A stretch of DNA of 64,000 nucleotides from Pseudomonas sp. IAC-BECa141. GTDB lineage: Bacteria > Pseudomonadota > Gammaproteobacteria > Pseudomonadales > Pseudomonadaceae. The notes under the pieces are model-generated. The model saw nothing but the letters and a program-made list of their open reading frames with translations. It was not told the origin of the DNA and searched no databases. How positions within the stretch are numbered: position 1 is the first letter of the stretch; every line of letters starts with the position of its first letter. Shown here in pieces: positions 1 through 64,000 of this stretch. The stretch covers positions 3,534,001-3,598,000 of the forward strand of contig NZ_CP065410.1 of assembly GCF_020544405.1 (NCBI RefSeq), read 5' to 3'. A program made the translations under genes and the position numbers.

Positions 1-5
1 GAAAC

Positions 6-101
6 CCTGTGGGAGCGAGCTTGCTCGCGAAGGCGTAGTGTCAGTCGAAATCAATGTTGCAGGTGCTGACGCTATCGCGAGCAAGCTCGCTCCCACAGGG
101 A
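6..101. repeat. REPIN-like inverted repeat, copy 1
   Basis: Two REP-type arms face each other: GTGGGAGCGAGCTTGCTCGC at the left and its reverse complement GCGAGCAAGCTCGCTCCCAC at the right, with a central spacer of about 45 bases. The same arrangement recurs at 51520-51612 and 63534-63624, and in a degraded form at 7668-7773. Paired REP sequences of this kind are typical extragenic repeats of the P. fluorescens group. Each arm is itself a hairpin (GCGAGC..GCTCGC). Confidence 0.9.
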
Positions 102-119
102 ATGGTGGTGTGAGAGGTA

Positions 120-512
120 ATGATGAACAACGAGAAGTATGAAAAGGGCCTGAAGATCCGCACACAGGTGCTGGGCGAAGCCTATGTGCAGCGCTCGATC
201 GAGAGCGCCGACGACTTCACCCGTCCGCTGCAGGAAATGGTCACCGAATACTGCTGGGGCCACGTCTGGGGACGCGACGGTCTGTCGCTCAAGGAGCGCA
301 GCATGATCAACCTGGCGATGATCTCGGCGCTCAACCGCCCGCACGAACTGAAACTGCATGTGCGCGGCGCCTTGCGTAACGGCCTGAGTCGTGAGCAAAT
401 ACGCGAAATTCTGCTTCAGGTCGGTATTTATTGCGGCGTCCCGGCAGCCGTGGACAGTTTCCGGCTCGCCCGTGAAGCCTTCGCCGAAGCCGACGCCGAG
501 GCCTCCAGTTAA
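120..512 (+). CDS. carboxymuconolactone decarboxylase (CMD) family protein
   Basis: The 130-residue product matches the length and layout of PcaC-like CMD proteins. It has an EYCWGHVWGR segment at residues 43-52, a histidine in LKLHVRGALRNG (His80) and a conserved cysteine in IYCGVPAAV (Cys105). The family includes gamma-carboxymuconolactone decarboxylase of the protocatechuate pathway and AhpD-like thiol proteins. No other protocatechuate genes are nearby, so a generic pca role is not supported. A GAGAGG ribosome site lies just before the start; ATG at 120 or 123 are equally possible. It heads a run with a GntR regulator and a Nudix hydrolase, so it probably acts in the catabolic pathway that regulator controls. 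Confidence 0.85.
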   Translation: MMNNEKYEKGLKIRTQVLGEAYVQRSIESADDFTRPLQEMVTEYCWGHVWGRDGLSLKERSMINLAMISALNRPHELKLHVRGALRNGLSREQIREILLQVGIYCGVPAAVDSFRLAREAFAEADAEASS

Positions 513-570
513 CCCCTCGGCTGTTTGAATGCCCGTCTGGCATGGACAGCCAACTTAAAGAGCGGACCCC

Positions 571-1323
571 ATGAAACGCCTGCCACTCGACGACAGCTTC
601 AAGGTCAATCGCAACCCCGTCACCCTGCGCGAAATCGTGCTGGATAAACTGCGAAGCGCCATCATGAACTTCCAGCTGCTGCCGGGCGATCGCCTGGTGG
701 AGCGCGATCTGTGCGATCGCCTGGGCGTGAGCCGTACGTCGGTGCGTGAAGCCTTGCGTCACCTGGAATCCGAAGGCCTGGTGGAATTCGCCGACGCCAA
801 GGGCCCGCGCGTGGCGATCATCACCCTCGCCGATGCCGTCGACATTTATGAACTGCGTTGCGTGCTTGAAGGCCTGATCGTCCAGCTGTTCACCCTGCGT
901 GCCAAGGCCAAGGACATCAAGGCCCTGGAAAAAGCCCTCGACGAGAACCGCAAGGCGCTCAAGGACGGCGAACTGCAACAGGTGATCGACTCGGTGCAGG
1001 GTTTCTACGACGTGCTGCTGGAAGGTTCGGGCAACCATGTGGCGGCCACCCAGTTGCGCCAGTTGCAGGCGCGCATCAGTTACCTGCGGGCGACGTCGGT
1101 ATCCCAGGAAAACCGTCGCGGCGCCAGTAATCACGAAATGGAAAAAATGGTCGAGGCGATCAAGAGCGGTGACGCACTCGCAGCGCATCAGGCCTGCGTC
1201 GATCACGTTCGTGCGGCGGCGGCAGTGGCCCTCGATTACCTGAAGCGCAAACAGGAAGAAACCGGCGCCACACCGGCGATCACCCTGCCCATAGCGCTGA
1301 AAGAACCACGCATAGGTCACTGA
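571..1323 (+). CDS. GntR family transcriptional regulator, FCD (FadR) subfamily
   Basis: The 250-residue protein has an N-terminal winged helix-turn-helix (about residues 18-80, with PGDRLVERDLCDRLGVSRTS and VREALRHLESEGLVEF) followed by an all-helical FCD ligand domain (about 90-225). The FCD part keeps histidines (SNHEMEKMV, ACVDHV) of the sort that bind a metal in this class. FCD regulators usually repress catabolic genes and respond to small organic acids. It lies between the CMD gene and the Nudix gene. It is the best candidate to bind the TGGWATACCRTAATAY sites at 2367, 3567, 24932 and 25105: FCD proteins typically recognise TGGT/ACCA-type palindromes and no other GntR gene is in the window. 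The regulator-site link is inferred. Confidence 0.93.
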   Translation: MKRLPLDDSFKVNRNPVTLREIVLDKLRSAIMNFQLLPGDRLVERDLCDRLGVSRTSVREALRHLESEGLVEFADAKGPRVAIITLADAVDIYELRCVLEGLIVQLFTLRAKAKDIKALEKALDENRKALKDGELQQVIDSVQGFYDVLLEGSGNHVAATQLRQLQARISYLRATSVSQENRRGASNHEMEKMVEAIKSGDALAAHQACVDHVRAAAAVALDYLKRKQEETGATPAITLPIALKEPRIGH

Positions 1324-1324
1324 C

Positions 1325-1888
1325 ATGTTCAGCCCGAGCTTTTGCCCGAAATGCGGTGGCACTGACCTCGGTCAGCAAGTACCGCCGGGCGATACGCACG
1401 AGCGCCTGATGTGCCGCGGCTGCGGCTACATCCACTATGTGAACCCGAAAATCATCGCCGGCTGCATCATCGAGCAGGACGGCAAATACCTCTTGTGCCA
1501 ACGGGCGATTCCCCCGCGCCCCGGCACCTGGACCCTGCCCGCCGGTTTCATGGAAAGCGGCGAAACCACCGAACAGGCCGCCCTGCGCGAGGTCTGGGAA
1601 GAAAGCGGCGTACGTGCGGAAATCGTCTCGCCGTATTCGATCTTCAGCGTGCCGAAGATCAGCGAGGTCTACATCATCTTCCGCGCCCTCGCGCTGGAAA
1701 TCACCGGCCAGTACGGCCCGGAAACCCTCGCCTGCAAATTCTTCGCCCCCGAAGACATTCCGTGGGACCAGATCTACTACCCGGCGATCCGGCAGATCCT
1801 CGAACGCTACATCGAGGAACGCCAGGCCGGGGTGTATGGCATGTACATGGGTAATGACGACAGCGGCAAGATTCATTTCATGCGTTGA
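1325..1888 (+). CDS. Nudix hydrolase with N-terminal zinc ribbon
   Basis: This 187-residue protein begins with a zinc ribbon (Cys7, Cys10, Cys30, Cys33) of the Nudix_N_2 type. A full Nudix box follows (G74, E80, R88-E89, E92-E93, G95), so it should be an active nucleoside-diphosphate-X pyrophosphohydrolase. Its start lies one base after the GntR stop, so the two are cotranscribed. The substrate cannot be read from the sequence. As I recall, a plant enzyme of this domain architecture (AtNUDX23) hydrolyses FAD. In a locus that also makes flavin and feeds an FMN monooxygenase, FAD-to-FMN conversion is an attractive but unproven role. Confidence 0.9.
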   Translation: MFSPSFCPKCGGTDLGQQVPPGDTHERLMCRGCGYIHYVNPKIIAGCIIEQDGKYLLCQRAIPPRPGTWTLPAGFMESGETTEQAALREVWEESGVRAEIVSPYSIFSVPKISEVYIIFRALALEITGQYGPETLACKFFAPEDIPWDQIYYPAIRQILERYIEERQAGVYGMYMGNDDSGKIHFMR

Positions 1889-1910
1889 CAGTCACCTTCC
1901 TCCTTTTTCT

Positions 1911-2035
1911 GCTCGTTCCCACGTCGAGGCGTCGAACCGTCCGCGTGGGAATGCCTGTTCGGACGCTCCGCGTTCGGCGGTTCAGGGACGCGGAGCGTCC
2001 AGGGCTGCATTCCCACGCAGAGCGTGGGAACGATC
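1911..2035. repeat. Second extragenic repeat family (GTTCCCACGC type)
   Basis: The intergenic segment is a composite inverted repeat. CGTTCCCACG at the left matches CGTGGGAACG at the right. Inside are CGCGTGGGAATGC and GCATTCCCACGC, then GGACGCTCCGCG and CGCGGAGCGTCC. It is distinct from the GCGAGCAAGCTCGC family. It lies between the converging Nudix and DUF1330 genes, a usual location for such elements, and its hairpins could end transcription from both sides. Confidence 0.8.
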
Positions 2036-2048
2036 AATACCGTGGAGT

Positions 2049-2345
2049 TCAGAGGTGGCCGATGCCTTCAACGATGACAATCTCCGCCCTAGCCCATTCC
2101 TCCCTGTAACTTTTCGCTTCCTGATACGCCGCCGAGCGATAACACGCCACGGCCTGTTCGTAGCTGTCGAATTCGATCACCACGCTGCGCTGCGGTGTCG
2201 TCCGCCCTTCCATCGCTTCGCTGCGCCCGCCTCTGGCCAGAAACTTCGCGCCGAACTCGGCGAACGCCTTCGGCGCGCGCTGGGTGTATTGGCTGTAGTG
2301 ATCGGCATCGGTGATGTCCACGTGAGCAATCCAGTACGCCTTCAT
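2049..2345 (-). CDS. DUF1330 domain protein
   Basis: The 98-residue product shows the DUF1330 pattern: an N-terminal MKAYWIAHVDITD strand, Tyr-rich QYTQRAPKAF, an ARGGRSEAMEG turn, RSVVIEFDSYEQA and a closing YRSAAYQEAKSYR helix. The family has a dimeric ferredoxin-like fold related to small antibiotic-biosynthesis monooxygenases, but its activity is mostly unknown. It is divergent from ribB, and the 16-bp regulatory element at 2367-2382 lies 22 bases upstream of its start, so it is probably co-regulated with the flavin and transport genes. Confidence 0.87.
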   Translation of the reverse strand: MKAYWIAHVDITDADHYSQYTQRAPKAFAEFGAKFLARGGRSEAMEGRTTPQRSVVIEFDSYEQAVACYRSAAYQEAKSYREEWARAEIVIVEGIGHL

Positions 2346-2366
2346 AGTGACCTCTTGGTTGATTTT

Positions 2367-2382
2367 GTATTATGGTATACCA
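2367..2382. promoter_or_regulatory. Putative GntR operator, site A
   Basis: The sequence GTATTATGGTATACCA contains the perfect palindrome TGGTATACCA. Its reverse complement matches site B (3567-3582) at 14 of 16 positions and site D (25105-25120) at 15 of 16. It lies in the divergent region between the DUF1330 gene and ribB, where it could govern both. The binding protein is inferred to be the GntR/FCD product at 571-1323. Confidence 0.72.
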
Positions 2383-2410
2383 CGAATTTCATCCACATCG
2401 AGAGTCCAGC

Positions 2411-3520
2411 ATGGCCTTCAACAGCATCGAAGAAATCATCGAAGATTATCGCCTCGGCAAAATGGTGCTGCTGGTCGATGACGAAGACCGGGAAAACGAA
2501 GGCGACCTGCTGCTGGCTGCTGATCGTTGTACGCCCGAGGCGATCAGTTTCATGGCCCGCGAAGCTCGAGGGCTGATTTGCCTGACTCTGACCGACGATC
2601 ATTGTCAGCGCCTGGGACTTGAGCAAATGGTGCCGAGCAATGGCAGCGTGTTCAGTACCGCGTTCACGGTTTCCATCGAAGCGGCGGTGGGCGTGACTAC
2701 CGGGATTTCCGCAGCCGACCGCGCCTGCACGGTGGCTGCTGCGGTGGCGCCGAACGCTCGCGCTGAAGACCTGGTGCAGCCCGGTCATATCTTCCCGCTG
2801 CGGGCCAAGGAAGGTGGCGTGCTGACCCGCGCCGGCCACACCGAGGCCGGTTGTGATCTGGCGCGGCTCGCCGGGTTCACGCCAGCCTCGGTGATTGTCG
2901 AAGTGATGAACGACGATGGCACCATGGCCCGCCGTCCGGATCTGGAAGTCTTCGCGCGCAAGCACGGGATCAAGATCGGCACCATCGCCGACCTGATCCA
3001 CTATCGCCTGAGCACCGAACACACCATCGAGCGCATCGGCGAGCGGGAACTGCCTACGGTGCATGGCACGTTCCGTTTGATCACTTTCGAAGATCGTATC
3101 GAGGGCGGCGTGCACATGGCGATGGTCATGGGCGAGCTGCGCCGCGAGGAGCCGACGCTGGTGCGCGTGCATGTCATTGATCCGCTGCGGGATCTGGTCG
3201 GCGCCGAGTACAGCGGGCCGACGAACTGGACATTGTGGGCGGCGCTGCAACGGGTCGCGGCCGAAGGCCATGGCGTGGTCGTGGTGCTGGCCAATCATGA
3301 GTCGTCGCAGGCGTTGCTGGAGCGCATTCCGCAATTGACTCAACCGCCACGGCAGTTCAGTCGTTCGCAATCGCGAATCTATTCCGAGGTGGGCACCGGG
3401 GCGCAGATTCTGCAGAACCTGGGCGTCGGCAAGCTGCGCCACCTGGGCCCGCCGCTCAAATATGCCGGTTTGACCGGCTACGATCTGGAAGTGATCGAGA
3501 GCATTCCGTTCACCGAATAA
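2411..3520 (+). CDS. ribB: 3,4-dihydroxy-2-butanone 4-phosphate synthase with degenerate GTP cyclohydrolase II domain (RibBX type)
   Basis: The start chosen is the ATG of [10 protein letters not shown], giving 369 residues; an upstream in-frame ATG at 2372 would run through the operator. The N-terminal RibB half is intact: [11 protein letters not shown] at residues 23-33 and [11 protein letters not shown] at 140-150. It should convert ribulose 5-phosphate to the four-carbon riboflavin precursor. The C-terminal half (about 210-369) aligns with GTP cyclohydrolase II but has no trace of the zinc cysteines normally in GECLTGD..C.C, so that activity is probably lost. It sits beside transport and regulator genes rather than with other rib genes, which suggests a second, inducible copy that boosts flavin supply. 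Confidence 0.9.
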
Positions 3521-3554
3521 TTCCGTTTGCCAGATAGCCGGTAAGGCAAAGTGC

Positions 3555-3591
3555 TTGCACAAAGTTTGGAATACCATAATATGATATTCCA
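3555..3591 (+). promoter_or_regulatory. Promoter with GntR-type operator, site B
   Basis: A -35-like TTGCAC (3555-3560) and a -10-like TAATAT (3577-3582) are 16 bases apart. The 16-bp element TGGAATACCATAATAT (3567-3582) lies between and over them. An inverted copy, ATATTCCA, follows at 3584-3591 and makes a larger imperfect palindrome. From 3562 to 3583 the sequence is the same as in the NCS1 permease promoter read on the minus strand at 24931-24952, and the surrounding -35 regions are alike. Confidence 0.72.
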
Positions 3592-3686
3592 TAGACCGGA
3601 CGACCTGAAAAACCGTCCAGCTACTGCTCCCGACAGGCGGGCAACAACGCAAGCCCGCTCAAAAACACAACAATGAGGGCGTAAAA

Positions 3687-4712
3687 ATGGTGTTGAACAA
3701 AGCTGCAACCGCGATCTTTCTTGCGGGACTGCTGAGCGTGACCGGCCAGGCCGCGATGGCCGCCGAGAGTGTGAACTTTGTCAGTTGGGGCGGTAGCACC
3801 CAGGATGCGCAGAAACAGGCCTGGGCCGATCCGTTCAGCAAGGCCAGCGGCATCACCGTCGTGCAGGACGGCCCGACCGACTACGGCAAACTCAAGGCCA
3901 TGGTCGAAAGCGGCAACGTGCAATGGGATGTGGTCGACGTAGAAGCCGATTTTGCGCTGCGTGCTGCGTCCGAAGGCCTGCTCGAGCCCCTCGATTTCAA
4001 ACAGATCCAGCGCGACAAGATCGACCCGCGTTTCGTCAGCGACTACGGCGTCGGCTCGTTCTTCTTCTCCTTCGTCCTCGGCTATAACGAGGGCAAACTC
4101 GGCGCCAACAAGCCACAGGACTGGAGCGCGCTGTTCGACACCAAGACTTTCCCCGGCAAACGCGCCCTGTACAAATGGCCGAGCCCAGGCGTGCTTGAAC
4201 TGGCTCTGCTCGCCGACGGCGTGCCGGCCGACAAGCTCTACCCGCTGGACCTGGATCGCGCCTTCAAGAAACTCGACACCATCAAGAAAGACATCGTCTG
4301 GTGGGGCGGCGGCGCGCAGTCGCAGCAACTGCTGGCTTCCGGTGAAGCGAGCATGGGCCAGTTCTGGAACGGCCGGATTCACGCTCTGCAAGAAGATGGC
4401 GCACCGGTCGGCGTGAGCTGGAAACAGAACCTGGTCATGGCCGACATTCTGGTCGTGCCAAAGGGTTCGAAAAACAAGGACGCGGCGATGAAGTTCCTGG
4501 CCAGCGCCAGCAGTGCCAAAGGCCAGGCGGACTTCTCCAACCTGACCGCCTACGCCCCGGTCAACGTCGACAGTGTGCAGCGTCTGGACTCGACGCTGGC
4601 CCCGAACCTGCCGACTGCCTACGCTAAGGATCAGATCACTCTTGATTTCGCGTACTGGGCCAAGAACGGTCCGGCCATCGCGACACGGTGGAACGAATGG
4701 CTGGTCAAATGA
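3687..4712 (+). CDS. ABC transporter substrate-binding protein, spermidine/putrescine (PotD) type
   Basis: The 341-residue protein starts with a Sec signal peptide, MVLNKAATAIFLAGLLSVTG..AMAAES, cleaved near residue 27. The mature part has the type-2 periplasmic binding fold of the PotD/iron group: VNFVSWGGSTQDAQKQAW, WDVVDVEADFALRAASEG and VSWKQNLVMADILVVPKG. Ligands in this group include polyamines, opines and amino-acid derivatives. It heads an operon of binding protein, two permeases and an ATPase, with an ATGA overlap into the first permease. The promoter at 3555-3591 carries operator site B. The ligand cannot be assigned. Confidence 0.9.
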   Translation: MVLNKAATAIFLAGLLSVTGQAAMAAESVNFVSWGGSTQDAQKQAWADPFSKASGITVVQDGPTDYGKLKAMVESGNVQWDVVDVEADFALRAASEGLLEPLDFKQIQRDKIDPRFVSDYGVGSFFFSFVLGYNEGKLGANKPQDWSALFDTKTFPGKRALYKWPSPGVLELALLADGVPADKLYPLDLDRAFKKLDTIKKDIVWWGGGAQSQQLLASGEASMGQFWNGRIHALQEDGAPVGVSWKQNLVMADILVVPKGSKNKDAAMKFLASASSAKGQADFSNLTAYAPVNVDSVQRLDSTLAPNLPTAYAKDQITLDFAYWAKNGPAIATRWNEWLVK

Positions 4713-5656
4713 AAATGGCGGCCACCGCGTCCCGTCCCTCCACTGCCACCGGGAGCGCCACGAGCGCTGCCGGCCAGGCTGAAGGCAAAAAGGCGAGTGC
4801 CATGGCGCAAGCCCCGTCCCTCAAGCAACGCTGGCGCGGCGCCGGTAACCTCGCGCCGGCGCTGTTGTTCCTCGGTCTGTTCTTTCTCGCCCCGCTGATT
4901 GGCTTGTTGCTGCGCGGCGTGCTGGAACCGGTGCCGGGCCTTGGCAACTATGAGCAACTGTTTGCCAACTCGGCTTACGCACGAGTGCTGTTCAACACCT
5001 TTTCGGTGGCCGGACTGGTGACGGTGTTCAGCCTGCTACTTGGATTCCCGCTGGCCTGGGCAATCACTCTGGTGCCGCGCGGCTGGGGCCGCTGGATTCT
5101 CAACATCGTGCTGCTGTCGATGTGGACCAGCCTCCTCGCCCGCACTTATTCGTGGCTTGTGTTGCTGCAGGCTTCTGGCGTGATCAACAAGGCGCTGATG
5201 GCGCTGGGCATCATCGATCAGCCGCTGGAAATGGTGCACAACCTGACCGGCGTGGTGATCGGCATGAGCTACATCATGATCCCGTTCATCGTGCTGCCGT
5301 TGCAGGCGACCATGCAGGCCATCGACCCGATGATCCTGCAGGCCGGCTCGATCTGCGGCGCCAGTCCATGGACCAACTTCTTCCGGGTGTTCCTGCCGCT
5401 GTGCCGGCCGGGCCTGGCGTCCGGCGGGTTGATGGTGTTCGTGATGTCGCTCGGTTACTACGTCACCCCGGCGTTGCTGGGCGGGGCGCAGAACATGATG
5501 TTGCCGGAGTTCATCATTCAGCAGGTGCAGTCGTTCCTCAACTGGGGCCTGGCCAGCGCCGGCGCCGCGTTGCTGATCGTCATCACGCTGGTGCTGTTTT
5601 ACGTCTACCTGAAGCTGCAGCCGGAATCCCCGGTTGGCGCCAGTCACGCGAGGTAA
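4709..5656 (+). CDS. ABC transporter permease, PotB type
   Basis: Starting at the ATG that overlaps the upstream stop (ATGA) gives 315 residues; a GTG at 4688 and ATGs at 4697 and 4715 are also possible. After a polar, Ala/Ser-rich leader of about 40 residues there are six hydrophobic segments, beginning with APALLFLGLFFLAPLIGLLL. The EAA loop is GSICGASPWTNFFRVFLPLCRPG at about 217-239, as in PotB. It forms the inner-membrane channel with the product at 5663. The alanine-rich N-terminal extension is longer than usual in PotB and is probably cytoplasmic. Confidence 0.9.
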   Translation: MKMAATASRPSTATGSATSAAGQAEGKKASAMAQAPSLKQRWRGAGNLAPALLFLGLFFLAPLIGLLLRGVLEPVPGLGNYEQLFANSAYARVLFNTFSVAGLVTVFSLLLGFPLAWAITLVPRGWGRWILNIVLLSMWTSLLARTYSWLVLLQASGVINKALMALGIIDQPLEMVHNLTGVVIGMSYIMIPFIVLPLQATMQAIDPMILQAGSICGASPWTNFFRVFLPLCRPGLASGGLMVFVMSLGYYVTPALLGGAQNMMLPEFIIQQVQSFLNWGLASAGAALLIVITLVLFYVYLKLQPESPVGASHAR

Positions 5657-5662
5657 ACCGAC

Positions 5663-6472
5663 ATGCTCCTGACGCCCAATGCCATGAGTCGCCGGATGCG
5701 CTTCGGCCTGTATTTCACCACCGGGCTGATCGGCCTGTTCCTGCTGTTGCCGATCGTGTTCATCGTCCTGCTGTCGTTCGGTTCGTCGCAGTGGCTGGTG
5801 TTCCCGCCGCCGGGCTGGACGCTGAAATGGTACGTGCAGTTCTTCTCCAATGCGGACTGGATGAGCGCAGCGCTGGCCAGCCTCAAGGTCGCCGTGCTGA
5901 CCACGATCTGCGCCGTCGCCCTCGGTTTGCCGACTGCCTTTGCGCTGGTCCGTGGACGCTTCCCCGGCCGGGAAATGCTCTACGGCCTGTTCACCCTGCC
6001 GATGATCGTGCCGCTGGTGATCATCGCCGTGGCGGTGTACGCGCTGTTCCTCAAGCTCGGCTACACCGGGACGATGTTCGCCTTCGTCGTCAGCCATGTG
6101 ATCGTCGCGCTGCCGTTCACCATCATCTCGATCATCAACTCGCTGAAGCTGTTCGATCAGTCGATTGAAGACGCGGCGGTAATCTGCGGCGCGTCACGCC
6201 TGCAAGCGGTGTTCAAGGTGACTTTCCCGGCGATTCGTCCGGGCATGGTCGCCGGCGCCCTCTTTGCCTTCCTGGTTTCGTGGGACGAGGTGGTGCTCAG
6301 CGTGATGATGGCCAGCCCGACCCTGCAAACCCTTCCCGTGAAAATGTGGACCACCCTGCGCCAGGACCTGACGCCCGTGATCGCCGTCGCCTCGACGCTG
6401 CTGATCGGCCTGTCGGTATTGGTCATGGTGATCGCCGCCGCTTTGCGCCGGCGCAACGAAATCAGCGCCTGA
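5663..6472 (+). CDS. ABC transporter permease, PotC type
   Basis: The 269-residue protein has six membrane segments, starting with FTTGLIGLFLLLPIVFIVLL after a short cytoplasmic tail. The EAA loop, DAAVICGASRLQAVFKVTFP at about 173-192, contacts the ATPase. Six bases separate it from the previous permease and sixteen from the ATPase gene, so the four genes form one operon. PotC-type permeases pair with PotB-type ones in importers of polyamines and similar cations. Confidence 0.92.
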   Translation: MLLTPNAMSRRMRFGLYFTTGLIGLFLLLPIVFIVLLSFGSSQWLVFPPPGWTLKWYVQFFSNADWMSAALASLKVAVLTTICAVALGLPTAFALVRGRFPGREMLYGLFTLPMIVPLVIIAVAVYALFLKLGYTGTMFAFVVSHVIVALPFTIISIINSLKLFDQSIEDAAVICGASRLQAVFKVTFPAIRPGMVAGALFAFLVSWDEVVLSVMMASPTLQTLPVKMWTTLRQDLTPVIAVASTLLIGLSVLVMVIAAALRRRNEISA

Positions 6473-6488
6473 GCGCCAGGAGTACAAC

Positions 6489-7643
6489 ATGAGTGCCGTG
6501 ATCAAAGACGCATCCCAGCAGAACGACAAACCCCTGGTCAGCCTGCGCAACCTGAACAAGCACTACGGCGATTTTGCGGCCGTGGACAACATCTCGCTGG
6601 ACATCAGGGACGGCGAGTTCCTGACCTTCCTCGGCTCCAGCGGCTCGGGCAAAAGCACCACGCTGTCGATGCTCGCCGGCTTCGAAACCCCGAGCAGCGG
6701 CGAGATCCTGGTCAACGGCCAGTCGCTGGTGAACGTGCCGCCGCACAAGCGCGACATCGGCATGGTGTTCCAGCGCTATTCGCTGTTCCCGCATCTGTCG
6801 GTACGCGACAACATCGCGTTTCCTCTCACGATCCGCAAACTCGCGGCTGCCGAGCGTGACAAGCGCGTCGATGCGATGTTGAAACTGGTACAACTGGAAC
6901 AATTCGCCCATCGCCGCCCTTCGCAACTGTCCGGCGGCCAGCAGCAGCGGGTCGCCATTGCACGGGCGCTGGTTTACGAGCCACGTATTCTGTTGATGGA
7001 CGAACCGCTCGGTGCGCTGGACAAGAAGCTGCGTGAAGACTTGCAGGATGAACTGCGTCAGTTGCACCGTCGCCTCGGCATCACCATCGTTTACGTGACC
7101 CATGACCAGGAAGAAGCCATGCGCCTGTCCCAGCGCATCGCAATTTTCAGTCACGGCAAGATTGTCGGGCTCGGCAGCGGTTATGACCTTTATCAGAACC
7201 CGCCGAATGCGTTTGTGGCGTCGTTTCTGGGCAACTCGAACTTTCTCAAGCTCAAGGCGCAGGGTAATGCGGCGGCGAGTTTCGAGGGGCAGTCGCTTTC
7301 GATTCGCCTGACGGCCGGATTGCAGACCGGGCAGGATGTTTTGCTGATGGTGCGCCCGGAAAAGGCGTTGGCGTTGAGCGTGCAGCAAGCGAATGACGAG
7401 CCACTGGCGGCGGGTTGGAATGAGGTTTCGGCGAAGGTGGTCGAGGTGTTGTTTCTGGGTGAAAGTCAGACTTGCAGCGTGGTCACATCGGGTGGCACTT
7501 CCATGACGGTCAAGGCGCTATCGGCAGCCGGGATGCCGTTGAAGGCTGGCGATCCGGTGCGGGTTCGCTGGGCGACGGCGGATGCATGTGTCTACACCGA
7601 CTGGGCCGAAAGCGACCTCAACAAGGCCGCCGGATCCCACTAA
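6489..7643 (+). CDS. ABC transporter ATP-binding protein, PotA type
   Basis: The 384-residue ATPase has Walker A GSSGSGKST at 49-57, signature LSGGQQQR at 147-154, Walker B ILLMDEPLGALD at 167-178 and the switch histidine in VTHDQEEA (His205). After residue 240 comes a C-terminal TOBE-like regulatory domain, as in PotA. It is the last gene of the operon and supplies energy for import. No clear terminator follows; a degraded REP repeat occupies the gap. Confidence 0.94.
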   Translation: MSAVIKDASQQNDKPLVSLRNLNKHYGDFAAVDNISLDIRDGEFLTFLGSSGSGKSTTLSMLAGFETPSSGEILVNGQSLVNVPPHKRDIGMVFQRYSLFPHLSVRDNIAFPLTIRKLAAAERDKRVDAMLKLVQLEQFAHRRPSQLSGGQQQRVAIARALVYEPRILLMDEPLGALDKKLREDLQDELRQLHRRLGITIVYVTHDQEEAMRLSQRIAIFSHGKIVGLGSGYDLYQNPPNAFVASFLGNSNFLKLKAQGNAAASFEGQSLSIRLTAGLQTGQDVLLMVRPEKALALSVQQANDEPLAAGWNEVSAKVVEVLFLGESQTCSVVTSGGTSMTVKALSAAGMPLKAGDPVRVRWATADACVYTDWAESDLNKAAGSH

Positions 7644-7667
7644 GGTCTTCAGAAAACAACGCAATCC

Positions 7668-7773
7668 TGTGGGAGCGGCGGTGCGACGATTCGACTTGCC
7701 CGCGAATAGGCCGGCACATTCAACATCAATACTGAATATGCTGACGCCTTCGCGAGCAAGCTCGCTCCCACAA
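7668..7773. repeat. REPIN-like repeat, copy 2 (left arm degraded)
   Basis: The right arm, CGCGAGCAAGCTCGCTCCCACA, is intact. The left arm begins GTGGGAGCGGCGGTGCGACGAT and then diverges, although TTCGACTTGCCCGCGA preserves part of the shape. The spacer keeps the CAACATCAATACTGAA-like core seen in the other copies. It lies between the transporter ATPase gene and the convergent map gene, and is the only such structure available as a transcript end here. Confidence 0.82.
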
Positions 7774-7785
7774 GTCTTGCACCAG

Positions 7786-8577
7786 TCAGTTAATTGGCGG
7801 GTACCCTTCGATCTGATCGGGCCAGGCTGTCAACACCTCAAACCCGTCTTCCGTCACCGCCACCATGTGCTCCCACTGCGCCGACAACGACTGATCCTTC
7901 GTCACCACTGTCCAGCCATCCGCCAGGCTCTTCACATGCCGCTTGCCGGCATTGAGCATCGGCTCGATGGTGAAAATCATCCCCGCCTTCAATTTCAGCC
8001 CCTGCTCCGGGTAACCGTAATGCAGCACCTGCGGTTCATCGTGATAAACCTTGCCGATCCCGTGCCCGCAATATTCGCGCACCACGCTGAACCCTTCTTT
8101 CTCCGCCAGCGTCTGGATCGCATGACCGATGTCACCCAACGTGGCGCCCGGCCGCACGACGCGGATGCCCGCGCACATGGCGTCGTAAGTGGTCTTGATC
8201 AGATGCCGCGCCTCGGGCGTCGGCTCACCGACCACGTACATGCGGCTGGTGTCGCCAAACCAACCGTCCTTGATCACCGCGATGTCGAGATTGACGATGT
8301 CGCCGTCCTTCAACACGCGCTTCGACGGAATGCCGTGGCAGACCACTTCGTTGACTGACGCGCAGACGGTTTTCGGAAAGCCGTGATAACCGACGTTGGC
8401 CGGAATCGCCTTCTGCACATTGACGATGTAGTCGTTGCACAACTGGTCGAGCTGATCGGTGGTGACGCCAGCCTTGACGTGCGGCACCAGCATCGCCAGT
8501 ACGTCAGCAGCCAACTGCGCAGCCACTCGGGATTGGGCGATTTCGGCCTGGGTGTTGATCTTGATCGGGTTTCTCAT
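7786..8577 (-). CDS. map: type I methionine aminopeptidase
   Basis: The 263-residue enzyme removes the initiator methionine from new proteins. Metal ligands are visible: Asp in NLDIAVIKDGWFGD (two aspartates), His in EYCGHGIGKVYHDEP, Glu in MIFTIEPML and Glu in WEHMVAVTEDG. The start chosen is MRNPIKINTQ, whose ATG overlaps the stop of the ParD-like gene (ATGA). Pseudomonads usually also carry a housekeeping map near rpsB, so this is probably a second copy. Pairing with a ParD-like gene is the odd point. Confidence 0.93.
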   Translation of the reverse strand: MRNPIKINTQAEIAQSRVAAQLAADVLAMLVPHVKAGVTTDQLDQLCNDYIVNVQKAIPANVGYHGFPKTVCASVNEVVCHGIPSKRVLKDGDIVNLDIAVIKDGWFGDTSRMYVVGEPTPEARHLIKTTYDAMCAGIRVVRPGATLGDIGHAIQTLAEKEGFSVVREYCGHGIGKVYHDEPQVLHYGYPEQGLKLKAGMIFTIEPMLNAGKRHVKSLADGWTVVTKDQSLSAQWEHMVAVTEDGFEVLTAWPDQIEGYPPIN

Positions 8578-8834
8578 GCCTTGGCCGCCTCTTTGACCGA
8601 GGCGTTCTGCGCGGCATCGGCCAATGCGCAGACTTGCTGCAGATCCAGACCGCCCGACTGTTCGGCGCGAATCAGCAACCGGCAAATGGCATGGTGATCC
8701 AGGTCGGGATACAGCTCGGCGAGCATGCCGATGCGCATCCAGTGTTCAGCCTGCGCGTTGATCGAACGGCTGAGTGCGTTGCTGGAGATGCGCAGATTCT
8801 CGTGCATGTCCTCTGAAATCTTTACGATGCCCAT
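8574..8834 (-). CDS. ParD-like family protein
   Basis: The 86-residue protein begins MGIVKISEDMHENLRISSNALSRSINAQAEHW. This resembles the ribbon-helix-helix region of ParD-like proteins (PF11903 as I recall), followed by a helical tail. Such proteins look like type II antitoxins, but no ParE-like toxin is present. Its stop overlaps the map start by four bases, so the two are translationally coupled. The upstream region has repeated GTATA elements that could serve in autoregulation. Confidence 0.8.
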   Translation of the reverse strand: MGIVKISEDMHENLRISSNALSRSINAQAEHWMRIGMLAELYPDLDHHAICRLLIRAEQSGGLDLQQVCALADAAQNASVKEAAKA

Positions 8835-8843
8835 GGCAATATC

Positions 8844-8886
8844 CGATACGAATTGTATATGGATCGTATATTAATCGTGTATCGAC
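8844..8886. promoter_or_regulatory. Repeated GTATA/TATAC elements upstream of the ParD-like gene
   Basis: Within 10-50 bases upstream of the ParD-like start there are CGATACGA (8844-8851), TTGTATAT (8853-8860), TCGTATAT (8864-8871) and TCGTGTATCG (8875-8884). ATACGA and TCGTAT form an inverted pair centred near 8857. The AT-rich tract could include the promoter of the parD-like/map operon. Ribbon-helix-helix proteins often bind such repeats in their own promoters, so autoregulation is a reasonable inference. This is part of the 338-base gap between the two divergent operons. Confidence 0.45.
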
Positions 8887-9036
8887 CGGGATTGCAAACG
8901 TTGGTGTCCGGTCGCGCGCGGTGGTCACCGGCCTGTTGCGCTTGTCTCTGCGTTTGTTGAACGCTGAAGACGCCCTTTCAATACTCGATGACGCCTGCGT
9001 ATAAACCCTGCAAGTCACTTCCTTCCCCTCGCTGAT

Positions 9037-9058
9037 TTCGTTCTATCGTTAGATCGAA
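9037..9058. promoter_or_regulatory. Palindrome upstream of the transsulfuration operon
   Basis: Left half TTCGTTCTA and right half TAGATCGAA surround TCGT; TTCG/CGAA and TCTA/TAGA pair perfectly, with one mismatched position in each arm. It lies 115 bases before the cystathionine beta-synthase start and could bind a regulator. No cysteine or methionine regulator gene is near. Apart from this and the GTATA repeats, nothing further was recognised in 8835-9172. Confidence 0.35.
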
Positions 9059-9172
9059 ATGGCAGCATTTACGGCCGTTTAAAGGTTGCGACAGCTCAAG
9101 TCTGGGCCTATGTTGCACGCGAGCTTTTTCCCCGCGAATGGAACGCGATCAACACCACAAAGAGGTGAAGAG

Positions 9173-10549
9173 ATGTCAAAGGATTCACGCCCTGCCGTAC
9201 TTGGGCTGATCGGCAATACGCCGCTGGTAAAAGTCACCCGCTTCGATACCGGTCCCTGCACCCTGTTTCTCAAACTCGAATCACAGAACCCCGGCGGCTC
9301 GATCAAGGACCGCATCGGCCTGGCCATGATCGACGCCGCTGAACGCGACGGTCGCCTGCAACCCGGCGGCACGATTGTCGAGGCCACCGCCGGTAACACC
9401 GGTCTGGGCCTGGCCCTGGTCGGACGCGCCAAAGGCTACCGCGTCGTGCTGGTGGTGCCGGACAAAATGTCCACCGAAAAAGTCCTGCACCTCAAGGCCA
9501 TGGGCGCCGAAGTGCACATCACCCGCTCCGATGTCGGCAAAGGCCATCCCGAGTATTACCAGGATGTCGCCGCGCGTCTGGCCAAAGACATTCCCGGCGC
9601 CTTCTTCGCCGACCAGTTCAACAACCCCGCCAACCCGCTGGCCCACGAGTGCAGCACCGGGCCGGAAATCTGGGCCCAGACCGAGCATGACCTGGACGCC
9701 GTCGTGGTCGGTGTCGGTTCGGCCGGCACGCTGACCGGCCTGACCCGTTTCTTCAAACGCGTACAACCTGATCTGGAAATGGTCCTGGCCGACCCGGTCG
9801 GTTCGGTGATGGCCGAATACAGCCGCAGCAAGCACTTGGGCACCGCCGGATCCTGGGCGGTGGAAGGCATCGGCGAGGACTTCATTCCGTCGATCACCGA
9901 TCTGTCGAGCGTGCGCAGCGCCTACTCGATCAGCGACGAAGAAAGCTTCGATCACGCGCGTCAGCTGTTGAAAGCCGAAGGCATTCTCGGCGGCTCGTCC
10001 ACCGGCACCCTGCTCGCCGCCGCGCTGCGCTACTGCCGCGAACAGACCGAGCCGAAACGCGTGGTCAGCTTCGTTTGCGACACCGGCACCCGCTACCTGT
10101 CGAAGGTCTACAACGACCAGTGGATGACCGATCAGGGCCTGTTGCAGCGCAAACGCTACGGCGACCTGCGCGACCTGATTGCCCGTCGCTTCGAAGACGG
10201 CAAGGTCGTCAGCGTCGGACCGGACGATACGCTGATGACCGCGTTCCAGCGCATGCGCCTGGCAGACGTTTCGCAACTGCCGGTGTTGGTAGATGGCAAG
10301 CAACTGGTCGGCGTGATCGATGAATCGGACATTCTGGTGCGCGTGCACGAAGACGCCTCGCTCTTCAGCAAACCCGTTTCCAGCGCGATGACGGACAAGT
10401 TGCAAACCCTCGCCCCCGGCGCCACGCTGGCTGAACTGGAAACCGTGCTCAGCAGCGGCCTGGTGGCCATCATCGCCGACGCTTCAGGCTTCCACGGCCT
10501 GATCACTCGCGTCGACATGCTCAATCAATTACGGAGATCCCTGGCATGA
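9173..10549 (+). CDS. cbs: cystathionine beta-synthase
   Basis: The start is the ATG after AGAGGTGAAGAG, giving 458 residues. The PLP domain has the Schiff-base lysine in NPGGSIKDR (Lys45) and the substrate loop EATAGNTGLGLAL. GSAGTLTGL and GGSSTGT bind the cofactor phosphate. Two CBS domains occupy about 340-458, the architecture that separates cystathionine beta-synthase from plain cysteine synthases. It condenses homocysteine with serine (or an activated serine). With the overlapping downstream gene it forms the reverse transsulfuration route from methionine to cysteine. Confidence 0.93.
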   Translation: MSKDSRPAVLGLIGNTPLVKVTRFDTGPCTLFLKLESQNPGGSIKDRIGLAMIDAAERDGRLQPGGTIVEATAGNTGLGLALVGRAKGYRVVLVVPDKMSTEKVLHLKAMGAEVHITRSDVGKGHPEYYQDVAARLAKDIPGAFFADQFNNPANPLAHECSTGPEIWAQTEHDLDAVVVGVGSAGTLTGLTRFFKRVQPDLEMVLADPVGSVMAEYSRSKHLGTAGSWAVEGIGEDFIPSITDLSSVRSAYSISDEESFDHARQLLKAEGILGGSSTGTLLAAALRYCREQTEPKRVVSFVCDTGTRYLSKVYNDQWMTDQGLLQRKRYGDLRDLIARRFEDGKVVSVGPDDTLMTAFQRMRLADVSQLPVLVDGKQLVGVIDESDILVRVHEDASLFSKPVSSAMTDKLQTLAPGATLAELETVLSSGLVAIIADASGFHGLITRVDMLNQLRRSLA

Positions 10550-11724
10550 GCCAGCACGACAAGAACGCCCGTCAACAAGGCTTCGCCACCCGCGTGATCC
10601 ACGCCGGGCAAACGCCGGACCCGACCACTGGCGCGCTGATGCCGCCGATCTACGCCAACTCCACCTACCTGCAAGACAGCCCCGGCGTGCACAAGGGTTT
10701 CGACTACGGCCGCTCGCACAACCCGACGCGTTTTGCTCTGGAGCGTTGCGTGGCGGATCTGGAGGGTGGCACCCAGGCGTTTGCCTTCGCTTCCGGGCTG
10801 GCGACGATTTCCACCGTACTCGAACTGATCGACGCCGGCTCGCACATCGTCTCCGGCAATGACCTGTATGGCGGCACGTTCCGCCTGTTCGACAAGGTGC
10901 GCCAGCGCAGTGCGGGGCATCGTTTCAGCTACGTCGATCTGGCCGATCTGTCGGCGTTCGAAGCCTCGCTGCAGGACGACACGCGCATGGTCATGGTCGA
11001 GACCCCGACCAACCCGCTGCTGAGCCTGTCCGACCTCGCCGCCATCGCGCGCATCTGCAAGGCGCGCGGGATCATCTGCGTGGCCGACAACACCTTCGCC
11101 AGTCCATGGATCCAGCGTCCGCTGGAACTGGGTTTCGACATCGTGCTGCACTCGACCACCAAATACCTGAACGGTCACTCCGATGTGATCGGCGGGATCG
11201 CGGTGGTCGGTGACAATCCTGCGCTGGCCGAACGCCTGGGCTTCCTGCAGAACGCCGTTGGCGCCATCTCCGGCCCGTTCGACGCGTTCCTGACTCTGCG
11301 CGGCGTGAAGACCCTGGCACTGCGTATGGAGCGTCATTGCAGCAACGCACTGGAACTGGCGCGCTGGCTGGAGCAACAGCCGCAGGTCAAACGCGTCTAC
11401 TACCCGGGCCTGGAATCTCACCCGCAGCATGAACTGGCCAAGCGTCAGATGCGTGGTTTCGGCGGAATGATTTCACTGGATCTGAACAGTGATCTGGCGG
11501 GCGCCCGGCGCTTCCTGGAGAACGTGCAGATCTTTGCGTTGGCCGAAAGCCTTGGCGGCGTGGAAAGCCTGATTGAGCACCCGGCGATCATGACTCACGC
11601 GACCATCCCCGCAGAAACCCGTGCCAAGCTTGGCATCGGTGACAGCCTGGTGCGTCTGTCGGTGGGCGTCGAGGATATCGAGGACCTGCGTGCGGATCTG
11701 GCGCAGGCGCTGACCAGCATCTAA
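10546..11724 (+). CDS. cystathionine gamma-lyase (PLP-dependent transsulfuration enzyme)
   Basis: The 392-residue Cys/Met-metabolism enzyme has the PLP lysine motif LHSTTKYLNGHSDVIGG. It also has YGRSHNPTRFALERCVADLEGG, ASGLATISTV and the closing LVRLSVGVEDIEDL. It should split cystathionine into cysteine, 2-oxobutyrate and ammonia; cystathionine gamma-synthase or methionine gamma-lyase are weaker alternatives. The ATG overlaps the stop of the beta-synthase gene (ATGA), which supports the gamma-lyase reading. A rho-independent terminator follows at once. Confidence 0.9.
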   Translation: MSQHDKNARQQGFATRVIHAGQTPDPTTGALMPPIYANSTYLQDSPGVHKGFDYGRSHNPTRFALERCVADLEGGTQAFAFASGLATISTVLELIDAGSHIVSGNDLYGGTFRLFDKVRQRSAGHRFSYVDLADLSAFEASLQDDTRMVMVETPTNPLLSLSDLAAIARICKARGIICVADNTFASPWIQRPLELGFDIVLHSTTKYLNGHSDVIGGIAVVGDNPALAERLGFLQNAVGAISGPFDAFLTLRGVKTLALRMERHCSNALELARWLEQQPQVKRVYYPGLESHPQHELAKRQMRGFGGMISLDLNSDLAGARRFLENVQIFALAESLGGVESLIEHPAIMTHATIPAETRAKLGIGDSLVRLSVGVEDIEDLRADLAQALTSI

Positions 11725-11738
11725 AGCCCGAAAACGTC

Positions 11739-11764
11739 AAAGCCCGCACGAGGCGGGCTTTGGT
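11739..11764 (+). terminator. Rho-independent terminator of the cbs operon
   Basis: AAAGCCCGC and GCGGGCTTT form the stem around ACGAG, directly after the gamma-lyase gene. The T-run is short (TTTGGTGTT). Confidence 0.8.
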
Positions 11765-12278
11765 GTTCGAGTAGGCGGCCAGTGCTGGTCTCTGGCTTAC
11801 GAGGTTTCTCAGGACTCCCACAGTACAGGCAATGTGCTCTGCTGCTTCACACGGCATAAGGGCTGGAACCCAGCGCGGGGTTCTTTCTAACCGTGTACCC
11901 TTCGGAACGCGCCCAACGCTTCCTCGCTATCCGCTTGCGCATCAGTCTGCGTCTTCGCCTACATGCTTGAGCCTAGCAAACACGCTGCATTGCGCTACGC
12001 GGTTTTTAGACTGATTGTTTTCTAGCGCTGCCCTGCAAGGAAGTTAACCGACTATCGCTTTCACGGCCCGTAAGCCTGCCTCCCGCCAAGGGCGAACTAT
12101 ACTTTTCAGCTGGCTGTCCAGATTTCCTGTAAACCATCGACACCCGTGCACCCTGCGGTGCCCTGTGCCACTCACCAATCTGGTTGACCCCGGGCCGACG
12201 AGCCTTCCGTCAATGATCAAAGATCGAATGACGGATAAAGCTCGGTTGCTGTGTGGCTGATGGGGCGTGGAGAAAATC
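11765..12278. other. Intergenic region, no gene recognised
   Basis: About 510 bases without a convincing reading frame. Short open frames here lack codon bias and ribosome sites. Visible structures are AACCCAGCGCGGGGTT (about 11869-11884) and a 7-bp inverted repeat, TCCGTCA at 12206-12212 with TGACGGA at 12229-12235, about 45 bases before the repeat-protein start. The latter could be an operator or leader hairpin. The segment is less GC-rich than flanking genes and could hold an untranslated leader or a small RNA. Confidence 0.4.
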
Positions 12279-12965
12279 ATGAAGCACACGCTTTGGCCGG
12301 GCCTCGTCCTGGCAGTTGCGGCAACGGTGGCAGTGCCCAATGTCTGGGCTGCGAAGGCGCAGGCATTGGCGTCGGATGGGGCGGATCATGTGGGGGCGGG
12401 GGCGGTGGCTTCCGATGGATCGGATCATGTTGGCGCAGGTGCCGTTGCCTCTGATGGTTCCGATCACGTTGGCGCGGGCGCCGTTGCTTCTGACGGCGCG
12501 GATCACGTCGGCGCAGGTGCCGTTGCTTCTGACGGCGCAGATCACGTTGGCGCAGGCGCTGTCGCCTCTGACGGCGCGGACCACGTCGGCGCAGGTGCCG
12601 TTGCTTCTGACGGCGCGGATCATGTCGGCGCAGGTGCCGTTGCTTCTGATGGCGCGGATCATGTCGGTGCAGGTGCCGTTGCCTCTGACGGCGCGGATCA
12701 CGTCGGTGCAGGTGCCGTTGCTTCTGATGGCGCGGACCACGTCGGCGCAGGTGCCGTTGCTTCTGATGGCGCGGATCACGTCGGCGCAGGTGCCGTTGCC
12801 TCTGACGGCGCGGATCATGTCGGTGCAGGCGCGCTCGCCGCCGATGGCGCAGACAAGGTCGGTGCCAGCCGACTCGCCTACTCCCGCGCAGGCGTCGGTT
12901 CGGACCAGGTGGCTTCCGCCCTCATGAGCGGCAGCTATTCCGACCAGTTCAACAGCCCTCAATAA
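12279..12965 (+). CDS. secreted tandem-repeat protein (13-residue ASDGADHVGAGAV repeats)
   Basis: The start is the ATG after GGAGAAAATC, giving 228 residues. A Sec signal peptide (MKHTLWPGLVLAVAATVAV..VWA) is followed by thirteen tandem 13-residue units. Eleven are ASDG(A/S)DHVGAGAV, the twelfth ends in AL and the last is AADGADKVGASRL. A 29-residue tail ends in SYSDQFNSPQ. There are no cysteines. DG-rich repeats can form beta-solenoids or bind calcium, but no function is known to me. I have a vague memory of pseudomonad proteins with DGS/DGA repeats labelled phage infection protein, which I cannot verify. It is flanked by hairpins and stands alone. Confidence 0.78.
   Translation: MKHTLWPGLVLAVAATVAVPNVWAAKAQALASDGADHVGAGAVASDGSDHVGAGAVASDGSDHVGAGAVASDGADHVGAGAVASDGADHVGAGAVASDGADHVGAGAVASDGADHVGAGAVASDGADHVGAGAVASDGADHVGAGAVASDGADHVGAGAVASDGADHVGAGAVASDGADHVGAGALAADGADKVGASRLAYSRAGVGSDQVASALMSGSYSDQFNSPQ
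12369..12875 (+). repeat. Tandem 39-bp coding repeat, 13 units
   Basis: Thirteen in-frame 39-base units encode the 13-residue repeat. Central units are almost identical and differ mainly at third positions (GAC/GAT, GCG/GCA, GTT/GTC). The first three and last two units are more diverged, the usual signature of homogenisation from the centre. Copy number probably varies between strains. The periodicity also keeps the opposite strand open. Confidence 0.95.
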
Positions 12966-12973
12966 CCGCTATC

Positions 12974-13002
12974 GGCGCAACCAGCCTGCCGCTGGTTGCG
13001 CC
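12974..13002 (+). terminator. Hairpin after the repeat-protein gene
   Basis: GGCGCAACCAGC and GCTGGTTGCGCC form a perfect 12-bp stem, 8 bases after the stop. There is no T-run, so it is a transcript-end or stability hairpin rather than a classical terminator. A separate perfect palindrome, TAGCACATTTGTGCTA, follows at 13007-13022 and could belong to the promoter of the next gene. Confidence 0.6.
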
Positions 13003-13145
13003 GCACTAGCACATTTGTGCTAATCGACCACCCCGTTCCCTGGCGTTATATTCCCTCGCAACCCCCGACACTCCCCAACATTGCCGCTGCGCAGTGCGCG
13101 GGATCGTTGTGCCTGGAAAAACAACAACACCAAGGAAGAAACACC

Positions 13146-13460
13146 ATGAAACTACACGCCAGCCTCGCCAGGATCACAGTCCTCGGTGCCCTGCTTCTCG
13201 GCGCCAGCGGTTGCCAGACCGCCAAACCCACTGAAGACAGCATGCGCGAACGCGCCCAGACCGTCATCGGCCAACCGGTCACCAGGATCGGCAACATCCG
13301 CAACGACAGCACGCTGACCTACTACACCGCCTACACCGCCGCCGGCGAATACAACTGCGAGTTGCCCAGTGGCGCGATCATCGCGGTGGCCAGCATGGGC
13401 ATCATGACACCTCCGCTGTCCTGCCTGCCCAAAGGTGCGTCGCCGATTCCGTACCAGTAA
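13146..13460 (+). CDS. small putative lipoprotein
   Basis: The 104-residue product has an AAGGAAG ribosome site and a lipoprotein signal sequence ending in the lipobox LLGASGC, so Cys23 should be lipidated. The mature part is small and polar, with three further cysteines-or-prolines patches including YNCELPSG and PLSCLPKG; the two cysteines could form a disulfide. Residues 35-60 (MRERAQTVIGQPVTRI) recall envelope-associated lipoproteins of unknown role. No catalytic motif was seen. The next gene is another lipoprotein in the same direction, 60 bases on. Confidence 0.78.
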   Translation: MKLHASLARITVLGALLLGASGCQTAKPTEDSMRERAQTVIGQPVTRIGNIRNDSTLTYYTAYTAAGEYNCELPSGAIIAVASMGIMTPPLSCLPKGASPIPYQ

Positions 13461-13520
13461 TCCGGCGCAGAAAAACCGTCTTAGTGCCTCCTCTCACCCG
13501 GTAAAGGATTCCGCTCGATC

Positions 13521-13829
13521 ATGAAAACACTCATCGCCAGCCTCACCCTCGCGGCCTTAGCGCTCACCGGCTGCGCCACCCCCAAACAATGGGAAGCCAC
13601 CGGCGGCAGCAAGACCGACGGCGTTGTCCAGGTTTCCTATGAACTGGGCCAGTTCGAAAGCGGGCAAACCTCCGCCGCTCAAGGGTTGGCCGCAGCTGAA
13701 GGCCGTTGCAAGGTCTGGGGCTACAAGAGCGCCGAAGTCTCAGGCTCGGAGAAAAACATCTGCCGCACCATGGGCCAGTACAACTGCCTGCAAACCACCA
13801 TCACGCAGGACTATCTGTGTAAGCGCTGA
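13521..13829 (+). CDS. YecR-like lipoprotein
   Basis: The 102-residue product has a signal sequence with lipobox LALTGC (Cys18). The mature part has CATPKQWEATGGSKTDGVVQ, VSYELGQFE and a C-terminal set of cysteines (GRCKVWGY, KNICRTMGQYNC, DYLCKR) matching the YecR family. E. coli yecR is part of the flagellar regulon, but its function is unknown. The last 29 bases overlap the 3' end of the convergent histidine kinase gene. Confidence 0.8.
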   Translation: MKTLIASLTLAALALTGCATPKQWEATGGSKTDGVVQVSYELGQFESGQTSAAQGLAAAEGRCKVWGYKSAEVSGSEKNICRTMGQYNCLQTTITQDYLCKR

Positions 13830-15438
13830 CAGCTTCGGTCTGCCGGTCGCGCAGCGCACGCAAGGTCGCGCGCAGCTCGGCCGGGCGTACCGGCTTGGAC
13901 AGAATGGCGATCTGCCGATCATGCAGGGCCGCCTGGATTTTTTCGATGTCATGCCCGGTGATGATCATGGCCGGTACCGCATGACCCCGCTGACGACGAA
14001 CCTCATCAATGCACTCGATGCCGGTGCTGTGGGAGCCGAGGTCATAGTCGGCAACGATGATGTCGCAGTCCGTGACCAGCCCCTGCCCGCTCAGCTCGGC
14101 CTGCACGACGCAGCCCCAACGCTCGAGCAACGCTGAAGTCGCCAGCAGAACGTTGCGATCATCCTCCACCAGACACACCTTCAACCCCGTCAGCAACCCG
14201 ATTTGCCGAGGCTCCTCTCGATTGACCGGCATCTGCGGCGGCGCCAGCGGCAGCCCATGCAAGGTCACCGCCGTGCCATGCCCCAGCCGTGAGCGGATCG
14301 CGACATCGACACCGATCAACTGCCCCAGACGCCGGACAATCGACAGCCCCAGGCCCACGCCTTCAACGTCTTTGTCACGCAGCTGGCGAACCCGATAAAA
14401 CTCTTCGAACACCTTGGGCAAATGCTCTTCGGCGATCCCGTTGCCGCGGTCATAGATCGAGATGGCCAGTCCCGCGCCGCGCTTGCGCACACCGATCAGC
14501 ACCGGCCGGTGTGCACCGTATTTGAAGCAGTTGGAGAGCACATTCTGGACCATGGTCGCGAGCAACGCCGGATCGGTACGCACCCAATGTTCACAGCGCC
14601 GCAAGCGTAACTCCACACCCGCCCAACGTGCGGCTTCGGCGTTCTGGCGGATCAGATCCGCCAGCCACTCGCCCAGTTCAAGCGTCTGCAGGCGGGGCAG
14701 AATCCGCCCGTTATCGAGGGTATAGAGATCGAGAATCGAGCGAAACAGCTGCGACACGTTGAGCAGCGAACGGTCGATGCTGTCCACCAGCCGCCGCTCC
14801 TCTTCGCCCAGCCGCGACTCACGCAGACACGCGGTAAACAACCCAATGGAGTGGATCGGCTGACGCAGGTCATGACTGGCCTGGGCCAGGAAACGCGATT
14901 TTTCCAGATTGGCAGCCACCGCCTCTTCCGATGCCTTGCGCGTGCGCTCCAGCAGCAGGTGCGCATACACCGGAATCACCGTGCTGGTGATCATCAGCAT
15001 CAACACCATGAACGGTTGCGCTTGCCAGTACGGCGTCAATCGATAGACCGCCAACAGCGCGAGCAATGCCAGCACCGTGGCGATCGCCAGGTAGCGCGAG
15101 CCGTAACGCATGCCGTTGCCGAGATTGACCCAGACCATGACGGCGTAGATGGGCAGCGCTGCCTCGCCGCCGACCACCAGCCCGAAACTGGTGCCGGTGT
15201 AATCGTGGAGCATGCCGAAAATACGCCGCGCCGGATAATGCCCCGGCCAGCGCACGATGGCCTGGCGCAGCACAACGGAGGCCAGCAAAAACAGGGCAAT
15301 GTAGGTGACCACCGGCAGGTAAGTATCGAAGCGCTGGCCCGGCAGGAAACCGAGCACGGCCATGTAAACCAGCGCGATGCTGGCGATGATGATGCGCAGA
15401 TTGGCCTGGTCGAGCTCGGTGTTCTTTTCGAACTTCAT
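13801..15438 (-). CDS. hybrid sensor histidine kinase with C-terminal receiver domain
   Basis: The start chosen (MKFEKNTELDQ) has an AAGGACG ribosome site and gives 545 residues. An N-terminal membrane region of about five or six helices (residues 15-165) lacks a large periplasmic domain. The dimerisation helix has the phosphorylated histidine in ASHDLRQPIHS (His189). The ATPase has NVLSNCFKYG, DRGNGI and VGLGLSI. A receiver domain from about residue 425 carries VCLVEDD, the acceptor aspartate in IIVADYDLG, and a KPVRP lysine. It is divergent from the LuxR-type regulator at 15552, its likely partner. The signal is unknown. Confidence 0.92.
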   Translation of the reverse strand: MKFEKNTELDQANLRIIIASIALVYMAVLGFLPGQRFDTYLPVVTYIALFLLASVVLRQAIVRWPGHYPARRIFGMLHDYTGTSFGLVVGGEAALPIYAVMVWVNLGNGMRYGSRYLAIATVLALLALLAVYRLTPYWQAQPFMVLMLMITSTVIPVYAHLLLERTRKASEEAVAANLEKSRFLAQASHDLRQPIHSIGLFTACLRESRLGEEERRLVDSIDRSLLNVSQLFRSILDLYTLDNGRILPRLQTLELGEWLADLIRQNAEAARWAGVELRLRRCEHWVRTDPALLATMVQNVLSNCFKYGAHRPVLIGVRKRGAGLAISIYDRGNGIAEEHLPKVFEEFYRVRQLRDKDVEGVGLGLSIVRRLGQLIGVDVAIRSRLGHGTAVTLHGLPLAPPQMPVNREEPRQIGLLTGLKVCLVEDDRNVLLATSALLERWGCVVQAELSGQGLVTDCDIIVADYDLGSHSTGIECIDEVRRQRGHAVPAMIITGHDIEKIQAALHDRQIAILSKPVRPAELRATLRALRDRQTEAVSAYTDSPA

Positions 15439-15551
15439 GGCGGAACGTCCTTGTGCGGCAGTCGTCATAACAGCACGAATCAACAGGCAAACCCTTCGCC
15501 CGGTGCTAAGGTGCATGCCGTGAGAAATGCTGACCCAGGGAGGGTTTTGCC

Positions 15552-16157
15552 ATGGCGTGCCGAATCATCATAGCCGACGATCACCCGTTGTTTCGCGAAG
15601 CGCTGCTGCGCACTGTCCAGCGTTTGCTGCCCGACGCCCTGATCGAAGAAGCCGGCGACCTCGACACCGTGCTCGCCCTGCTGCCGGCCGGCGATGAGCC
15701 CGACACCTTGATCCTCGACCTGCGTTTTCCCGGACTGACCTGTGTCAGCCAGCTCGCGGAACTGCGTCGGCGCCTGCCGAGAACCACGCTGATCGTGGTG
15801 TCGATGGTCGATGACGAAGTGCTGATCGGCGAAGTCATGGCCGCCGGTATCGATGGTTTTATCGGCAAGAACATCGCCCCGGACGAGATCGGTCAGGCAA
15901 TCCGGGCGATTCGTGAAGGTGAGGTTCTGGTGAAATTCGCCCCGTCCGGCCTGCTGCCGCTGGACACCGGCACCGCCCTCACCCCGCGTCAGCAAGAGGT
16001 ATTAAGGCTGATCGCCCAGGGCAAAACCAACAAGGAAATCGCCCGTGAACTGGACATTTCGCCGTTCACGGTGCGGATTCATGTGTCGTCGTTGTTGCGG
16101 GTGCTCAACGTGCCGTCGCGGGCAGCGGCGGCAGTCAAGTATTCCGGAACGGGTTAG
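15552..16157 (+). CDS. LuxR/NarL-family response regulator
   Basis: The 201-residue protein has a receiver domain ([15 protein letters not shown]; acceptor Asp56 in [18 protein letters not shown] lysine). A LuxR-type helix-turn-helix follows, from [21 protein letters not shown] through [11 protein letters not shown]. It should activate transcription when phosphorylated by the divergent hybrid kinase. It begins 113 bases from the kinase start on the other strand. Its target genes cannot be told from the sequence. Confidence 0.93.
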
Positions 16158-16172
16158 CGTCAGAAGCCTGGA

Positions 16173-17171
16173 TCAAGGATCGACCTGGGCCATCAGTTCA
16201 GGCACCGATTCCTGGCGTTTCGCATAGCGCTGCGCCAGCACCGCACAAACCATCAATTGAATCTGATGGAACAGCATCAGCGGCAGAATCAGCACACCGA
16301 TCGCACTCCCGGCAAACAACACCTGCGCCATCGGCACACCGGTGGCCAGGCTTTTCTTCGAGCCGCAGAACAGGATGGTGATGCGGTCTTCCTGACTGAA
16401 ACCAAATGTCCTGCCCAGCAGCGTGGACGCCAACAGCACCAGCGCCAGCAGAATGCAACAGACCACTACCAGCCCCAGCAGGTCGATCACCGGAATCTGG
16501 TGCCAGATACCCTCGTTCACCGCCTCGCTGAACGCGCCGTAGACCACCAGCAGAATCGAGCCTTGATCGACGAATTTCAGCCAGTTCTTGTTGCGACCGA
16601 CCCAGGCGCCGATCCAGCGACGAGCGATCTGACCGGCGATGAACGGCAGCAGCAGTTGCACACTGATTTTCACGATCGCGTCGAGGGTCGAGCCGCCGTC
16701 GCCGTGGACGTTGAGCAGCAGCGTCACCAGCAGCGGCGTGAGGAAAATCCCGAACAGACTGGACGCCGCCGCACTGCAGATCGCCGCCGGAATATTACCC
16801 CGCGCCAGCGAAGTGAAGGCAATCGCCGACTGCACCGTGGCCGGCAGCGCACACAGGTAAAGCATGCCCATGTACAGCTGATCACCGATCAGCGGTGACA
16901 ACAGCGGCTTGAGCGCCAGACCCAGTAGCGGGAACAGGACAAAAGTCAGACCGAACACCAGCAAATGCAGGCGCCAGTGGCCGGCGCCGGCGATGATCGA
17001 TTCCCGCGACAGCTTGGCGCCGTGCAGGAAAAACAGCAGCGCAATCGCAATGTTGGTCAGCCAGCCGAAACCGGTCGCGACCTGGCCGCTGGCGGGCAGG
17101 AAGCTGGCCAGCAGCACCACGCCGATCAGGGTCAGGGTGAAGTTGTCGGGCAAAAAGCGTGGGCGCGTCAT
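16173..17171 (-). CDS. bile acid:sodium symporter-like membrane protein (SBF-like, YfeH type)
   Basis: The 332-residue protein has about nine or ten hydrophobic helices and begins MTRPRFLPDNFTLTLIGVVLLA. The family motifs include FFLHGAKLSRESI, LYLCALPATVQSAIAFTSLARGN and FCGSKKSLATGVPMA, which form the crossover region of BASS-type transporters. Substrates of the YfeH branch are not established; organic anions are likely. It converges on the response regulator gene with a 15-base gap. Confidence 0.88.
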   Translation of the reverse strand: MTRPRFLPDNFTLTLIGVVLLASFLPASGQVATGFGWLTNIAIALLFFLHGAKLSRESIIAGAGHWRLHLLVFGLTFVLFPLLGLALKPLLSPLIGDQLYMGMLYLCALPATVQSAIAFTSLARGNIPAAICSAAASSLFGIFLTPLLVTLLLNVHGDGGSTLDAIVKISVQLLLPFIAGQIARRWIGAWVGRNKNWLKFVDQGSILLVVYGAFSEAVNEGIWHQIPVIDLLGLVVVCCILLALVLLASTLLGRTFGFSQEDRITILFCGSKKSLATGVPMAQVLFAGSAIGVLILPLMLFHQIQLMVCAVLAQRYAKRQESVPELMAQVDP

Positions 17172-17255
17172 GGTTTGTTCATCCGGGGGTTGCCAGTACG
17201 TGGAAGCGACTCTAACGTGACTGGAAATTACCGACTAACGCCGAAGAACCCACAG

Positions 17256-18044
17256 ATGCCGCCAAAAGGACACGACAAGAGCGTCAGACGCAGCATTCCC
17301 GGGTTACCCAGCCTGCCGCGTCCGCTGTACGGGCGCACTGAATCACTGCCCAATCGCGCGCTGACCCGCCGTCACAGTCATCCGTGGGTGCAGTTGTCCT
17401 ACGCGATCCAGGGCGTGCTCGAAGTGCAAACCGCCGTCGGTCGTTTCGTCGCACCACCGGAACGGGCGGTGTGGATTCCGGCGGGCGTGCCGCATCGAGT
17501 ATTCAGTTCGCCGCACACGGAAATGCGCAGCCTTTACATTGATTGCAGTGTCGCCAACTGGGCGCCCGAGCGTTGTCATGTACTCGGCGTCAGTGATCTT
17601 TTGCGGGAGCTGATTCGGGCCTTCAGTCAGATACCTGTCGAGTATGACCAGAGCGGCCCGCACGGGCGTTTGGCCCAGGTGATCCTCGATCAACTGGCCG
17701 ATGCCCCGCCCATCGATCTGATGCTGCCATTGCCGCAGGACAGTCGCTTGCGCCAGATCTATCAAAGTCTGGAGCAACATCCGGAACAGCAGACCACCCT
17801 GGCGCACTGGAGCGAAAAATTCGGCGTAACCGAGAAAACTCTGACTCGGCTGTTCCTGCGCGACACCGGTTTGACCTTCCGCACCTGGCGTCAGCGCCTG
17901 CGTCTGTTGAGGGCGCTGACGCCGCTGGAACGTGGCGAACGCGTCACCGACGTGGCTTTGGCCTGCGGTTACGACTCGACCTCAGCGTTTATCGCGGCGT
18001 TTCGCCAACAGTTCGGTGAAACGCCGGGTGAGTTTTTCCGATGA
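17256..18044 (+). CDS. AraC family transcriptional regulator
   Basis: Starting at MPPKGHDKSV gives 262 residues; the frame is open further upstream without good starts. An N-terminal cupin-like sensor domain has HSHPWVQLSYAIQGVLEVQT and VWIPAGVPHRVF. The C-terminal double helix-turn-helix (about 165-260) has TTLAHWSEKFGVTEKTLTRLF and DVALACGYDSTSAFIAAFRQ. It starts 84 bases from the divergent SBF-like transporter, a common arrangement for regulators of exporters, so that gene is its likely target. Confidence 0.9.
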   Translation: MPPKGHDKSVRRSIPGLPSLPRPLYGRTESLPNRALTRRHSHPWVQLSYAIQGVLEVQTAVGRFVAPPERAVWIPAGVPHRVFSSPHTEMRSLYIDCSVANWAPERCHVLGVSDLLRELIRAFSQIPVEYDQSGPHGRLAQVILDQLADAPPIDLMLPLPQDSRLRQIYQSLEQHPEQQTTLAHWSEKFGVTEKTLTRLFLRDTGLTFRTWRQRLRLLRALTPLERGERVTDVALACGYDSTSAFIAAFRQQFGETPGEFFR

Positions 18045-18182
18045 AATTAACCGATATTTATCGACTTTGTGCATGCCATTGGGCAAATTTCAGGGTAGAG
18101 TTTCGCCCATCAAGAATCTTTGACATCTTTCGACGATAACAATGATCAACCACCCTTTAGCGAACCTGTCGGCGGTAACAGC

Positions 18183-19895
18183 ATGATCGAAGTCACTGAA
18201 GTTTCCATTGCCCAATTGCGCGCGGCGCTCGAATCCGGCCAGACCACAGCGGTTGAACTGGTGCAGGCCTACCTGGCGCGCATCGACGCCTTTGACGGCC
18301 CGGGTACCGCCACTGCCCTGAACGCAGTAATCGTGCGAAATCCTGACGCACTGAAAGAAGCGCAGGCCTCGGACGACCGTCGTGCCAAGGGGGAAACCCT
18401 CGGTCCGCTGGACGGCATCCCTTATACCGCCAAGGACAGTTATCTGGTCAAAGGCCTGACCGCCGCGTCCGGCAGCCCGGCCTTCGCCGATCTGGTGGCC
18501 CAGCGCGACGCGTTCACCATCGAACGCCTGCGTGCGGGCGGCGCGATCTGCCTGGGCAAGACCAACATGCCGCCGATGGCCAATGGCGGGATGCAGCGCG
18601 GGGTCTATGGCCGTGCCGAAAGCCCTTACAACGCCGACTACCTGACGGCTCCCTTCGCTTCCGGCTCGTCGAACGGTGCCGGTACCGCCACCGCTGCAAG
18701 CTTCTCGGCATTCGGTCTGGCGGAAGAAACCTGGTCGAGCGGTCGCGGCCCGGCATCCAACAATGGCCTGTGCGCCTACACGCCATCGCGCGGGGTGATT
18801 TCGGTACGCGGCAACTGGCCGCTGACGCCGACCATGGACGTGGTGGTGCCATACGCCCGCACCATGGCTGACCTGCTGGAAGTGCTCGATGTGGTGGTCG
18901 CCGAAGACACCGACACCCGAGGCGATCTGTGGCGCCTGCAACCCTGGGTGCCGATCCCGAGCGTCGCCTCGGTTCGCCCTGCTTCCTATCTCGAACTCGC
19001 GGTGAAAAGTGATGCACTGGCCGGCAAACGTCTGGGCGTACCGCGCATGTACATCAACGCCGACCCCGAGGCCGGCACCAGCGAAGCACCGGGCATCGGC
19101 GGCCCGACCGGGCAGCGCATCAACACCCGCGCCTCGGTAATCGATCTGTGGAAACAGGCCCGTCAGGCCCTTGAGGCCGCCGGTGCCGAAGTGATCGAAG
19201 TGGATTTTCCACTGGTCTCCAACTGCGAAGGCGATCGTCCGGGCGCACCGACCGTGTTCAATCGCGGCATCGTTTCGAAAGAGTTCATGCACCACGAACT
19301 GTGGGATCTGTCGGCCTGGGCGTTCGATGATTTCCTGCGCGCCAACGGTGATCCGAAACTCAATCGACTGGCGGACGTCGACGGCCCGAAAATCTTCCCG
19401 CACGACCCCGGCACACTGCCCAACCGCGAAGGCGACCTCGCCGCCGGCATGGACGAATACGTGCGCATGGCCGAGCGTGGCATCACGCCGTGGGATCAGA
19501 TCCCGACCCTGCCGGACGGCCTGCGCGGCCTGGAAAAGACCCGCAAGCTCGACCTCGAAGACTGGATGGATCGCTTGGGCCTCGACGCCGTGCTGTTCCC
19601 GACCAACGCCGACGTTGCCCCGGCTGACGCCGACGTCAACCCGGCTTCGGCGGACATCGCCTGGAGCAACGGCATCTGGGTCGCCAACGGCAACCTCGCG
19701 ATCCGCCACCTCGGCGTACCGACCGTCACGGTACCGATGGGCGTGATGGCAGACATCGGCATGCCGGTCGGCCTGACCTTCGCTGGTCGCGCCTATGATG
19801 ATTCGACGTTGCTGCGCCTTGCTGCGGCGTTCGAGGCGACCGGTTCGAAACGACGGATACCGCCACGTACGCCAGCACTGGCGACAGGCAAGTAA
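18183..19895 (+). CDS. amidase signature family protein
   Basis: The start MIEVTEVSIAQLR gives 570 residues, longer than the usual 460-510. The N-terminus is typical (LVQAYLARIDAFDGPG.TALNAV), and the catalytic lysine is in GIPYTAKDSYLVKG. The Ser-rich signature is altered: ASGSSNGAGTATAASFSAFG followed by EETWSSGRGPASNN, in place of the usual GGSSGGSAAAVAAG and TDTGGSIRxPA. A serine is available at both catalytic positions, so activity is plausible. It should hydrolyse a carboxamide, but the substrate is unknown. A terminator follows the stop. Confidence 0.87.
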   Translation: MIEVTEVSIAQLRAALESGQTTAVELVQAYLARIDAFDGPGTATALNAVIVRNPDALKEAQASDDRRAKGETLGPLDGIPYTAKDSYLVKGLTAASGSPAFADLVAQRDAFTIERLRAGGAICLGKTNMPPMANGGMQRGVYGRAESPYNADYLTAPFASGSSNGAGTATAASFSAFGLAEETWSSGRGPASNNGLCAYTPSRGVISVRGNWPLTPTMDVVVPYARTMADLLEVLDVVVAEDTDTRGDLWRLQPWVPIPSVASVRPASYLELAVKSDALAGKRLGVPRMYINADPEAGTSEAPGIGGPTGQRINTRASVIDLWKQARQALEAAGAEVIEVDFPLVSNCEGDRPGAPTVFNRGIVSKEFMHHELWDLSAWAFDDFLRANGDPKLNRLADVDGPKIFPHDPGTLPNREGDLAAGMDEYVRMAERGITPWDQIPTLPDGLRGLEKTRKLDLEDWMDRLGLDAVLFPTNADVAPADADVNPASADIAWSNGIWVANGNLAIRHLGVPTVTVPMGVMADIGMPVGLTFAGRAYDDSTLLRLAAAFEATGSKRRIPPRTPALATGK

Positions 19896-19900
19896 ATGCA

Positions 19901-19934
19901 AAACGGCGGGATCAATTGATCCCGCCGTTTTTTA
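19901..19934. terminator. Bidirectional rho-independent terminator
   Basis: AAAACGGCGGGATCA and TGATCCCGCCGTTTT form an almost continuous palindrome with T-runs on both strands. It lies between the convergent amidase and DyP peroxidase genes and overlaps the peroxidase stop. Confidence 0.92.
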
Positions 19935-20963
19935 TCGCTCTGCCAGCTCTTCCAGCAAATCCGCCGAAGGCACGAAGAACAGACTGCCCGTGACGGCCGT
20001 GCTGAAGTCCAGCAAGCGGTCGTAATTGCCGGGCGGCTTGCCAACGAACATGTTCTCCAGCATCTGCTCCAGCGGCTCCGGGGAGCGCGCGTACCCGATG
20101 AAGTAAGTGCCGAATTCGCCTGCCCCTGGCCGGCCGAACGGCATGTTGTCGCGCAGGATCTTCACCTCTTCGCCATCCTTGGTGATGGTCGTCAACGCAC
20201 TGTGGGAATTGCTCGGTTTGACTGAGTCGTCCAGTTCGATATCGGACAGTTTGGTACGCCCGATCACCCTCTCCTGCGCCTCAACCGACAATTCGTTCCA
20301 GGCCTTCATGTTGTGCAGATACTTCTGCACCAGCACGTAACTGCCGCCACTGAACGGCTGATCTTCATCGCCGACCAGAGTGAAATGCTCGGCTTTGCGG
20401 CCGACCGGATTTTCCGTGCCGTCGACGAAACCGATGATGCTGCGCATGTCGAAATAGCGGAAACCCTGCACCTCGTCGGTCACCGTCACGGCGCCGTCCA
20501 GCGCCGACATCAACTGCGTCGCCAGTTCGAAACACAGGTCCATCTGATCGGCTCGAACGTGCAACAGCAAGTCGCCAGGCGTGGAAACAGCCCGCCGCCC
20601 TTCTACACCGAACTCGCGAAAATCATGCAGGGACGCGGGGCGTGGACTGCCGAACAGTCGATCCCATGCGCTGGAAGAAAATCCGCACACGCAGGACAGA
20701 TTTCCCGATGGAACGCGCTTGCCGACCGAGCGCGTCAGGCCCGCTATATCGGCGCACCAGCCACGGACTTTTTCAGCGGCCTCGGCCTCGGCGTTGAGAG
20801 TGGCCACGATGAATATGGCAGCGCTGGTGATCGGGCTGCAGACGGCTTGAGGATCTGGCGTGTCGATGATCGTGACTCCCGAAGTGGTGAACTGGCTCGA
20901 CAGCGAGGTTAGCAAAGAAGCGTTGAACGAAGTATTACCCGCGCCTGCCCTGTCGTCCGACAT
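19932..20963 (-). CDS. DyP-type heme peroxidase
   Basis: The 343-residue protein has the DyP signature GFVDGTENP with its catalytic aspartate. The proximal histidine lies in KPSNSHSALTTI, and the distal arginine region is LRDNMPFGRPG followed by EFGTYFIGYARSP. No Tat signal is present, so it is probably cytoplasmic or in an encapsulin shell, although no encapsulin gene adjoins it. DyP enzymes oxidise dyes and phenolics with peroxide, and some remove or handle heme. The start is uncertain: the ATG at 20963 has no good ribosome site, and the first 45 residues are longer than expected. Confidence 0.9.
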   Translation of the reverse strand: MSDDRAGAGNTSFNASLLTSLSSQFTTSGVTIIDTPDPQAVCSPITSAAIFIVATLNAEAEAAEKVRGWCADIAGLTRSVGKRVPSGNLSCVCGFSSSAWDRLFGSPRPASLHDFREFGVEGRRAVSTPGDLLLHVRADQMDLCFELATQLMSALDGAVTVTDEVQGFRYFDMRSIIGFVDGTENPVGRKAEHFTLVGDEDQPFSGGSYVLVQKYLHNMKAWNELSVEAQERVIGRTKLSDIELDDSVKPSNSHSALTTITKDGEEVKILRDNMPFGRPGAGEFGTYFIGYARSPEPLEQMLENMFVGKPPGNYDRLLDFSTAVTGSLFFVPSADLLEELAER

Positions 20964-21072
20964 TTCGTTTTTAACGAACAATACCCACGAAATAAACGAT
21001 TTTTCTTTGCCGGAAGACTCCTACTAGGATGGCCGCGTCTACCCCGAAAAACATAACGACAGGGAGAACGGC

Positions 21073-22050
21073 ATGCACCCCATCAACATCGGCGAACCCT
21101 GGATGTGGGTCGCCTTCATCGTTTTTGTCCTCGCTATGCTGGCCGTCGACCTGTTCGTCTTCGGTGGGCGCAAGGCGCATCGGGTCTCTGTGCGGGAAGC
21201 CTCATCCTGGGTGATCGCCTGGTGCATGCTGGCGATGGCCTTCGCCGGGTTGCTCTGTTGGTATCTGAACGGCGAATTCGGTCCCGACATCGCCAAGGTC
21301 AAGACCCTGGAATTCCTCACCGGCTATTTGATCGAACAGTCGCTGTCGATCGACAACATGTTCGTGTTCGTGATGATCTTCAGCTACTTCGCCGTGCCGC
21401 CGGAGTTGCAGCGCAGGGTGTTGCTGTACGGCGTACTGGGAGCGATCGTGATGCGCGCGGCGATGATTTTTGCCGGGGTGTGGCTGGTGTCGCAGTTTAC
21501 GTGGCTGCTGTACGTGTTCGGTGTGTTCCTGATCATTACCGGGATCAAGATGTTGATGTTCGCCGATCAGCAGCCAGATCTTGAAAAAAATCCGATCGTG
21601 CGTTGGGCCCGTGGACATTTACGCATCACCAATAGCTTCCACGGCGAGCGCTTTTTCGTGTTGCAAAACGGCGTGCGCTGGGCCACGCCGATGTTTCTGG
21701 TGCTGGTGCTGATCGAGGCCAGTGACCTGATGTTCGCGGTCGACAGCATCCCGGCGATCTTCGCGGTGACCACCGATCCGTTCATCATTTTTACCTCGAA
21801 TATCTTCGCGATCATGGGCTTGAGGGCGCTGTACTTTCTTTTGGCAGACATGGCCGACCGCTTTCATCTACTCAAATACGGGCTGGCGCTGGTGCTGGTG
21901 TTTATCGGTGGGAAGATGACGGTTATGCCGTGGTTTCACATGCCGGTGGAGTGGTCGCTGGCGATTGTCGGCGGGGTGATTCTGACATCGGTGTTGCTGA
22001 GTCTGATCCTGACGAAGGACAAGTCGCCCGAGGAAAGTCAGGCGAAATAA
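21073..22050 (+). CDS. TerC family integral membrane protein (Alx type)
   Basis: The 325-residue protein has nine or so membrane helices with the family's acidic membrane motifs: LAMLAVDLFVFGGR, EQSLSIDNMFVFVMIF and LIEASDLMFAVDSIPAIFAV. These aspartates are thought to bind divalent metal, and Alx proteins export manganese. An AGGGAGAA ribosome site precedes the ATG. The leader is under 100 bases and shows no yybP-ykoY riboswitch features. A terminator shared with the next convergent gene follows. Confidence 0.92.
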   Translation: MHPINIGEPWMWVAFIVFVLAMLAVDLFVFGGRKAHRVSVREASSWVIAWCMLAMAFAGLLCWYLNGEFGPDIAKVKTLEFLTGYLIEQSLSIDNMFVFVMIFSYFAVPPELQRRVLLYGVLGAIVMRAAMIFAGVWLVSQFTWLLYVFGVFLIITGIKMLMFADQQPDLEKNPIVRWARGHLRITNSFHGERFFVLQNGVRWATPMFLVLVLIEASDLMFAVDSIPAIFAVTTDPFIIFTSNIFAIMGLRALYFLLADMADRFHLLKYGLALVLVFIGGKMTVMPWFHMPVEWSLAIVGGVILTSVLLSLILTKDKSPEESQAK

Positions 22051-22052
22051 TG

Positions 22053-22084
22053 GCCGAGGGAGCGAATTCGCTCCCTCGGCTTTT
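22053..22084. terminator. Bidirectional rho-independent terminator
   Basis: GCCGAGGGAGCGAATTCGCTCCCTCGGC is a perfect 28-base palindrome followed by TTTT, between the convergent terC and binding-protein genes. Confidence 0.93.
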
Positions 22085-22087
22085 AAC

Positions 22088-23188
22088 CTATTTATCGGAT
22101 TTGATGCTGGTCCACACCCGGGTCCGCACCCGCTCCAGCTTCTGAGGCAACGGCTGCACCACGTACAGTTTCTTCAGCGCTTCGCTGGTCGGCGTCAGGT
22201 TGGGGTTGCCAGTGATTTCCTTGTTGATCAGCGGCAGCGAATCCTTGTTGGCGTTCGGGTAGCCAAGAAAATCACTGATCGAGGCGATGACCTTCGGATC
22301 GAGCAAGGTGTTGAGGAACTCGTGGGCTTCTTCAACGTTCTTCGCGCTCTTCGGAATGGCGAAGGTGTCGAACCAGATCGGTGCGCCCTCCTTCGGCAAG
22401 CGCCAGTCGACCACCACGCCGTTTTTCGCTTCTTTGGCGCGGTTGCCGAACTGGTAGAAGCTGCCGGAATAACCGATGGCCACGCAGATGTCGCCGTTGG
22501 CGATGTCGGTCATGTACTTGGCCGAGTTGAAGTAAGTGACGTAAGGGCGAACCTTGAGCATCAGGTCCTTGGCTTTCTCATAGTCGGCCGGGTTCTGGCT
22601 GTTCGGATCGAGGCCCAGATAATGCAAGGCCAGCGGCAGAATTTCCGATGGGGAATCGAGCATCGCCACGCCACAGGATTTCAGCTTCTCCATGTTCTCC
22701 GGTTTGAACACCAGATCCCAACTGTCCACCGGTGCATTCTCGCCGAGCGCTGCCTTGACCTTGGCCGGGTTAAAACCGATCAGCACCGTACCGACCATGT
22801 AGGGCACGCCGTACTGGTTACCGGGGTCGTTGGCGTCGAGCAACTTGAGCAACGCCGGATCCTGGTGACTCCAGTTCGGCAGCTTGGACTTGTCGAGTTT
22901 CTGGAACACGCCGGCCTTGATCTGGGTCTCGAGGAACTGGTTCGACGGCACCACCAGGTCGTAGCCGGAGTTGCCGGTCAGCAGCTTGGCTTCGAGGGAT
23001 TCGTTGGTGTCGAAGGTGTCCCAGGTCACTTTGATGTTGCTTTTGGCGGCGAAGTCCTTGGGCACCGACGGCAGAATGTAATCCGCCCAGTTGTACACCC
23101 GCAGTTCGCGCTGTTCGGCCTGCACGGCGCCGGCCAGCAGCGTCAGCCCGCAAACAGTGGCGCCCAGAATGCGTTTCATCGTGACCAT
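22088..23188 (-). CDS. polyamine ABC transporter substrate-binding protein (PotF/SpuD type)
   Basis: The 366-residue protein has a signal peptide (MKRILGATVCGLTLLAGAVQA) and a mature part close to PotF/SpuD: LRVYNWADYILPSV, SGYDLVVPSNQFL, YGVPYMVGTVLIGFNP and WFDTFAIPKSAKNVEEAHEF. Trp and Asp residues at these places line the putrescine/spermidine site in the family. No permease or ATPase gene is adjacent, so it must use a system elsewhere, or that at 4709-7643. GGGGAAA serves as ribosome site for the ATG at 23188; 23179 is an alternative. It lies downstream of the NCS1 permease gene on the same strand, 252 bases and one hairpin away. Confidence 0.9.
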   Translation of the reverse strand: MVTMKRILGATVCGLTLLAGAVQAEQRELRVYNWADYILPSVPKDFAAKSNIKVTWDTFDTNESLEAKLLTGNSGYDLVVPSNQFLETQIKAGVFQKLDKSKLPNWSHQDPALLKLLDANDPGNQYGVPYMVGTVLIGFNPAKVKAALGENAPVDSWDLVFKPENMEKLKSCGVAMLDSPSEILPLALHYLGLDPNSQNPADYEKAKDLMLKVRPYVTYFNSAKYMTDIANGDICVAIGYSGSFYQFGNRAKEAKNGVVVDWRLPKEGAPIWFDTFAIPKSAKNVEEAHEFLNTLLDPKVIASISDFLGYPNANKDSLPLINKEITGNPNLTPTSEALKKLYVVQPLPQKLERVRTRVWTSIKSDK

Positions 23189-23391
23189 ATTGTGTTTCCC
23201 CGAATGCAGCGTGAGTCGATGGTTTTTATGTTCTGTACACGGCAGCGGCTGTCAGATCAGCCAAGGGCAAGGAAGGTGCAGCATTTTGTTGTGGCTTCGA
23301 TTCTTCCTGACAGCGTAGACGCAGCACAGTAGCCCATTGGCCAAAAGGGGATCGAAATGGCCAATTTGCGTGACCGCCGGGATGCGGAAAC

Positions 23392-23422
23392 AACAATGCC
23401 CGACAAAGTGCCGGGCATTGTT
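23392..23422 (-). terminator. Terminator-like hairpin after the NCS1 permease gene
   Basis: AACAATGCCCG pairs with CGGGCATTGTT around a 9-base loop, 19 bases beyond the permease stop. Read on the minus strand it is followed by GTTTCC, a weak T-tract. Confidence 0.7.
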
Positions 23423-23440
23423 TGAGAAGACTGCAGAAGA

Positions 23441-24847
23441 TCAATCAGTAAAACCCAACCGCGCCGCCCTGCTCTGTTGCGTCTGGCCACGGGTCGCCAG
23501 GCAGTAATACAGCGGGCAGGTGACGATCAGGCCGACCAGCCACGACAGGTCCGCGCCTTCCACCAGATTGGCGTACGGCCCGACATACAACGATGTATTG
23601 GCGAACGGCAGCTGCACGATGATGCCGATGAAGTAGGCAATGATCGCGTGTAGGTTGAAGCGCCCATAAATGCCGCCGTCGGCGCGGAAGATCGAGGCGA
23701 TGTCGTAACTGCCGCGCTTGATCAGGTAGAAGTCGATCAGATTGATCGACGCCCACGGTACCAACACCAGCAGCAACGCCAGAATCAGCCCGATGAACTC
23801 GGAAATGAAATCCGCCGATGCCCCCAGCGCCACCACACAGCAGCTCGCCAGCACCACGCTCGACAAGATCACCCGCACCTTGATGCTTGGCGTCCACTGG
23901 CTGGCGAAGGTCTGAATCGAGGTGATGATCGACAGCACCGCGCCATACAGATTCAGCGCGTTGTGGCTGATGATGTTGAGCAGGAACAGCACCATCAGAA
24001 TCGGCCCCAGCCAACCGGTGGACTGCTTGACCGCCGCCATCGCTTCGGTGCCTTCCGGCGTCGCCAAAACCGCCACTGCGCCGAAGGTGAACGACAGAAT
24101 CGTGCCCAGGGTGGCGCCCAGATAAGTCGCGATAAAGGGTTTGCCGATCCCGATGTCCGCCGGCAGGTAACGGGAATAGTCGGAGACATAGGGCGAGAAA
24201 CTGATCTGCCAGATGATCCCCAGCGACACCGTCGCCAGCCAACCGGACAGATTGAAGCTGCCTCGGGTGAAGAAGTCCGCCGGTAACTCATGGGCAAAGA
24301 TGTAGATGAAACCGGCCAGCAGCGCACTGCCCATCACCCAGGTGCCGATGCGGTTGAGCGTGTGGATGAAGTTGTAGCCGATCACGCCGATGGCGGTGGC
24401 ACTGAGGGCGCCGATCAGGATGCTCAGCGGCGCCGGTACCGACGGCGCAATGCCGACGATGGACTTGCCGGCCAGCACAATGTTGGAAATAAAGAAGCCG
24501 ATATAGATGATCGCCGCGAAGAACACGATCAACAGCGCACCGTAACGCCCGAACTGGCCCCGACTCTGGACCATCTGCGGAATGCCCATGCGCGGGCCTT
24601 GCGCCGACGCCAGGGCGATCACCACGCCGCCGATCATGTGCCCCAGCGCAATCGCCAGCAGCCCCCAGAACAGGTCGAGATGAAACACCTGAACCACCAT
24701 GGCGCCGGTGACAATGGGCAGTGGCGCAATGTTGGTGCTGAACCAAAGGGTGAAAAGGTCGCGGGCCTTCCCGTGGCGTTCCGCGAGTGGGACGTAGTCG
24801 ACCGTGTGATTCTCGATCAACGGATCTTGCCGGGACATCTGGGACAT
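23441..24847 (-). CDS. NCS1 family permease (purine-cytosine permease-like)
   Basis: The 468-residue protein has about twelve membrane helices and the NCS1 landmarks FTLWFSTNIAPLPIVTGAM, QMVQSRGQFGRYGALL, FSPYVSDYSRYLP and HNALNLYGAVLS. NCS1 carriers import cytosine, uracil, allantoin, hydantoins, thiamine or pyridoxine with Na+ or H+. It is strikingly like the protein at 44510-45925 along its whole length. Its promoter (24932-24960) carries operator site C, identical over 16 bases to site B before the ABC importer. The flavin reductase and monooxygenase genes are divergent from it, so it probably imports their substrate. Confidence 0.92.
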   Translation of the reverse strand: MSQMSRQDPLIENHTVDYVPLAERHGKARDLFTLWFSTNIAPLPIVTGAMVVQVFHLDLFWGLLAIALGHMIGGVVIALASAQGPRMGIPQMVQSRGQFGRYGALLIVFFAAIIYIGFFISNIVLAGKSIVGIAPSVPAPLSILIGALSATAIGVIGYNFIHTLNRIGTWVMGSALLAGFIYIFAHELPADFFTRGSFNLSGWLATVSLGIIWQISFSPYVSDYSRYLPADIGIGKPFIATYLGATLGTILSFTFGAVAVLATPEGTEAMAAVKQSTGWLGPILMVLFLLNIISHNALNLYGAVLSIITSIQTFASQWTPSIKVRVILSSVVLASCCVVALGASADFISEFIGLILALLLVLVPWASINLIDFYLIKRGSYDIASIFRADGGIYGRFNLHAIIAYFIGIIVQLPFANTSLYVGPYANLVEGADLSWLVGLIVTCPLYYCLATRGQTQQSRAARLGFTD

Positions 24848-24931
24848 AAAAATGAACTCGATTGGGTCTGTTCTTATCGTTGTATGAAGCCAAACCGGGG
24901 GTGCTTCTTGGCCGCCCCTCAGATGCAGACC

Positions 24932-24960
24932 ATATTATGGTATTCCAAACTTTTCACAAG
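24932..24960 (-). promoter_or_regulatory. Promoter with GntR-type operator, site C
   Basis: On the minus strand TTGTGA (24959-24954), 16 bases and TAATAT (24937-24932) make a promoter. The operator TGGAATACCATAATAT spans 24947-24932. It is identical to site B and has the same spacing to the -35 and -10 boxes. It lies 85 bases before the NCS1 start. The rest of the 325-base divergent region 24848-25172 holds site D and no other recognised element. Confidence 0.72.
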
Positions 24961-25093
24961 ACTGATCCGCTTTTTGCGACGGCATCTGATCCGGCATCCT
25001 CCCTGATAGCCAGCGTTCACGGCTAGAGCAAAGCCCTGTAAATGCTGACTTTCCGACGGATGAACCACGTTTATCGTTTCACCAAAAAAGCGC

Positions 25094-25120
25094 TTGCAAT
25101 CGATGTATTACGGTATACCA
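25094..25120 (+). promoter_or_regulatory. Promoter with GntR-type operator, site D
   Basis: GTATTACGGTATACCA (25105-25120) differs from site A by one base and contains GGTATACC. A TTGCAA box at 25094-25099 could be the -35, with the operator covering the -10 region, as in sites B and C. It lies 52 bases before the flavin reductase start. Confidence 0.68.
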
Positions 25121-25172
25121 TCAGACCCACAAACGAATAAAAACACGCTTCACCGCACTCGAGGATTGACCA

Positions 25173-25658
25173 ATGATCGATGCTGCCGTCTACAAACAAG
25201 TCATGGGCTCGTTCCCGTCCGGCGTTACCGTCATCACCACGCTGGATGACGACGGCCAGATCGTCGGCCTGACCGCCAGCGCCTTCAGTTCGCTGTCGAT
25301 GGACCCCGCCCTGGTGCTGTTCTGCCCCAATTACAGTTCCGATTCCTATCCCGTCCTGATCAAGAACAAACGCTTTGCCATTCACGTGTTGTCCGGCGGT
25401 CAACAAGGCGAAGCCTATGCGTTCGCCCGCAAAGGCAAGGACAAGGCGCAGGGCATCGAGTGGACGCTGAGCGAACTGGGCAATCCGATCCTGGCCAACG
25501 CGACAGCTATCATCGAATGTGAGCTGTGGCGCGAATACGAAGGCGGCGACCACGCGATCATGGTCGGCGCGGTGAAAAATCTCATCGTCCCTCAGCAGGA
25601 CGCCGGCCCGCTGGTGTATTGCCACGGCAAGATGGGCGCCCTGCCTGCCTTCGCCTGA
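25173..25658 (+). CDS. flavin reductase family protein (RutF/HpaC-like)
   Basis: The 161-residue protein has the flavin reductase split-barrel pattern: YKQVMGSFPSGVTVITT, LTASAFSSLSMDPALVLFC, FAIHVLSGGQQ and GDHAIMVGAVKNL. The last contains the conserved GDH motif. It uses NAD(P)H to make free reduced FMN or FAD for a partner monooxygenase. The luciferase-like monooxygenase gene lies 67 bases downstream in the same direction, so the pair forms a two-component system. Operator site D is in its promoter. Confidence 0.92.
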   Translation: MIDAAVYKQVMGSFPSGVTVITTLDDDGQIVGLTASAFSSLSMDPALVLFCPNYSSDSYPVLIKNKRFAIHVLSGGQQGEAYAFARKGKDKAQGIEWTLSELGNPILANATAIIECELWREYEGGDHAIMVGAVKNLIVPQQDAGPLVYCHGKMGALPAFA

Positions 25659-25725
25659 TCCGCACGATTGCACTTAAACAGGCCGGCAAGCGACCGGCCG
25701 ACCACAAGAGATTCGAGGTAGCGTC

Positions 25726-26769
25726 ATGAAATTTTCCCTGTTCGTACACATGGAGCGCTGGGACGAAAGCGTCAGCCACCGTCAACTGTTCGAAGACCTG
25801 ACCGAACTGACGTTGATGGCCGAAGCCGGCGGTTTCAGCACCGTGTGGATCGGCGAACACCACGCGATGGAATACACCATCTCGCCGAGCCCGATGCCGC
25901 TGTTGGCCTACCTCGCGGCCAAGACCACTACCATTCACCTGGGCGCTGGCACCATCATCGCGCCGTTCTGGCACCCGCTGCGGGTCGCCGGTGAATGCGC
26001 GTTGCTCGATGTGATCAGCAACGGCCGAATGGAAGTCGGCCTGGCGCGTGGCGCCTATCAGGTGGAATTCGACCGCATGGCCGGCGGCATGCCCGCCTCC
26101 AGCGGTGGCCAGGCGCTGCGGGAAATGGTCCCGGTGGTCCGCGCGCTGTGGCAAGGCGATTACGCCCACAACGGCGAGATCTGGAAATTCCCTACTTCCA
26201 CCAGCGTGCCGAAACCGGTCCAGAAGCCCAACCCGCCAATGTGGATCGCCGCCCGCGACCCGGACTCGCACAACTTCGCCGTGGCCAACGGCTGCAACGT
26301 AATGGTCACGCCATTGATGAAGGGCGATGAAGAAGTCCTCGACCTGAAAAACAAGTTCCAGACTGCGCTGGACAACAACCCCGACGTGCCGCGCCCGCAA
26401 CTGATGGTGCTGCGTCATACCCACGTGCACTCGGCGGATGACCCGGAAGGCTGGAAGGTTGGCGCGAAAGCCATCTCACGTTTCTATCGCACGTTCGATG
26501 CGTGGTTCGGCAACAAGGAAGTACCGGTGAACGGCTTCCTCGCACCGAGCCCGGAAGAGAAGTTTGCCGGACGGCCGGAGTTTGAGCTGGAGAGCCTGCA
26601 CAAGACGGCGATGATCGGCACGCCGGAAGAGATCATTCCGCGAATCAAGTACTACCAGGAACTGGGGGTGGATGAGTTCAGCTTCTGGTGTGATAACAGC
26701 TTGCCGCATGCGGAGAAGAAGAAGTCGCTGGAGCTGTTTATCAAGCAAGTGGTGCCGGCGTTTCGGTGA
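25726..26769 (+). CDS. LLM class flavin-dependent monooxygenase
   Basis: The 347-residue protein has the bacterial luciferase-like barrel: MKFSLFVHMERWDES, FSTVWIGEHHAMEYTISPSP, LGAGTIIAPFWHPLRVAGE and NGRMEVGLARGAYQVEFDRM. The family uses reduced FMN and oxygen supplied from a reductase, here the product just upstream. Known members hydroxylate or cleave alkanesulfonates, aldehydes, pyrimidine rings (RutA) and other N-heterocycles. The substrate here is unknown. Shared operator sites with the NCS1 permease, the ABC importer and ribB suggest an imported N-containing compound and a high FMN demand. Confidence 0.92.
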   Translation: MKFSLFVHMERWDESVSHRQLFEDLTELTLMAEAGGFSTVWIGEHHAMEYTISPSPMPLLAYLAAKTTTIHLGAGTIIAPFWHPLRVAGECALLDVISNGRMEVGLARGAYQVEFDRMAGGMPASSGGQALREMVPVVRALWQGDYAHNGEIWKFPTSTSVPKPVQKPNPPMWIAARDPDSHNFAVANGCNVMVTPLMKGDEEVLDLKNKFQTALDNNPDVPRPQLMVLRHTHVHSADDPEGWKVGAKAISRFYRTFDAWFGNKEVPVNGFLAPSPEEKFAGRPEFELESLHKTAMIGTPEEIIPRIKYYQELGVDEFSFWCDNSLPHAEKKKSLELFIKQVVPAFR

Positions 26770-26793
26770 TACGCCGCAGGGGGTATCCACAAT

Positions 26794-26828
26794 AAAAAAC
26801 GCCCCGACAGGTTCGGGGCGTTTTTTTA
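26794..26828. terminator. Bidirectional rho-independent terminator
   Basis: AAAAAACGCCCCGA and TTCGGGGCGTTTTTTT form the stem around CAGG, with A/T tracts on both sides. It ends both the monooxygenase transcript and the convergent CDI operon. Confidence 0.93.
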
Positions 26829-26850
26829 GGGGGAGGCATTCTTCCAGGGC

Positions 26851-27114
26851 TCAGTCTTTTTGCTTTTCGTGTCTGATTTTGCGCCTGGCAAGGAATGCTT
26901 GTAAGAACAAGGACACGACAGCGAAAGATGAGTAAATTCCGGCCCCTATCAATGTTCTGATGACCCCCTTCAGGCTAAACGCCCACTCACCATGTTTAAA
27001 GTAATAAGCAACTGTGGCTATCGCCACGACACAGGCGCCTACCAAAACAAAGAGCATATAGGTTCGGATCAATAAACCGACAATCTGGCGGATACTGATT
27101 TTGTCAGTCTTCAC
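26851..27114 (-). CDS. cdiI: putative CDI immunity protein, two membrane helices
   Basis: The 87-residue product starts at a GTG that overlaps the cdiA stop by four bases (GTGA), so translation is coupled. It has a basic N-terminus and two clear membrane helices (about 10-38 and 50-73), and ends in a charged tail (RRKIRHEKQKD). Its position after cdiA fits the cdiB-cdiA-cdiI order. Small membrane immunity proteins are known for CDI toxins that act on the inner membrane. No family was recognised, so the role rests on position and topology. Confidence 0.68.
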   Translation of the reverse strand: MKTDKISIRQIVGLLIRTYMLFVLVGACVVAIATVAYYFKHGEWAFSLKGVIRTLIGAGIYSSFAVVSLFLQAFLARRKIRHEKQKD

Positions 27115-30100
27115 TTTTTGCCACCCAGATCTTGAATATAATCTCCGATAGCCTCAGAACCATAAGACACCGCCGAATTGCCCACGGTCGTCGCCGCCGT
27201 GTCGCCGAGGTAAGGCTTGAGTGTATTGCTGATAACAGGCCCCCCCTTGAACCCGATGGTCGTCCCGGCAAACGAGCCGATCATCGGCAGGATTGGATCT
27301 TCACCCTTGATCAAACTGCCGGCATAGGCGCCGCTAAGCCCCACACTCTGGGTAGCGACAAAGCCCTTGCCTTGAGTCAAGGCACCGACCAGCGTCGCAA
27401 TGAATGCATCGGAATAGCTGAATTTCTCTCCTTTGGTCAGTTGATAGCTGACATTCGCCCCGCCCGATATGGCTGCCCCCGCCGCCATGGCGACGAGACC
27501 TGCAGTCAGCTCGGTTCCGACCAGCGGACCGGCCGTAAAGATCAGGTAGCCCTGGATCATCCCTTTTGCAGTCGGCCCCTCAAAGCCGACGCCTTCTCGC
27601 TCGTCCTTCAGTACTTTGGCGATTTGCTCATTCGAGTAACCCTGTCCGACGGCCCACTCGGCAAGGGACATTGCTGCAGCTCCCGATGGTATCAGGAACA
27701 TGTCATTGTTTTCGGCCGCGTTTTTCCCGGCCTGCGCAGCTGCGACAGCAGATGCGGTATCACCCCCAATGATGCCACCGGAAATGCCGCTGGCCAGGGT
27801 GGCCAACGCCGATACGCTCTGCTTCTGACTTTCGGTCAACGACCTCACATCCGTCGTGCCATACAACGCCTGCATGATCAGATCGGTACTCACCGCCGAG
27901 ACGGCCGCACCGGTGGCACCTGCCGCGGCATTGCTGCCTTGAACGGCCGCAGTCAATGCGCCGAGAACGGCGTGGGCCATGACCCTGGCCTCTTCATTGC
28001 CCGCAGTCATCTTCTTGATGGTTTCAGCCAGGTAGGGAGCGGAAGCCCCCACCAGCGCCTGCGCAATGTTGCCACCTGCCAGACCCTGGATCGCTGCGGT
28101 CACCGCCTGTGCAGCCTGCTGGAAACTGCCACCGGTGCCATAGCTGGACATAGTGTTCTTGTAGGCGTTGGTCGCTTGAAGCACGGCAATGTAAGCCTGG
28201 CGATCTTCATAGGAAGCATCCGGACTGGCGCCCGGCATCTTGCGTTGCTCCGGTGTCAGCTCTGCCTCGGCAGCCTTGCTGGCTGCAATCATGCCCTGGG
28301 TTCGAACGATGTCCATCGTCTGGCTGCCGATCTCACCGATCAGTTGCGCCTGACGAAGTCGTTGCTGTTCTTTCTCCTTGTTGAAGATCGGACTCAGCGC
28401 GTTGTTGGCATTCTCCACATCGCGACTGAGCGTCGACACGTCCTGCTGCTGATTGTTCTTGTCACGGATGAGCAGCGTTGCACCGGAAATCGCCGAGTTC
28501 GTGGTGCTGCTGGCGTGACCGCTGTTGTTGCTGCCGACAAGCAGCATGCTGCCCATGTTCCCGAGAAGCTGGGCACCCGCACCACCGCTGCTGCTGGCAC
28601 TGACGCTTTGGTGCTGACTGGAGAAGTCAGCCTTGTTGTCGATGTCCGCCCAGCCTAGCGTTCCGGTACTCAGGATGTTTTTGTCAGCGGTCGCGGTGCT
28701 GGCGATGACACTGCCGTTGAGCTGAGTATGTCCGCCGACCTCCAGCTGGAAACCGCCCTTGCCGGCATAAATCCCTGTCTGTTCCTGCACACTGTCAAAG
28801 TTGGATTTGATCTTGTCCTTGCTGACGCTGAGCGATCCACTGCCCGTCATCGAACCGAAGGTAAAGCTGGCGCCCCCACTGACATTGGTCTGTTTGGAGT
28901 CGTAGCGGTCAGTGTCCTGCAGGCTGGTCAGCGTCAGGTTGCGGCCGACATTCGCCACCACCTGCTGGGCATTGGCCTGAGCGCCGATCAGATTGGTGTC
29001 GCGCCCACTGCCGATCTTCAGTTTGTTGCCCGCATCCAGCGTGGTTTCGGTCCATGTCGTGCCGTTGCCGGATTCCTTGCCTACGCCTTTGTTGCCATTG
29101 GCAAAGATACTCAGCCCGGCACCGCTGGAGCCAACCCCAAGACTGATACCGACAGCGCCGCCGCTACTGGAATTCGATCCTTCAACCTTCTGCGTGTTGG
29201 CCGCAGCCAGAAGATTAACGTCACGATTGGCAACCACCACCATGTCGTTGGTGGCTTGCAGTTTGCTGCCCTGGATGTTGATGTCACCGTCAGCGAAACC
29301 GGCCTTGCCACTGCCCGTCGCAACGATGTACAGGTTTTTGCCGGCGGTCAGCGTACTGCCCTGACTGACACTTTGTTCCTGGACTTGAGTCGAGGTGGAT
29401 TTCTGCGTGCCCAGAGACAAACTGATGCCTGCGAAACTGCCAGCCTCGGCGCCCGAGCTCAATGCCTGCGCAGCCTGGTAAGCCTGATAGCCTGAAAGCC
29501 CTGCCTTGACGCCCTGAAGTGCTGCCAGACGCGTGTCATCTTCATGCCTGGCTGCCTGCGCAGTCTGATAGGCAGTATTCACGGCCTCTCCGACAACACC
29601 CGACAACGCCAGCGTCAGACCGCTTTTTTTACTTTCCTGAGTCTGTCGAGTGGTGCTTTCGTTCTGCGCAGCAAGAATATTGACGTTTTGAGCGGCCAGG
29701 CTGATATCGCCACCGGCAATAGCGTCCGACGCTTTAATGGTGAGGTTTTTCCCCGCGGTGATGTTCACGTTACCCAGCACACTGCCCACCGTACTGCCCT
29801 TCTGGGTCTCGGTATGAGTGGACTGAGTGGAGGCGAGCCTGGAGGAGCCCAGGGTCACGCCAATCCCCCCGGAACTCATCAACCCCGACTTTTTGGTCGA
29901 CTGACTATGCTCGGCACTGAAGGTCTCGACACCGCTTTCGATACGAATGTCATTGCGGGCCTGCAGATCCGTCTGCCGCGTCGACACCACATTACTGGCG
30001 GAGACCAGCAGATCATGTCCCGCCTGCACCAGCACAGTCTCACCGCCCAGGGTCGACCCGGATAGCCAGGTGCTGCTCGAAGAATCACTGCTCGCCTTGC

Positions 30101-33100
30101 TGGTGCTCGACAACCCCAGACCACTGGACTTGGAGGATGCCGAGGCATTGAACGCGCTGTTTTGCGCGGCCGTGACGTTCACGTCATTGCCTGCCATCAA
30201 GTGGAGGCCGCCCTTGTCGCTATTGACTTTCGAGCCCTCGATATTGATGTCGTTCGCTGCCACCAGCATGGTCTTGCCCTGAGCCTGAATGACCGACCCG
30301 ACCGCCTCTTCGCTGCCACTCTCGGTCATGGTCGAGCTCTTCTTGCCGAACGAACCTTTCTTGGTTTTGGTGTAATAGGAGTAATCGGTATCGGCGGCGC
30401 TCTCGAGGTTCAAATTGTCCCCGGCGAAGACAAAGGCTTCACCCTGCGTCGTTGCCTGGCTTGCGATGAGCGTCAGGTCGTTGCCGGCTCTCAGGGCCAA
30501 ATCCCCACCCGCCTTGATGGTGCTCGACTGCTGACGTACATGATCCTCCTCCGCACGGAACTTCTTGTTCCAGCCGCTGGCATGAGATTCGTCAGCCGCC
30601 GAGCTGATCGTCAGGTCGCCTTTGGCATTGATATCGACATTGCCTTTGGCCTCGACATTACTGGCCACAACGCTGACGTCACGCTGGGCCGTAACCTTGA
30701 GCGTGCCGCCGACGTTGACGTCCGAGCCATGCTGCTTGACCGTCGAATACTGATAGTTGGTATTGCTGCGGTCTGTCGTCTGTTCGGTCGAGTCGATGTG
30801 TACATCACGCCCGGCCGTCAGCGTGGTATCGCCGCCACTCTTGAGCACACTGCCGGTGTTGTTGATGTCCCGACCGGCGCCGATAACCAGTGCGTTCGCC
30901 GCTTCGATGCGCGAGGCGTTGTCGACGAAGTCGGTTTCTTCGCTGAGACGGCCATCACTGCTGCGGTGGGTGGTCACGGTGCGTTCGTTGATCACGTCGC
31001 CGCGTTCGGCGGTGAGCGTGACATCTCGACCGGAAATGATCCCCCCGGCCTTGTTCGTCAGGTTGTCGGTCGCCGTCAGCTTCAAGAGGTTGCCGGCTTC
31101 GACCAGACCGCTGCTCACCAGATCCTTTTTAGCCGTGGCATCGAGGTTTTGGCTGGCGCGCAACGTGCCGGAGTTTTCAAGGTTTTCACCGGCAATCAGC
31201 GTGACGTCCTTGCCCTGGATCAACGAGCCCGTGGCCGCAAGGCGATTATTGGCGTTGGCCAGGTACAGCACCGGCACCAGGACTTTTTCGCCGTTCACCT
31301 CACGCTCTTCGAGCCAGACGATGTCGTGCGTCAGTGCCGCGACCTGCTGCGCACTGAGACTGACGCCCACACTCAGGTTCAAGCTGTTCTTGCTGGCGAT
31401 GGCGTTGTCCATCAGGTACTTGAAGACCCCTTCGTCGGAGGTCTGACCGTCGATGAAGCGCTGCCCCGTCCGGGCGACGACAGCCTGCTGGACCAGTTTC
31501 TGTTCGAACAGGCCATCACCCAGGCGCTTGGCGCTCTGATCGGCGTCGTAGCCCAGGCCCTGGAGCAGGTAATCCGAACTCATGAACTGCTTGAGGTCAG
31601 TGAGCACCGGGTTGGTTTCGATCAAGTATTTGTGCGGCTGGGACTTGCCGGCGTTGCTTGGCAGACCCTGTACGCGGTTGACGGTCACCGGTGTGGTCGA
31701 CACGCCGCCGGTGACTTTGCCTCCGGTGAGCGTCCAGCTTTGCGGGCCGGTAGTGGCCGGCGCGCTGCCACCCTCCTGGCTCAGACGGAAAAGTCCGTTC
31801 TGACCTGTCGGCAGGCTGAAGCCCGGCAAGTCGATCGGGCTGACCTGTTGCTGGGCCAGGTCCGGGGGCAGTTGCGGATTGATCTTGACCACGGTGGAGT
31901 AGCCGTTGCCAACGCCGGTATCGGTATTGGTCTTGCCCGCCGCGACGTAGCTGTAATAAGGCCGAACCACGCTGTTGTCGATGGTCTGAGCCGCATCCAG
32001 CCGGATGTTGCCGCCGGCCTGTATCACCGCGTCGTAGGAGCTGCCCGAACCCGTGACGGTGGAAACGCTTTCGGTCAGCTTGCCACCGCCCAGAAGGCTG
32101 ATGAAATGGCTCAAATCCGCTTCGACGGTGGCCGAAGGCGTGCCGCCGTTCTTGTCGTTGAAGGCTTTGGCGGCGGGCTCGGCGGCGAAGATCTGGTCAA
32201 CGTAGTTCCAGTAAGTTCGCTTGGTGATGATCTCCTGCTCTTGCAGGCCTTTGTTGGTGATGGTGCCGGCAGTCACATTGATATTGCCGGTGGCCGCGAT
32301 GGTGCTGCTGGTGTTATTCAGCGCCTGGGCGTTGATCGACATATTGCCGCCGCTGGTCAGGCTCGCGGCAGCACTGCTGTTGTCGACTTTCAGTCGATCG
32401 GTTTCGGCGATTTCCCAGTGCCCGTTGCGTCGGCCGCCACTGCGAAAATCACACCCGGCAATCGGGATCAGGTTGCAGTCGATTTGCGTGATGACTACCG
32501 AGCTCTTTTCATGTGCCGTGTACTCGAGAATGTCCCTTACGTTGTTCACGGTCAGGGCATTGATGGTCAGGTCCTGCGCGCTGTAGATCTCACCAGAACG
32601 GTTGTCCAACAAGTCTGCCTTGCCGCTGTCGCGATCCCGGCCGATGTGCACATTGCTCAGACCGTACACGTTGCCGTAGGCATTGGTGAAACTGGACAAC
32701 AGCAGACGCATGTCACCGCCACTGGTGATCAGGCCTCTGTCGTTCAGGAGTGCGCCAGTGGTCAGGGTCAGGTCTTTGCCGGCGCCGAGGGTGCCGTAGT
32801 TGTTGACGGTGGCGGCAGTGAGGGTCAGATCGCCGCTGGATGTCAGCCGCCCCTGATTGCTCAACAGGCCGTTAATATTGACCGTGGTGTTGCCGCCACC
32901 GCCAATGCTGGTCCCGGTACCGAGGGTCAGTTGACTGCTCTTGAGCGTCAGGTCGCCAAGGCTGCTGGTGCGACCGTTGCCGGAATAGTTGCCCCACAAG
33001 GTCAGATCCAGCGATCCGTCACTGGCGATCAACCCGTCGTTGTTCCAGTAACCTCCGCTACCTGTCAGCTTGCTGGCCGCCAGCAATTGACCACTTGCGG

Positions 33101-36100
33101 TCTGGTTGAGGTTGTTGATGTTGACGGTCAGGCGGTCGGCCTGGATCACGCTGGCGTTGGTCCAGCTATCCGCCGCCAGCGTCAGGGCTCCACGCGTGAC
33201 GAAGCTGCCGCCGGCGCTACCGAGTTGAGCGGTGGCAATGTCGAAAATCCCGCTCCCGACGTGCAGCACGTTACCGCCCGCGTTCAACAATCCACCCGCC
33301 CCAAGGCTGAAGTCACTGTTGGCGCTTTCAACGGCGCCGTTGCGGTTATCGAACAGTCCGCCGACGGTGAACGCGGCTTTGCCGGTGTTGCCCAGTGCGC
33401 GCAACTGACCGGTCTGGTTATCGACGCTGGCGGCGCCGACGCTCAGGGTGCTGGCGCTTTCGATGATGCCTTTGCGGTTGTTCAGGGCGCCGCGCAGGCT
33501 GAGATCGATTTGTTGGCCGGCGATCTGGCCACCCGTGTCGCCACTATTATCGAAATCCCTGCCGGTGACGCTGACGCGCTGCCTGGCGACCAGCACGCCG
33601 TTGCGGTTGATGAAATTGCCGGTGTTGCCCAGATCAAGGGTCGTGTCACCGCTTTGCGCAGCGATCCGTCCGCTCTCGTTGTCGAGACCGGCCAGGGCCT
33701 TGAGTGTGACATGCTGAGCCTGGATCACCCCTCCCTGCCCATTGCGCAACAAGCCGCCGATCTGTGCAGTGAAAGCGCTTTTGAGGCTGGAAAGCACACC
33801 GCCGCGGCTGTCGAGGCTGGCGGCATTGACGTCGAGGTTGCCGGACTTGGCAACGAGTCGACCCTTCTGGTTATCGATCGCACCACCGACCTTGACGGTA
33901 AGTGCGCCTTCGCTTTGCAGCGATCCCCCGGCGTTGTCGAGGCTGGCGGCGTTCAGTTGCAGATCGGCCGCATCACTGTAGATCAGGCCGCCACTGTTTT
34001 GCACAGCACCACTGGCAGTGAGCGTGAGGTTATCGTTTGCAGCTACGGTTCCGCCATTACGGTTGTCGAGACCGCCGGTCGACAGACTGAGCAGTTTCTG
34101 GCTCACCAGTTTGCCGCCCTGGTTATTGATCTGCGCGGCACGGGTGATCGCCAGCGGGCCGGCTGCAACCACCTGACCTCTGGTATTGATCAGCGTGCCA
34201 AGCAGGTCGAGATTGACAGCCGCATCACTGGCCAGAACGCCTTCGGTATTATCCAGGTCAGTGCCGATGAAACGGATGTCCTGCTTGGCGTTGATGGTCG
34301 CCTTGGTGTTGTCGAGGCGTTTGGCTGTAATGCCCAGATCGGCACCACTGTCGATCAGACCACCCTGTGCGTTGTTCAAAGTGCCGGTGAGGGTCAGGGT
34401 TTGCGCGCTCTCACTGGAGAGAACGCCGCTGTCCGAGTTGTCTAGACTGCCTGCATTGACTTTCAAGGTGCCTTTACTGACCAGCGCGCCGGTGTTGCTG
34501 TTACGGATATCGCCTGTGAGATCCACCAGCAGGTCGCCGTCACGGCTGGACAGGGTGCCGTGGTTACGGTTGTCCAGGCTGCCGCCGAGCAGGCTCAGGC
34601 CCTGCCAGCCAGAAATCAGGCCATTGAGATTGCGTGTACTCTCTGCGTTCAAATCCAGCCGCTGACGGCTGAAAAATTTGCCGTCGCTGTTGTCCATGTT
34701 ACGTGCGGTAAGCGTGTAGCTGAGGTCGCTGGAAAGCTCGCCACCCTGGTTGTTCAGATCCCGCAGGTGGCTGATGCTCAACTGTCCCTTGGTGGTAATC
34801 AGTCCCTTGCTGTTGTCGAGATCGCCCATCGCACCGCTGAAATCAATGGCGATGGCACTGCCCAGCAGCGAACCGCCATTCTGGTTGTTCACGCTCGCGG
34901 CAGTGATGTCGAGATTGCGGGAGGCGTTGATCAGGCCCCTGTCCTGATTGTCGAGCCGGCCGTCAGCCCGCAGATTCAGATCCGCGCGGCTGGTGAATGT
35001 GCCGCCGTTATTGTTCAGGCTGCCGGTTTGAGCATCGATGCCGGCAGCAGCGATGAGCCCCTTGATATTGGTCAACGCCTGTTGCACATGCAGTGTCAGG
35101 GCTTGATTGCCGAGCAGTTTCCCGTTGCTGTTGTCCAGGCTTGCAGCCGCCAGTGTGAAGGCCTGGGCGCTGGAAATTTCGCCGTTACGGTTATCAACCT
35201 GTCGCAGGTTTTTCAGTACCAGCAGCGGTGCGTTGATCAGGCCGTTCTGGTTATTCAAGTCGCCGTTGTTCAGATCCAGCGTCAGTGACGTATCGCTGGT
35301 GAGTTGACCGCCGTCATGTTGATCAAGGCTGGCGGCATTCATCGCCAAAGCCTTGTTGCTGGCGATCCGACCCTTGTTGCTGTTATCGACGTGTCCGGCC
35401 TTGAGCGAGAGGCTGTCGAGCGACGTCAGTCTGCCGTTCTGGTTGTTGATCGCGCCTGTGGCAGTGATGCTCAGCGCCCTGCCGGCATTTACCAGACCTG
35501 CCACGTTGTCCAGGCTCCCCATGCGCAGCGTCGCATCCTGCAGGCTCGACAGTTCGCCGCCACGGTTATTGAACTGGCCGATGGTTGCGTCGAGTGATCC
35601 GGTGCTGTTGATCAGGCCGCCGCCATTGAGCGCCTGGCCGACGTTGAGGCTGAGGGCGCCGGTGCTCAGTACCCGACCCTTGTTCTGGTTGTCCAGTGTC
35701 GAAGCCGACACCCGAGTGTTCTGCGAGCTCAAAGTGCCGCCCTGGTTGTTCAGGGTTTGCCCCACGTTGACGGTGAGATTGCGGCTGGCGAGTACACTTT
35801 TGTTGACGTTGCCGAGGCTGCCGGCGCTGAGGTTGACATCACCTCCGTTGTTGCGGGTGTTATCCGCATTGACCCCGGCTTCGACGATGCCGTTGTTGGT
35901 CAGTAGCCCGCCGGCGCTGAGGTTGATGCTGTCGCGGGCCGCGATGGTCTGCTGATTGGTCAGACTGCCCTGGGTTTGCACATTGGCGCTGGTACCGGCG
36001 TAGACCGGGCCTTGCGCATCTAAGCTGGACGCCTTGATGTTGACGGCATTGGCCGCAGAAACCTGCGCCAGGGTCAGTTGCCCGTTGGCATCGATCTGGA

Positions 36101-36998
36101 TATCACCGCCACTGGCCGCCAGGTTGCCCGCCAGCTTCACCCCGACACCGGCCTCGGTACCCACCAGTTTGATCGCCCCGGCGTACATCCCGCCGAGCGC
36201 GGACGAGTCGATCGCCAGTTGCGGCCTGGAACTGCCATCGTCGGCTCGCGCCGTAGCATCGAGGGTTTGCGCGTTGACGTCGTTGCGACCGGCCACGATG
36301 GTCAGGTTCTGTGCCTGGATTTCAGCGTTGATTTTTGCGCTGCGGGTGATGATCTCGAAGCGGTCGACGTTACTGGCATTGAGCCCCGCACCTTCGATGG
36401 CGACGCTGCCCTGATCGACCTGAAAGCGGTCCAGCCGCCCCATACCATCGATCACCGGCTTGCCGGTGGTCAGGGTCACCCGCGGTGAGTTGATGAACCC
36501 GCAACCGTTACAGGTGATGCCGTAAGGGTTGGCGACGATCACCCGCGCCGACTGCCCCGCGACTTCGGTGTAGCCGCGCAACTGACTGGGATTGCCACTG
36601 ATTACCTCGTTGAGAATCGCCTGGGCCGCCACCCGATTGGTCAGGTTGGGGTTGCCGACGATGATCCCGCCCAGTTGTGTCTGCCCGGTCTGCGCCGCCA
36701 CGTTGTTGAGGATGACGCCCTGCGCACCGACGTTGTAGTCATTGAATTGGTTGTGCGACAGGCCTGCAGCGTTGGGTGTGGCAATGTTGACGATAGGCAC
36801 GCCGTTGCCCGCCTGACCCAGGCTTGTGCCGGGATTGGCCACCACGATGCCGTCCGCCTGCGCCCACATCGGTTGCCAGAACATGACGTTGGCCAGCAGG
36901 AACGCCAGTCCGCGCTTGGGCATGCCCCAGAAGTGCTCGTGTTTTTCTACATCTGCAGATGACTGTCGAGCAATAAAGGCGTACTGACGAACGTCCAT
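27111..36998 (-). CDS. cdiA: CdiA/filamentous hemagglutinin-like two-partner secretion exoprotein
   Basis: This 3295-residue giant has an extended signal peptide (HFWGMPKRGLAFLLANVMF..WAQA). A TPS secretion domain follows (about 50-290; NPGTSLGQAGNGVPIVNIA, NPNLTNRVAAQAILNEV, NPYGITCNGCGFIN). Next come long runs of LDN-type hemagglutinin repeats to about 1450, a middle region to about 1950 and FHA-2-type repeats to about 2800. A pre-toxin VENN-type domain (TESQKQSVSALATLASGISG) ends in AENN near residue 3095. Only 197 residues follow. They are Gly/Ala-rich and hydrophobic, with SYQLTKGEKFSYSDAFIA, and no nuclease-like motif is visible. It is exported by the CdiB partner encoded upstream. Confidence 0.93.
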   Translation of the reverse strand: MDVRQYAFIARQSSADVEKHEHFWGMPKRGLAFLLANVMFWQPMWAQADGIVVANPGTSLGQAGNGVPIVNIATPNAAGLSHNQFNDYNVGAQGVILNNVAAQTGQTQLGGIIVGNPNLTNRVAAQAILNEVISGNPSQLRGYTEVAGQSARVIVANPYGITCNGCGFINSPRVTLTTGKPVIDGMGRLDRFQVDQGSVAIEGAGLNASNVDRFEIITRSAKINAEIQAQNLTIVAGRNDVNAQTLDATARADDGSSRPQLAIDSSALGGMYAGAIKLVGTEAGVGVKLAGNLAASGGDIQIDANGQLTLAQVSAANAVNIKASSLDAQGPVYAGTSANVQTQGSLTNQQTIAARDSINLSAGGLLTNNGIVEAGVNADNTRNNGGDVNLSAGSLGNVNKSVLASRNLTVNVGQTLNNQGGTLSSQNTRVSASTLDNQNKGRVLSTGALSLNVGQALNGGGLINSTGSLDATIGQFNNRGGELSSLQDATLRMGSLDNVAGLVNAGRALSITATGAINNQNGRLTSLDSLSLKAGHVDNSNKGRIASNKALAMNAASLDQHDGGQLTSDTSLTLDLNNGDLNNQNGLINAPLLVLKNLRQVDNRNGEISSAQAFTLAAASLDNSNGKLLGNQALTLHVQQALTNIKGLIAAAGIDAQTGSLNNNGGTFTSRADLNLRADGRLDNQDRGLINASRNLDITAASVNNQNGGSLLGSAIAIDFSGAMGDLDNSKGLITTKGQLSISHLRDLNNQGGELSSDLSYTLTARNMDNSDGKFFSRQRLDLNAESTRNLNGLISGWQGLSLLGGSLDNRNHGTLSSRDGDLLVDLTGDIRNSNTGALVSKGTLKVNAGSLDNSDSGVLSSESAQTLTLTGTLNNAQGGLIDSGADLGITAKRLDNTKATINAKQDIRFIGTDLDNTEGVLASDAAVNLDLLGTLINTRGQVVAAGPLAITRAAQINNQGGKLVSQKLLSLSTGGLDNRNGGTVAANDNLTLTASGAVQNSGGLIYSDAADLQLNAASLDNAGGSLQSEGALTVKVGGAIDNQKGRLVAKSGNLDVNAASLDSRGGVLSSLKSAFTAQIGGLLRNGQGGVIQAQHVTLKALAGLDNESGRIAAQSGDTTLDLGNTGNFINRNGVLVARQRVSVTGRDFDNSGDTGGQIAGQQIDLSLRGALNNRKGIIESASTLSVGAASVDNQTGQLRALGNTGKAAFTVGGLFDNRNGAVESANSDFSLGAGGLLNAGGNVLHVGSGIFDIATAQLGSAGGSFVTRGALTLAADSWTNASVIQADRLTVNINNLNQTASGQLLAASKLTGSGGYWNNDGLIASDGSLDLTLWGNYSGNGRTSSLGDLTLKSSQLTLGTGTSIGGGGNTTVNINGLLSNQGRLTSSGDLTLTAATVNNYGTLGAGKDLTLTTGALLNDRGLITSGGDMRLLLSSFTNAYGNVYGLSNVHIGRDRDSGKADLLDNRSGEIYSAQDLTINALTVNNVRDILEYTAHEKSSVVITQIDCNLIPIAGCDFRSGGRRNGHWEIAETDRLKVDNSSAAASLTSGGNMSINAQALNNTSSTIAATGNINVTAGTITNKGLQEQEIITKRTYWNYVDQIFAAEPAAKAFNDKNGGTPSATVEADLSHFISLLGGGKLTESVSTVTGSGSSYDAVIQAGGNIRLDAAQTIDNSVVRPYYSYVAAGKTNTDTGVGNGYSTVVKINPQLPPDLAQQQVSPIDLPGFSLPTGQNGLFRLSQEGGSAPATTGPQSWTLTGGKVTGGVSTTPVTVNRVQGLPSNAGKSQPHKYLIETNPVLTDLKQFMSSDYLLQGLGYDADQSAKRLGDGLFEQKLVQQAVVARTGQRFIDGQTSDEGVFKYLMDNAIASKNSLNLSVGVSLSAQQVAALTHDIVWLEEREVNGEKVLVPVLYLANANNRLAATGSLIQGKDVTLIAGENLENSGTLRASQNLDATAKKDLVSSGLVEAGNLLKLTATDNLTNKAGGIISGRDVTLTAERGDVINERTVTTHRSSDGRLSEETDFVDNASRIEAANALVIGAGRDINNTGSVLKSGGDTTLTAGRDVHIDSTEQTTDRSNTNYQYSTVKQHGSDVNVGGTLKVTAQRDVSVVASNVEAKGNVDINAKGDLTISSAADESHASGWNKKFRAEEDHVRQQSSTIKAGGDLALRAGNDLTLIASQATTQGEAFVFAGDNLNLESAADTDYSYYTKTKKGSFGKKSSTMTESGSEEAVGSVIQAQGKTMLVAANDINIEGSKVNSDKGGLHLMAGNDVNVTAAQNSAFNASASSKSSGLGLSSTSKASSDSSSSTWLSGSTLGGETVLVQAGHDLLVSASNVVSTRQTDLQARNDIRIESGVETFSAEHSQSTKKSGLMSSGGIGVTLGSSRLASTQSTHTETQKGSTVGSVLGNVNITAGKNLTIKASDAIAGGDISLAAQNVNILAAQNESTTRQTQESKKSGLTLALSGVVGEAVNTAYQTAQAARHEDDTRLAALQGVKAGLSGYQAYQAAQALSSGAEAGSFAGISLSLGTQKSTSTQVQEQSVSQGSTLTAGKNLYIVATGSGKAGFADGDINIQGSKLQATNDMVVVANRDVNLLAAANTQKVEGSNSSSGGAVGISLGVGSSGAGLSIFANGNKGVGKESGNGTTWTETTLDAGNKLKIGSGRDTNLIGAQANAQQVVANVGRNLTLTSLQDTDRYDSKQTNVSGGASFTFGSMTGSGSLSVSKDKIKSNFDSVQEQTGIYAGKGGFQLEVGGHTQLNGSVIASTATADKNILSTGTLGWADIDNKADFSSQHQSVSASSSGGAGAQLLGNMGSMLLVGSNNSGHASSTTNSAISGATLLIRDKNNQQQDVSTLSRDVENANNALSPIFNKEKEQQRLRQAQLIGEIGSQTMDIVRTQGMIAASKAAEAELTPEQRKMPGASPDASYEDRQAYIAVLQATNAYKNTMSSYGTGGSFQQAAQAVTAAIQGLAGGNIAQALVGASAPYLAETIKKMTAGNEEARVMAHAVLGALTAAVQGSNAAAGATGAAVSAVSTDLIMQALYGTTDVRSLTESQKQSVSALATLASGISGGIIGGDTASAVAAAQAGKNAAENNDMFLIPSGAAAMSLAEWAVGQGYSNEQIAKVLKDEREGVGFEGPTAKGMIQGYLIFTAGPLVGTELTAGLVAMAAGAAISGGANVSYQLTKGEKFSYSDAFIATLVGALTQGKGFVATQSVGLSGAYAGSLIKGEDPILPMIGSFAGTTIGFKGGPVISNTLKPYLGDTAATTVGNSAVSYGSEAIGDYIQDLGGKK

Positions 36999-37022
36999 GT
37001 CGGTGGTCTCGGGTAAATGTAA

Positions 37023-38729
37023 TTAGATGAAAAAATCCAGACGGAAGTAGATCGGTGCCTCGCGCTCGGTCAGTGCGTCCGGCCGCTCCAGGGAATGAGC
37101 GAAGGTCACGCTTGCCGCCACATGCTCGCCCCGGGCGAACAGCTCGAGCGAGTTGCTCGACATCCGCCCGTGCTGGTCGCCGTTGTAGCGGTCGCCACGG
37201 ATCACGCCCTGGTCGTAGCCGAGGCTGGTGCCGTATTCGGCGAACACCGGGCGCAGCCATTCGGCGCTCACCGGGCGCGACCAGCGCAGGTCGTTGCGCC
37301 AGTAACCGCCGCTGTCGCCTGAGAGCGACTGATCCTTGTAGCCACGGACCGATGACAGCCCGCCAAGGCTGGTGCGTTGCGGGCTGAACAGCACGTCTTC
37401 GCTGCGCTGGCCGGTCATCAGGCTGCTGAAAGTGAAAGATTCGCCCCACAGCTTGAACGGCTGCAGATAACTCAGGGTCGCGGTGTATTTGCGGTAACGT
37501 GCGTCCGGTTCGCCGGGGCCAGGATCGTGGCTGCCCTGGGCATCGAACGCGCCGATGCCCTGCTGCATGCCGGCATCGAAGTTGACGAAGGCGCTGCCAA
37601 TCCGCCGCCCATGGTTGAAGCCGAACTGCGCTTCGCTGATGCGGTTGCTGCTCAGCTTGAGCTTGCTGTCTTCGATGAAGTTGTTGGTGCGCAGATACGA
37701 CAGGCCGGTGCTGAGGGAGGTCTTGCTCACCGCATCGCGGTGAATCACGCGTTCGGCCCGCAACTGATGGTTTTCGCTGTCGCCGGTCTGCTTGAAGTTG
37801 TAGCCGTTGGCGGCGATCTGTGAACGGTATTCACTCTGGCTGTAGGTGTAGCTGAAGTTCCACCAGCCCCACGGCAGGTTGTAGTTGAGCATAGCGTTGT
37901 TGGAGGTGTGCTGATGGTCTGTCATCGCATCGTGACCGCCGCGCAGGCTCAACTGATCGGCCAGGCCCAGCGGACTATCCCAGTCGAACGTCGTGCCCCA
38001 CTGCTGCTCACCGGTGCTGCGCTGGCCGTCGTTGCTGCGCGACAACCCGGCACGCCATGGTTTTTGCGGGGTGTTGGTGACCAGCACCTGACTGCCGCCA
38101 ACGTTCTGGCCCGGCGAGAGCTCCATCTTGGCCTGATTGGACGGCAGGCGATTGAGCTGATCGACCATCTGCTCGATCTCGCGCAGGTTGACCAGTTCAC
38201 CGGTCTTGCCGGGAAACGCCATCGACAACTCACGCTCCGAGAGTTTGCTGTTGTCGGCGCCTTTCAAGCCTTCCAGTTTGCCTTCGACCACCAGCACTTT
38301 CAGGTGCCCACCGGACAGATCCTGCTGTGGCAGATAAGCCCGGCTGGTCACCCAACCCTTCTCGATGTAGTGATCGGTGATGACCTTCAGCACTTCATTC
38401 AGCTGAGGTACACCAAGGCACTGGCCGATGTAGGGCTTGAGCAAACGGCTCTTGTCGCTCTCCGACAGGCTGTCGGCGCCTTTGAGCTCGATGTCGTTGA
38501 TCTGAAAGCAACGCGAGTCGACAGGAGCTTCCGGCTGCGTCGGCCTGGCTTCTTTGCCGGGTAGATCCTTGAGCTCTTCGAGCCGCCGCTGCTGCTCTTC
38601 GAGCAGACGGTTCTGGCGTTCGCGGATCAGATCGGTTTCACCGGGGGTGGGTGCTGCAAATGCGGTTTGGAGCGGAGAAAGGCATAGCAAAGCCAGGCAC
38701 AACCTCGCCACGAGGGCGGGTGAGGACAT
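37023..38729 (-). CDS. cdiB: two-partner secretion outer membrane transporter (CdiB/ShlB/FhaC type)
   Basis: The 568-residue protein has a signal peptide (LCLALLCLSPLQTAFA), then a Glu/Arg-rich helix (RERQNRLLEEQQRRLEELKD) that plugs the pore in FhaC. A POTRA region follows (about 70-210; CFQINDIELKGADSLSES, YIEKGWVTSRAYLPQQDL). The rest is a 16-strand barrel ending YFRLDFFI, with the aromatic C-terminal residue typical of outer-membrane barrels. The loop-6 motif appears as SVRGYKDQ. It lies 24 bases before cdiA and exports it. Confidence 0.93.
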   Translation of the reverse strand: MSSPALVARLCLALLCLSPLQTAFAAPTPGETDLIRERQNRLLEEQQRRLEELKDLPGKEARPTQPEAPVDSRCFQINDIELKGADSLSESDKSRLLKPYIGQCLGVPQLNEVLKVITDHYIEKGWVTSRAYLPQQDLSGGHLKVLVVEGKLEGLKGADNSKLSERELSMAFPGKTGELVNLREIEQMVDQLNRLPSNQAKMELSPGQNVGGSQVLVTNTPQKPWRAGLSRSNDGQRSTGEQQWGTTFDWDSPLGLADQLSLRGGHDAMTDHQHTSNNAMLNYNLPWGWWNFSYTYSQSEYRSQIAANGYNFKQTGDSENHQLRAERVIHRDAVSKTSLSTGLSYLRTNNFIEDSKLKLSSNRISEAQFGFNHGRRIGSAFVNFDAGMQQGIGAFDAQGSHDPGPGEPDARYRKYTATLSYLQPFKLWGESFTFSSLMTGQRSEDVLFSPQRTSLGGLSSVRGYKDQSLSGDSGGYWRNDLRWSRPVSAEWLRPVFAEYGTSLGYDQGVIRGDRYNGDQHGRMSSNSLELFARGEHVAASVTFAHSLERPDALTEREAPIYFRLDFFI

Positions 38730-38879
38730 GTTCGATCCCTCGAGACGGAAACTGATATCAAAATAATGGCGCGATAGTAATGAGCCACTATTCTGACGTC
38801 AATTTTTGATATTACTGATTACGTATTGCCGACCAGCGGCAGCAGTAAAGGTCGTCCCGAATCGGAGAATCACATCACC

Positions 38880-39329
38880 TCAATGCTCAACTGCCAGTTT
38901 TGTCGCCACATCTTCCGGCGCCAGCACCCGGCCATCCGCCGACAGCAACTCAAGTTTCCTGATCGGCTGGCGCTTCTTCGCATCGACCATCACCGACCCC
39001 GACTCGCCAGGCTCGAACAGGAATTCCCCGCCCCATTGCGACAACGCAACGATCACGGTTTGCAATGCGCGGCCCTTTTCAGTCAGCACGTATTCCTTGT
39101 AAGCGCTGCCATCGGACGCCGGCACCAGGCGCAGGATGTCGCGCTCCACCAGCCCTTTGAGCCGGGTGCTCAACATGTTCTTGGCGATATCCAGGCTCTT
39201 CTCGAAATCGCTGAAGCGACTGATGCCTTCCAGTGCATCGCGGATGATCAGCAACGACCACCAGTCACCGATCAGGTCGAGTGTCCGGGCGATCGGGCAG
39301 GCATTGCCCGCAAGGCTTTTGCGCTTCAT
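38880..39329 (-). CDS. HxlR family transcriptional regulator
   Basis: The 149-residue protein has the MarR-like winged helix of the HxlR family: CPIARTLDLIGDWWSLLIIRD, GISRFSDFEKSLDIAKNMLS, RLKGLVERDIL and EYVLTEKGRAL. Cys11 is at the position used for electrophile or redox sensing in QorR/HypR-type members. It is divergent from the aryl esterase gene, its probable target, and an inverted ACTT/AAGT element lies in the shared promoter region. The C-terminal 40 residues extend beyond the core domain. Confidence 0.9.
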   Translation of the reverse strand: MKRKSLAGNACPIARTLDLIGDWWSLLIIRDALEGISRFSDFEKSLDIAKNMLSTRLKGLVERDILRLVPASDGSAYKEYVLTEKGRALQTVIVALSQWGGEFLFEPGESGSVMVDAKKRQPIRKLELLSADGRVLAPEDVATKLAVEH

Positions 39330-39415
39330 TTCGGGTGTCTCCGGTAAAACGGCAGGTTCGATGCGGTTGCATCTTACAACTCATGCCGCCAAACCGTTAA
39401 CGCGTGCGCCACGAA

Positions 39416-39436
39416 ACTTAGCACCTGCGTACAAGT
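39416..39436. promoter_or_regulatory. Putative HxlR operator
   Basis: ACTTAGCACC and GCGTACAAGT form an imperfect inverted repeat with ACTT and AAGT ends. HxlR/QorR-type regulators bind related GTAC/ACTT palindromes. It lies between the HxlR and esterase genes, about 75 bases before the esterase start. Confidence 0.45.
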
Positions 39437-39509
39437 GGCCAATGCCCTTTGTCGCGATAGTGAACGCTGCCATCACGGCATCCACGCAGCCCAAATCCAA
39501 GGAGTTTTC

Positions 39510-40328
39510 ATGAGCACCTTCACGACCCGAGACGGCACCGAGATCTATTTCAAGGACTGGGGCAGCGGCAAGCCCGTGCTGTTCAGCCATGGCTGGCCGC
39601 TGGACGCCGACATGTGGGAATACCAGATGGAGTACCTGAGCAGCCGCGGCTACCGCACCATCGCCTTCGACCGTCGTGGTTTCGGGCGCTCCGAGCAGCC
39701 ATGGACCGGCTACGACTACGACACCTTCGCCGATGACATCGCGCAACTGATCGAGCATCTGGATCTACGTGACGTGACCCTCGTCGGTTTCTCCATGGGC
39801 GGCGGCGATGTCAGCCGCTACATTGCGCGCCACGGCAGCGAGCGTGTCGCCGGGCTGGTGTTGCTGGGCGCAGTGACCCCGCTGTTCGGCAAGAAACCGG
39901 ACTTCGCCGAAGGCGTCGACAAGTCGGTGTTCGACGGGATCAAGGCCGGGCTGCTGAAGGATCGCGCGCAGTTCATCGCTGACTTCAACGCCCCGTTCTA
40001 CGGCACCAACCAAGGCCAGAAAGTCTCCGATGGCGTGCTGACGCAAACCCTGAACATGGCGCTGCTGGCCTCGCTCAAAGGCACTCTGGACTGCGTCACT
40101 GCATTCTCGGAAACCGACTTCCGCCCGGACATGGCGAAAATCGATGTACCGACGTTGGTGATTCATGGCGATGGCGATCAGATCGTCCCGTTTGAAACCA
40201 CCGGCAAACGCGCGGCTGAGCAGATCAAGGGCGCCGAGCTGAAAGTCTACGCAGGCGCGCCGCACGGTTTTGCGGTCACCCATGCGCAGCAATTGAATGA
40301 AGACCTGCTGGCATTCCTCGATCGCTGA
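39510..40328 (+). CDS. aryl esterase / non-heme haloperoxidase-type alpha/beta hydrolase
   Basis: The start at MSTFTTRDGT, after an AAGGAG site, gives 272 residues, the exact length of the P. fluorescens aryl esterase (PFE), which I recall as nearly the same sequence. The triad is Ser95 in GFSMGGG, Asp in HGDGDQIVPF and His in APHGFAVTHA; the oxyanion HGWPLDADMW is also present. PFE hydrolyses aryl and lactone esters and makes peracids from acids and peroxide. The PFE-like Trp-28 region has WPL where I recall WLL. A strong terminator follows. Confidence 0.94.
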   Translation: MSTFTTRDGTEIYFKDWGSGKPVLFSHGWPLDADMWEYQMEYLSSRGYRTIAFDRRGFGRSEQPWTGYDYDTFADDIAQLIEHLDLRDVTLVGFSMGGGDVSRYIARHGSERVAGLVLLGAVTPLFGKKPDFAEGVDKSVFDGIKAGLLKDRAQFIADFNAPFYGTNQGQKVSDGVLTQTLNMALLASLKGTLDCVTAFSETDFRPDMAKIDVPTLVIHGDGDQIVPFETTGKRAAEQIKGAELKVYAGAPHGFAVTHAQQLNEDLLAFLDR

Positions 40329-40357
40329 GTCCGTGTGATCTGAACGCGCCTTGAAAA

Positions 40358-40392
40358 GGGCCGCCGACAACCCTGTCGGCGGCCCTTTTTTT
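40358..40392 (+). terminator. Rho-independent terminator of the aryl esterase gene
   Basis: GGGCCGCCGACA and TGTCGGCGGCCC form a perfect 12-bp stem, followed by TTTTTTT. Confidence 0.95.
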
Positions 40393-40419
40393 CCTTGTCC
40401 CGGATTTCGGTGGCAAGGC

Positions 40420-40443
40420 AAAGCCCCGTATTTACGGGGCTTT
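40420..40443. terminator. Second perfect hairpin
   Basis: AAAGCCCCGTA and TACGGGGCTTT pair over 11 bases around TT. It is palindromic enough to act in either direction and may be a second terminator. It could also be the end of a lost convergent gene. Confidence 0.6.
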
Positions 40444-40587
40444 CAGGCCTCTGCATCACGTTTTTATCTTCACATGCCAGCTTAATAATATTTTACCGAT
40501 AACCACCCCCTCCCTAGTCTGATCCCAAGCACAGAGAACAGGTCGACAGCGACCTGAATCCAACGGCCTCGTGAGAAGGGATCAGAG

Positions 40588-41895
40588 ATGACCACTGAAA
40601 TAATAAAAACAGACACGCTTGTTGTCGGCGCCGGTCAAGCGGGTGTGGCCATGAGTGAACACCTGAGCAAACTCGGTGTGCCGCACCTGGTGCTGGAGCG
40701 CAGCCGCATTGCCGAACGCTGGCGCACCGGGCGCTGGGATTCGTTGGTGGCCAACGGTCCGGCGTGGCACGACCGCTTCCCGGGGATGGAATTCGATGAT
40801 GTCGATCCGGACGGTTTCGCTCACAAGGAGCGCGTCGCCGACTACTTCGAAGCCTACGCCAGGAAATTCAACGCGCCGATCCGCACCGGCGTCGATGTGA
40901 AAAGCGTCGTGCGCAATGTCGGGCGTCCGGGTTTCACCGTAGAGACCTCCGAGGGCTTGATCGAAGCGGCCCGCGTCGTCGCCGCCACCGGCCCGTTCCA
41001 GCGTCCGGTGATCCCGGCGATTGCGCCGAAGGATGAACGTCTGCTGCAGATTCACTCGGCCGACTATCGCAACCCGCAACAACTGCCGGCCGGCGCGGTG
41101 CTGGTGGTCGGTGCCGGTTCGTCGGGCGTGCAGATCGCCGATGAGTTGCAGCGCTCGGGCAAGCAGGTTTACCTCTCGGTCGGCGCCCACGACCGCCCTC
41201 CTCGCGCCTACCGCAACCGCGATTTCTGCTGGTGGCTCGGCGTGCTCGGCGAGTGGGATCAGGCCGCGATGAAACCCGGCCGTGAACACGTGACCATCGC
41301 CGTCAGCGGCGCCCACGGTGGCCGTACCATCGACTTCCGTGGTCTGGCCCATCGCGGCATGACCCTGGTCGGCGTCACCGAATCGTTCAGCGACGGCGTG
41401 GTGACCTTCAAACAGGACCTGCGCGACAACCTCAAGCGTGGCGATGAAAACTACCTCGCGCTGCTGGATGCCGCCGATGCCTACATCGAGCGCAACGGTC
41501 TCGACCTGCCGCTGGAACCGGAAGCCCGCGAGACTTATCCGGATCCTGAATGCGTGAAAAACCCGCTGGCCGATCTCGATCTTGCCGCCGCCGGCATCAC
41601 CTCGATCATCTGGGCCACCGGGTTTGCCGTGGACTATTCCTGGCTGAAAGTCGCGGCATTCGACGACAACGGCAAGCCGCAGCACCAGCGCGGCGTGTCC
41701 AGTGAGCCGGGCGTGTATTTCCTCGGCTTGCCGTGGCAGTCGCGACGCGGGTCGTCGTTCATCTGGGGCGTGTGGCACGACGCCAAGCACGTGGCCGATC
41801 ACATCGCCACCCAACGCAAATACCTGGCTTATCGCGATGCCGAACAACGCGAAGCCGCGCTGCACAACAACGCTGTCGACACCGTCGACGCTTGA
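40588..41895 (+). CDS. flavin-containing monooxygenase-like NAD(P)/FAD oxidoreductase
   Basis: The 435-residue protein has an N-terminal FAD fold (LVVGAGQAGVAMSEHL, LVLERSRIAERWR), the FMO-like ATGPFQRPVIP and a second dinucleotide fold for NADPH (VLVVGAGSSGVQIADEL). The C-terminal part has IIWATGFAVDYSWL. This is the layout of flavin monooxygenases of the CzcO/FMO group, which hydroxylate or insert oxygen into substrates using NADPH. It heads a cluster with RidA, DUF1028, M20 deacylase and NCS1 genes. That suggests it starts degradation of an imported N-compound; the actual substrate is unknown. Confidence 0.88.
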   Translation: MTTEIIKTDTLVVGAGQAGVAMSEHLSKLGVPHLVLERSRIAERWRTGRWDSLVANGPAWHDRFPGMEFDDVDPDGFAHKERVADYFEAYARKFNAPIRTGVDVKSVVRNVGRPGFTVETSEGLIEAARVVAATGPFQRPVIPAIAPKDERLLQIHSADYRNPQQLPAGAVLVVGAGSSGVQIADELQRSGKQVYLSVGAHDRPPRAYRNRDFCWWLGVLGEWDQAAMKPGREHVTIAVSGAHGGRTIDFRGLAHRGMTLVGVTESFSDGVVTFKQDLRDNLKRGDENYLALLDAADAYIERNGLDLPLEPEARETYPDPECVKNPLADLDLAAAGITSIIWATGFAVDYSWLKVAAFDDNGKPQHQRGVSSEPGVYFLGLPWQSRRGSSFIWGVWHDAKHVADHIATQRKYLAYRDAEQREAALHNNAVDTVDA

Positions 41896-41953
41896 TTCCC
41901 CTCTTCAATCCCGGCGCCTGTCGCGCCGGGTCCGATTTCGTCAGGAGCCGCAC

Positions 41954-42370
41954 ATGAGTCAGCCAACCCACACCCGCATTCGTATGTTCAACACCAAGGA
42001 CACCTACCCAAACCAGACGCTGGACAACGACCTGTGTCAGGCCGTGCGTGCCGGCAACACCGTGTATGTCCGCGGTCAGGTCGGCACCAATTTCGACGGC
42101 GAACTGGTCGGCCTCGGCGACCCGCGCGCCCAGACCGAACAAGCGATGCGCAACGTCAAGCAACTGCTCGAAGAGGCCGGCAGCGACCTGAGCCATATCG
42201 TCAAGACCACCACTTACCTGATCGACCCGCGCTACCGCGAGCCGGTGTATCAGGAAGTCGGCAAATGGCTCAAAGGCGTGTTCCCGATCTCCACTGGCCT
42301 GGTGGTGTCGGCTTTGGGTCAGCCGCAGTGGTTGATGGAAATTGATGTGGTTGCGGTGATTCCCGAGTAA
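41954..42370 (+). CDS. RidA family protein (RutC-like)
   Basis: The start MSQPTHTRIR after TCAGGAGC gives 138 residues. Family motifs are AVRAGNTVYVRGQVGTNFDG, DPRAQTEQAMRNVKQLLEEAG and TTYLIDPRYREPVYQEVG. RidA proteins hydrolyse reactive enamines or imines, and RutC acts on aminoacrylate-type intermediates in uracil breakdown. The usual catalytic arginine near residue 105 (in PAR) is not obvious here, because the segment reads FPISTGLVVSAL, so this may be a non-deaminase branch. It follows the monooxygenase gene by 58 bases. Confidence 0.88.
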   Translation: MSQPTHTRIRMFNTKDTYPNQTLDNDLCQAVRAGNTVYVRGQVGTNFDGELVGLGDPRAQTEQAMRNVKQLLEEAGSDLSHIVKTTTYLIDPRYREPVYQEVGKWLKGVFPISTGLVVSALGQPQWLMEIDVVAVIPE

Positions 42371-42397
42371 TTCGACCTTAGCGAAAGGAGGCCACAC

Positions 42398-43075
42398 ATG
42401 ACATTTTCCATCGCCGCCCGATGCCCCGAAACCGGTCAGTTCGGCATCGCCATCAGCTCCTCCAGCATCGCCGTCGGCGCCCGTTGTCCGTGGCTGTTGC
42501 CGGGGGTCGGCGCGGTGTCGAGCCAGAACATCACCTTGCCGTCGCTCGGCCCGGAAGTCCTCGCCCTGATGGAGCAAGGCCTGGCGCCCGAGGCCGCGCT
42601 GGACAAGGTATTGACCCGCAATGGTTACAGCCAGTATCGACAGATCACAGCGATCAACCACCTCGGCCAGACCGCGCATTTCAGCGGCGCGCAAACCCTT
42701 GGCGTGCACAACGCCGTGTCGGGCGAGCAATGCGTGGCGGCGGGCAACATGCTCGCCGGGCGCTCGGTGATCGAAGCCATGGTCAGCGCGTTCGAAGAAG
42801 GCGAAGGCCAATTGGCCGATCGCCTGATCAAGGCCCTGCACGCCGCCCAGGCCTTGGGCGGCGAAGCGGGCCCGGTGCATTCGGCAGCCGTGGTTGTGGT
42901 CGGCGAATTGACCTGGCCCATCGTCAACCTGCGGGTGGACTGGGCCGATGAAGACCCGATCGGGCAATTGCAAAAACTCTGGGACGCCTATCGCCCGCAG
43001 CTTCAGGACTACATCGACCGCGCCCTCGACCCGGCGAAGGCACCAGGTTATGGAGTCGCGGGAGACGACCGATGA
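42398..43075 (+). CDS. DUF1028 family protein (Ntn-hydrolase-like)
   Basis: The 225-residue protein opens MTFSIAARCPETGQFGIAIS, which is characteristic of DUF1028; Thr2 would be the N-terminal nucleophile after methionine removal. Also typical are SSSIAVGARCPW, SQNITLPSLGPEVLALM, SGEQCVAAGNMLAG and GGEAGPVHSAAVVV. The family is thought to be an amidase-like Ntn hydrolase and recurs beside M20 peptidases and RidA proteins. A GAAAGGAGG ribosome site precedes it, and its stop overlaps the next gene (ATGA). Confidence 0.9.
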   Translation: MTFSIAARCPETGQFGIAISSSSIAVGARCPWLLPGVGAVSSQNITLPSLGPEVLALMEQGLAPEAALDKVLTRNGYSQYRQITAINHLGQTAHFSGAQTLGVHNAVSGEQCVAAGNMLAGRSVIEAMVSAFEEGEGQLADRLIKALHAAQALGGEAGPVHSAAVVVVGELTWPIVNLRVDWADEDPIGQLQKLWDAYRPQLQDYIDRALDPAKAPGYGVAGDDR

Positions 43076-44220
43076 GCAACAGCGTCGCGTTGCTCAAGAC
43101 GCTGGTGGGGTTCGACACCACCAGCCGCGAGTCCAACCTGCAATTGATCGACTTCGTGCGTAGCTACCTCGAAAGTTTCGATGTGCCGTGCGAACTGATC
43201 TACAACGATGAGCGCAGCAAGGCCAATCTGTTCGCCACGATCGGCCCGGCCGATCAGCCGGGCATCTTGCTGTCGGGGCACACCGATGTGGTGCCTGCCG
43301 ATGGTCAGCCGTGGACCGTGCCACCGTTCGAACTGAGCGAACGCGACGGCAAGCTTTACGGTCGCGGCACGGCGGACATGAAGGGCTATATCGCCTGCGT
43401 GCTCGCGCTGGTGCCGTCGTTGATCGAAGCACCTTTGCGTATGCCGGTGCATATTGCTCTGTCGTACGACGAAGAGGTCGGCTGCCTTGGTGTGCGCTCG
43501 CTGCTCAAGGTGCTGGAGCAGCGTCCGGTCAAACCGCTGCTGTGCATCATCGGCGAGCCGACCGAACTCAAACCGGTGCTCGGACACAAGGGCAAACTGG
43601 CGATGCGCTGTGATGTCCAGGGTCATGCCTGCCACTCGGCCTATGCGCCACTCGGGGTCAATGCCATCGAGTGCGCCGCCGAGTTGATCGGCGAGCTGGG
43701 GCGCATCGGTCGACAGCTCAAGGAGGAACACCTCGACCCGCGTTTCGACCCGCCGTACTCAACGGTGCAAACCGGTGTGATCAGCGGGGGCAAAGCATTG
43801 AACATCGTCCCCGCCGATTGCCGTTTCGACTTCGAAATCCGCGCCCTGCCCTCGCAGGATCCGGCGGTCGTCGCGCAGCAACTCAAGGCCTACGCCGAAC
43901 AGCAAATGCTGCCGCGCATGCGGGCGGTCAGCGAGCAGAGCGATATCCGTTTCAGCGAGTTGTCGGCGTATCCGGGGCTGGCCACAGATGCCCGGAGCCA
44001 GGCTGCGCAATTGATCGCCACGTTCTGTGGCTCGGACGATTTCGGCACCGTAGCGTTTGGCACCGAAGGCGGATTGTTCGACGCGGTGGGGATTGCCACG
44101 GTGGTGTGCGGCCCCGGCAGCATGGATCAAGGCCACAAGCCGGACGAGTTCGTCAGCCGCGATCAGCTCAAGGCCTGCGATGCGATGCTGCAACGGATGC
44201 TGGCGTCGATTCGATTGTGA
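43072..44220 (+). CDS. M20 family deacylase (acetylornithine deacetylase-like)
   Basis: The 382-residue metallohydrolase has the M20 ligands: His in SGHTDVVPADGQ, Asp in GRGTADMKGY, Glu-Glu in YDEEVGCLG, Glu in IGEPTEL and a final His in PGSMDQGHKPDE. The overall match is to ArgE (about 380 residues). Its ATG overlaps the DUF1028 stop, and it is embedded in a catabolic cluster away from arginine genes. A role in hydrolysing an N-acyl or N-carbamoyl amino acid intermediate is therefore more likely than arginine synthesis. Confidence 0.9.
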   Translation: MSNSVALLKTLVGFDTTSRESNLQLIDFVRSYLESFDVPCELIYNDERSKANLFATIGPADQPGILLSGHTDVVPADGQPWTVPPFELSERDGKLYGRGTADMKGYIACVLALVPSLIEAPLRMPVHIALSYDEEVGCLGVRSLLKVLEQRPVKPLLCIIGEPTELKPVLGHKGKLAMRCDVQGHACHSAYAPLGVNAIECAAELIGELGRIGRQLKEEHLDPRFDPPYSTVQTGVISGGKALNIVPADCRFDFEIRALPSQDPAVVAQQLKAYAEQQMLPRMRAVSEQSDIRFSELSAYPGLATDARSQAAQLIATFCGSDDFGTVAFGTEGGLFDAVGIATVVCGPGSMDQGHKPDEFVSRDQLKACDAMLQRMLASIRL

Positions 44221-44272
44221 AAAAAGCGGTCTGGCTGCGGGATTCGAGTCGGCAGCCGCGCCATAGCATCAC

Positions 44273-44374
44273 CGACAGACAGCTGCTCCGATGGAGGTCA
44301 GCTGCGCTGTCGTTCATGGCGCTGAAAGGCCCGAGACAGAGCGTTTTCAGCTGATCGGAGAGCCTCGTTTTTTT
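44273..44374 (+). promoter_or_regulatory. Structured leader / possible attenuator upstream of the second NCS1 gene
   Basis: A long hairpin spans 44273-44312: CGACAG, AGCTG and CTCC on the left pair with GGAG, CAGCT and CTGTCG on the right around GAT. CTCCGAT (44286-44292) can instead pair with ATCGGAG (44354-44360), just before a seven-T run at 44368-44374. Mutually exclusive pairings ahead of a T-run are the mark of attenuators and riboswitches. No known riboswitch consensus was recognised. A separate hairpin, AGTACGT..ACGTACT (44472-44487), lies close to the ribosome site. Confidence 0.4.
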
Positions 44375-44509
44375 AGCGCCTGAAGCAACAAAACTACTAA
44401 TTTATCTCTCCCCTTTCCTTGCCCATGATCACCCCAACAAGAAATGCGCCGTCCGTGCCGGCGCTCACTGAAGTACGTCCACGTACTCGTCCTTGCCTTG
44501 GAGTTCGTC

Positions 44510-45925
44510 ATGGCCACCTCTGCAACAACGTCCGCACCGCTCATTGAAAAACACACGATCGGCTATGTGCCACCCGAAGATCGCCACGGAAAGGTTCGGG
44601 ATCTGTTCACCCTCTGGTTCGGCGGCAATATCGCGCCGTTGCCCATCGTCACCGGCGCCCTCGGCGTACAACTGTTTCACCTGAATCTGGTGTGGGGCAT
44701 CGTCGCCATTCTGGTCGGCCATCTGGTCGGCGGTGTGCTGATGGCACTGCACTCGGCGCAAGGCCCGCAGATGGGTATTCCGCAGATGATCCAGAGCCGT
44801 GCGCAGTTCGGCTCTCTCGGCGCGCTGCTGGTGGTGTTGATTGCCGGCGTCATGTACATCGGTTTCTTCGCCTCCAACATCGTGCTCGCCGGCAAGTCCC
44901 TGCATGGCGTGGTCGACAGCGTTCCGGTGCCGGTCGGCATCGTCATCGGTGCGCTGGGCTCGGGGATCATCGGCATCATCGGTTACCGCTTCATCCACGT
45001 GCTCAACCGCATCGGCACCTGGGTGCTGGGGATCGGCATCGTGGTCGGCTTCGGCTACATCCTCACCCACATCCAGACCGATGATTTCCTCACTCGTGGC
45101 AGCTTCAACATTTCCGGCTGGCTCGCCACCGTGTCGCTGGCGGCGCTGTGGCAGATCGCGTTTGCGCCTTATGTGTCGGACTACTCGCGCTACCTGCCGG
45201 CCAACGTGCCGGTGGCGGCAACCTTCTGGACGACCTATCTGGGATCGGCGCTGGGTTCGAGCCTGTCGTTCGTGTTCGGCGCCGTCGCCGTGCTGGCAAC
45301 CCCGGTGGGCATGGACACCATGGACGCGGTAAAACTTGCCACCGGCGCCATCGGCCCGTTGATGCTGGTGCTGTTCCTGCTCAGCGTCATCAGCCACAAC
45401 GCCCTCAACCTGTACGGCGCGGTGCTGTCGCTGATTACGCTGGTGCAGACCTTCGCTTACCGCTGGATCCCGACCGCCAAGAGCCGCGCAGTGATTTCGA
45501 TCATCGTCCTGCTGGCCTGCTGCTTCGCTGCGGTTGGCGCCTCGGCGGACTTCATCGGCCACTTCGTCGACATGGTGCTGGTGTTGCTGGTGGTGTTGGT
45601 GCCATGGACCGCGATCAACCTGATCGACTTCTACGCCATCCACAAAGGCCAGTACGACATCGGCTCGATCTTCCAGGTCGACGGCGGCATCTACGGCCGT
45701 TACAACCCGCAAGCCTTGCTGGCGTATGCGATCGGCATCGTGGTGCAGATTCCGTTCATGAACACGCCACTGTACGTCGGGCCGGTGTCGGCCCACATCA
45801 ACGGCGCAGACCTTTCCTGGCTGGTGGGGTTGCTGGTGACGTCGCCGCTGTATTTCTGGCTGGCAAATCGTGACAGTGCTTATCGCCGGCGGCTGACCTC
45901 CGGGAAACTGGTGAACAGCCTGTAA
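44510..45925 (+). CDS. NCS1 family permease, second paralogue
   Basis: The start chosen (MATSATTSAPLIEKHTIGY) has GGAG six bases upstream and gives 471 residues. It matches the permease at 23441-24847 throughout: FTLWFGGNIAPLPIVTGAL, PQMIQSRAQFGSLGALL, FAPYVSDYSRYLPA, HNALNLYGAVLSL and SWLVGLLVTSPLY. The two should carry related nitrogenous compounds. It ends the FMO-RidA-DUF1028-M20 cluster, but a 289-base leader with strong secondary structure separates it, so it may be controlled on its own. Confidence 0.92.
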   Translation: MATSATTSAPLIEKHTIGYVPPEDRHGKVRDLFTLWFGGNIAPLPIVTGALGVQLFHLNLVWGIVAILVGHLVGGVLMALHSAQGPQMGIPQMIQSRAQFGSLGALLVVLIAGVMYIGFFASNIVLAGKSLHGVVDSVPVPVGIVIGALGSGIIGIIGYRFIHVLNRIGTWVLGIGIVVGFGYILTHIQTDDFLTRGSFNISGWLATVSLAALWQIAFAPYVSDYSRYLPANVPVAATFWTTYLGSALGSSLSFVFGAVAVLATPVGMDTMDAVKLATGAIGPLMLVLFLLSVISHNALNLYGAVLSLITLVQTFAYRWIPTAKSRAVISIIVLLACCFAAVGASADFIGHFVDMVLVLLVVLVPWTAINLIDFYAIHKGQYDIGSIFQVDGGIYGRYNPQALLAYAIGIVVQIPFMNTPLYVGPVSAHINGADLSWLVGLLVTSPLYFWLANRDSAYRRRLTSGKLVNSL

Positions 45926-45950
45926 GCCATCCGTTCCGCGCTGACACATG

Positions 45951-45977
45951 AAGGCCCTCAGATGTGAGGGCCTTTTT
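45951..45977. terminator. Rho-independent terminator
   Basis: AAGGCCCTCA and TGAGGGCCTT form the stem around GATG, followed by TTTGC. It separates the NCS1 gene from the convergent HxlR gene. Confidence 0.9.
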
Positions 45978-45994
45978 GCTTTGTGGGGAAGCGT

Positions 45995-46492
45995 CTATTT
46001 CATCTTGAACGCCTCGCGCCGAGCCTGTCGTTCGGCGGCGTACGACTCTTGCGGCTGACTGATCAAATCCTCACGGCGCAATACTTCACCGCAGTGATCG
46101 CACAGCGGCCCGAGGCCTGCGCTGTGGTTGCAGTTTTTGTGAATCATGTTCACCGCCAGCCCTTCCTCGGGGGACTTGCACCAGGTCTCGCCCCAGGCGC
46201 GTAACGCAATTACCACCGGATAAAACGCCTCGCCTTTCGCGGTGAGGTGGTACTCGTAGCGTTTCGGCCGTTCGTTATACAGACGACGTTCAACGAGCCC
46301 GTCTGCCTCAAGGCATTTCAATCGAGCGGCGACCATCTGCGGCGTAGCGCCGGTCTGGGCCAGGATTTCGTCGTAGCGATGGCTGCCCATGAACAATTCG
46401 CGCAAAACCAGCACCGTCCAGCGGTCGCCGACGATCGCCTCGGCCCGGGAAATCGGGCACAGCGTATCGGGAAGACTATCGTTTACAGCCAT
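45995..46492 (-). CDS. HxlR family regulator with C-terminal zinc-ribbon-like tail
   Basis: The 165-residue protein has the HxlR winged helix (CPISRAEAIVGDRWTVLVLRE, HRYDEILAQTGATPQMVAAR, RLKCLEADGLVERRLY, YHLTAKGEAFYPV). This is followed by about 50 extra residues with MIHKNCNHSAGLGPLCDHCGEVL. The Cys-x-His and Cys-x-x-Cys pairs look like a metal site, a feature of longer HxlR proteins. It is divergent from the cysteine hydrolase gene, and a 13-base palindrome lies in the shared promoter region. It probably regulates that operon. Confidence 0.9.
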   Translation of the reverse strand: MAVNDSLPDTLCPISRAEAIVGDRWTVLVLRELFMGSHRYDEILAQTGATPQMVAARLKCLEADGLVERRLYNERPKRYEYHLTAKGEAFYPVVIALRAWGETWCKSPEEGLAVNMIHKNCNHSAGLGPLCDHCGEVLRREDLISQPQESYAAERQARREAFKMK

Positions 46493-46517
46493 CAGGGCTT
46501 GCCTCTTTCACAGTTAC

Positions 46518-46530
46518 TATGATTATCATA
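46518..46530. promoter_or_regulatory. Putative operator of the HxlR regulator
   Basis: TATGATTATCATA is a perfect 13-base palindrome. It sits 26 bases from the HxlR start and 62 bases before the cysteine hydrolase start, and overlaps AT-rich sequence suitable for a -10 box. Confidence 0.5.
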
Positions 46531-46591
46531 TCAACAAGATGCGGGAACAAGCCCTGAGCATCGATCACTCTCATTGCCGGAGTACACCGTC

Positions 46592-47230
46592 ATGTCGAAA
46601 CCTCTCTATCCGCTCGACAGAACCGCCTACCTGCTGGTCGATCCGTACAACGATTTTCTCTCCGACGGCGGCAAGATCTTTCCGCTGATCAAACCGATGG
46701 CCGAGCAGAACGGCCTGCTCGACAACCTGCGCAAACTCGATCGCGCCGTGCGCGCCCTGCCGATTCCGGTCGTCATCGTACCGCATCACCGCTGGGTCAA
46801 AGGCGACTACGAGAACTGGGATCACCCAAGCCCGACCCAATGCAAGATCATGCACATGCACCACTTTGCGCGCGGCGAATGGGGCGGTGAATGGCACCCG
46901 GATTTTGCACCGAGGGACGGCGACATCGTGGTTCAGGAACACTGGGGGTCCAGTGGATTTGCCAATACCGACCTGGATTTTCGCCTCAAACAAATAGGCA
47001 TCACCCACGTCATCATTGTCGGCCTGCTGGCCAATACCTGCATCGAAGCCACCGCACGCTACGCGTCCGAGCTCGGCTACCACGTCACGCTGGTGCGCGA
47101 CGCGACCGCCGCGTTCAAAGAGGAAATGATGCACGCCGCCCACGAACTCAACGGGCCGACGTTCGCCCATGTCATCACCACCACAGACGAACTGATCGCC
47201 AACCTTCAGTCGCAAGGTGGCGCGAAATGA
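46592..47230 (+). CDS. cysteine hydrolase, isochorismatase-like family
   Basis: The start MSKPLYPLDRTAY has CCGGAG nine bases upstream and gives 212 residues. The triad is recognisable: Asp in AYLLVDPYNDFLSDGG, Lys in DIVVQEHWGSSGF (weak) and Cys in GLLANTCIEATARYASELG. The family includes amidohydrolases such as N-carbamoylsarcosine amidase, nicotinamidase and ureidoacrylate amidase RutB. The usual lysine of the triad is not clear, so the activity is uncertain. The next gene overlaps by four bases. Confidence 0.88.
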   Translation: MSKPLYPLDRTAYLLVDPYNDFLSDGGKIFPLIKPMAEQNGLLDNLRKLDRAVRALPIPVVIVPHHRWVKGDYENWDHPSPTQCKIMHMHHFARGEWGGEWHPDFAPRDGDIVVQEHWGSSGFANTDLDFRLKQIGITHVIIVGLLANTCIEATARYASELGYHVTLVRDATAAFKEEMMHAAHELNGPTFAHVITTTDELIANLQSQGGAK

Positions 47231-48792
47231 GTCTGACCGGTCACCTGCTGATCGGCGCCGCTGAGGTGCCCGCTACCGAAGGCACGATGAAGGCGCTGAA
47301 TCCGGCAACCAATACGCTGATCGAACCGGAATTCGCCTTCGGCGGTGCAGAGCAAGTCGATCAGGCGGCAACCCTCGCCGACGCGGCATTCGACAGCTAC
47401 AGCCATACACCGCTCGCCGAGCGTGCGGCGTTTCTGGAAAGCATCGCCGACAACCTCGACGCCGTCCGTGAGGAACTGGCCGCCCGTGCTGCGCTGGAAA
47501 CCGGCCTGCCTCAGGCGCAGCTCGAAGGCGAAGCCGCCCGGGCCGCGACCCAGTTCCGTCAGTTCGCCGAGGTGGTGCGCAAGGGGCGCTTCCTGCAACT
47601 GGCCATCGACCCGGCGCAACCTGATCGCCAGCCGCGACCACGGATGGATCATCGCCTGCAGAAAGTCGCCATCGGCCCCGTGGCGATCTTCGGTGCGAGC
47701 AATTTTCCGATCTCCTATTCGGTCGCCGGCGGCGATACCGCATCGGCGCTGGCGGCCGGTACGACGGTGATACTCAAGGCCCACAACGCCCATCCCGGCG
47801 CTTCGGAAATCCAGGCCCGCGCCATCCGCAAGGCGGTGCAGATGCATGGCCTGCACGAAGGGGTTTTCTCCATGGTGCGCGGTGGTGGCAATGCCATCGG
47901 TGAGGCGCTGGTCGATCATCCTTTGATTAAAGCGGTGACCTTCACCGGTTCGGAGCTTGGCGGCATGGCGCTTTATCGCCGCGCGCAATTACGGCCAGAT
48001 CCGATTCCGGTGCTCACCGAAATGACCAGCGTCAATCCGACGTTCATCTTGCCCGCAGCGCTGTCCGCACGTAGCGACAAGATCGGCGACGGATTTATCG
48101 AGCGGATGCTGGTCAACGTCGGTCAGGCCTGTCTGTGTCCGTCGATTCTGATCGCGGTCGAAGGCGAAGGTCTGCAAGCGCTACGTAGCGCCATGATCAA
48201 GCGGGTCAGCGAAGCGCCGGCGCGCACGATGCTGACGCCGGGGATTCACGCTTCATACGCCAAAGGATTGATGGCGATGGAAGGCCTGGGGGCAAATCGG
48301 GTGGCGGTCGGCGCGCCGGCGGATGGCCAGTTTGACGGCCGCTCGGCGCTGCTGGAAGTTGACGGCCATCGCCTGCTCAGTGAACCGGCGCTGGCCCATG
48401 AAGTGTTCGGCCCGGCGGCATTGTTGGTAACGGTCAGAGATGAGGAAGAGTTGCTGGCCGTCGCCCGTTCGTTCAAGGGTCAGTTGAGCGCAGCCGTTCA
48501 CCTTGAAGACCGCGACCTCGATCTGGCACGACGCCTGCTGCCGATTCTCGAACGCCGCACCGGACGCATCGTGGTCAACGCTTTCGCCCATCCGCAGGAA
48601 GTGACCTTCGCCACCGTACACGGTGGGCCGTTCCCGGCCACTTCGGACAGCCGCTTCACCTCGGTCGGCATGACCTCGATAGAGCGCTTTTTGCGGCCGG
48701 TGGCGTATCAGGGCTTTCCCGATGCGTTGTTACCGGCAGTGTTGCGCGATGCCAATCCACTCGATCTGCCGCGCATTATCGACGGCCAATAA
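47227..48792 (+). CDS. aldehyde dehydrogenase, alpha-ketoglutaric semialdehyde dehydrogenase-like
   Basis: The ATG overlaps the upstream stop (ATGA), giving 521 residues. The subfamily's features are GPVAIFGASNFPISYSVAGGD, TVILKAHNAHPGASE, VTFTGSELGGMALYRRA, the general-base Glu in VLTEMTSVNPTFI and the catalytic Cys in NVGQACLCPS. The C-terminal HGGPFPATSDSRFTSVG is diagnostic for the 2,5-dioxovalerate dehydrogenase group. It oxidises an aldehyde acid with NAD(P)+. The catalytic context is GQACLCPS where GQFCTNPG is usual. With the hydrolase upstream, it may finish a ring-opening pathway. Confidence 0.9.
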   Translation: MSLTGHLLIGAAEVPATEGTMKALNPATNTLIEPEFAFGGAEQVDQAATLADAAFDSYSHTPLAERAAFLESIADNLDAVREELAARAALETGLPQAQLEGEAARAATQFRQFAEVVRKGRFLQLAIDPAQPDRQPRPRMDHRLQKVAIGPVAIFGASNFPISYSVAGGDTASALAAGTTVILKAHNAHPGASEIQARAIRKAVQMHGLHEGVFSMVRGGGNAIGEALVDHPLIKAVTFTGSELGGMALYRRAQLRPDPIPVLTEMTSVNPTFILPAALSARSDKIGDGFIERMLVNVGQACLCPSILIAVEGEGLQALRSAMIKRVSEAPARTMLTPGIHASYAKGLMAMEGLGANRVAVGAPADGQFDGRSALLEVDGHRLLSEPALAHEVFGPAALLVTVRDEEELLAVARSFKGQLSAAVHLEDRDLDLARRLLPILERRTGRIVVNAFAHPQEVTFATVHGGPFPATSDSRFTSVGMTSIERFLRPVAYQGFPDALLPAVLRDANPLDLPRIIDGQ

Positions 48793-48796
48793 TAAA

Positions 48797-48826
48797 TGCC
48801 CGGTTCGGCAAATCACCGAACCGGGC
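48797..48826. terminator. Hairpin between convergent ends
   Basis: TGCCCGGTTCGG and CCGAACCGGGCA pair perfectly around CAAATC-type loop sequence. No T-run is present. It lies 5 bases after the aldehyde dehydrogenase stop and 13 before the M24 remnant end. Confidence 0.7.
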
Positions 48827-48838
48827 ACTCTCATTCAA

Positions 48839-49150
48839 TCAAATGAGCAAATCTTCAAAGAAGGCACCGTACGGAAGCTCAGGGTGCTTAATCTGGATTT
48901 CCAGAATCCACACACCGGCATTCGGAGCCTGATCGAAGTCCCCCAGATTGCCGCCCCGATAAATTGCATGCGGAAAATCACTGACCCGGTGGCCCTCGAT
49001 GTCCAGGTTCAACTTCCAGCCCATGGCCTCGGCCTGATCCGTGGCGTAGCGGTACAGCTCGACACCGGTTACGCCCTGACGCCAGAAGGCCTCGACCTTG
49101 TCGAAGAGCTCTTTGGACAACGTGTCAATTCTCTTCTGCGCGCACCACAC
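48839..49150 (-). pseudogene. C-terminal remnant of an M24 family metallopeptidase
   Basis: The frame encodes about 100 residues that read like the end of an M24 (Xaa-Pro aminopeptidase-type) protein: GVTGVELYRYATDQAEAMGW, then HRVSDFPHAIYRGGNLGDFD, then VWILEIQIKHPELPYGAFFEDLL. The second segment carries a catalytic His and the third a metal-ligand Glu, but the first two-thirds of the enzyme, with the other metal ligands, is absent. The upstream part runs into the 3' end of the LysR gene on the same strand without its own start. It is best read as debris left by a deletion. Confidence 0.7.
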
Positions 49151-50012
49151 CACGCTCTTCCAGCAAGCGCACAAACATGCTCAGACTGCGCGAAACGGTA
49201 CCCCGCCGCCATACCAGCCACGTCGTCAGATAGCGGAAATCCGACGCCAGCGGCCAGACGCTCACCGTCGCGCAACCGGGCATGCTCTGCAGCATGCTGC
49301 GTGGCATCAGAGCCAGACCGGCGCCCGCACTGACGCAGGCGAGCATGCCGTGATAAGACTCCATTTCAAAAATCTTGCCCGGTACCGCAGCGTCGGTGCT
49401 GAACCATTTTTCGAAGTGATGGCGATAGGAGCAGTTCGAACGGAATGCATAGATGTTCTCGCCATTGACGTCAGCAGCGCGCTGGATCGGCCCGTGATGC
49501 AGCGGCGAGATGATGACCATTTCCTCTTCGAACGCCGGAATGCCTTCCAGCGCCGGGTGCAAGACCGGGCCGTCGACGAACGCTGCCGCCAGGCGCCCGG
49601 AAAGCACACCGTCGATCATTGTCCCGGACGGGCCGGTCGACAGGTCCAGATCGACCTTCGGATGTTGCTGGTTGTAGGTCGCCAGCAAACCGGGAATACG
49701 TACCGCCGCCGTGCTCTCCAGCGAGCCCAGCGGGAATGCGCCTTGCGGTTCCTCACCGGCCACCGTGGCCCGCGCTTCCTGGACCAGATCAAGAATGCGC
49801 CGCGCGTATTCGAGAAAACTCCAACCGGCCGGCGACAGCCGCAAGCGGCTTTTCTCGCGGATGAACAGGTCGACGCCCAGGTCTTCCTCCAACTGCTTGA
49901 TGCGGGTCGTGAGGTTCGACGGCACGCGATGGATCTGCGCCGCCGCCGCGCTGATGCTGCCGTGCTCGGCAACGGCCTTGAAAATTTCCAGTTGCACCAG
50001 ATCCACAGTCAT
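49125..50012 (-). CDS. ptrR: LysR family regulator, PtrR-like
   Basis: The start [19 protein letters not shown] gives 295 residues. The helix-turn-helix is [20 protein letters not shown], followed by [17 protein letters not shown]. The effector domain has [20 protein letters not shown] and [20 protein letters not shown]. It is divergent from a Sad-type succinate semialdehyde dehydrogenase gene, the same pairing as ptrR (yneJ) and sad (yneI) in E. coli, where PtrR controls putrescine use. A perfect palindrome lies in the 97-base shared region. The 3' end abuts the M24 remnant, but the regulator looks full length. Confidence 0.88.
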
Positions 50013-50046
50013 TCTCCAATCGTGAAAGAAACGCTCTTTATTATTC

Positions 50047-50060
50047 AGTTTCCAGAAACT
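50047..50060. promoter_or_regulatory. Palindrome in the ptrR-sad intergenic region
   Basis: AGTTTC and GAAACT flank CA in a perfect 14-base palindrome, 35 bases from the ptrR start and 50 before sad. It is a plausible binding site for the LysR regulator. Confidence 0.5.
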
Positions 50061-50109
50061 TAACGCCACCCTACTCTGAGCACATCCACTGACCTCGCAG
50101 GACGATGCC

Positions 50110-51501
50110 ATGAGCCCGATTTCCAGCCAGACCCACGCCATTTCGATCAACCCCGCCACCGGCGAGCAGATCGGTCACTACGCCTTCGAATCCGCCGAGG
50201 CTCTCGACGCTGCGCTGACCCGCGCCGCATTCGGCTTCAACAAGTGGAAACGCAAGCCATTGCAAGACCGCTCCCGTGCCCTGACCGCGCTGGCCGGCGC
50301 TCTGCGTGACAGCAGCGAAGCCATGGCGACCATGATCACCCGGGAAATGGGCAAGCCGATCGCCCAGGCCCGTGGCGAAATCGAGAAGTGCGCCAAGCTC
50401 TGCGAGTGGTACGCCGAACACGGCCCGGCCATGCTCAACGCCGAAGCGACTCTGGTCGAAGGCGGCAAGGCGCGCATCGAATACCGTCCGCTCGGCCCGA
50501 TCCTCGCCGTGATGCCGTGGAATTTCCCGATCTGGCAAGTGCTGCGCGGCGCCGTTCCGGCGCTGATCGCCGGCAATACTTACGTGCTCAAGCATGCGCC
50601 GAATGTGATGGGCAGCGCCTATCTGTTGCGCGACGCGTTCACCCGCGCCGGTTTTGCCGATGGCGTGTTTGAAGTGCTCAACGTCACTCCGCAAGGCGTG
50701 TCCACCGCCATTGCTGACCCGCGCATTGCCGCCGTAACCCTGACCGGCAGCGTTCGCGCCGGCATGGCCATCGGCGCACAGGCCGGTGCCGCGCTGAAGA
50801 AGTGCGTGCTGGAACTGGGCGGTTCCGATCCGTTTATCGTGCTCAACGACGCCGATATTGATGAAGCCGTGCAAGCGGCAGTCATCGGTCGTTACCAGAA
50901 CTCCGGGCAAGTCTGCGCCGCCGCCAAACGTCTGATCATCGAAGAAGGCGTGGTTGAAGAGTTCACCCGCAAGTTCGTCGAAGCCACCCGCCAGTTGAAG
51001 ATGGGCGACCCGTTGTCCGCCGACAACTACATCGGCCCGATGGCCCGTTTCGATCTGCGTGACGAACTCGATCAACAAGTACGCGCCACCCTGGAAGAAG
51101 GCGCCACCCTGCTGCTCGGCGGCGGCAAGGCCCAAGGCCCGGGCAACTATTACGAACCGACCGTGCTGGCCGACGTCACCGACCGCATGACTTCGTTCAA
51201 GCAGGAACTGTTCGGCCCGGTGGCCTCGATCATCACCGCTCGTGACTGCGCCCACGCCGTGGCCCTGGCAAACGACAGCGAGTTCGGTCTGACTGCAACG
51301 ATCTACACCGCCAACGTCGCCCTGGCCCAGCAACTGACCAGCGAACTGGAAACCGGTGGTGTGTTCATCAACGGCTACTCCGCCAGCGACCCGCGCGTGA
51401 CCTTCGGCGGCGTGAAGAAGAGCGGTTTCGGCCGCGAGCTGTCGCACTTCGGCGTGCGCGAGTTCTGCAATGCGCAGACGGTGTGGCTGGATCGCAAATA
51501 A
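50110..51501 (+). CDS. sad: succinate semialdehyde dehydrogenase, Sad/YneI type
   Basis: The 463-residue aldehyde dehydrogenase has the length and features of Sad: [35 protein letters not shown], Glu in [16 protein letters not shown], Cys in [13 protein letters not shown] and [19 protein letters not shown]. It oxidises succinate semialdehyde to succinate with NAD+ in the last step of putrescine and GABA breakdown. The divergent PtrR-like regulator supports this. Two polyamine-type binding proteins elsewhere in the window (3687, 22088) fit a polyamine-using lifestyle. Confidence 0.92.
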
Positions 51502-51519
51502 TCCAATAGCCCAAAAACC

Positions 51520-51612
51520 ATGTGGGAGCGAGCTTGCTCGCGATGACACCTTCACGATCAACATTGATGTTGAATGTCAGGCAGCCATCGCGAGCAAGCT
51601 CGCTCTCACAGG
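51520..51612. repeat. REPIN-like repeat, copy 3
   Basis: TGTGGGAGCGAGCTTGCTCG at the left faces CGAGCAAGCTCGCTCTCACA at the right. The right arm has one change (CTCTCACA for CTCCCACA). The spacer includes TCAACATTGATGTTGAAT, close to that of copy 4. It separates sad from the gene remnants downstream. Confidence 0.92.
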
Positions 51613-51619
51613 TTTTGTG

Positions 51620-51794
51620 TCAGTCCTTGAAATCCGTGGACAGCGCCAGCTCACTCCACTCGGCCAACTCCTGCGCCACCAAACGGTTCTTCGCCTCGAT
51701 CCGCGCAATCGTGTCGCTGCCCAGCGCCAGCCGCTGCGGCGGGTTCGGCGTGTTCACCAGCACCAGCATCGCTTCGGCAAACTCGCGCCCTCCC
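51620..51794 (-). pseudogene. C-terminal remnant of a short-chain dehydrogenase
   Basis: Read from right to left, the minus strand encodes REFAEAMLVLVNTPNPPQRL, then ALGSDTIARIEAKNRLVAQE, then LAEWSELALSTDFKD and a stop. This is the usual end of a large class of short-chain dehydrogenases (NPPxRLxLGSDA.., ..STDF). The Rossmann fold and catalytic Tyr-x-x-x-Lys are missing. The frame breaks near 51794, where a LysR fragment on the other strand begins, so a deletion removed the front of both genes. Confidence 0.78.
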
Positions 51795-51893
51795 GGCCTC
51801 CACCTTTACTACCCGAGCCGACGCCACGTACCGGCGCCGCTCAAGGCGTTTATCGATTTCGCCCGCAATGCTCGCGAGGGCAAAACGAGCTGA
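51795..51893 (+). pseudogene. C-terminal remnant of a LysR family regulator
   Basis: The plus strand encodes LHLYYPSRRHVPAPLKAFID followed by FARNAREGKTS and a stop, the typical end of a LysR effector domain (LYYPSRR, AFID). The rest of the regulator is absent. Divergent LysR/short-chain dehydrogenase pairs are common in pseudomonads. The orientation here, two C-termini pointing outward from one junction, is what a single internal deletion of such a pair would leave. Confidence 0.7.
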
Positions 51894-51899
51894 GCCGTT

Positions 51900-53081
51900 C
51901 TACAAATACTTCAACCAGGCGATGTCACGGCGTCGGGCCTTCAGTGCCGAAAACCAGCGCACCGCCGGAAACAACGCGACCGCCAGCACCACCGCCGCCA
52001 GCCACACCGCTGCCACAGAGGAGAAACCAAAATACGTGCCCTGATTAAGCCCGAACAGCGCCACGCCGATCAGGTACAACACCTTCAGGGCATACAGGTG
52101 CAGCAGGTAGAAAAACATCGGCGCCGAACCGAACACCGTCAGCCAGCGAATCCAGCGTCGATCCTGCGCGCGCTCGAACACCAGCAACAGCAGCAGCCCG
52201 ACGCTCACCGTCAAGGTGATGAACAACAGCGACGGCGGGTATTTGGTGATGTTGAAAAAACTCATCAGGGTTTGCAGGCTGCTGTCATTGATCGACCACG
52301 GTTTCTCGCCATAACCGTTGACCAACCGCAGAGCCACGAACCCCAGCAACCCGGCCATGCCACCGATCAGCAAACGGCGCTGGCGCAACCCTGCATCGGC
52401 TGCGCGGGCGAACCACGGCCCCAGCGCATAACCCAAACCGATCACGCCGATCCACGGTAGCAACGGATACGACGTGCGCAGACGCAAGGTTTCGCTCGCC
52501 TCGATCCAGCCCCGGTCATGCAGGATCGCCCATGGCACGTGCAGTGCCGACTCGGTTGCGAAGTGCAGTCCGTCGAGCAGGTTGTGTCCGGCGATGATCG
52601 CCAGGCTCAGCGTCAACAGCAGCCAGCGTGGCAGCCAGACCAGCAGCGACAGCGCGATCATGCTCAGGCCGATTGCCCAGATCACTTGCAGGTAGATCAC
52701 GGTGGGTGGCAACTGGAACGTCCAGGCGAAATTCACCAGGGTGAATTCGAGCGCGACCAGAAACAGTCCGCGCTTGAACAGGAAGGCACTGACGTCAGCC
52801 TTGCCGTCGTACTTTTCTCCGAACAGCCATGCTGACAACCCGGTCAGCAGCACGAACACCGGCGCACACAGATGCGCCAGGGTGCGGCTGAAGAACAGCG
52901 CCGGCTCGGTGCTGGCGATGTCCATCGGGTCGGTGACCTGACGATGCAACAGAAAGGTTTCGCGCACGTGGTCCAGCAACATGAACAGAATCACCAGGCC
53001 ACGCAGTGCATCAATGGACAGCAACCGGCCAGTCGCCGAGGGGCAGAACGGGGAACCGCAATCGTCATGGAGGTATCGCAA
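51900..53081 (-). CDS. DUF1624/acyltransferase-like multi-pass membrane protein
   Basis: Up to 393 residues with about ten membrane helices. The N-terminal motif LLSIDALRGLVILFMLLDHVRE, with its buried His and Arg, is that of the DUF1624 / heparan-glucosaminide acetyltransferase-like group. APVFVLLTGLSAWLFGEK and SAPMFFYLLHLYALKVLY follow. These proteins may move acyl groups across the inner membrane, but the substrate is not known. The frame only offers a TTG at 53081 before the conserved region and has no clear ribosome site, so the start is uncertain. Confidence 0.85.
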   Translation of the reverse strand: MRYLHDDCGSPFCPSATGRLLSIDALRGLVILFMLLDHVRETFLLHRQVTDPMDIASTEPALFFSRTLAHLCAPVFVLLTGLSAWLFGEKYDGKADVSAFLFKRGLFLVALEFTLVNFAWTFQLPPTVIYLQVIWAIGLSMIALSLLVWLPRWLLLTLSLAIIAGHNLLDGLHFATESALHVPWAILHDRGWIEASETLRLRTSYPLLPWIGVIGLGYALGPWFARAADAGLRQRRLLIGGMAGLLGFVALRLVNGYGEKPWSINDSSLQTLMSFFNITKYPPSLLFITLTVSVGLLLLLVFERAQDRRWIRWLTVFGSAPMFFYLLHLYALKVLYLIGVALFGLNQGTYFGFSSVAAVWLAAVVLAVALFPAVRWFSALKARRRDIAWLKYL

Positions 53082-53183
53082 TCGAATGGTTGATCGATGC
53101 GACCGCCCGAAAGCGGCCGCGCAATTTGCGTTACCTTATAACATGAAAAACCGATCCAATCGCTAGCGGTTCTCAAACAGCGA

Positions 53184-56100
53184 TCACGCTTTACGCAAGA
53201 CTTCCAGCACGACCTGCAACGGATGGCGCAGTTGTCGATCGGCCTGGCGCTTGACCTGACTGCGGCAGGAATAGCCGGTGGCCAGTGCCTCGCCCTTCTC
53301 CGCCGGGGCCTCGATCTGCTTGGCCCAGGATTGTTCGTAGATCACCGCCGACGTCTCGCGATTGCGCGCTTCATGTCCGTAAGTGCCGGACATGCCGCAG
53401 CAGCCGGTGGCCTGGGTCGCCAGCTTCAGGCCGACACGTTCGAACACCTGCTCCCATTGCCGGGTGGCGGCCGGGGCGTTGGTTTTCTCGGTGCAGTGCG
53501 CCAGCAGGCGGAAGGTGTCGGCGCGGCGCTGGTCGGTCTGCTCCGGCATGACCTTGAGCAACCACTCCTGCACCAGCGCCACCTCCGGGCATTTCTCCAT
53601 CTCCGGCACTTTCAGATACTCCTGGCGATAGACCAGGGTCATGGCCGGGTCGAGTCCCACCAGCGGCACACCAACCTCGGCCAGTGCGCGCAGCTGTCCG
53701 GCATTGCGCAACGCCGCACGATTGAACGCCGAGAGGAAACCCTGCACATGCAGCGGCTTGCCGTTGGCGCTGAACGGCGCCAAGTAAACCTGATAACCCA
53801 GTCGCGAAATCAGCTCGATCAGATCCGCCAGCAATGGCGCCTCGAAGTATCGGGTGAACGCATCCTGCACCAGCACCACACTGCGCTCACGTTGCGCCTG
53901 GGTCAGCGCCGAAAGCACCTTGACCGACGCCGACTGAACCTGCCAGCGACGCATCGCCGCGTGGAAATCGAAACGGCTGAGCAACGGCACATCGACCATG
54001 CCGCCAAGACGCTCGATCAAGCGACGGCTGAACGAGGCGCCCATCAAACCGTTATAGAGAAACGGAATCCGCGCCATGTACGGAATCGTGTATTCCAGCG
54101 AAGCGATCAGATAATCCCGCGCCGGCCGCAGGTAACGGGTGTGGTACAACTCGAGGAATCGCGAACGGAAGTCCGGCACGTTGACCTTCACCGGGCACTG
54201 CCCCGCACAGGACTTGCACGCCAGGCACCCGGCCATGGCGTCGTACACCTCATGTGAGAAGTCCTTTTCCTGCGCACGGCTGTTGCGCCAACGCTGCAGC
54301 AACGTACTGAAAAACGGCGGACGACGGCTGGCATCGGCCAATACATCAACACCCGCCTCCCCCTGCAAACGCAGCCATTCACGAATCAGCGAGGCGCGAC
54401 CCTTGGGCGACTGCGCGCGCTGGCGAGTGGCTTTCCACGACGGGCACATGGCATCGTCGGGATCGAAGTTGTAGCAGGCGCCGTTGCCGTTACAGTGCAT
54501 CGCCGCACCGTAGTCCTGCCAGACTTTCTCGTCGATCTGTCGGTCCAGTTCGCCGCGCAGGGTCACTTCGTCGATTTTCAGCAATGCAGCGCCGGGGATA
54601 TACGGCGTGGCGATCTTGCCAGGATTGAACTGGTTGAACGGATCGAACGCCGCCTTCAAGGCTTGCAGCGCAGGGTACAACTCGCCGAAGAAGGCCGGCG
54701 CGTATTCCGAGCGCAGGCCCTTGCCGTGCTCGCCCCACAACAGACCGCCGTAACGCTGGGTCAGCGCGGCGACGCCGTCCGACACCGGGCGCACCAGCGC
54801 GGCTTGTTGCGGGTCCTTCATGTCGAGAATCGGCCGCACGTGCAGCACGCCGGCATCGACGTGGCCGAACATGCCGTATTGCAGCTTATGGCTGTCGAGC
54901 AGCTCGCGCAGTTCGGCGATGTACTCGGCCAGATGCTGCGGCGGCACGGCGGTGTCTTCGACAAACGGCTGCGGCCGCGCTTCACCGGCGACGTTGCCGA
55001 GCAACCCCACCGCGCGTTTGCGCATGCCATAAACGCGGTTCACCGCCGCATGCCCGACGGCCAGCGTATGGCCCAGGCGCTCGACCGTGGCGTCGGTGCC
55101 CAAATGCTGGACGAAGGCTTCGACCCGGCCTTGCAATTCCTCGGGATCGTCGCCGCAGAACTCCACCATGTTGATCCCCAGCGTCGGCCGCTCGGCGCTT
55201 TCCGGGAAGTACTCGGCGACGCCATGCCAGACGATGTCCTGCATCGCCAGCAACAGCACTTTGGAGTCGACGGTTTCGATCGACAATGGCTTGAGCGCCA
55301 TCAACGCCCGGGCATCACGCAAGGCATCCATGAAGCCGGCGTAGCGAATGTTCACCAGCATCGTGTGCCTGGGAATCGGCAACACGTTGAGCTTGGCCTC
55401 GACCACAAACCCCAGCGAACCTTCAGCGCCGCACAGCACGCTGTTGAGGTTGAAACGGTTGTCAGCCTCGCGCAGGTGCGCCAGGTCGTAACCGGTCAGG
55501 CAGCGGTTGAGATCGGGGAAGGTTTCCCGGATCAGCTCGCCCTGCTCATCGATGATCTGCCGCGCGCAGCGATACACCTCACCGGCCCGGCCCTCACGCG
55601 CGCATTCCGCTGCCAGTTCGCTTTCTTCCAACGGGCGGCCGTGCAAACGCTCGCCACCACGCAGGACCATGTGCAGTTCCAGCACGTGGTCGCGGGTCTT
55701 GCCGTAGGTGCAGCTGCCCTGGCCGCTGGCGTCGGTGTTAATCATGCCGCCGACGGTGGCGCGGTTCGACGTGGACAGTTCCGGAGCGAAAAACAGTCCG
55801 GCGGATTTCAGCGCCGCGTTTAGCTGGTCTTTCACCACGCCGGCCTGCACCCGTACCCAGCGCTGTTCAACGTTGATTTCAAGAATGCGGTTCATGTGCC
55901 GCGACAGGTCGACGACGATGCCGTCGGTCAACGACTGGCCGTTGGTGCCGGTGCCGCCACCACGAGGCGTGATCACGACTTTCTGGTAAGCCGGCTCGGC
56001 GATCAGGCGCGCGAGCAGCGCCACGTCGTCGGCGTCACGCGGGAATACCGCCGCTTGCGGCAAGCGCTGGTAGATCGAGTTGTCCGTGGCCAGCACCACG

Positions 56101-56213
56101 CGGCTGGCGTAATCGGCGCTGATCTCGCCACGAAAACCGCCGGTTTCAAGGGCTTTGAGAAACTGCTGGTAGTCGGTGTTCAACGCAGTGGAAGGCGACA
56201 GCTGGGCAATCAT
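53184..56213 (-). CDS. ydiJ: FAD and iron-sulfur D-2-hydroxyacid dehydrogenase, YdiJ family
   Basis: Starting at MIAQLSPSTALN gives 1009 residues, close to E. coli YdiJ. The FAD-binding PCMH domain (about 45-270) has VVITPRGGGTGTNGQSLTDG and STSNRATVGGMINTDASGQG. The oxidase C-terminal domain follows, with FGHVDAGVLHVRP and WGEHGKG. A ferredoxin-like segment has HCNGNGACYNFDPDDAMCPS and CLACKSCAGQCPVKVNVP. The CCG-type end has ATGCCGMSGTYGHEARN. YdiJ proteins oxidise D-2-hydroxyglutarate or D-lactate-like acids and pass electrons to the membrane chain. A LysR regulator is divergent. Confidence 0.92.
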   Translation of the reverse strand: MIAQLSPSTALNTDYQQFLKALETGGFRGEISADYASRVVLATDNSIYQRLPQAAVFPRDADDVALLARLIAEPAYQKVVITPRGGGTGTNGQSLTDGIVVDLSRHMNRILEINVEQRWVRVQAGVVKDQLNAALKSAGLFFAPELSTSNRATVGGMINTDASGQGSCTYGKTRDHVLELHMVLRGGERLHGRPLEESELAAECAREGRAGEVYRCARQIIDEQGELIRETFPDLNRCLTGYDLAHLREADNRFNLNSVLCGAEGSLGFVVEAKLNVLPIPRHTMLVNIRYAGFMDALRDARALMALKPLSIETVDSKVLLLAMQDIVWHGVAEYFPESAERPTLGINMVEFCGDDPEELQGRVEAFVQHLGTDATVERLGHTLAVGHAAVNRVYGMRKRAVGLLGNVAGEARPQPFVEDTAVPPQHLAEYIAELRELLDSHKLQYGMFGHVDAGVLHVRPILDMKDPQQAALVRPVSDGVAALTQRYGGLLWGEHGKGLRSEYAPAFFGELYPALQALKAAFDPFNQFNPGKIATPYIPGAALLKIDEVTLRGELDRQIDEKVWQDYGAAMHCNGNGACYNFDPDDAMCPSWKATRQRAQSPKGRASLIREWLRLQGEAGVDVLADASRRPPFFSTLLQRWRNSRAQEKDFSHEVYDAMAGCLACKSCAGQCPVKVNVPDFRSRFLELYHTRYLRPARDYLIASLEYTIPYMARIPFLYNGLMGASFSRRLIERLGGMVDVPLLSRFDFHAAMRRWQVQSASVKVLSALTQAQRERSVVLVQDAFTRYFEAPLLADLIELISRLGYQVYLAPFSANGKPLHVQGFLSAFNRAALRNAGQLRALAEVGVPLVGLDPAMTLVYRQEYLKVPEMEKCPEVALVQEWLLKVMPEQTDQRRADTFRLLAHCTEKTNAPAATRQWEQVFERVGLKLATQATGCCGMSGTYGHEARNRETSAVIYEQSWAKQIEAPAEKGEALATGYSCRSQVKRQADRQLRHPLQVVLEVLRKA

Positions 56214-56372
56214 CGGGCGTGCAATCTCGGTCAAAAACGGGCCGTGTGGCGGTGAACAGTTGTGCGCAATGAATGATTGCGTCACGCTCCCGCCATCTCA
56301 TAGGCCTTATGTTCATTGCAGAGCGATGCCGGGACAACCGTAAAATCGACCCGCAATCCATGACTAAAACGA

Positions 56373-57257
56373 ATGAATCCGCGAACTCTCACTCCCTCGA
56401 TGTCGTTGCTGCTGGCGTTTGAAGCCGCCGCGCGCCATGAAAGCTACACCCGCGCCGCTCACGAACTGTCGTTGACCCAAAGCGCGGTCAGCCGTCAGGT
56501 GCAGATTCTGGAAAAGATGCTCGGCATGCGCCTGTTCAGCCGCGAAGGCCGGCGGGTGATTCTCACCGACGTCGGGCGCATGTACCAACGCGAACTGTCC
56601 GAAGCCCTCGGCCAGATTCGCAGCGCGACGTTGCAGGCGATGGCGTTTGGCTCGGGCATTCACAGTTTGCGCCTGGCGACGCTGCCGACCTTCGGCTCAA
56701 AATGGCTGCTGCCACGCTTGAAGGATTTCTACACCGCGCACCCCGGCATGACGGTGCACCTGCATTCACGCATCGAAACCATCGACTTCGACACCAGCGA
56801 AATCGACGCCGCGATCTGCGTCGGCGGCGGCGACTGGCCAGGGCTGACCGCCCACCGTCTGCACACCGAAGAACTGGTGGTGATTGCCAGTGCGCAGCTG
56901 TCCGATGCCGAGCGTCGTGCGGCAGACGAAGATATTGCCGGGCAACTGCTGCTCAACGTCAGCAGTAATGCTCAGGCCTGGTCCGAGTGGTTCAGCCATC
57001 ACGCCCTGCCCCATCGCAGTATGCGCATCGGTCCGAGCTTCGAGATGACCTCGCACTTGATCCAGGCTGTGCGCGCCAATATCGGGATCGGGCTGGTGCC
57101 AAGAATTCTGGTGGAGGATGAGCTGCACAGCGGTGAGCTGGTGCAACTGGGGGAGCCGATCAGCAGTCGGCGCAGCTATTACTTGGTGTACCCGGCGCGC
57201 AATGAATCGTTGGCGTCGTTGAAGGCGTTTCGCGACTGGTTGATGCGCACGCTCTGA
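56373..57257 (+). CDS. LysR family regulator, GcvA-like
   Basis: The 294-residue protein has a helix-turn-helix of the GcvA type (LLLAFEAAARHESYTRAAHE, LSLTQSAVSRQVQILEKMLG, MRLFSREGRRVILTDVG). The effector domain has RLATLPTFGSKWLLPRL and TSEIDAAICVGGGDWPG. It is divergent from ydiJ with 159 bases between starts, so it is the likely regulator of that gene. A terminator follows and also serves the convergent dehydratase gene. Confidence 0.92.
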   Translation: MNPRTLTPSMSLLLAFEAAARHESYTRAAHELSLTQSAVSRQVQILEKMLGMRLFSREGRRVILTDVGRMYQRELSEALGQIRSATLQAMAFGSGIHSLRLATLPTFGSKWLLPRLKDFYTAHPGMTVHLHSRIETIDFDTSEIDAAICVGGGDWPGLTAHRLHTEELVVIASAQLSDAERRAADEDIAGQLLLNVSSNAQAWSEWFSHHALPHRSMRIGPSFEMTSHLIQAVRANIGIGLVPRILVEDELHSGELVQLGEPISSRRSYYLVYPARNESLASLKAFRDWLMRTL

Positions 57258-57262
57258 AACAA

Positions 57263-57293
57263 CAGAGGGCGCCGTTCGACGCCCTCTGGTTTT
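57263..57293. terminator. Terminator between convergent genes
   Basis: CAGAGGGCG and CGCCCTCTG pair around CCGTTCGA-type loop bases, followed by GTTTTG on the plus strand. Confidence 0.85.
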
Positions 57294-57299
57294 GCTCAA

Positions 57300-58574
57300 T
57301 CAGAATCGCGGCTTCAGCGCTTTCCAGTCAGGTTTGTAGCGCTGCATTTGCCGTACATCATCGCGCTGGCGGATGCCGCAGGTCAGGTACTGATCATGCA
57401 GCTTGCCGAGCTGATCGTGATCCAGTTCCAGCCCGAGGCCCGGTGTACGAGTGATCTTCACGCAGCCATCGACGATCGGCAGCTTGCCGCCCTTGATCAC
57501 TTCTTCATCCGGCTCCTGCCACGGGTAATGGGTGTCGCAGGCGTAGTCCAGATTCGGCACCGCGGCCGCCACATGCGCCATCGCCATCAGGCTGATGCCC
57601 AGGTGTGAGTTGGAATGCATCGACACACCGAGGCCGAAGGTGTCGCACATTTTCGCCAGGGTCTGGGTGTCGCGCAGGCCGCCCCAGTAATGGTGATCGG
57701 CGAGGACAATCTGCACGCTGTTCAACGCAACGCTGCGGCGGAATTCGTCGAAATCGGTGACCACCATGTTGGTCGCCAGCGGCAGCCCGGTGCGTTTGTG
57801 CAACTCGGCCATGCCGTCGAGGCCCGGGGTCGGGTCTTCGTAATACTGCAAATCGTCGCCCAGCAACTGCGCCATGCGGATCGAGGTTTCCAGCGACCAG
57901 TTGCCGTTGGGATCGATGCGCAACGGATAACCGGGGAAGGCCTTTTTCAACGCCTTGATGCACGCCACTTCGCGCTCCGGCGGCAGCGTGCCGGCCTTGA
58001 GCTTGATGCTCTTGAAACCGTAGGCCTCGATCATCCGCGCAGCCTGGGCGACGATCTGCTGCTCGTTCAGCGCCTCGCCCCAGTTGTCCGGCTTGTACGG
58101 CGAATCGACGTGCTGCGCATACTTGAAAAACAGGTACGCACTGAACGGCACTTCATCGCGCACCGCCCCGCCCAACAGGTCCACCAACGGCACATTCAAG
58201 TAGCGGGCCTGCAAGTCGAGGAACGCCACTTCAAACGCCGAATATGCGTTGCTCACCGCTTTACTGGCGTGGGAACCCGGCGCGAGTTCGGCACCGGCCA
58301 GACTGGCAGGCTTGTTGGCAGCAACCGTCGCCTGAACGAGCCGACGCAGCTGATTGAGATTAAAGGGATCGAGGCCGATCAACTGCGACTGCAGCTGTTG
58401 CTGGATCGCCAGCGCCGGAGCATCGCCATAGCTTTCGCCGAGGCCGATGTAGCCGTTGTCGCTCTCGATTTCGATGATCGAGCGCAGAGCGAACGGTTCG
58501 TGGATGCCACTGGCGTTGAGCAGCGGCGGATCACGGAAGGCAATGGGAGTGACGGTGACGCGAGTGATTTTCAA
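57300..58574 (-). CDS. glucarate dehydratase-like enolase superfamily enzyme
   Basis: The 424-residue protein opens MKITRVTVTPIAFRDPPLLN. It has the glucarate dehydratase hallmarks FKSIKLKAGTLPPERE (catalytic K-x-K), LRIDPNGNWSLE with a metal Asp, YYEDPTPGLDGM with a metal Glu, and VSMHSNSHLGISLM with the catalytic His. It should dehydrate a sugar diacid such as D-glucarate to a 2-keto-3-deoxy acid. It is a little shorter than E. coli GudD and differs from it at the N-terminus, so a related diacid is possible. It is co-directional with an MFS transporter 23 bases upstream. Confidence 0.88.
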   Translation of the reverse strand: MKITRVTVTPIAFRDPPLLNASGIHEPFALRSIIEIESDNGYIGLGESYGDAPALAIQQQLQSQLIGLDPFNLNQLRRLVQATVAANKPASLAGAELAPGSHASKAVSNAYSAFEVAFLDLQARYLNVPLVDLLGGAVRDEVPFSAYLFFKYAQHVDSPYKPDNWGEALNEQQIVAQAARMIEAYGFKSIKLKAGTLPPEREVACIKALKKAFPGYPLRIDPNGNWSLETSIRMAQLLGDDLQYYEDPTPGLDGMAELHKRTGLPLATNMVVTDFDEFRRSVALNSVQIVLADHHYWGGLRDTQTLAKMCDTFGLGVSMHSNSHLGISLMAMAHVAAAVPNLDYACDTHYPWQEPDEEVIKGGKLPIVDGCVKITRTPGLGLELDHDQLGKLHDQYLTCGIRQRDDVRQMQRYKPDWKALKPRF

Positions 58575-58597
58575 AATGACGCTCCTTTGAGACGGAA

Positions 58598-59965
58598 TCA
58601 GTGGCTCGCCACCGGGTTGGCCGTCGGCGCGACGGCGTTTTCGGGTTCAGGTTTTGCCGGGGTTTTGCCCTTGGCGCCGGGTGCCATCCGGGCGAAGAAG
58701 ATCACTACTGCCGCTACCAGCGAGGTCGCCGCCAGGCCATACAGGCCGCCCTCAATGGAGCCGGTGGTCTGCTCCAGAAAACCGAACGCGGTCGGCGCAA
58801 CGAAGCCGCCGAGATTGCCGATGGAGTTGATCAACGCAATGACCGCCGCCGCGATGCGCGCATCCAGATAGCTTTGTGGGATCGGCCAGAACAGCGCCGA
58901 GGCTGCCTTGAAGCCGATGGCCGCGAAACAGATGGCGACGAAGGCGAAAATCGGCCCGCCCGTGGTGGACATGAACATGCCGAACGCGGCGATCACCAGG
59001 GTCAGCGCGACCCACGCCTGCTGGAATTTCCACTTGCCCGCCATTGCCGCAAAGCCGTACATCGCGACGATGGAAATGATCCACGGCACCGAGTTGAGCA
59101 GCCCGACCTGGAAGTCGCCGAGGTTGCCCATTTTCTTGATCATGCTCGGCAGCCAGAACGTGGCGCCATAGATGGTCAGGGCGATGGAGAAGTAGATGAA
59201 GCAGAACAGCGCGATCTGCCGGTCCGCCAACAGTTTGAACATCGAAGGTTTGGCGACGTGGGTTGCTTCGCGTGCACGTTGTTCTTCGGTGATCGCGGCC
59301 ACCAGTGCCTCGCGCTCCTCCTCGCTCAGCCACTTGGCCTGGCGCGGATGAGATTGCAGCCAGAACCAGACAAACCCGCAGAGCACCACCGACGCAGCGC
59401 CTTCGATCAGGAACATCCACTGCCAGCCGTGCAGGCCCAGACCGCTGATGTGCAAAAGAGCACCGGACACCGGGCCGGAAATCACCGAGGCAATCGCCGA
59501 TCCGCTGAGAAACACCGCCATGGTCTTGCCGCGCTCCGAGGCCGGTAGCCATTGGGTGAAGTAATAAATGATCCCAGGGAAGAACCCGGCCTCGGCAGCG
59601 CCCAATATGAAGCGCAACACATAGAAACTGGTTTCACCCTTGACGAACGCCATGGCCATCGCCGCCGCGCCCCAGGTGAACATGATCCGCGTCAGCCAGG
59701 CGCGGGCGCCGTAGCGTTGCAGAAGCATATTGGACGGCACTTCAAACAAGGCGTAACCGATAAAAAACAGACCGGCGCCGAGGCCGTATGCAGCAGCGCC
59801 GATCCCCAGATCGGTTTCCAGATGACTGCGCACGAAACCGATGTTGACCCGGTCGATGTAGTTGACGATGAACATCACCACGAACAGCGGCAGCACATGA
59901 CGCTTGACCTTGGCGGCGGCGCGGGCGAGTACCGTGATGTCCGGTGAACTCTGGAGGGTATTCAA
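58598..59965 (-). CDS. MFS transporter, anion:cation symporter family (GudP-like)
   Basis: The 455-residue protein has twelve membrane helices and the ACS-family features VNYIDRVNIGFVRSHLETDL, GYALFEVPSNMLLQRYGAR, RFILGAAEAGFFPGIIYYFT and LPASERGKTMAVFLSGSA. This family imports glucarate, galactarate, tartrate and other hydroxylated acids. It is first in an operon with the glucarate dehydratase-like gene, so it probably imports that enzyme's substrate. Its start is 127 bases from a divergent LysR regulator. Confidence 0.92.
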   Translation of the reverse strand: MNTLQSSPDITVLARAAAKVKRHVLPLFVVMFIVNYIDRVNIGFVRSHLETDLGIGAAAYGLGAGLFFIGYALFEVPSNMLLQRYGARAWLTRIMFTWGAAAMAMAFVKGETSFYVLRFILGAAEAGFFPGIIYYFTQWLPASERGKTMAVFLSGSAIASVISGPVSGALLHISGLGLHGWQWMFLIEGAASVVLCGFVWFWLQSHPRQAKWLSEEEREALVAAITEEQRAREATHVAKPSMFKLLADRQIALFCFIYFSIALTIYGATFWLPSMIKKMGNLGDFQVGLLNSVPWIISIVAMYGFAAMAGKWKFQQAWVALTLVIAAFGMFMSTTGGPIFAFVAICFAAIGFKAASALFWPIPQSYLDARIAAAVIALINSIGNLGGFVAPTAFGFLEQTTGSIEGGLYGLAATSLVAAVVIFFARMAPGAKGKTPAKPEPENAVAPTANPVASH

Positions 59966-60049
59966 GGGGCGACTCCCGATCTTTGTTTTTGTTGGGATAG
60001 CGGCGGCCTTTGAGGCGTAGAGCGATCATGGACGGAGCCATTGATCCCG

Positions 60050-60088
60050 TCTAATCTAACTTTGCATTCGATTGATACCCGGATTAGA
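60050..60088. promoter_or_regulatory. Putative LysR binding region of the diacid operon
   Basis: TCTAATC (60050-60056) and GATTAGA (60082-60088) are perfect inverted arms 25 bases apart, immediately before the LysR start. They lie in the divergent region with the MFS gene and suit a LysR tetramer. Confidence 0.45.
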
Positions 60089-60091
60089 TCA

Positions 60092-60991
60092 ATGTTCGAA
60101 CTGACCCAGCTGCGCTGCTTCACTACCGTCGCCACCGAACTGAATTTCCGCCGTGCCGCCGAACGGCTGAACATGACCCAACCGCCATTGAGCCGGCAGA
60201 TCCAGTTGCTGGAGCATCACCTGGGTGTCGAACTGTTTACCCGCAGTACACGCAGCGTGGCGCTCACCGCTGCCGGCCGCGCATTTTTCATCGAGGCGCA
60301 GAATCTGCTGGAGCGCGCGCAACAGGCTGCGGTCACTGCCCGGCGTTTTGCCGAGGGTGATATCGGTTCGGTGAACATCAGTTTTGTCGGCAGCGCGGTG
60401 TATGAGTTCTTGCCCAAGGTCATCGCCGAGGCGCGCCTCAAGCAGCCGCAGGTGAAGATCGACCTGACCGAAATGAACACCTACCAGCAACACGAAGCCC
60501 TGCGCGCCCGACGCATCGATCTGGGCATCGTCCGCGCGCCGTTGCTGGAGCCCGGTTACGCCACTGAGTGCCTGGTGCGAGAGCCGTTTGTGCTGGCGGT
60601 GCCGAGTGGTCATCGACTGGCGAACGCCGACGATGTGTCAGTGAAGGACCTGGATGGGCAGCCGTTCCTGATGTATTCCCACGCAGCCTATCCGCCGTTC
60701 AACGAATTGCTGACCGGCATGCTGCGCTCGGCCCGGGTTGCTCCGGATTACGTGCAGTGGCTGGGCTCTTCCTTGACGATTCTGGCGCTGGTCAATGCGG
60801 GCATGGGGCTGGCACTGGTGCCGCGTTGCGCGACCAGTGTGGTGTTCAGGAATGTGGTGTTTCGCGAGATCGACCTGGGCGAAGGGGTACAGAGCGAACT
60901 GCATCTGATCTGGCGGGAGAACAACGACAACCCGGCGTTTGCGATGTTGCTGGAAGGCATTCGCCGGGCGGTGAAGGATGGATGGGGTTAG
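60092..60991 (+). CDS. LysR family regulator of the glucarate-type operon
   Basis: The start MFELTQLRCFTTVATEL gives 299 residues; an earlier in-frame ATG at 60041 would run through the inverted repeat. The helix-turn-helix is NFRRAAERLNMTQPPLSRQI, with QLLEHHLGVELFTRSTRSVA after it. The LxxPPxLSRQ type is that of BenM/CatM-like regulators of aromatic and acid catabolism. The effector domain has VNISFVGSAVYEFLPKVIAE. It is divergent from the MFS/dehydratase operon, which it most likely activates in response to the substrate. Confidence 0.92.
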   Translation: MFELTQLRCFTTVATELNFRRAAERLNMTQPPLSRQIQLLEHHLGVELFTRSTRSVALTAAGRAFFIEAQNLLERAQQAAVTARRFAEGDIGSVNISFVGSAVYEFLPKVIAEARLKQPQVKIDLTEMNTYQQHEALRARRIDLGIVRAPLLEPGYATECLVREPFVLAVPSGHRLANADDVSVKDLDGQPFLMYSHAAYPPFNELLTGMLRSARVAPDYVQWLGSSLTILALVNAGMGLALVPRCATSVVFRNVVFREIDLGEGVQSELHLIWRENNDNPAFAMLLEGIRRAVKDGWG

Positions 60992-61137
60992 GAATGGTTA
61001 TGCATTGACGGGGGATATTTCAGCGGTGGCGGTGCCTTTGGCCCCTTGATCAATGGTTTTTCCAACTGTTTCCCATCTGGCCCGTAGAACAGGCGCGCGA
61101 CGTGCGGCGGCATAGGTTGTGGCGCTCTGGCGGTCAT
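60988..61137 (-). CDS. 49-residue proline-rich micro-ORF coupled to the DUF6338 gene
   Basis: The frame encodes MTARAPQPMPPHVARLFYGP, then DGKQLEKPLIKGPKAPPPLK and YPPSMHNHS. Its ATG overlaps the stop of the upstream 201-residue membrane protein gene (ATGA), which is strong support for translation. The stop overlaps the end of the convergent LysR gene by four bases. It has no membrane segment and is 20 percent proline. It may be a small partner of the membrane protein. No family was recognised. Confidence 0.6.
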   Translation of the reverse strand: MTARAPQPMPPHVARLFYGPDGKQLEKPLIKGPKAPPPLKYPPSMHNHS

Positions 61138-61739
61138 GATGAACCCTCTGACATCGGGCTGAATTCAACCCATTTAACCTTCGTGGAATCTATCAGCAAA
61201 AATTCGGCACCAAAAGGCACGTCTGTTCCATCGCTGTTGAGCCAACACGGTGATTGCAAAAGGAACTGCCCGGTGGATGACTCGGGCGGCCACTCCACCG
61301 GCCAGCCTAGAACGCGCCTTTCATCATCCAAATGCAGGGTGATAACGCGATCATATTTCGCAAATGCGCTGAACCATTGACTGGGGTAGGAAGATTGTTT
61401 CGTGACGTTTCTGCTGCTCAACCAACGATGCAACTTGCCATTGGCTGACAGGCAACAGGCCAACAACCCGAGTACCAGCGAAGCAAAAAATGCCCACGAC
61501 GCTTCAGCTTTTGCATCCCATTTTCCTACAGAAAACCCCTTCTCCCCCACCCACACACAAACCGCCCCAACCCCCAGCACCATCCCGTGAATCACAAACG
61601 TGAAAATCAGCGCCTGCACAATCTGCCCGAACGTATCCGGCCGCTTGAACGCCGTCAGGGTGTAGAAAATCCAGGCCGAGACGAACCCCGGGATCAGGTA
61701 CTGCAACAGCGGAATCACTTCTTTCACCAGATCATCCAT
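61134..61739 (-). CDS. DUF6338-like membrane protein
   Basis: The 201-residue protein begins MDDLVKEVIPLLQYLIPGFV and has three membrane segments: about 10-30 (LIPGFVSAWIFYTLTAF), 40-65 (ALIFTFVIHGMVLGVGAVCV) and 82-100 (FFASLVLGLLACCLS). A soluble domain of about 100 residues follows, with KYDRVITLHLDDERRVLGWP and a closing KVKWVEFSPMSE. The pattern matches what I recall of DUF6338, whose function is unknown. The C-terminal domain could bind a ligand or partner. A micro-ORF overlaps its stop. Confidence 0.78.
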   Translation of the reverse strand: MDDLVKEVIPLLQYLIPGFVSAWIFYTLTAFKRPDTFGQIVQALIFTFVIHGMVLGVGAVCVWVGEKGFSVGKWDAKAEASWAFFASLVLGLLACCLSANGKLHRWLSSRNVTKQSSYPSQWFSAFAKYDRVITLHLDDERRVLGWPVEWPPESSTGQFLLQSPCWLNSDGTDVPFGAEFLLIDSTKVKWVEFSPMSEGSS

Positions 61740-61785
61740 GATCGGTCGCTCCTTGAATCAGAAAAACAATCTTCCAGAAACAGCA

Positions 61786-61810
61786 ATGCCGGCCCATAAC
61801 GGGCCGGCAT
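61786..61810 (-). terminator. Hairpin after the GMC oxidoreductase gene
   Basis: ATGCCGGCCC and GGGCCGGCAT pair over 10 bases around ATAAC. It lies 53 bases beyond the GMC stop and 47 before the DUF6338 start. No T-run is present, so its strength is uncertain. Confidence 0.65.
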
Positions 61811-61862
61811 TCAAAGCCTAGTGCACGCAGGAAAGACGCTTGCGATCAAGTGTCACTGCGCA

Positions 61863-63476
61863 TTACGCGTCCTGCAGAATCAGATCCGCGCCCTTCTCCG
61901 CCACCATCAGCACCGCCGCATGGGTGTTGCCCGACGTCACGTTCGGGAAGATCGACGCATCGACAATCCGCAATCCGTCGAGGCCATGCACCTTGAGGCG
62001 CTTGTCGACTACCGAAGTCTGCTCGTCCGCCCCCATCGCGCAGGAGCCGCACAGGTGATAGATCGAGCCGCAATTGTCGCGGAAGTACTGGAGCATCTGC
62101 TCGTCGCTTTCCACTGCCGGTCCCGGCAGAACTTCATCGACCGTGATGCCCTGCAATGAAGGCGCGCCCATGATCTTGCGCATCAGGCGACTGCCCTGGA
62201 TCACCTCGTCGATGTCCTTTTGCGTGCTCAGATAGTTCGGGTCGATCAACGCCGCATCGCGCGGATTTTTCGAGGCAATCGTGATCTGACCGCGACTGGT
62301 CGGGCGGCACGGGTTGAAGCACAGCAGGAAACCTGAATACGGCTCGGGCTTGAGGCTGGCCTTGTTGTTCTTCGGAATCTGGTACGACAGCGGGTTGAAA
62401 TACAGCTGCAGGTTCGGATGGCTCTGTTCCGAATTGCCACGGAAGAATCCACCGGCCTGATTGACGCTCATCGCCAGCGCGCCCTTGCGGGTCAACAGGT
62501 ATTTCACGCCGAGTTTGAACTGGCCGAACAGCGAGCTGAGTTCATCGTTCAGAGTCGGGACGTTGGCCTTGTAGTAGTAGCTGACGCACAGGTGATCCTG
62601 CAGGTTATGCCCCACTGCCGGCAGGTGTTTGACCAGCGGAATCTGATGTTTGGCCAGTAGGATGCGATCGGCCACGCCGGACAGTTGCAGGATCTTCGGT
62701 GTGTCGACCGCACCGGCACACAGGATCACTTCCTTGCGCGCCGTGAACGTTCGCCTCACACCATGCTGAGTGATGGAAATACCGGTGGCGCGCCGTTGGC
62801 TCTCATCAAACAGCACTCGATCAACCAGCGCGTAATGCTCGACCGTCAGGTTCTGCCGGCTCAGTGCCGGGTGCAAATGGGCGAAGCTGCTGGAGCTGCG
62901 CTGACCATTGCGGGTGTTGACGTCGTAGATGCCCGCGCCTTCGAATTTCGGCCCATTGAAATCGTCACTGCGCGGGTAACCGAGTTCGTCGCAGCCCTTG
63001 AGGAACACGTCGCAGATCGGGTGGGTCTGGCCGGTCATCGGGGTGATGCTGATCGGGCCGCTGCCGCCGTGGTATTCGCTGTCGCCCAGCGGATGGTTTT
63101 CCAGTTTGCGGAAGTACGGCAGCACATCCTTGAAGGCCCAGCCGTCGTTGCCGTTGGCCGCCCAGTCGTTGAAGTCATGGGCCTGGCCACGCACGTAGAT
63201 CATTGCGTTGATCGAGCCCGAACCGCCCTGGACCTTGCCACGCGGGGCGTAGATTTCGCGATTGCCCAACTGTTTTTGCGGCTGGCTGTAATACATCCAG
63301 TTGAAGGTCGGGTTGTAATACATTTTGGCGAAGCCGACCGGGATCCTGAACCACAGGGAACTGTCCTTGCCGCCCGCCTCCAGCAGCAGCACCGTGTATT
63401 GGCCCGAGGCCGAAAGCCGGTTGGCCAGCACGCAGCCAGCGGCGCCTGCGCCAGCGATGATGTAGTCGTATGTCAT
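61863..63476 (-). CDS. GMC family oxidoreductase (choline dehydrogenase-like)
   Basis: The 537-residue flavoprotein has the FAD motif YIIAGAGAAGCVLANRLS, the GMC signature PRGKVQGGSGSINAMIYVRG and ILCAGAVDTPKILQLSGV. The C-terminal catalytic region has HLCGSCAMG (active-site His) and NVTSGNTHAAVLMVAEKGA. The family oxidises alcohols to aldehydes or ketones; choline, aliphatic alcohols and polyols are known substrates. No bet genes are adjacent, so choline is not supported. The neighbour upstream is an enolase-superfamily gene on the same strand, hinting at sugar acid or polyol use. Confidence 0.92.
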   Translation of the reverse strand: MTYDYIIAGAGAAGCVLANRLSASGQYTVLLLEAGGKDSSLWFRIPVGFAKMYYNPTFNWMYYSQPQKQLGNREIYAPRGKVQGGSGSINAMIYVRGQAHDFNDWAANGNDGWAFKDVLPYFRKLENHPLGDSEYHGGSGPISITPMTGQTHPICDVFLKGCDELGYPRSDDFNGPKFEGAGIYDVNTRNGQRSSSSFAHLHPALSRQNLTVEHYALVDRVLFDESQRRATGISITQHGVRRTFTARKEVILCAGAVDTPKILQLSGVADRILLAKHQIPLVKHLPAVGHNLQDHLCVSYYYKANVPTLNDELSSLFGQFKLGVKYLLTRKGALAMSVNQAGGFFRGNSEQSHPNLQLYFNPLSYQIPKNNKASLKPEPYSGFLLCFNPCRPTSRGQITIASKNPRDAALIDPNYLSTQKDIDEVIQGSRLMRKIMGAPSLQGITVDEVLPGPAVESDEQMLQYFRDNCGSIYHLCGSCAMGADEQTSVVDKRLKVHGLDGLRIVDASIFPNVTSGNTHAAVLMVAEKGADLILQDA

Positions 63477-63533
63477 GCACGGTTACCGCGTAAGTCGTTG
63501 TACAAAGAATGCCTGTCAGCCAGGCACTATCCT

Positions 63534-63624
63534 TGTGGGAGCGAGCTTGCTCGCGATTGCGGTGCCGCATTCAACATTGATGCTGACTGAACTGACGCTA
63601 TCGCGAGCAAGCTCGCTCCCACAG
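63534..63624. repeat. REPIN-like repeat, copy 4
   Basis: TGTGGGAGCGAGCTTGCTCG and CGAGCAAGCTCGCTCCCACA are perfect inverted arms. The spacer has TCAACATTGATGCTGACTGA, which is shared in part with copy 3. It lies between the GMC gene and the truncated enolase-superfamily gene. Confidence 0.93.
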
Positions 63625-63650
63625 GTCTTGCGGTTGGGTTAGAAACCTCG

Positions 63651-64000
63651 TCAGCCCTTGGCCGGCGATGTGTCTTTGACGTCGGCCGGGATCGAGGCCA
63701 TTTGCAGGTGCAGGCGCTCACCGGTGTACGGCGAATGCTTGCGCACCACGTCCATGTTCAGCTCCACGCCCAGGCCCGGCTCGGTGGACGGGATGATGTA
63801 ACCGTCCTCCCACTGCAACGGCTTTTTCAGGACCTCGGCGTGGAAGCCGCCCCAGGTCTCGATGCTTTCCTGGATCAGGAAGTTCGGCGTGCAGGCCGCG
63901 AGCTGGAAACTCGCTGCCGCACCAATCGGCCCGTTGTAAAGATGCGGGGCGATTTGCGCGTAATAGGCCTCGGCCATGCTGGCAATCTTCTTGCCTTCGA
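63651..64000 (-). CDS. enolase superfamily (mandelate racemase/muconate lactonizing type) enzyme, C-terminal part
   Basis: Only the last 115 or so residues are in the window, and the frame stays open to the edge. The visible part has KKIASMAEAYYAQIAPHLYN, GPIGAAASFQLAACTPNFLI and IPSTEPGLGVELNMDVV. This is the C-terminal barrel end of sugar-acid dehydratases such as galactonate dehydratase, where PHLYNGPI-like segments hold the catalytic His region. The start and most active-site residues lie outside the window, so substrate assignment is not possible. Confidence 0.85.
   Translation of the reverse strand, partial: EGKKIASMAEAYYAQIAPHLYNGPIGAAASFQLAACTPNFLIQESIETWGGFHAEVLKKPLQWEDGYIIPSTEPGLGVELNMDVVRKHSPYTGERLHLQMASIPADVKDTSPAKG

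Follow-up and report, generated by a model that had tools for sequence, protein, structure and literature searches.

A conserved palindromic site, probably an operator, marks a putative tgn-type regulon of Pseudomonas sp. IAC-BECa141 that includes two importers and a RibB paralogue

Described systems closest to the locus

The breakdown pathway considered here is already known, and the tgn degradation cluster of Acinetobacter baylyi ADP1 was reportedly described by Perchat et al. in 2018. An Acinetobacter cluster with a nearly identical gene set and the same operator as the Pseudomonas locus analysed here is annotated as tgnA/tgnB/tgnC and trigonelline degradation; the Acinetobacter tgn names that we use for comparison are annotation, whereas the assayed proteins are those of A. 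baylyi ADP1. The Acinetobacter tgn cluster on the PK01 plasmid (NZ_CP094644.1) has in common with our locus a GntR regulator, a DUF1330 protein, a DUF1185 protein (TgnF type), an alpha/beta hydrolase, a flavin reductase, a luciferase-like oxygenase, an aldehyde dehydrogenase, a cytosine/NCS1 permease and a carboxymuconolactone-decarboxylase-family (CMD) protein, and its DUF1185 gene is likewise preceded by this operator. In contrast, the Pseudomonas set is split over several operons, here across 29 kb, and further includes a RibB paralogue, an ABC importer, a second short reductase and a Nudix protein. Its reductases are 161 residues long rather than 310, its oxygenase has diverged (51%), and this Pseudomonas genome lacks a linked succinate-semialdehyde dehydrogenase. 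Since the annotated Acinetobacter cluster matches family for family, we counted it in favour of a tgn-type model.

Two further systems are close. The pSymA cluster of Sinorhizobium meliloti 1021 shares the GntR protein (43%), the operator (with one core mismatch), the DUF1185 protein, hydrolase, reductase and oxygenase, two aldehyde dehydrogenases, and an ABC importer whose binding protein is 61% identical; it differs in being a single compact cluster, with no match to RibB, NCS1, CMD, DUF1330 or Nudix proteins in 19 kb. According to the available extract of one study, wild-type S. meliloti grows on trigonelline and a strain without pSymA does not (PMC4207669), and this dependence, together with the pSymA homologue, also counted for the tgn-type model. 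The phenotype could stem from other pSymA genes. Plasmid pDCT5 of Arthrobacter dokdonellae carries the oxygenase (79%), a GntR protein, two copies of DUF1185, a hydrolase, an aldehyde dehydrogenase, a cytosine permease, a flavin reductase, a Nudix protein and a flavin-supply gene. There, however, riboflavin kinase replaces RibB, tautomerase and succinate-semialdehyde dehydrogenase genes are present, the GntR protein is just 31% identical, and such an operator was not found.

Operator sites and genes at the locus

The window, the whole 64,000-nucleotide stretch analysed (contig NZ_CP065410.1, positions 3,534,001 to 3,598,000), contains the following features, numbered from its first letter:

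120..512, + strand: CMD protein, in the DUF1185-to-Nudix string (Pfam CMD)
571..1323, + strand: GntR/FCD (FadR-subfamily) regulator, proposed binder of the sites (Pfam GntR, FCD)
1325..1888, + strand: Nudix hydrolase, in the same-strand string (Pfam NUDIX, Zn_ribbon_Nudix)
2049..2345, − strand: DUF1330 protein (Pfam)
2367..2382, − strand: operator site A, palindromic core TGGTATACCA at 2373-2382, between the divergent DUF1330 and ribB genes
2411..3520, + strand: RibB-type paralogue (DHBP synthase with a GTP cyclohydrolase II-like tail), proposed flavin supply (PRK12485)
3567..3582, + strand: operator site B, ahead of the ABC importer; it overlaps the -10 of the promoter-like TTGCAC-N16-TAATAT
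3687..4712, + strand: ABC importer, solute-binding protein (Pfam SBP_bac_8)
4688..5656, + strand: ABC importer, permease 1, start codon unsure (Pfam BPD_transp_1)
5663..6472, + strand: ABC importer, permease 2 (open reading frame; similar genes in the clusters)
6489..7643, + strand: ABC importer, ATPase (Pfam ABC_tran, TOBE_2)
23441..24847, − strand: NCS1-family permease (Pfam Transp_cyt_pur)
24932..24947, − strand: operator site C, ahead of the NCS1 permease; it overlaps the -10 of the promoter-like TTGTGA-N16-TAATAT
25105..25120, − strand: operator site D, before the flavin reductase-monooxygenase pair
25173..25658, + strand: flavin reductase (RED1), 161 residues, TgnA-like over the flavin reductase domain (Pfam Flavin_Reduct)
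25726..26769, + strand: luciferase-like monooxygenase (LLM), TgnB-like (Pfam Bac_luciferase)

Several of these proteins have counterparts in distant clusters. The solute-binding protein is 60-63% identical to those of four alphaproteobacterial clusters and one Caballeronia cluster, and the NCS1 permease is 50-57% identical in the A. baumannii, Caballeronia Lep1P3, Pantoea and Klebsiella clusters. The CMD protein has a 74% identical match in the A. baumannii cluster and is also represented in the PK01 cluster; DUF1330 is linked in Acinetobacter, Pantoea and Klebsiella, and the Nudix gene also occurs in the Arthrobacter cluster.

A preliminary description of this DNA had proposed that four sites fit one 16-bp element, and this observation is confirmed: all four match TGGWATACCRTAATAY with 0 mismatches. 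Sites B and C have the same sequence over 16 bases and, as described, both read as TTGnnn-N16-TAATAT. The element as a whole, however, is a palindrome around the core TGGTATACCA, of which the 16-mer covers one side. The window holds 6 matches at up to 3 mismatches against 0.34 expected, and the maximum over 100 shuffles was 2. The 6.2 Mb genome contains 5 exact copies, all at regulon genes and inside 29 kb, and a genome-wide scan found no others with fewer than 2 mismatches; the unrelated matches that the preliminary description named as evidence against a regulon thus do not occur at up to 1 mismatch. The fifth exact copy, at genome position 3,530,500, lies 3.5 kb left of the window and precedes the string DUF1185–hydrolase–aldehyde dehydrogenase–flavin reductase–CMD–GntR–Nudix, and the regulon therefore extends beyond the genes first noted to others outside the window on its left. 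When 3 mismatches are allowed, the genome-wide count rises to 45 versus 18 for the reversed pattern, a control; further weak targets are thus possible, and we entered these numbers against the model.

Promoter context differs among the site classes. Requiring TTG-N3-N16-TAnnnT to overlap the operator, we found this arrangement at 21/21 sites of class B in relatives (background 0.9%) and at 4/5 sites before the reductase alone (5/5 if overlap is not demanded). It occurs at 1/23 sites before ribB/DUF1330 and 1/10 before the LLM gene, which was likewise entered against the model; class A comprises 20 distinct sites across 21 relatives. When a stricter consensus promoter scanner was applied to 2300-3700 only, it did not report the promoter at B. 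Among 106 distinct sites the first box is TGGT in 70 and TGGA in 36, so that about a third, mainly of the NCS1 and ABC classes, have one imperfect box.

Conservation of the operator and its likely regulator

Among 35 same-genus relatives, sites (up to 1 mismatch), the GntR gene and the monooxygenase occur together in 21 and are all missing in the same 14. Parts of the regulon lie much further apart than 29 kb in some relatives. Of the 117 such sites in these 21 genomes, 116 precede regulon genes; the exception, with one mismatch, lies away from them (G021:C41:94437). In 21 genomes of other genera, single 1-mismatch matches occur in 6 (G036, G041, G042, G046, G051, G052), with no regulon genes nearby in 3-kb loci; the reversed control gives 5 in the same genomes, so these are background. 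At one locus (L034) a generic ABC ATPase match of 34% identity was seen. Further afield, the operator is present in 14/14 proteobacterial clusters with a linked GntR gene, spanning alpha-, beta- and gammaproteobacteria (shuffle mean 0.15/14); these clusters were chosen non-randomly from match lists, and the operator criterion was fixed after some had been inspected.

These data leave little room for chance agreement, or for a dispersed repeat without a regulatory role. Such a reading could appeal to the initial evidence, which was four copies with two identical 16-mers, but it is contradicted by the shuffles, by the genome-wide exclusivity of exact copies to these promoters, by the 116/117 placement, with sites conserved across species together with the genes and missing where the genes are missing, and by the operator in distant clusters; we consider it ruled out for practical purposes, as the preliminary description had argued from fewer sites.

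The shared switch is most likely bound by a GntR-type repressor. The protein at 571-1323, which we call TgnR here for convenience, has the HTH (PF00392, 62.3 bits) and C-terminal FCD domain (PF07729, 86.5 bits) common to the FadR subfamily. In the excerpted text of PMC4494728, the subfamily consensus is an A/T-rich palindrome with TKGT/ACMA boxes and 2-3 nt between GT and AC, and the boxes TGGT-AT-ACCA at our sites fit it with 2-nt spacing. What differs here is the core TGGTATACCA with its TAATAY arms and its own target set; that excerpt names no regulon of such targets. In an alignment of 16 proteobacterial sequences, our own included, plus Arthrobacter (kept outside the invariant count; the G165 protein is absent), the HTH is conserved, and 12 distant GntR proteins are 57-85% identical to ours in this domain versus 25-49% in the ligand domain.

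Could the sites instead serve another regulator? Some lie far from the GntR gene, elsewhere on the chromosome in several relatives. Yet the gene is found in exactly the 21 of 35 relatives that have the sites, as expected from the preliminary proposal that it encodes the regulator, and a GntR protein of the same family is linked to the operator in all 14 distant clusters (grouped by that criterion). The motif matches the FadR-subfamily consensus. Moreover, the operator was not found in the 3 distant clusters in which this protein is missing or distant: Aminobacter, at whose locus we saw no GntR gene; the G315 contig, whose genome gave no GntR match at E 1e-25; and Arthrobacter, whose GntR protein is 31% identical. 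We therefore regard another regulator as very improbable.

Pathway, substrate and flavin supply

The preliminary description had been unable to match the pathway to a described one, but trigonelline (tgn) clusters have this gene set (with DUF1185 as TgnF) and this operator. Its view of one regulon for import and flavin-dependent breakdown, on the other hand, is supported by the shared sites, their conservation and the gene content. The reading that we favour, and judge fairly likely, is that operators of a FadR-subfamily GntR repressor (571-1323) control a regulon for trigonelline-type (N-methylnicotinate) catabolism; judged from the sequence, the locus resembles a tgn-type regulon whose switch also takes in two importers and a second RibB, and the compound imported and degraded is probably the plant pyridine betaine trigonelline. 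In the open-licence literature, to which our search was limited, we found no description of a tgn repressor or operator.

The positions of the sites, the exclusivity of close matches, their conservation and the gene content can be read directly from the DNA. From these sequences we infer GntR binding, repression, the transcript limits, the inducer and the substrate (trigonelline or a close relative). When no inducer is present, a GntR dimer would occupy the palindrome TGGTATACCA over the -10 of target promoters and block them. Once a pyridine betaine enters or an early product forms, GntR would come off the DNA, turning on the ABC and NCS1 importers, the second RibB for flavin, and the flavin reductase and luciferase-like monooxygenase (TgnA/TgnB-like) for ring opening. 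Release would also turn on the aldehyde dehydrogenase, alpha/beta hydrolase and DUF1185 protein (TgnC/TgnD/TgnF-like), along with the second reductase and the CMD, Nudix and DUF1330 proteins. Because the GntR gene sits in the string behind the fifth site, the regulator would control itself too.

At the family level, most Tgn types are represented. The two-component oxygenase (TgnA + TgnB type) is present as adjacent RED1 and LLM genes (25173-26769), RED1 being 36% identical to the 310-residue A. baumannii reductase. TgnC and TgnD types are the aldehyde dehydrogenase and the hydrolase (54% and, weakly, 35% to those of A. baumannii). Among 120 hydrolase relatives listed, one (P0169, 88%) is JGI-named (E)-2-((N-methylformamido)methylene)succinate hydrolase, and six other JGI rows are pimeloyl-ACP methyl ester carboxylesterase. 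The DUF1185 protein (PF06684, 235.6 bits; 57% to that of A. baumannii) is single-copy in the genome, and the available part of PMC7913881 describes TgnF as homologous to a DUF1185 protein. We found no succinate-semialdehyde dehydrogenase (TgnE) in this genome's DUF1185-to-Nudix string, including between reductase and CMD, where relatives G001, G008, G010 and G165 have a second aldehyde dehydrogenase; homologues of the PK01 enzyme lie at 213,365 (62%) and 3,606,734 (61%), with no close site. The locus is thus classed as a tgn-type variant and not a complete tgn cluster. The diverged LLM, the weak hydrolase and reductase identities and the lack of a linked TgnE were counted against the model. 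Homarine, an isomer of trigonelline, was considered as substrate and set aside; the extract of PMC8269262 has TgnAB as unlikely to act on it, and our literature search returned no homarine pathway paper for comparison.

Alternatively, the same regulon and GntR switch could serve Pseudomonas and actinobacterial enzymes whose real substrate is not trigonelline but a different pyridine or other N-heterocycle, which they would open; a pyridine carboxylate, either unmethylated or with another N-methylation pattern, would be an example. The monooxygenase of Pseudomonas groups apart: it shares about 51% identity with the A. baumannii oxygenase (itself 94.8% identical to a relative annotated tgnB) and 79% with that of Arthrobacter. 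In two Acinetobacter clusters, no match or annotation corresponds to the second short reductase, Nudix or RibB; the methylamine-type genes that flank the PK01 and G159 clusters of Acinetobacter have a single homologue here, unlinked and 36% identical. Nevertheless, operator, partner families and importer types are the same on both sides of the monooxygenase split, and the aldehyde dehydrogenase and DUF1185 identities to A. baumannii given above also speak against this alternative. We hold a different substrate to be unlikely, though worth keeping in view. With similar reserve, one might speculate that the Pseudomonas and actinobacterial enzymes form a distinct ring-opening system on the tgn plan. 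Flavin synthesis (RibB in Pseudomonas, riboflavin kinase in Arthrobacter), repressor-controlled and substrate-induced, would be integral to it because a two-component oxygenase uses free reduced flavin.

Returning to the trigonelline-type regulon, its genes may make extra flavin for breakdown. The RibB-type protein scores 815.8 bits for PRK12485 (cut-off 693), with the match beginning at residue 14 of the 2372 frame, so its start is likely 2411 and not 2372, inside site A. PF00926 occurs twice in the genome, in this gene and at 5,467,738 (mutual identity 56%). An Rfam search of window positions 1-30000 gave no match, and the sole FMN riboswitch match in the genome, at 4,627,100, is not beside the other RibB. 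We dropped a claim of feedback-free RibB, since the other copy is also without an FMN riboswitch match.

Trigonelline is a plant betaine, found in root nodules as well according to the available text of PMC12489286. The conserved operator would be a genome-readable marker for bacteria able to use it and a possible sensor part, and names a likely regulator together with both candidate importers. It also points to a catabolic regulon with its own flavin-supply gene, in which one could test directly how two-component flavin oxygenases are supplied with cofactor.

Distribution of the element in the genome and in Pseudomonas

The preliminary description had reported four copies of one 16-bp element in the window, and a pattern search found all four exactly at the positions it gave:

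2367-2382 (-), site A, between the DUF1330 gene and ribB
3567-3582 (+), site B, before the ABC importer
24932-24947 (-), site C, before the NCS1 permease gene (23441-24847)
25105-25120 (-), site D, before the flavin reductase (25173-25658) and luciferase-like monooxygenase (25726-26769) genes

At up to three mismatches the window holds 6 matches, versus 0.34 expected and a maximum of 2 in 100 shuffles. Across the genome, a single contig of 6,221,060 bases in which the window spans 3,534,001-3,598,000, TGGWATACCRTAATAY occurs exactly five times (3,530,500; 3,536,367; 3,537,567; 3,558,932; 3,559,105), each time at regulon genes, and the whole-genome scan returned no other match with fewer than two mismatches. 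For the palindrome TGGTATACCA the genome has two matches, both in the present locus. The looser TGGWATACCR gave 29 matches versus 11 for its control, and the core alone is therefore non-specific. At up to three mismatches TGGWATACCRTAATAY has 45 genome matches versus 18 for a reversed control, and weaker targets of the switch are possible. The original observation of a shared element is right, and stronger than could be known from the window.

The fifth site, at 3,530,500, precedes a same-strand string of genes that reaches into the window: DUF1185 (PF06684), an alpha/beta hydrolase, an aldehyde dehydrogenase and a second short flavin reductase, followed in the window by:

120-512, carboxymuconolactone-decarboxylase family (CMD)
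571-1323, GntR/FCD regulator
1325-1888, Nudix protein

Judging from spacing and strand, the string from DUF1185 to Nudix is probably one transcript; if so, the regulator would control itself. Elsewhere in the window, the NCS1 permease gene is followed on its own strand by a gene for a PotF-like binding protein that has no site of its own (22088-23188, -), an exported-looking protein is made up of 12 near-identical 13-residue units of the ASDGADHVGAGAV type, by count (12267-12965, +), and an ORF of 3295 residues is perhaps a giant adhesin (27111-36998, -).

Conservation was assessed in 35 genomes of the same genus, whose mutual relatedness means that they do not count as 35 independent trials. 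Of these, 21 have sites with no more than one mismatch and 14 have none. The same 21 carry orthologues of the GntR protein (at least 81% identity) and the monooxygenase (at least 84%), neither of which was found in the other 14 (E <=1e-25 and <=1e-60, respectively). The surroundings were read for all 117 sites of these 21 genomes. For 116, a regulon-gene match starts no more than 450 bases downstream; the remaining one is not before a regulon gene. In several genomes (e.g. G015, G019 and G029) the operons are widely separated on the chromosome, and the sites are kept even there. A similar result came from the surroundings of the monooxygenase gene in named Pseudomonas (the best 80 of 583 relatives): 79 loci have sites, and all 196 sites precede these genes; L102, without a site, is the sole exception. 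In G128, from another genus of the family, these genes are likewise preceded by five sites.

The putative operator and its probable regulator

Merging opposite-strand matches reduced the 116 sites to 106 distinct ones, in which the core TGGWATACCR is near-invariant, as is one TAATAY arm, the latter partly by construction since the site search used that same pattern; the second arm is weaker. Some sites (e.g. at locus L161) are near-palindromic over 22 bases, and the Rhizobium site perfectly so. The core agrees with the TKGT and ACMA boxes at 2-nt spacing that PMC4494728 reports as the FadR-subfamily consensus; the first box is TGGA in 36 of the 106. Most classes of site overlap a promoter-like TTGnnn-N16-TAnnnT arrangement, against a background of 0.9% at random places.

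Sites by gene class, and number overlapping TTGnnn-N16-TAnnnT
NCS1/reductase: 29 sites, 29 overlapping
DUF1185: 28 sites, 27 overlapping
DUF1330/ribB: 23 sites, 1 overlapping
ABC importer: 21 sites, 21 overlapping
Monooxygenase: 10 sites, 1 overlapping
Reductase alone: 5 sites, 4 overlapping

Overlap with the -10 suggests that the sites act in repression. In a promoter scan of 2300-3700 with stricter settings, the promoter at site B was not called.

We also examined 17 clusters outside the source genome's family, chosen from match lists rather than drawn at random. An operator was defined, after some examples had been seen, as at most one mismatch in TGGTATACCA plus at least 6 of 12 arm positions. 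It is present in all 14 clusters with a linked, recognisable GntR gene: Acinetobacter (two), Caballeronia (two), Leisingera, S. meliloti, Pantoea, Klebsiella, Rhizobium, Mesorhizobium, Azospirillum and the genomes G159, G231 and G165 (the GntR of the last known from a genome match and locus reading only). Dinucleotide shuffles (40 rounds) gave a mean of 0.15 and a maximum of 1 of 14. No operator was found in the Aminobacter cluster, where no GntR gene was seen at the locus, in the 9.8-kb G315 contig, whose genome has no GntR match, or in the Arthrobacter cluster, whose GntR is 31% identical. At the Aminobacter locus (L211, 4496-17919), a DUF1185-reductase-hydrolase-RidA / dehydrogenase-oxygenase cluster is accompanied by a GlxA-type regulator and by genes of fatty-acid type; it may encode another pathway built along similar lines.

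Domain matches in the protein at 571 are to GntR and FCD. Compared with 12 distant GntRs of tgn-like (trigonelline degradation) clusters, its DNA-binding domain (residues 18-82) is 57-85% identical and its ligand domain (90-215) 25-49%. If the operator is shared, the HTH should be conserved while the ligand domain drifts, as seen; HTH domains are often the better-conserved part of such proteins anyway. The earlier proposal that this protein is the regulator is well supported, both by co-occurrence in the 21 genomes and by the operators at linked GntR genes, and it very probably binds the sites.

Assignment of the pathway

The preliminary description could match the pathway to none described. 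This was not borne out, as the gene content matches an annotated Acinetobacter tgn cluster. In Acinetobacter sp. PK01 that cluster comprises DUF1330, GntR, DUF1185, hydrolase, tgnA (reductase), tgnB (oxygenase), tgnC (dehydrogenase), cytosine permease, a hypothetical protein, succinate-semialdehyde dehydrogenase and CMD; the A. baumannii cluster is similar. The Pseudomonas cluster has every family except the hypothetical protein and the succinate-semialdehyde dehydrogenase; homologues of the latter (61-62% identical to that of PK01) lie elsewhere in the genome. The pathway is not new in kind. The JGI name "flavin-dependent trigonelline monooxygenase, oxygenase component" is carried by 4 among 120 listed monooxygenase relatives, the others having broader names; such names are transferred and weak alone, and gene content is the stronger argument. 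TgnA/TgnB open the trigonelline ring (PMC8269262), and TgnF, of which a DUF1185 protein is described as a homologue, stimulates TgnE (the succinate-semialdehyde dehydrogenase) in A. baylyi (PMC7913881).

S. meliloti 1021 has a homologous cluster on pSymA. It includes GntR, the operator, the oxygenase and an ABC importer, the binding protein of which shares 61% identity with that of Pseudomonas. Growth on trigonelline is lost in a strain that lacks pSymA (PMC4207669), but other pSymA genes could also explain this phenotype.

Trigonelline is probably a true substrate. The Pseudomonas genome has one homologue of the PK01 methylamine-type genes, unlinked and 36% identical, which fits use that does not extend to methylamine breakdown, a different route or a different substrate. 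Methylamine is a product from trigonelline and would need handling. In PK01, methylamine-type oxidase genes adjoin the tgn cluster; the genes beside it (L246:1-6407) include sarcosine-oxidase-like, folD and purU genes, and a homologue of one of them, 62% identical, lies within 5 kb of the G159 cluster (G159:C1:2041190-2044093). Such genes could possibly handle methylamine and formate.

Divergence of the clusters

In a midpoint-rooted tree of 29 monooxygenases, an Acinetobacter-rhizobial clade (support 98/94) and a Pseudomonas-actinobacterial group (100/99) were recovered, with G231 and G165 near the latter (95/73). Identity of the Pseudomonas oxygenase is 51% with the enzyme of A. baumannii and 79% with a plasmid-encoded one of Arthrobacter. 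Importer type alternates: NCS1 in A. baumannii, Pantoea, Klebsiella and one Caballeronia; ABC in S. meliloti, Rhizobium, Mesorhizobium, Azospirillum, G159 and the other Caballeronia; both in the Pseudomonas source genome; and neither in the stretch read from Leisingera.

The regulon RibB is a second copy in the genome, 56% identical to the other. G128 and G231 have a linked RibB gene too, whereas the Arthrobacter cluster has riboflavin kinase in its place. Recruitment of a flavin-supply gene to such a cluster thus seems to have happened at least twice, and we infer that flavin supply is the reason for the linkage. The only FMN riboswitch match of the genome (4,627,100; L244) precedes not ribB but a 169-residue ORF that by eye looks like a second lumazine synthase.

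Additions were seen at L160:5858, L166:14033 and L154:12210: a second ABC-importer-type binding-protein gene, 63-65% identical, near a site in G001 and G008, and a further site in G231. From these additions, the regulon seems to be still undergoing reshuffling.
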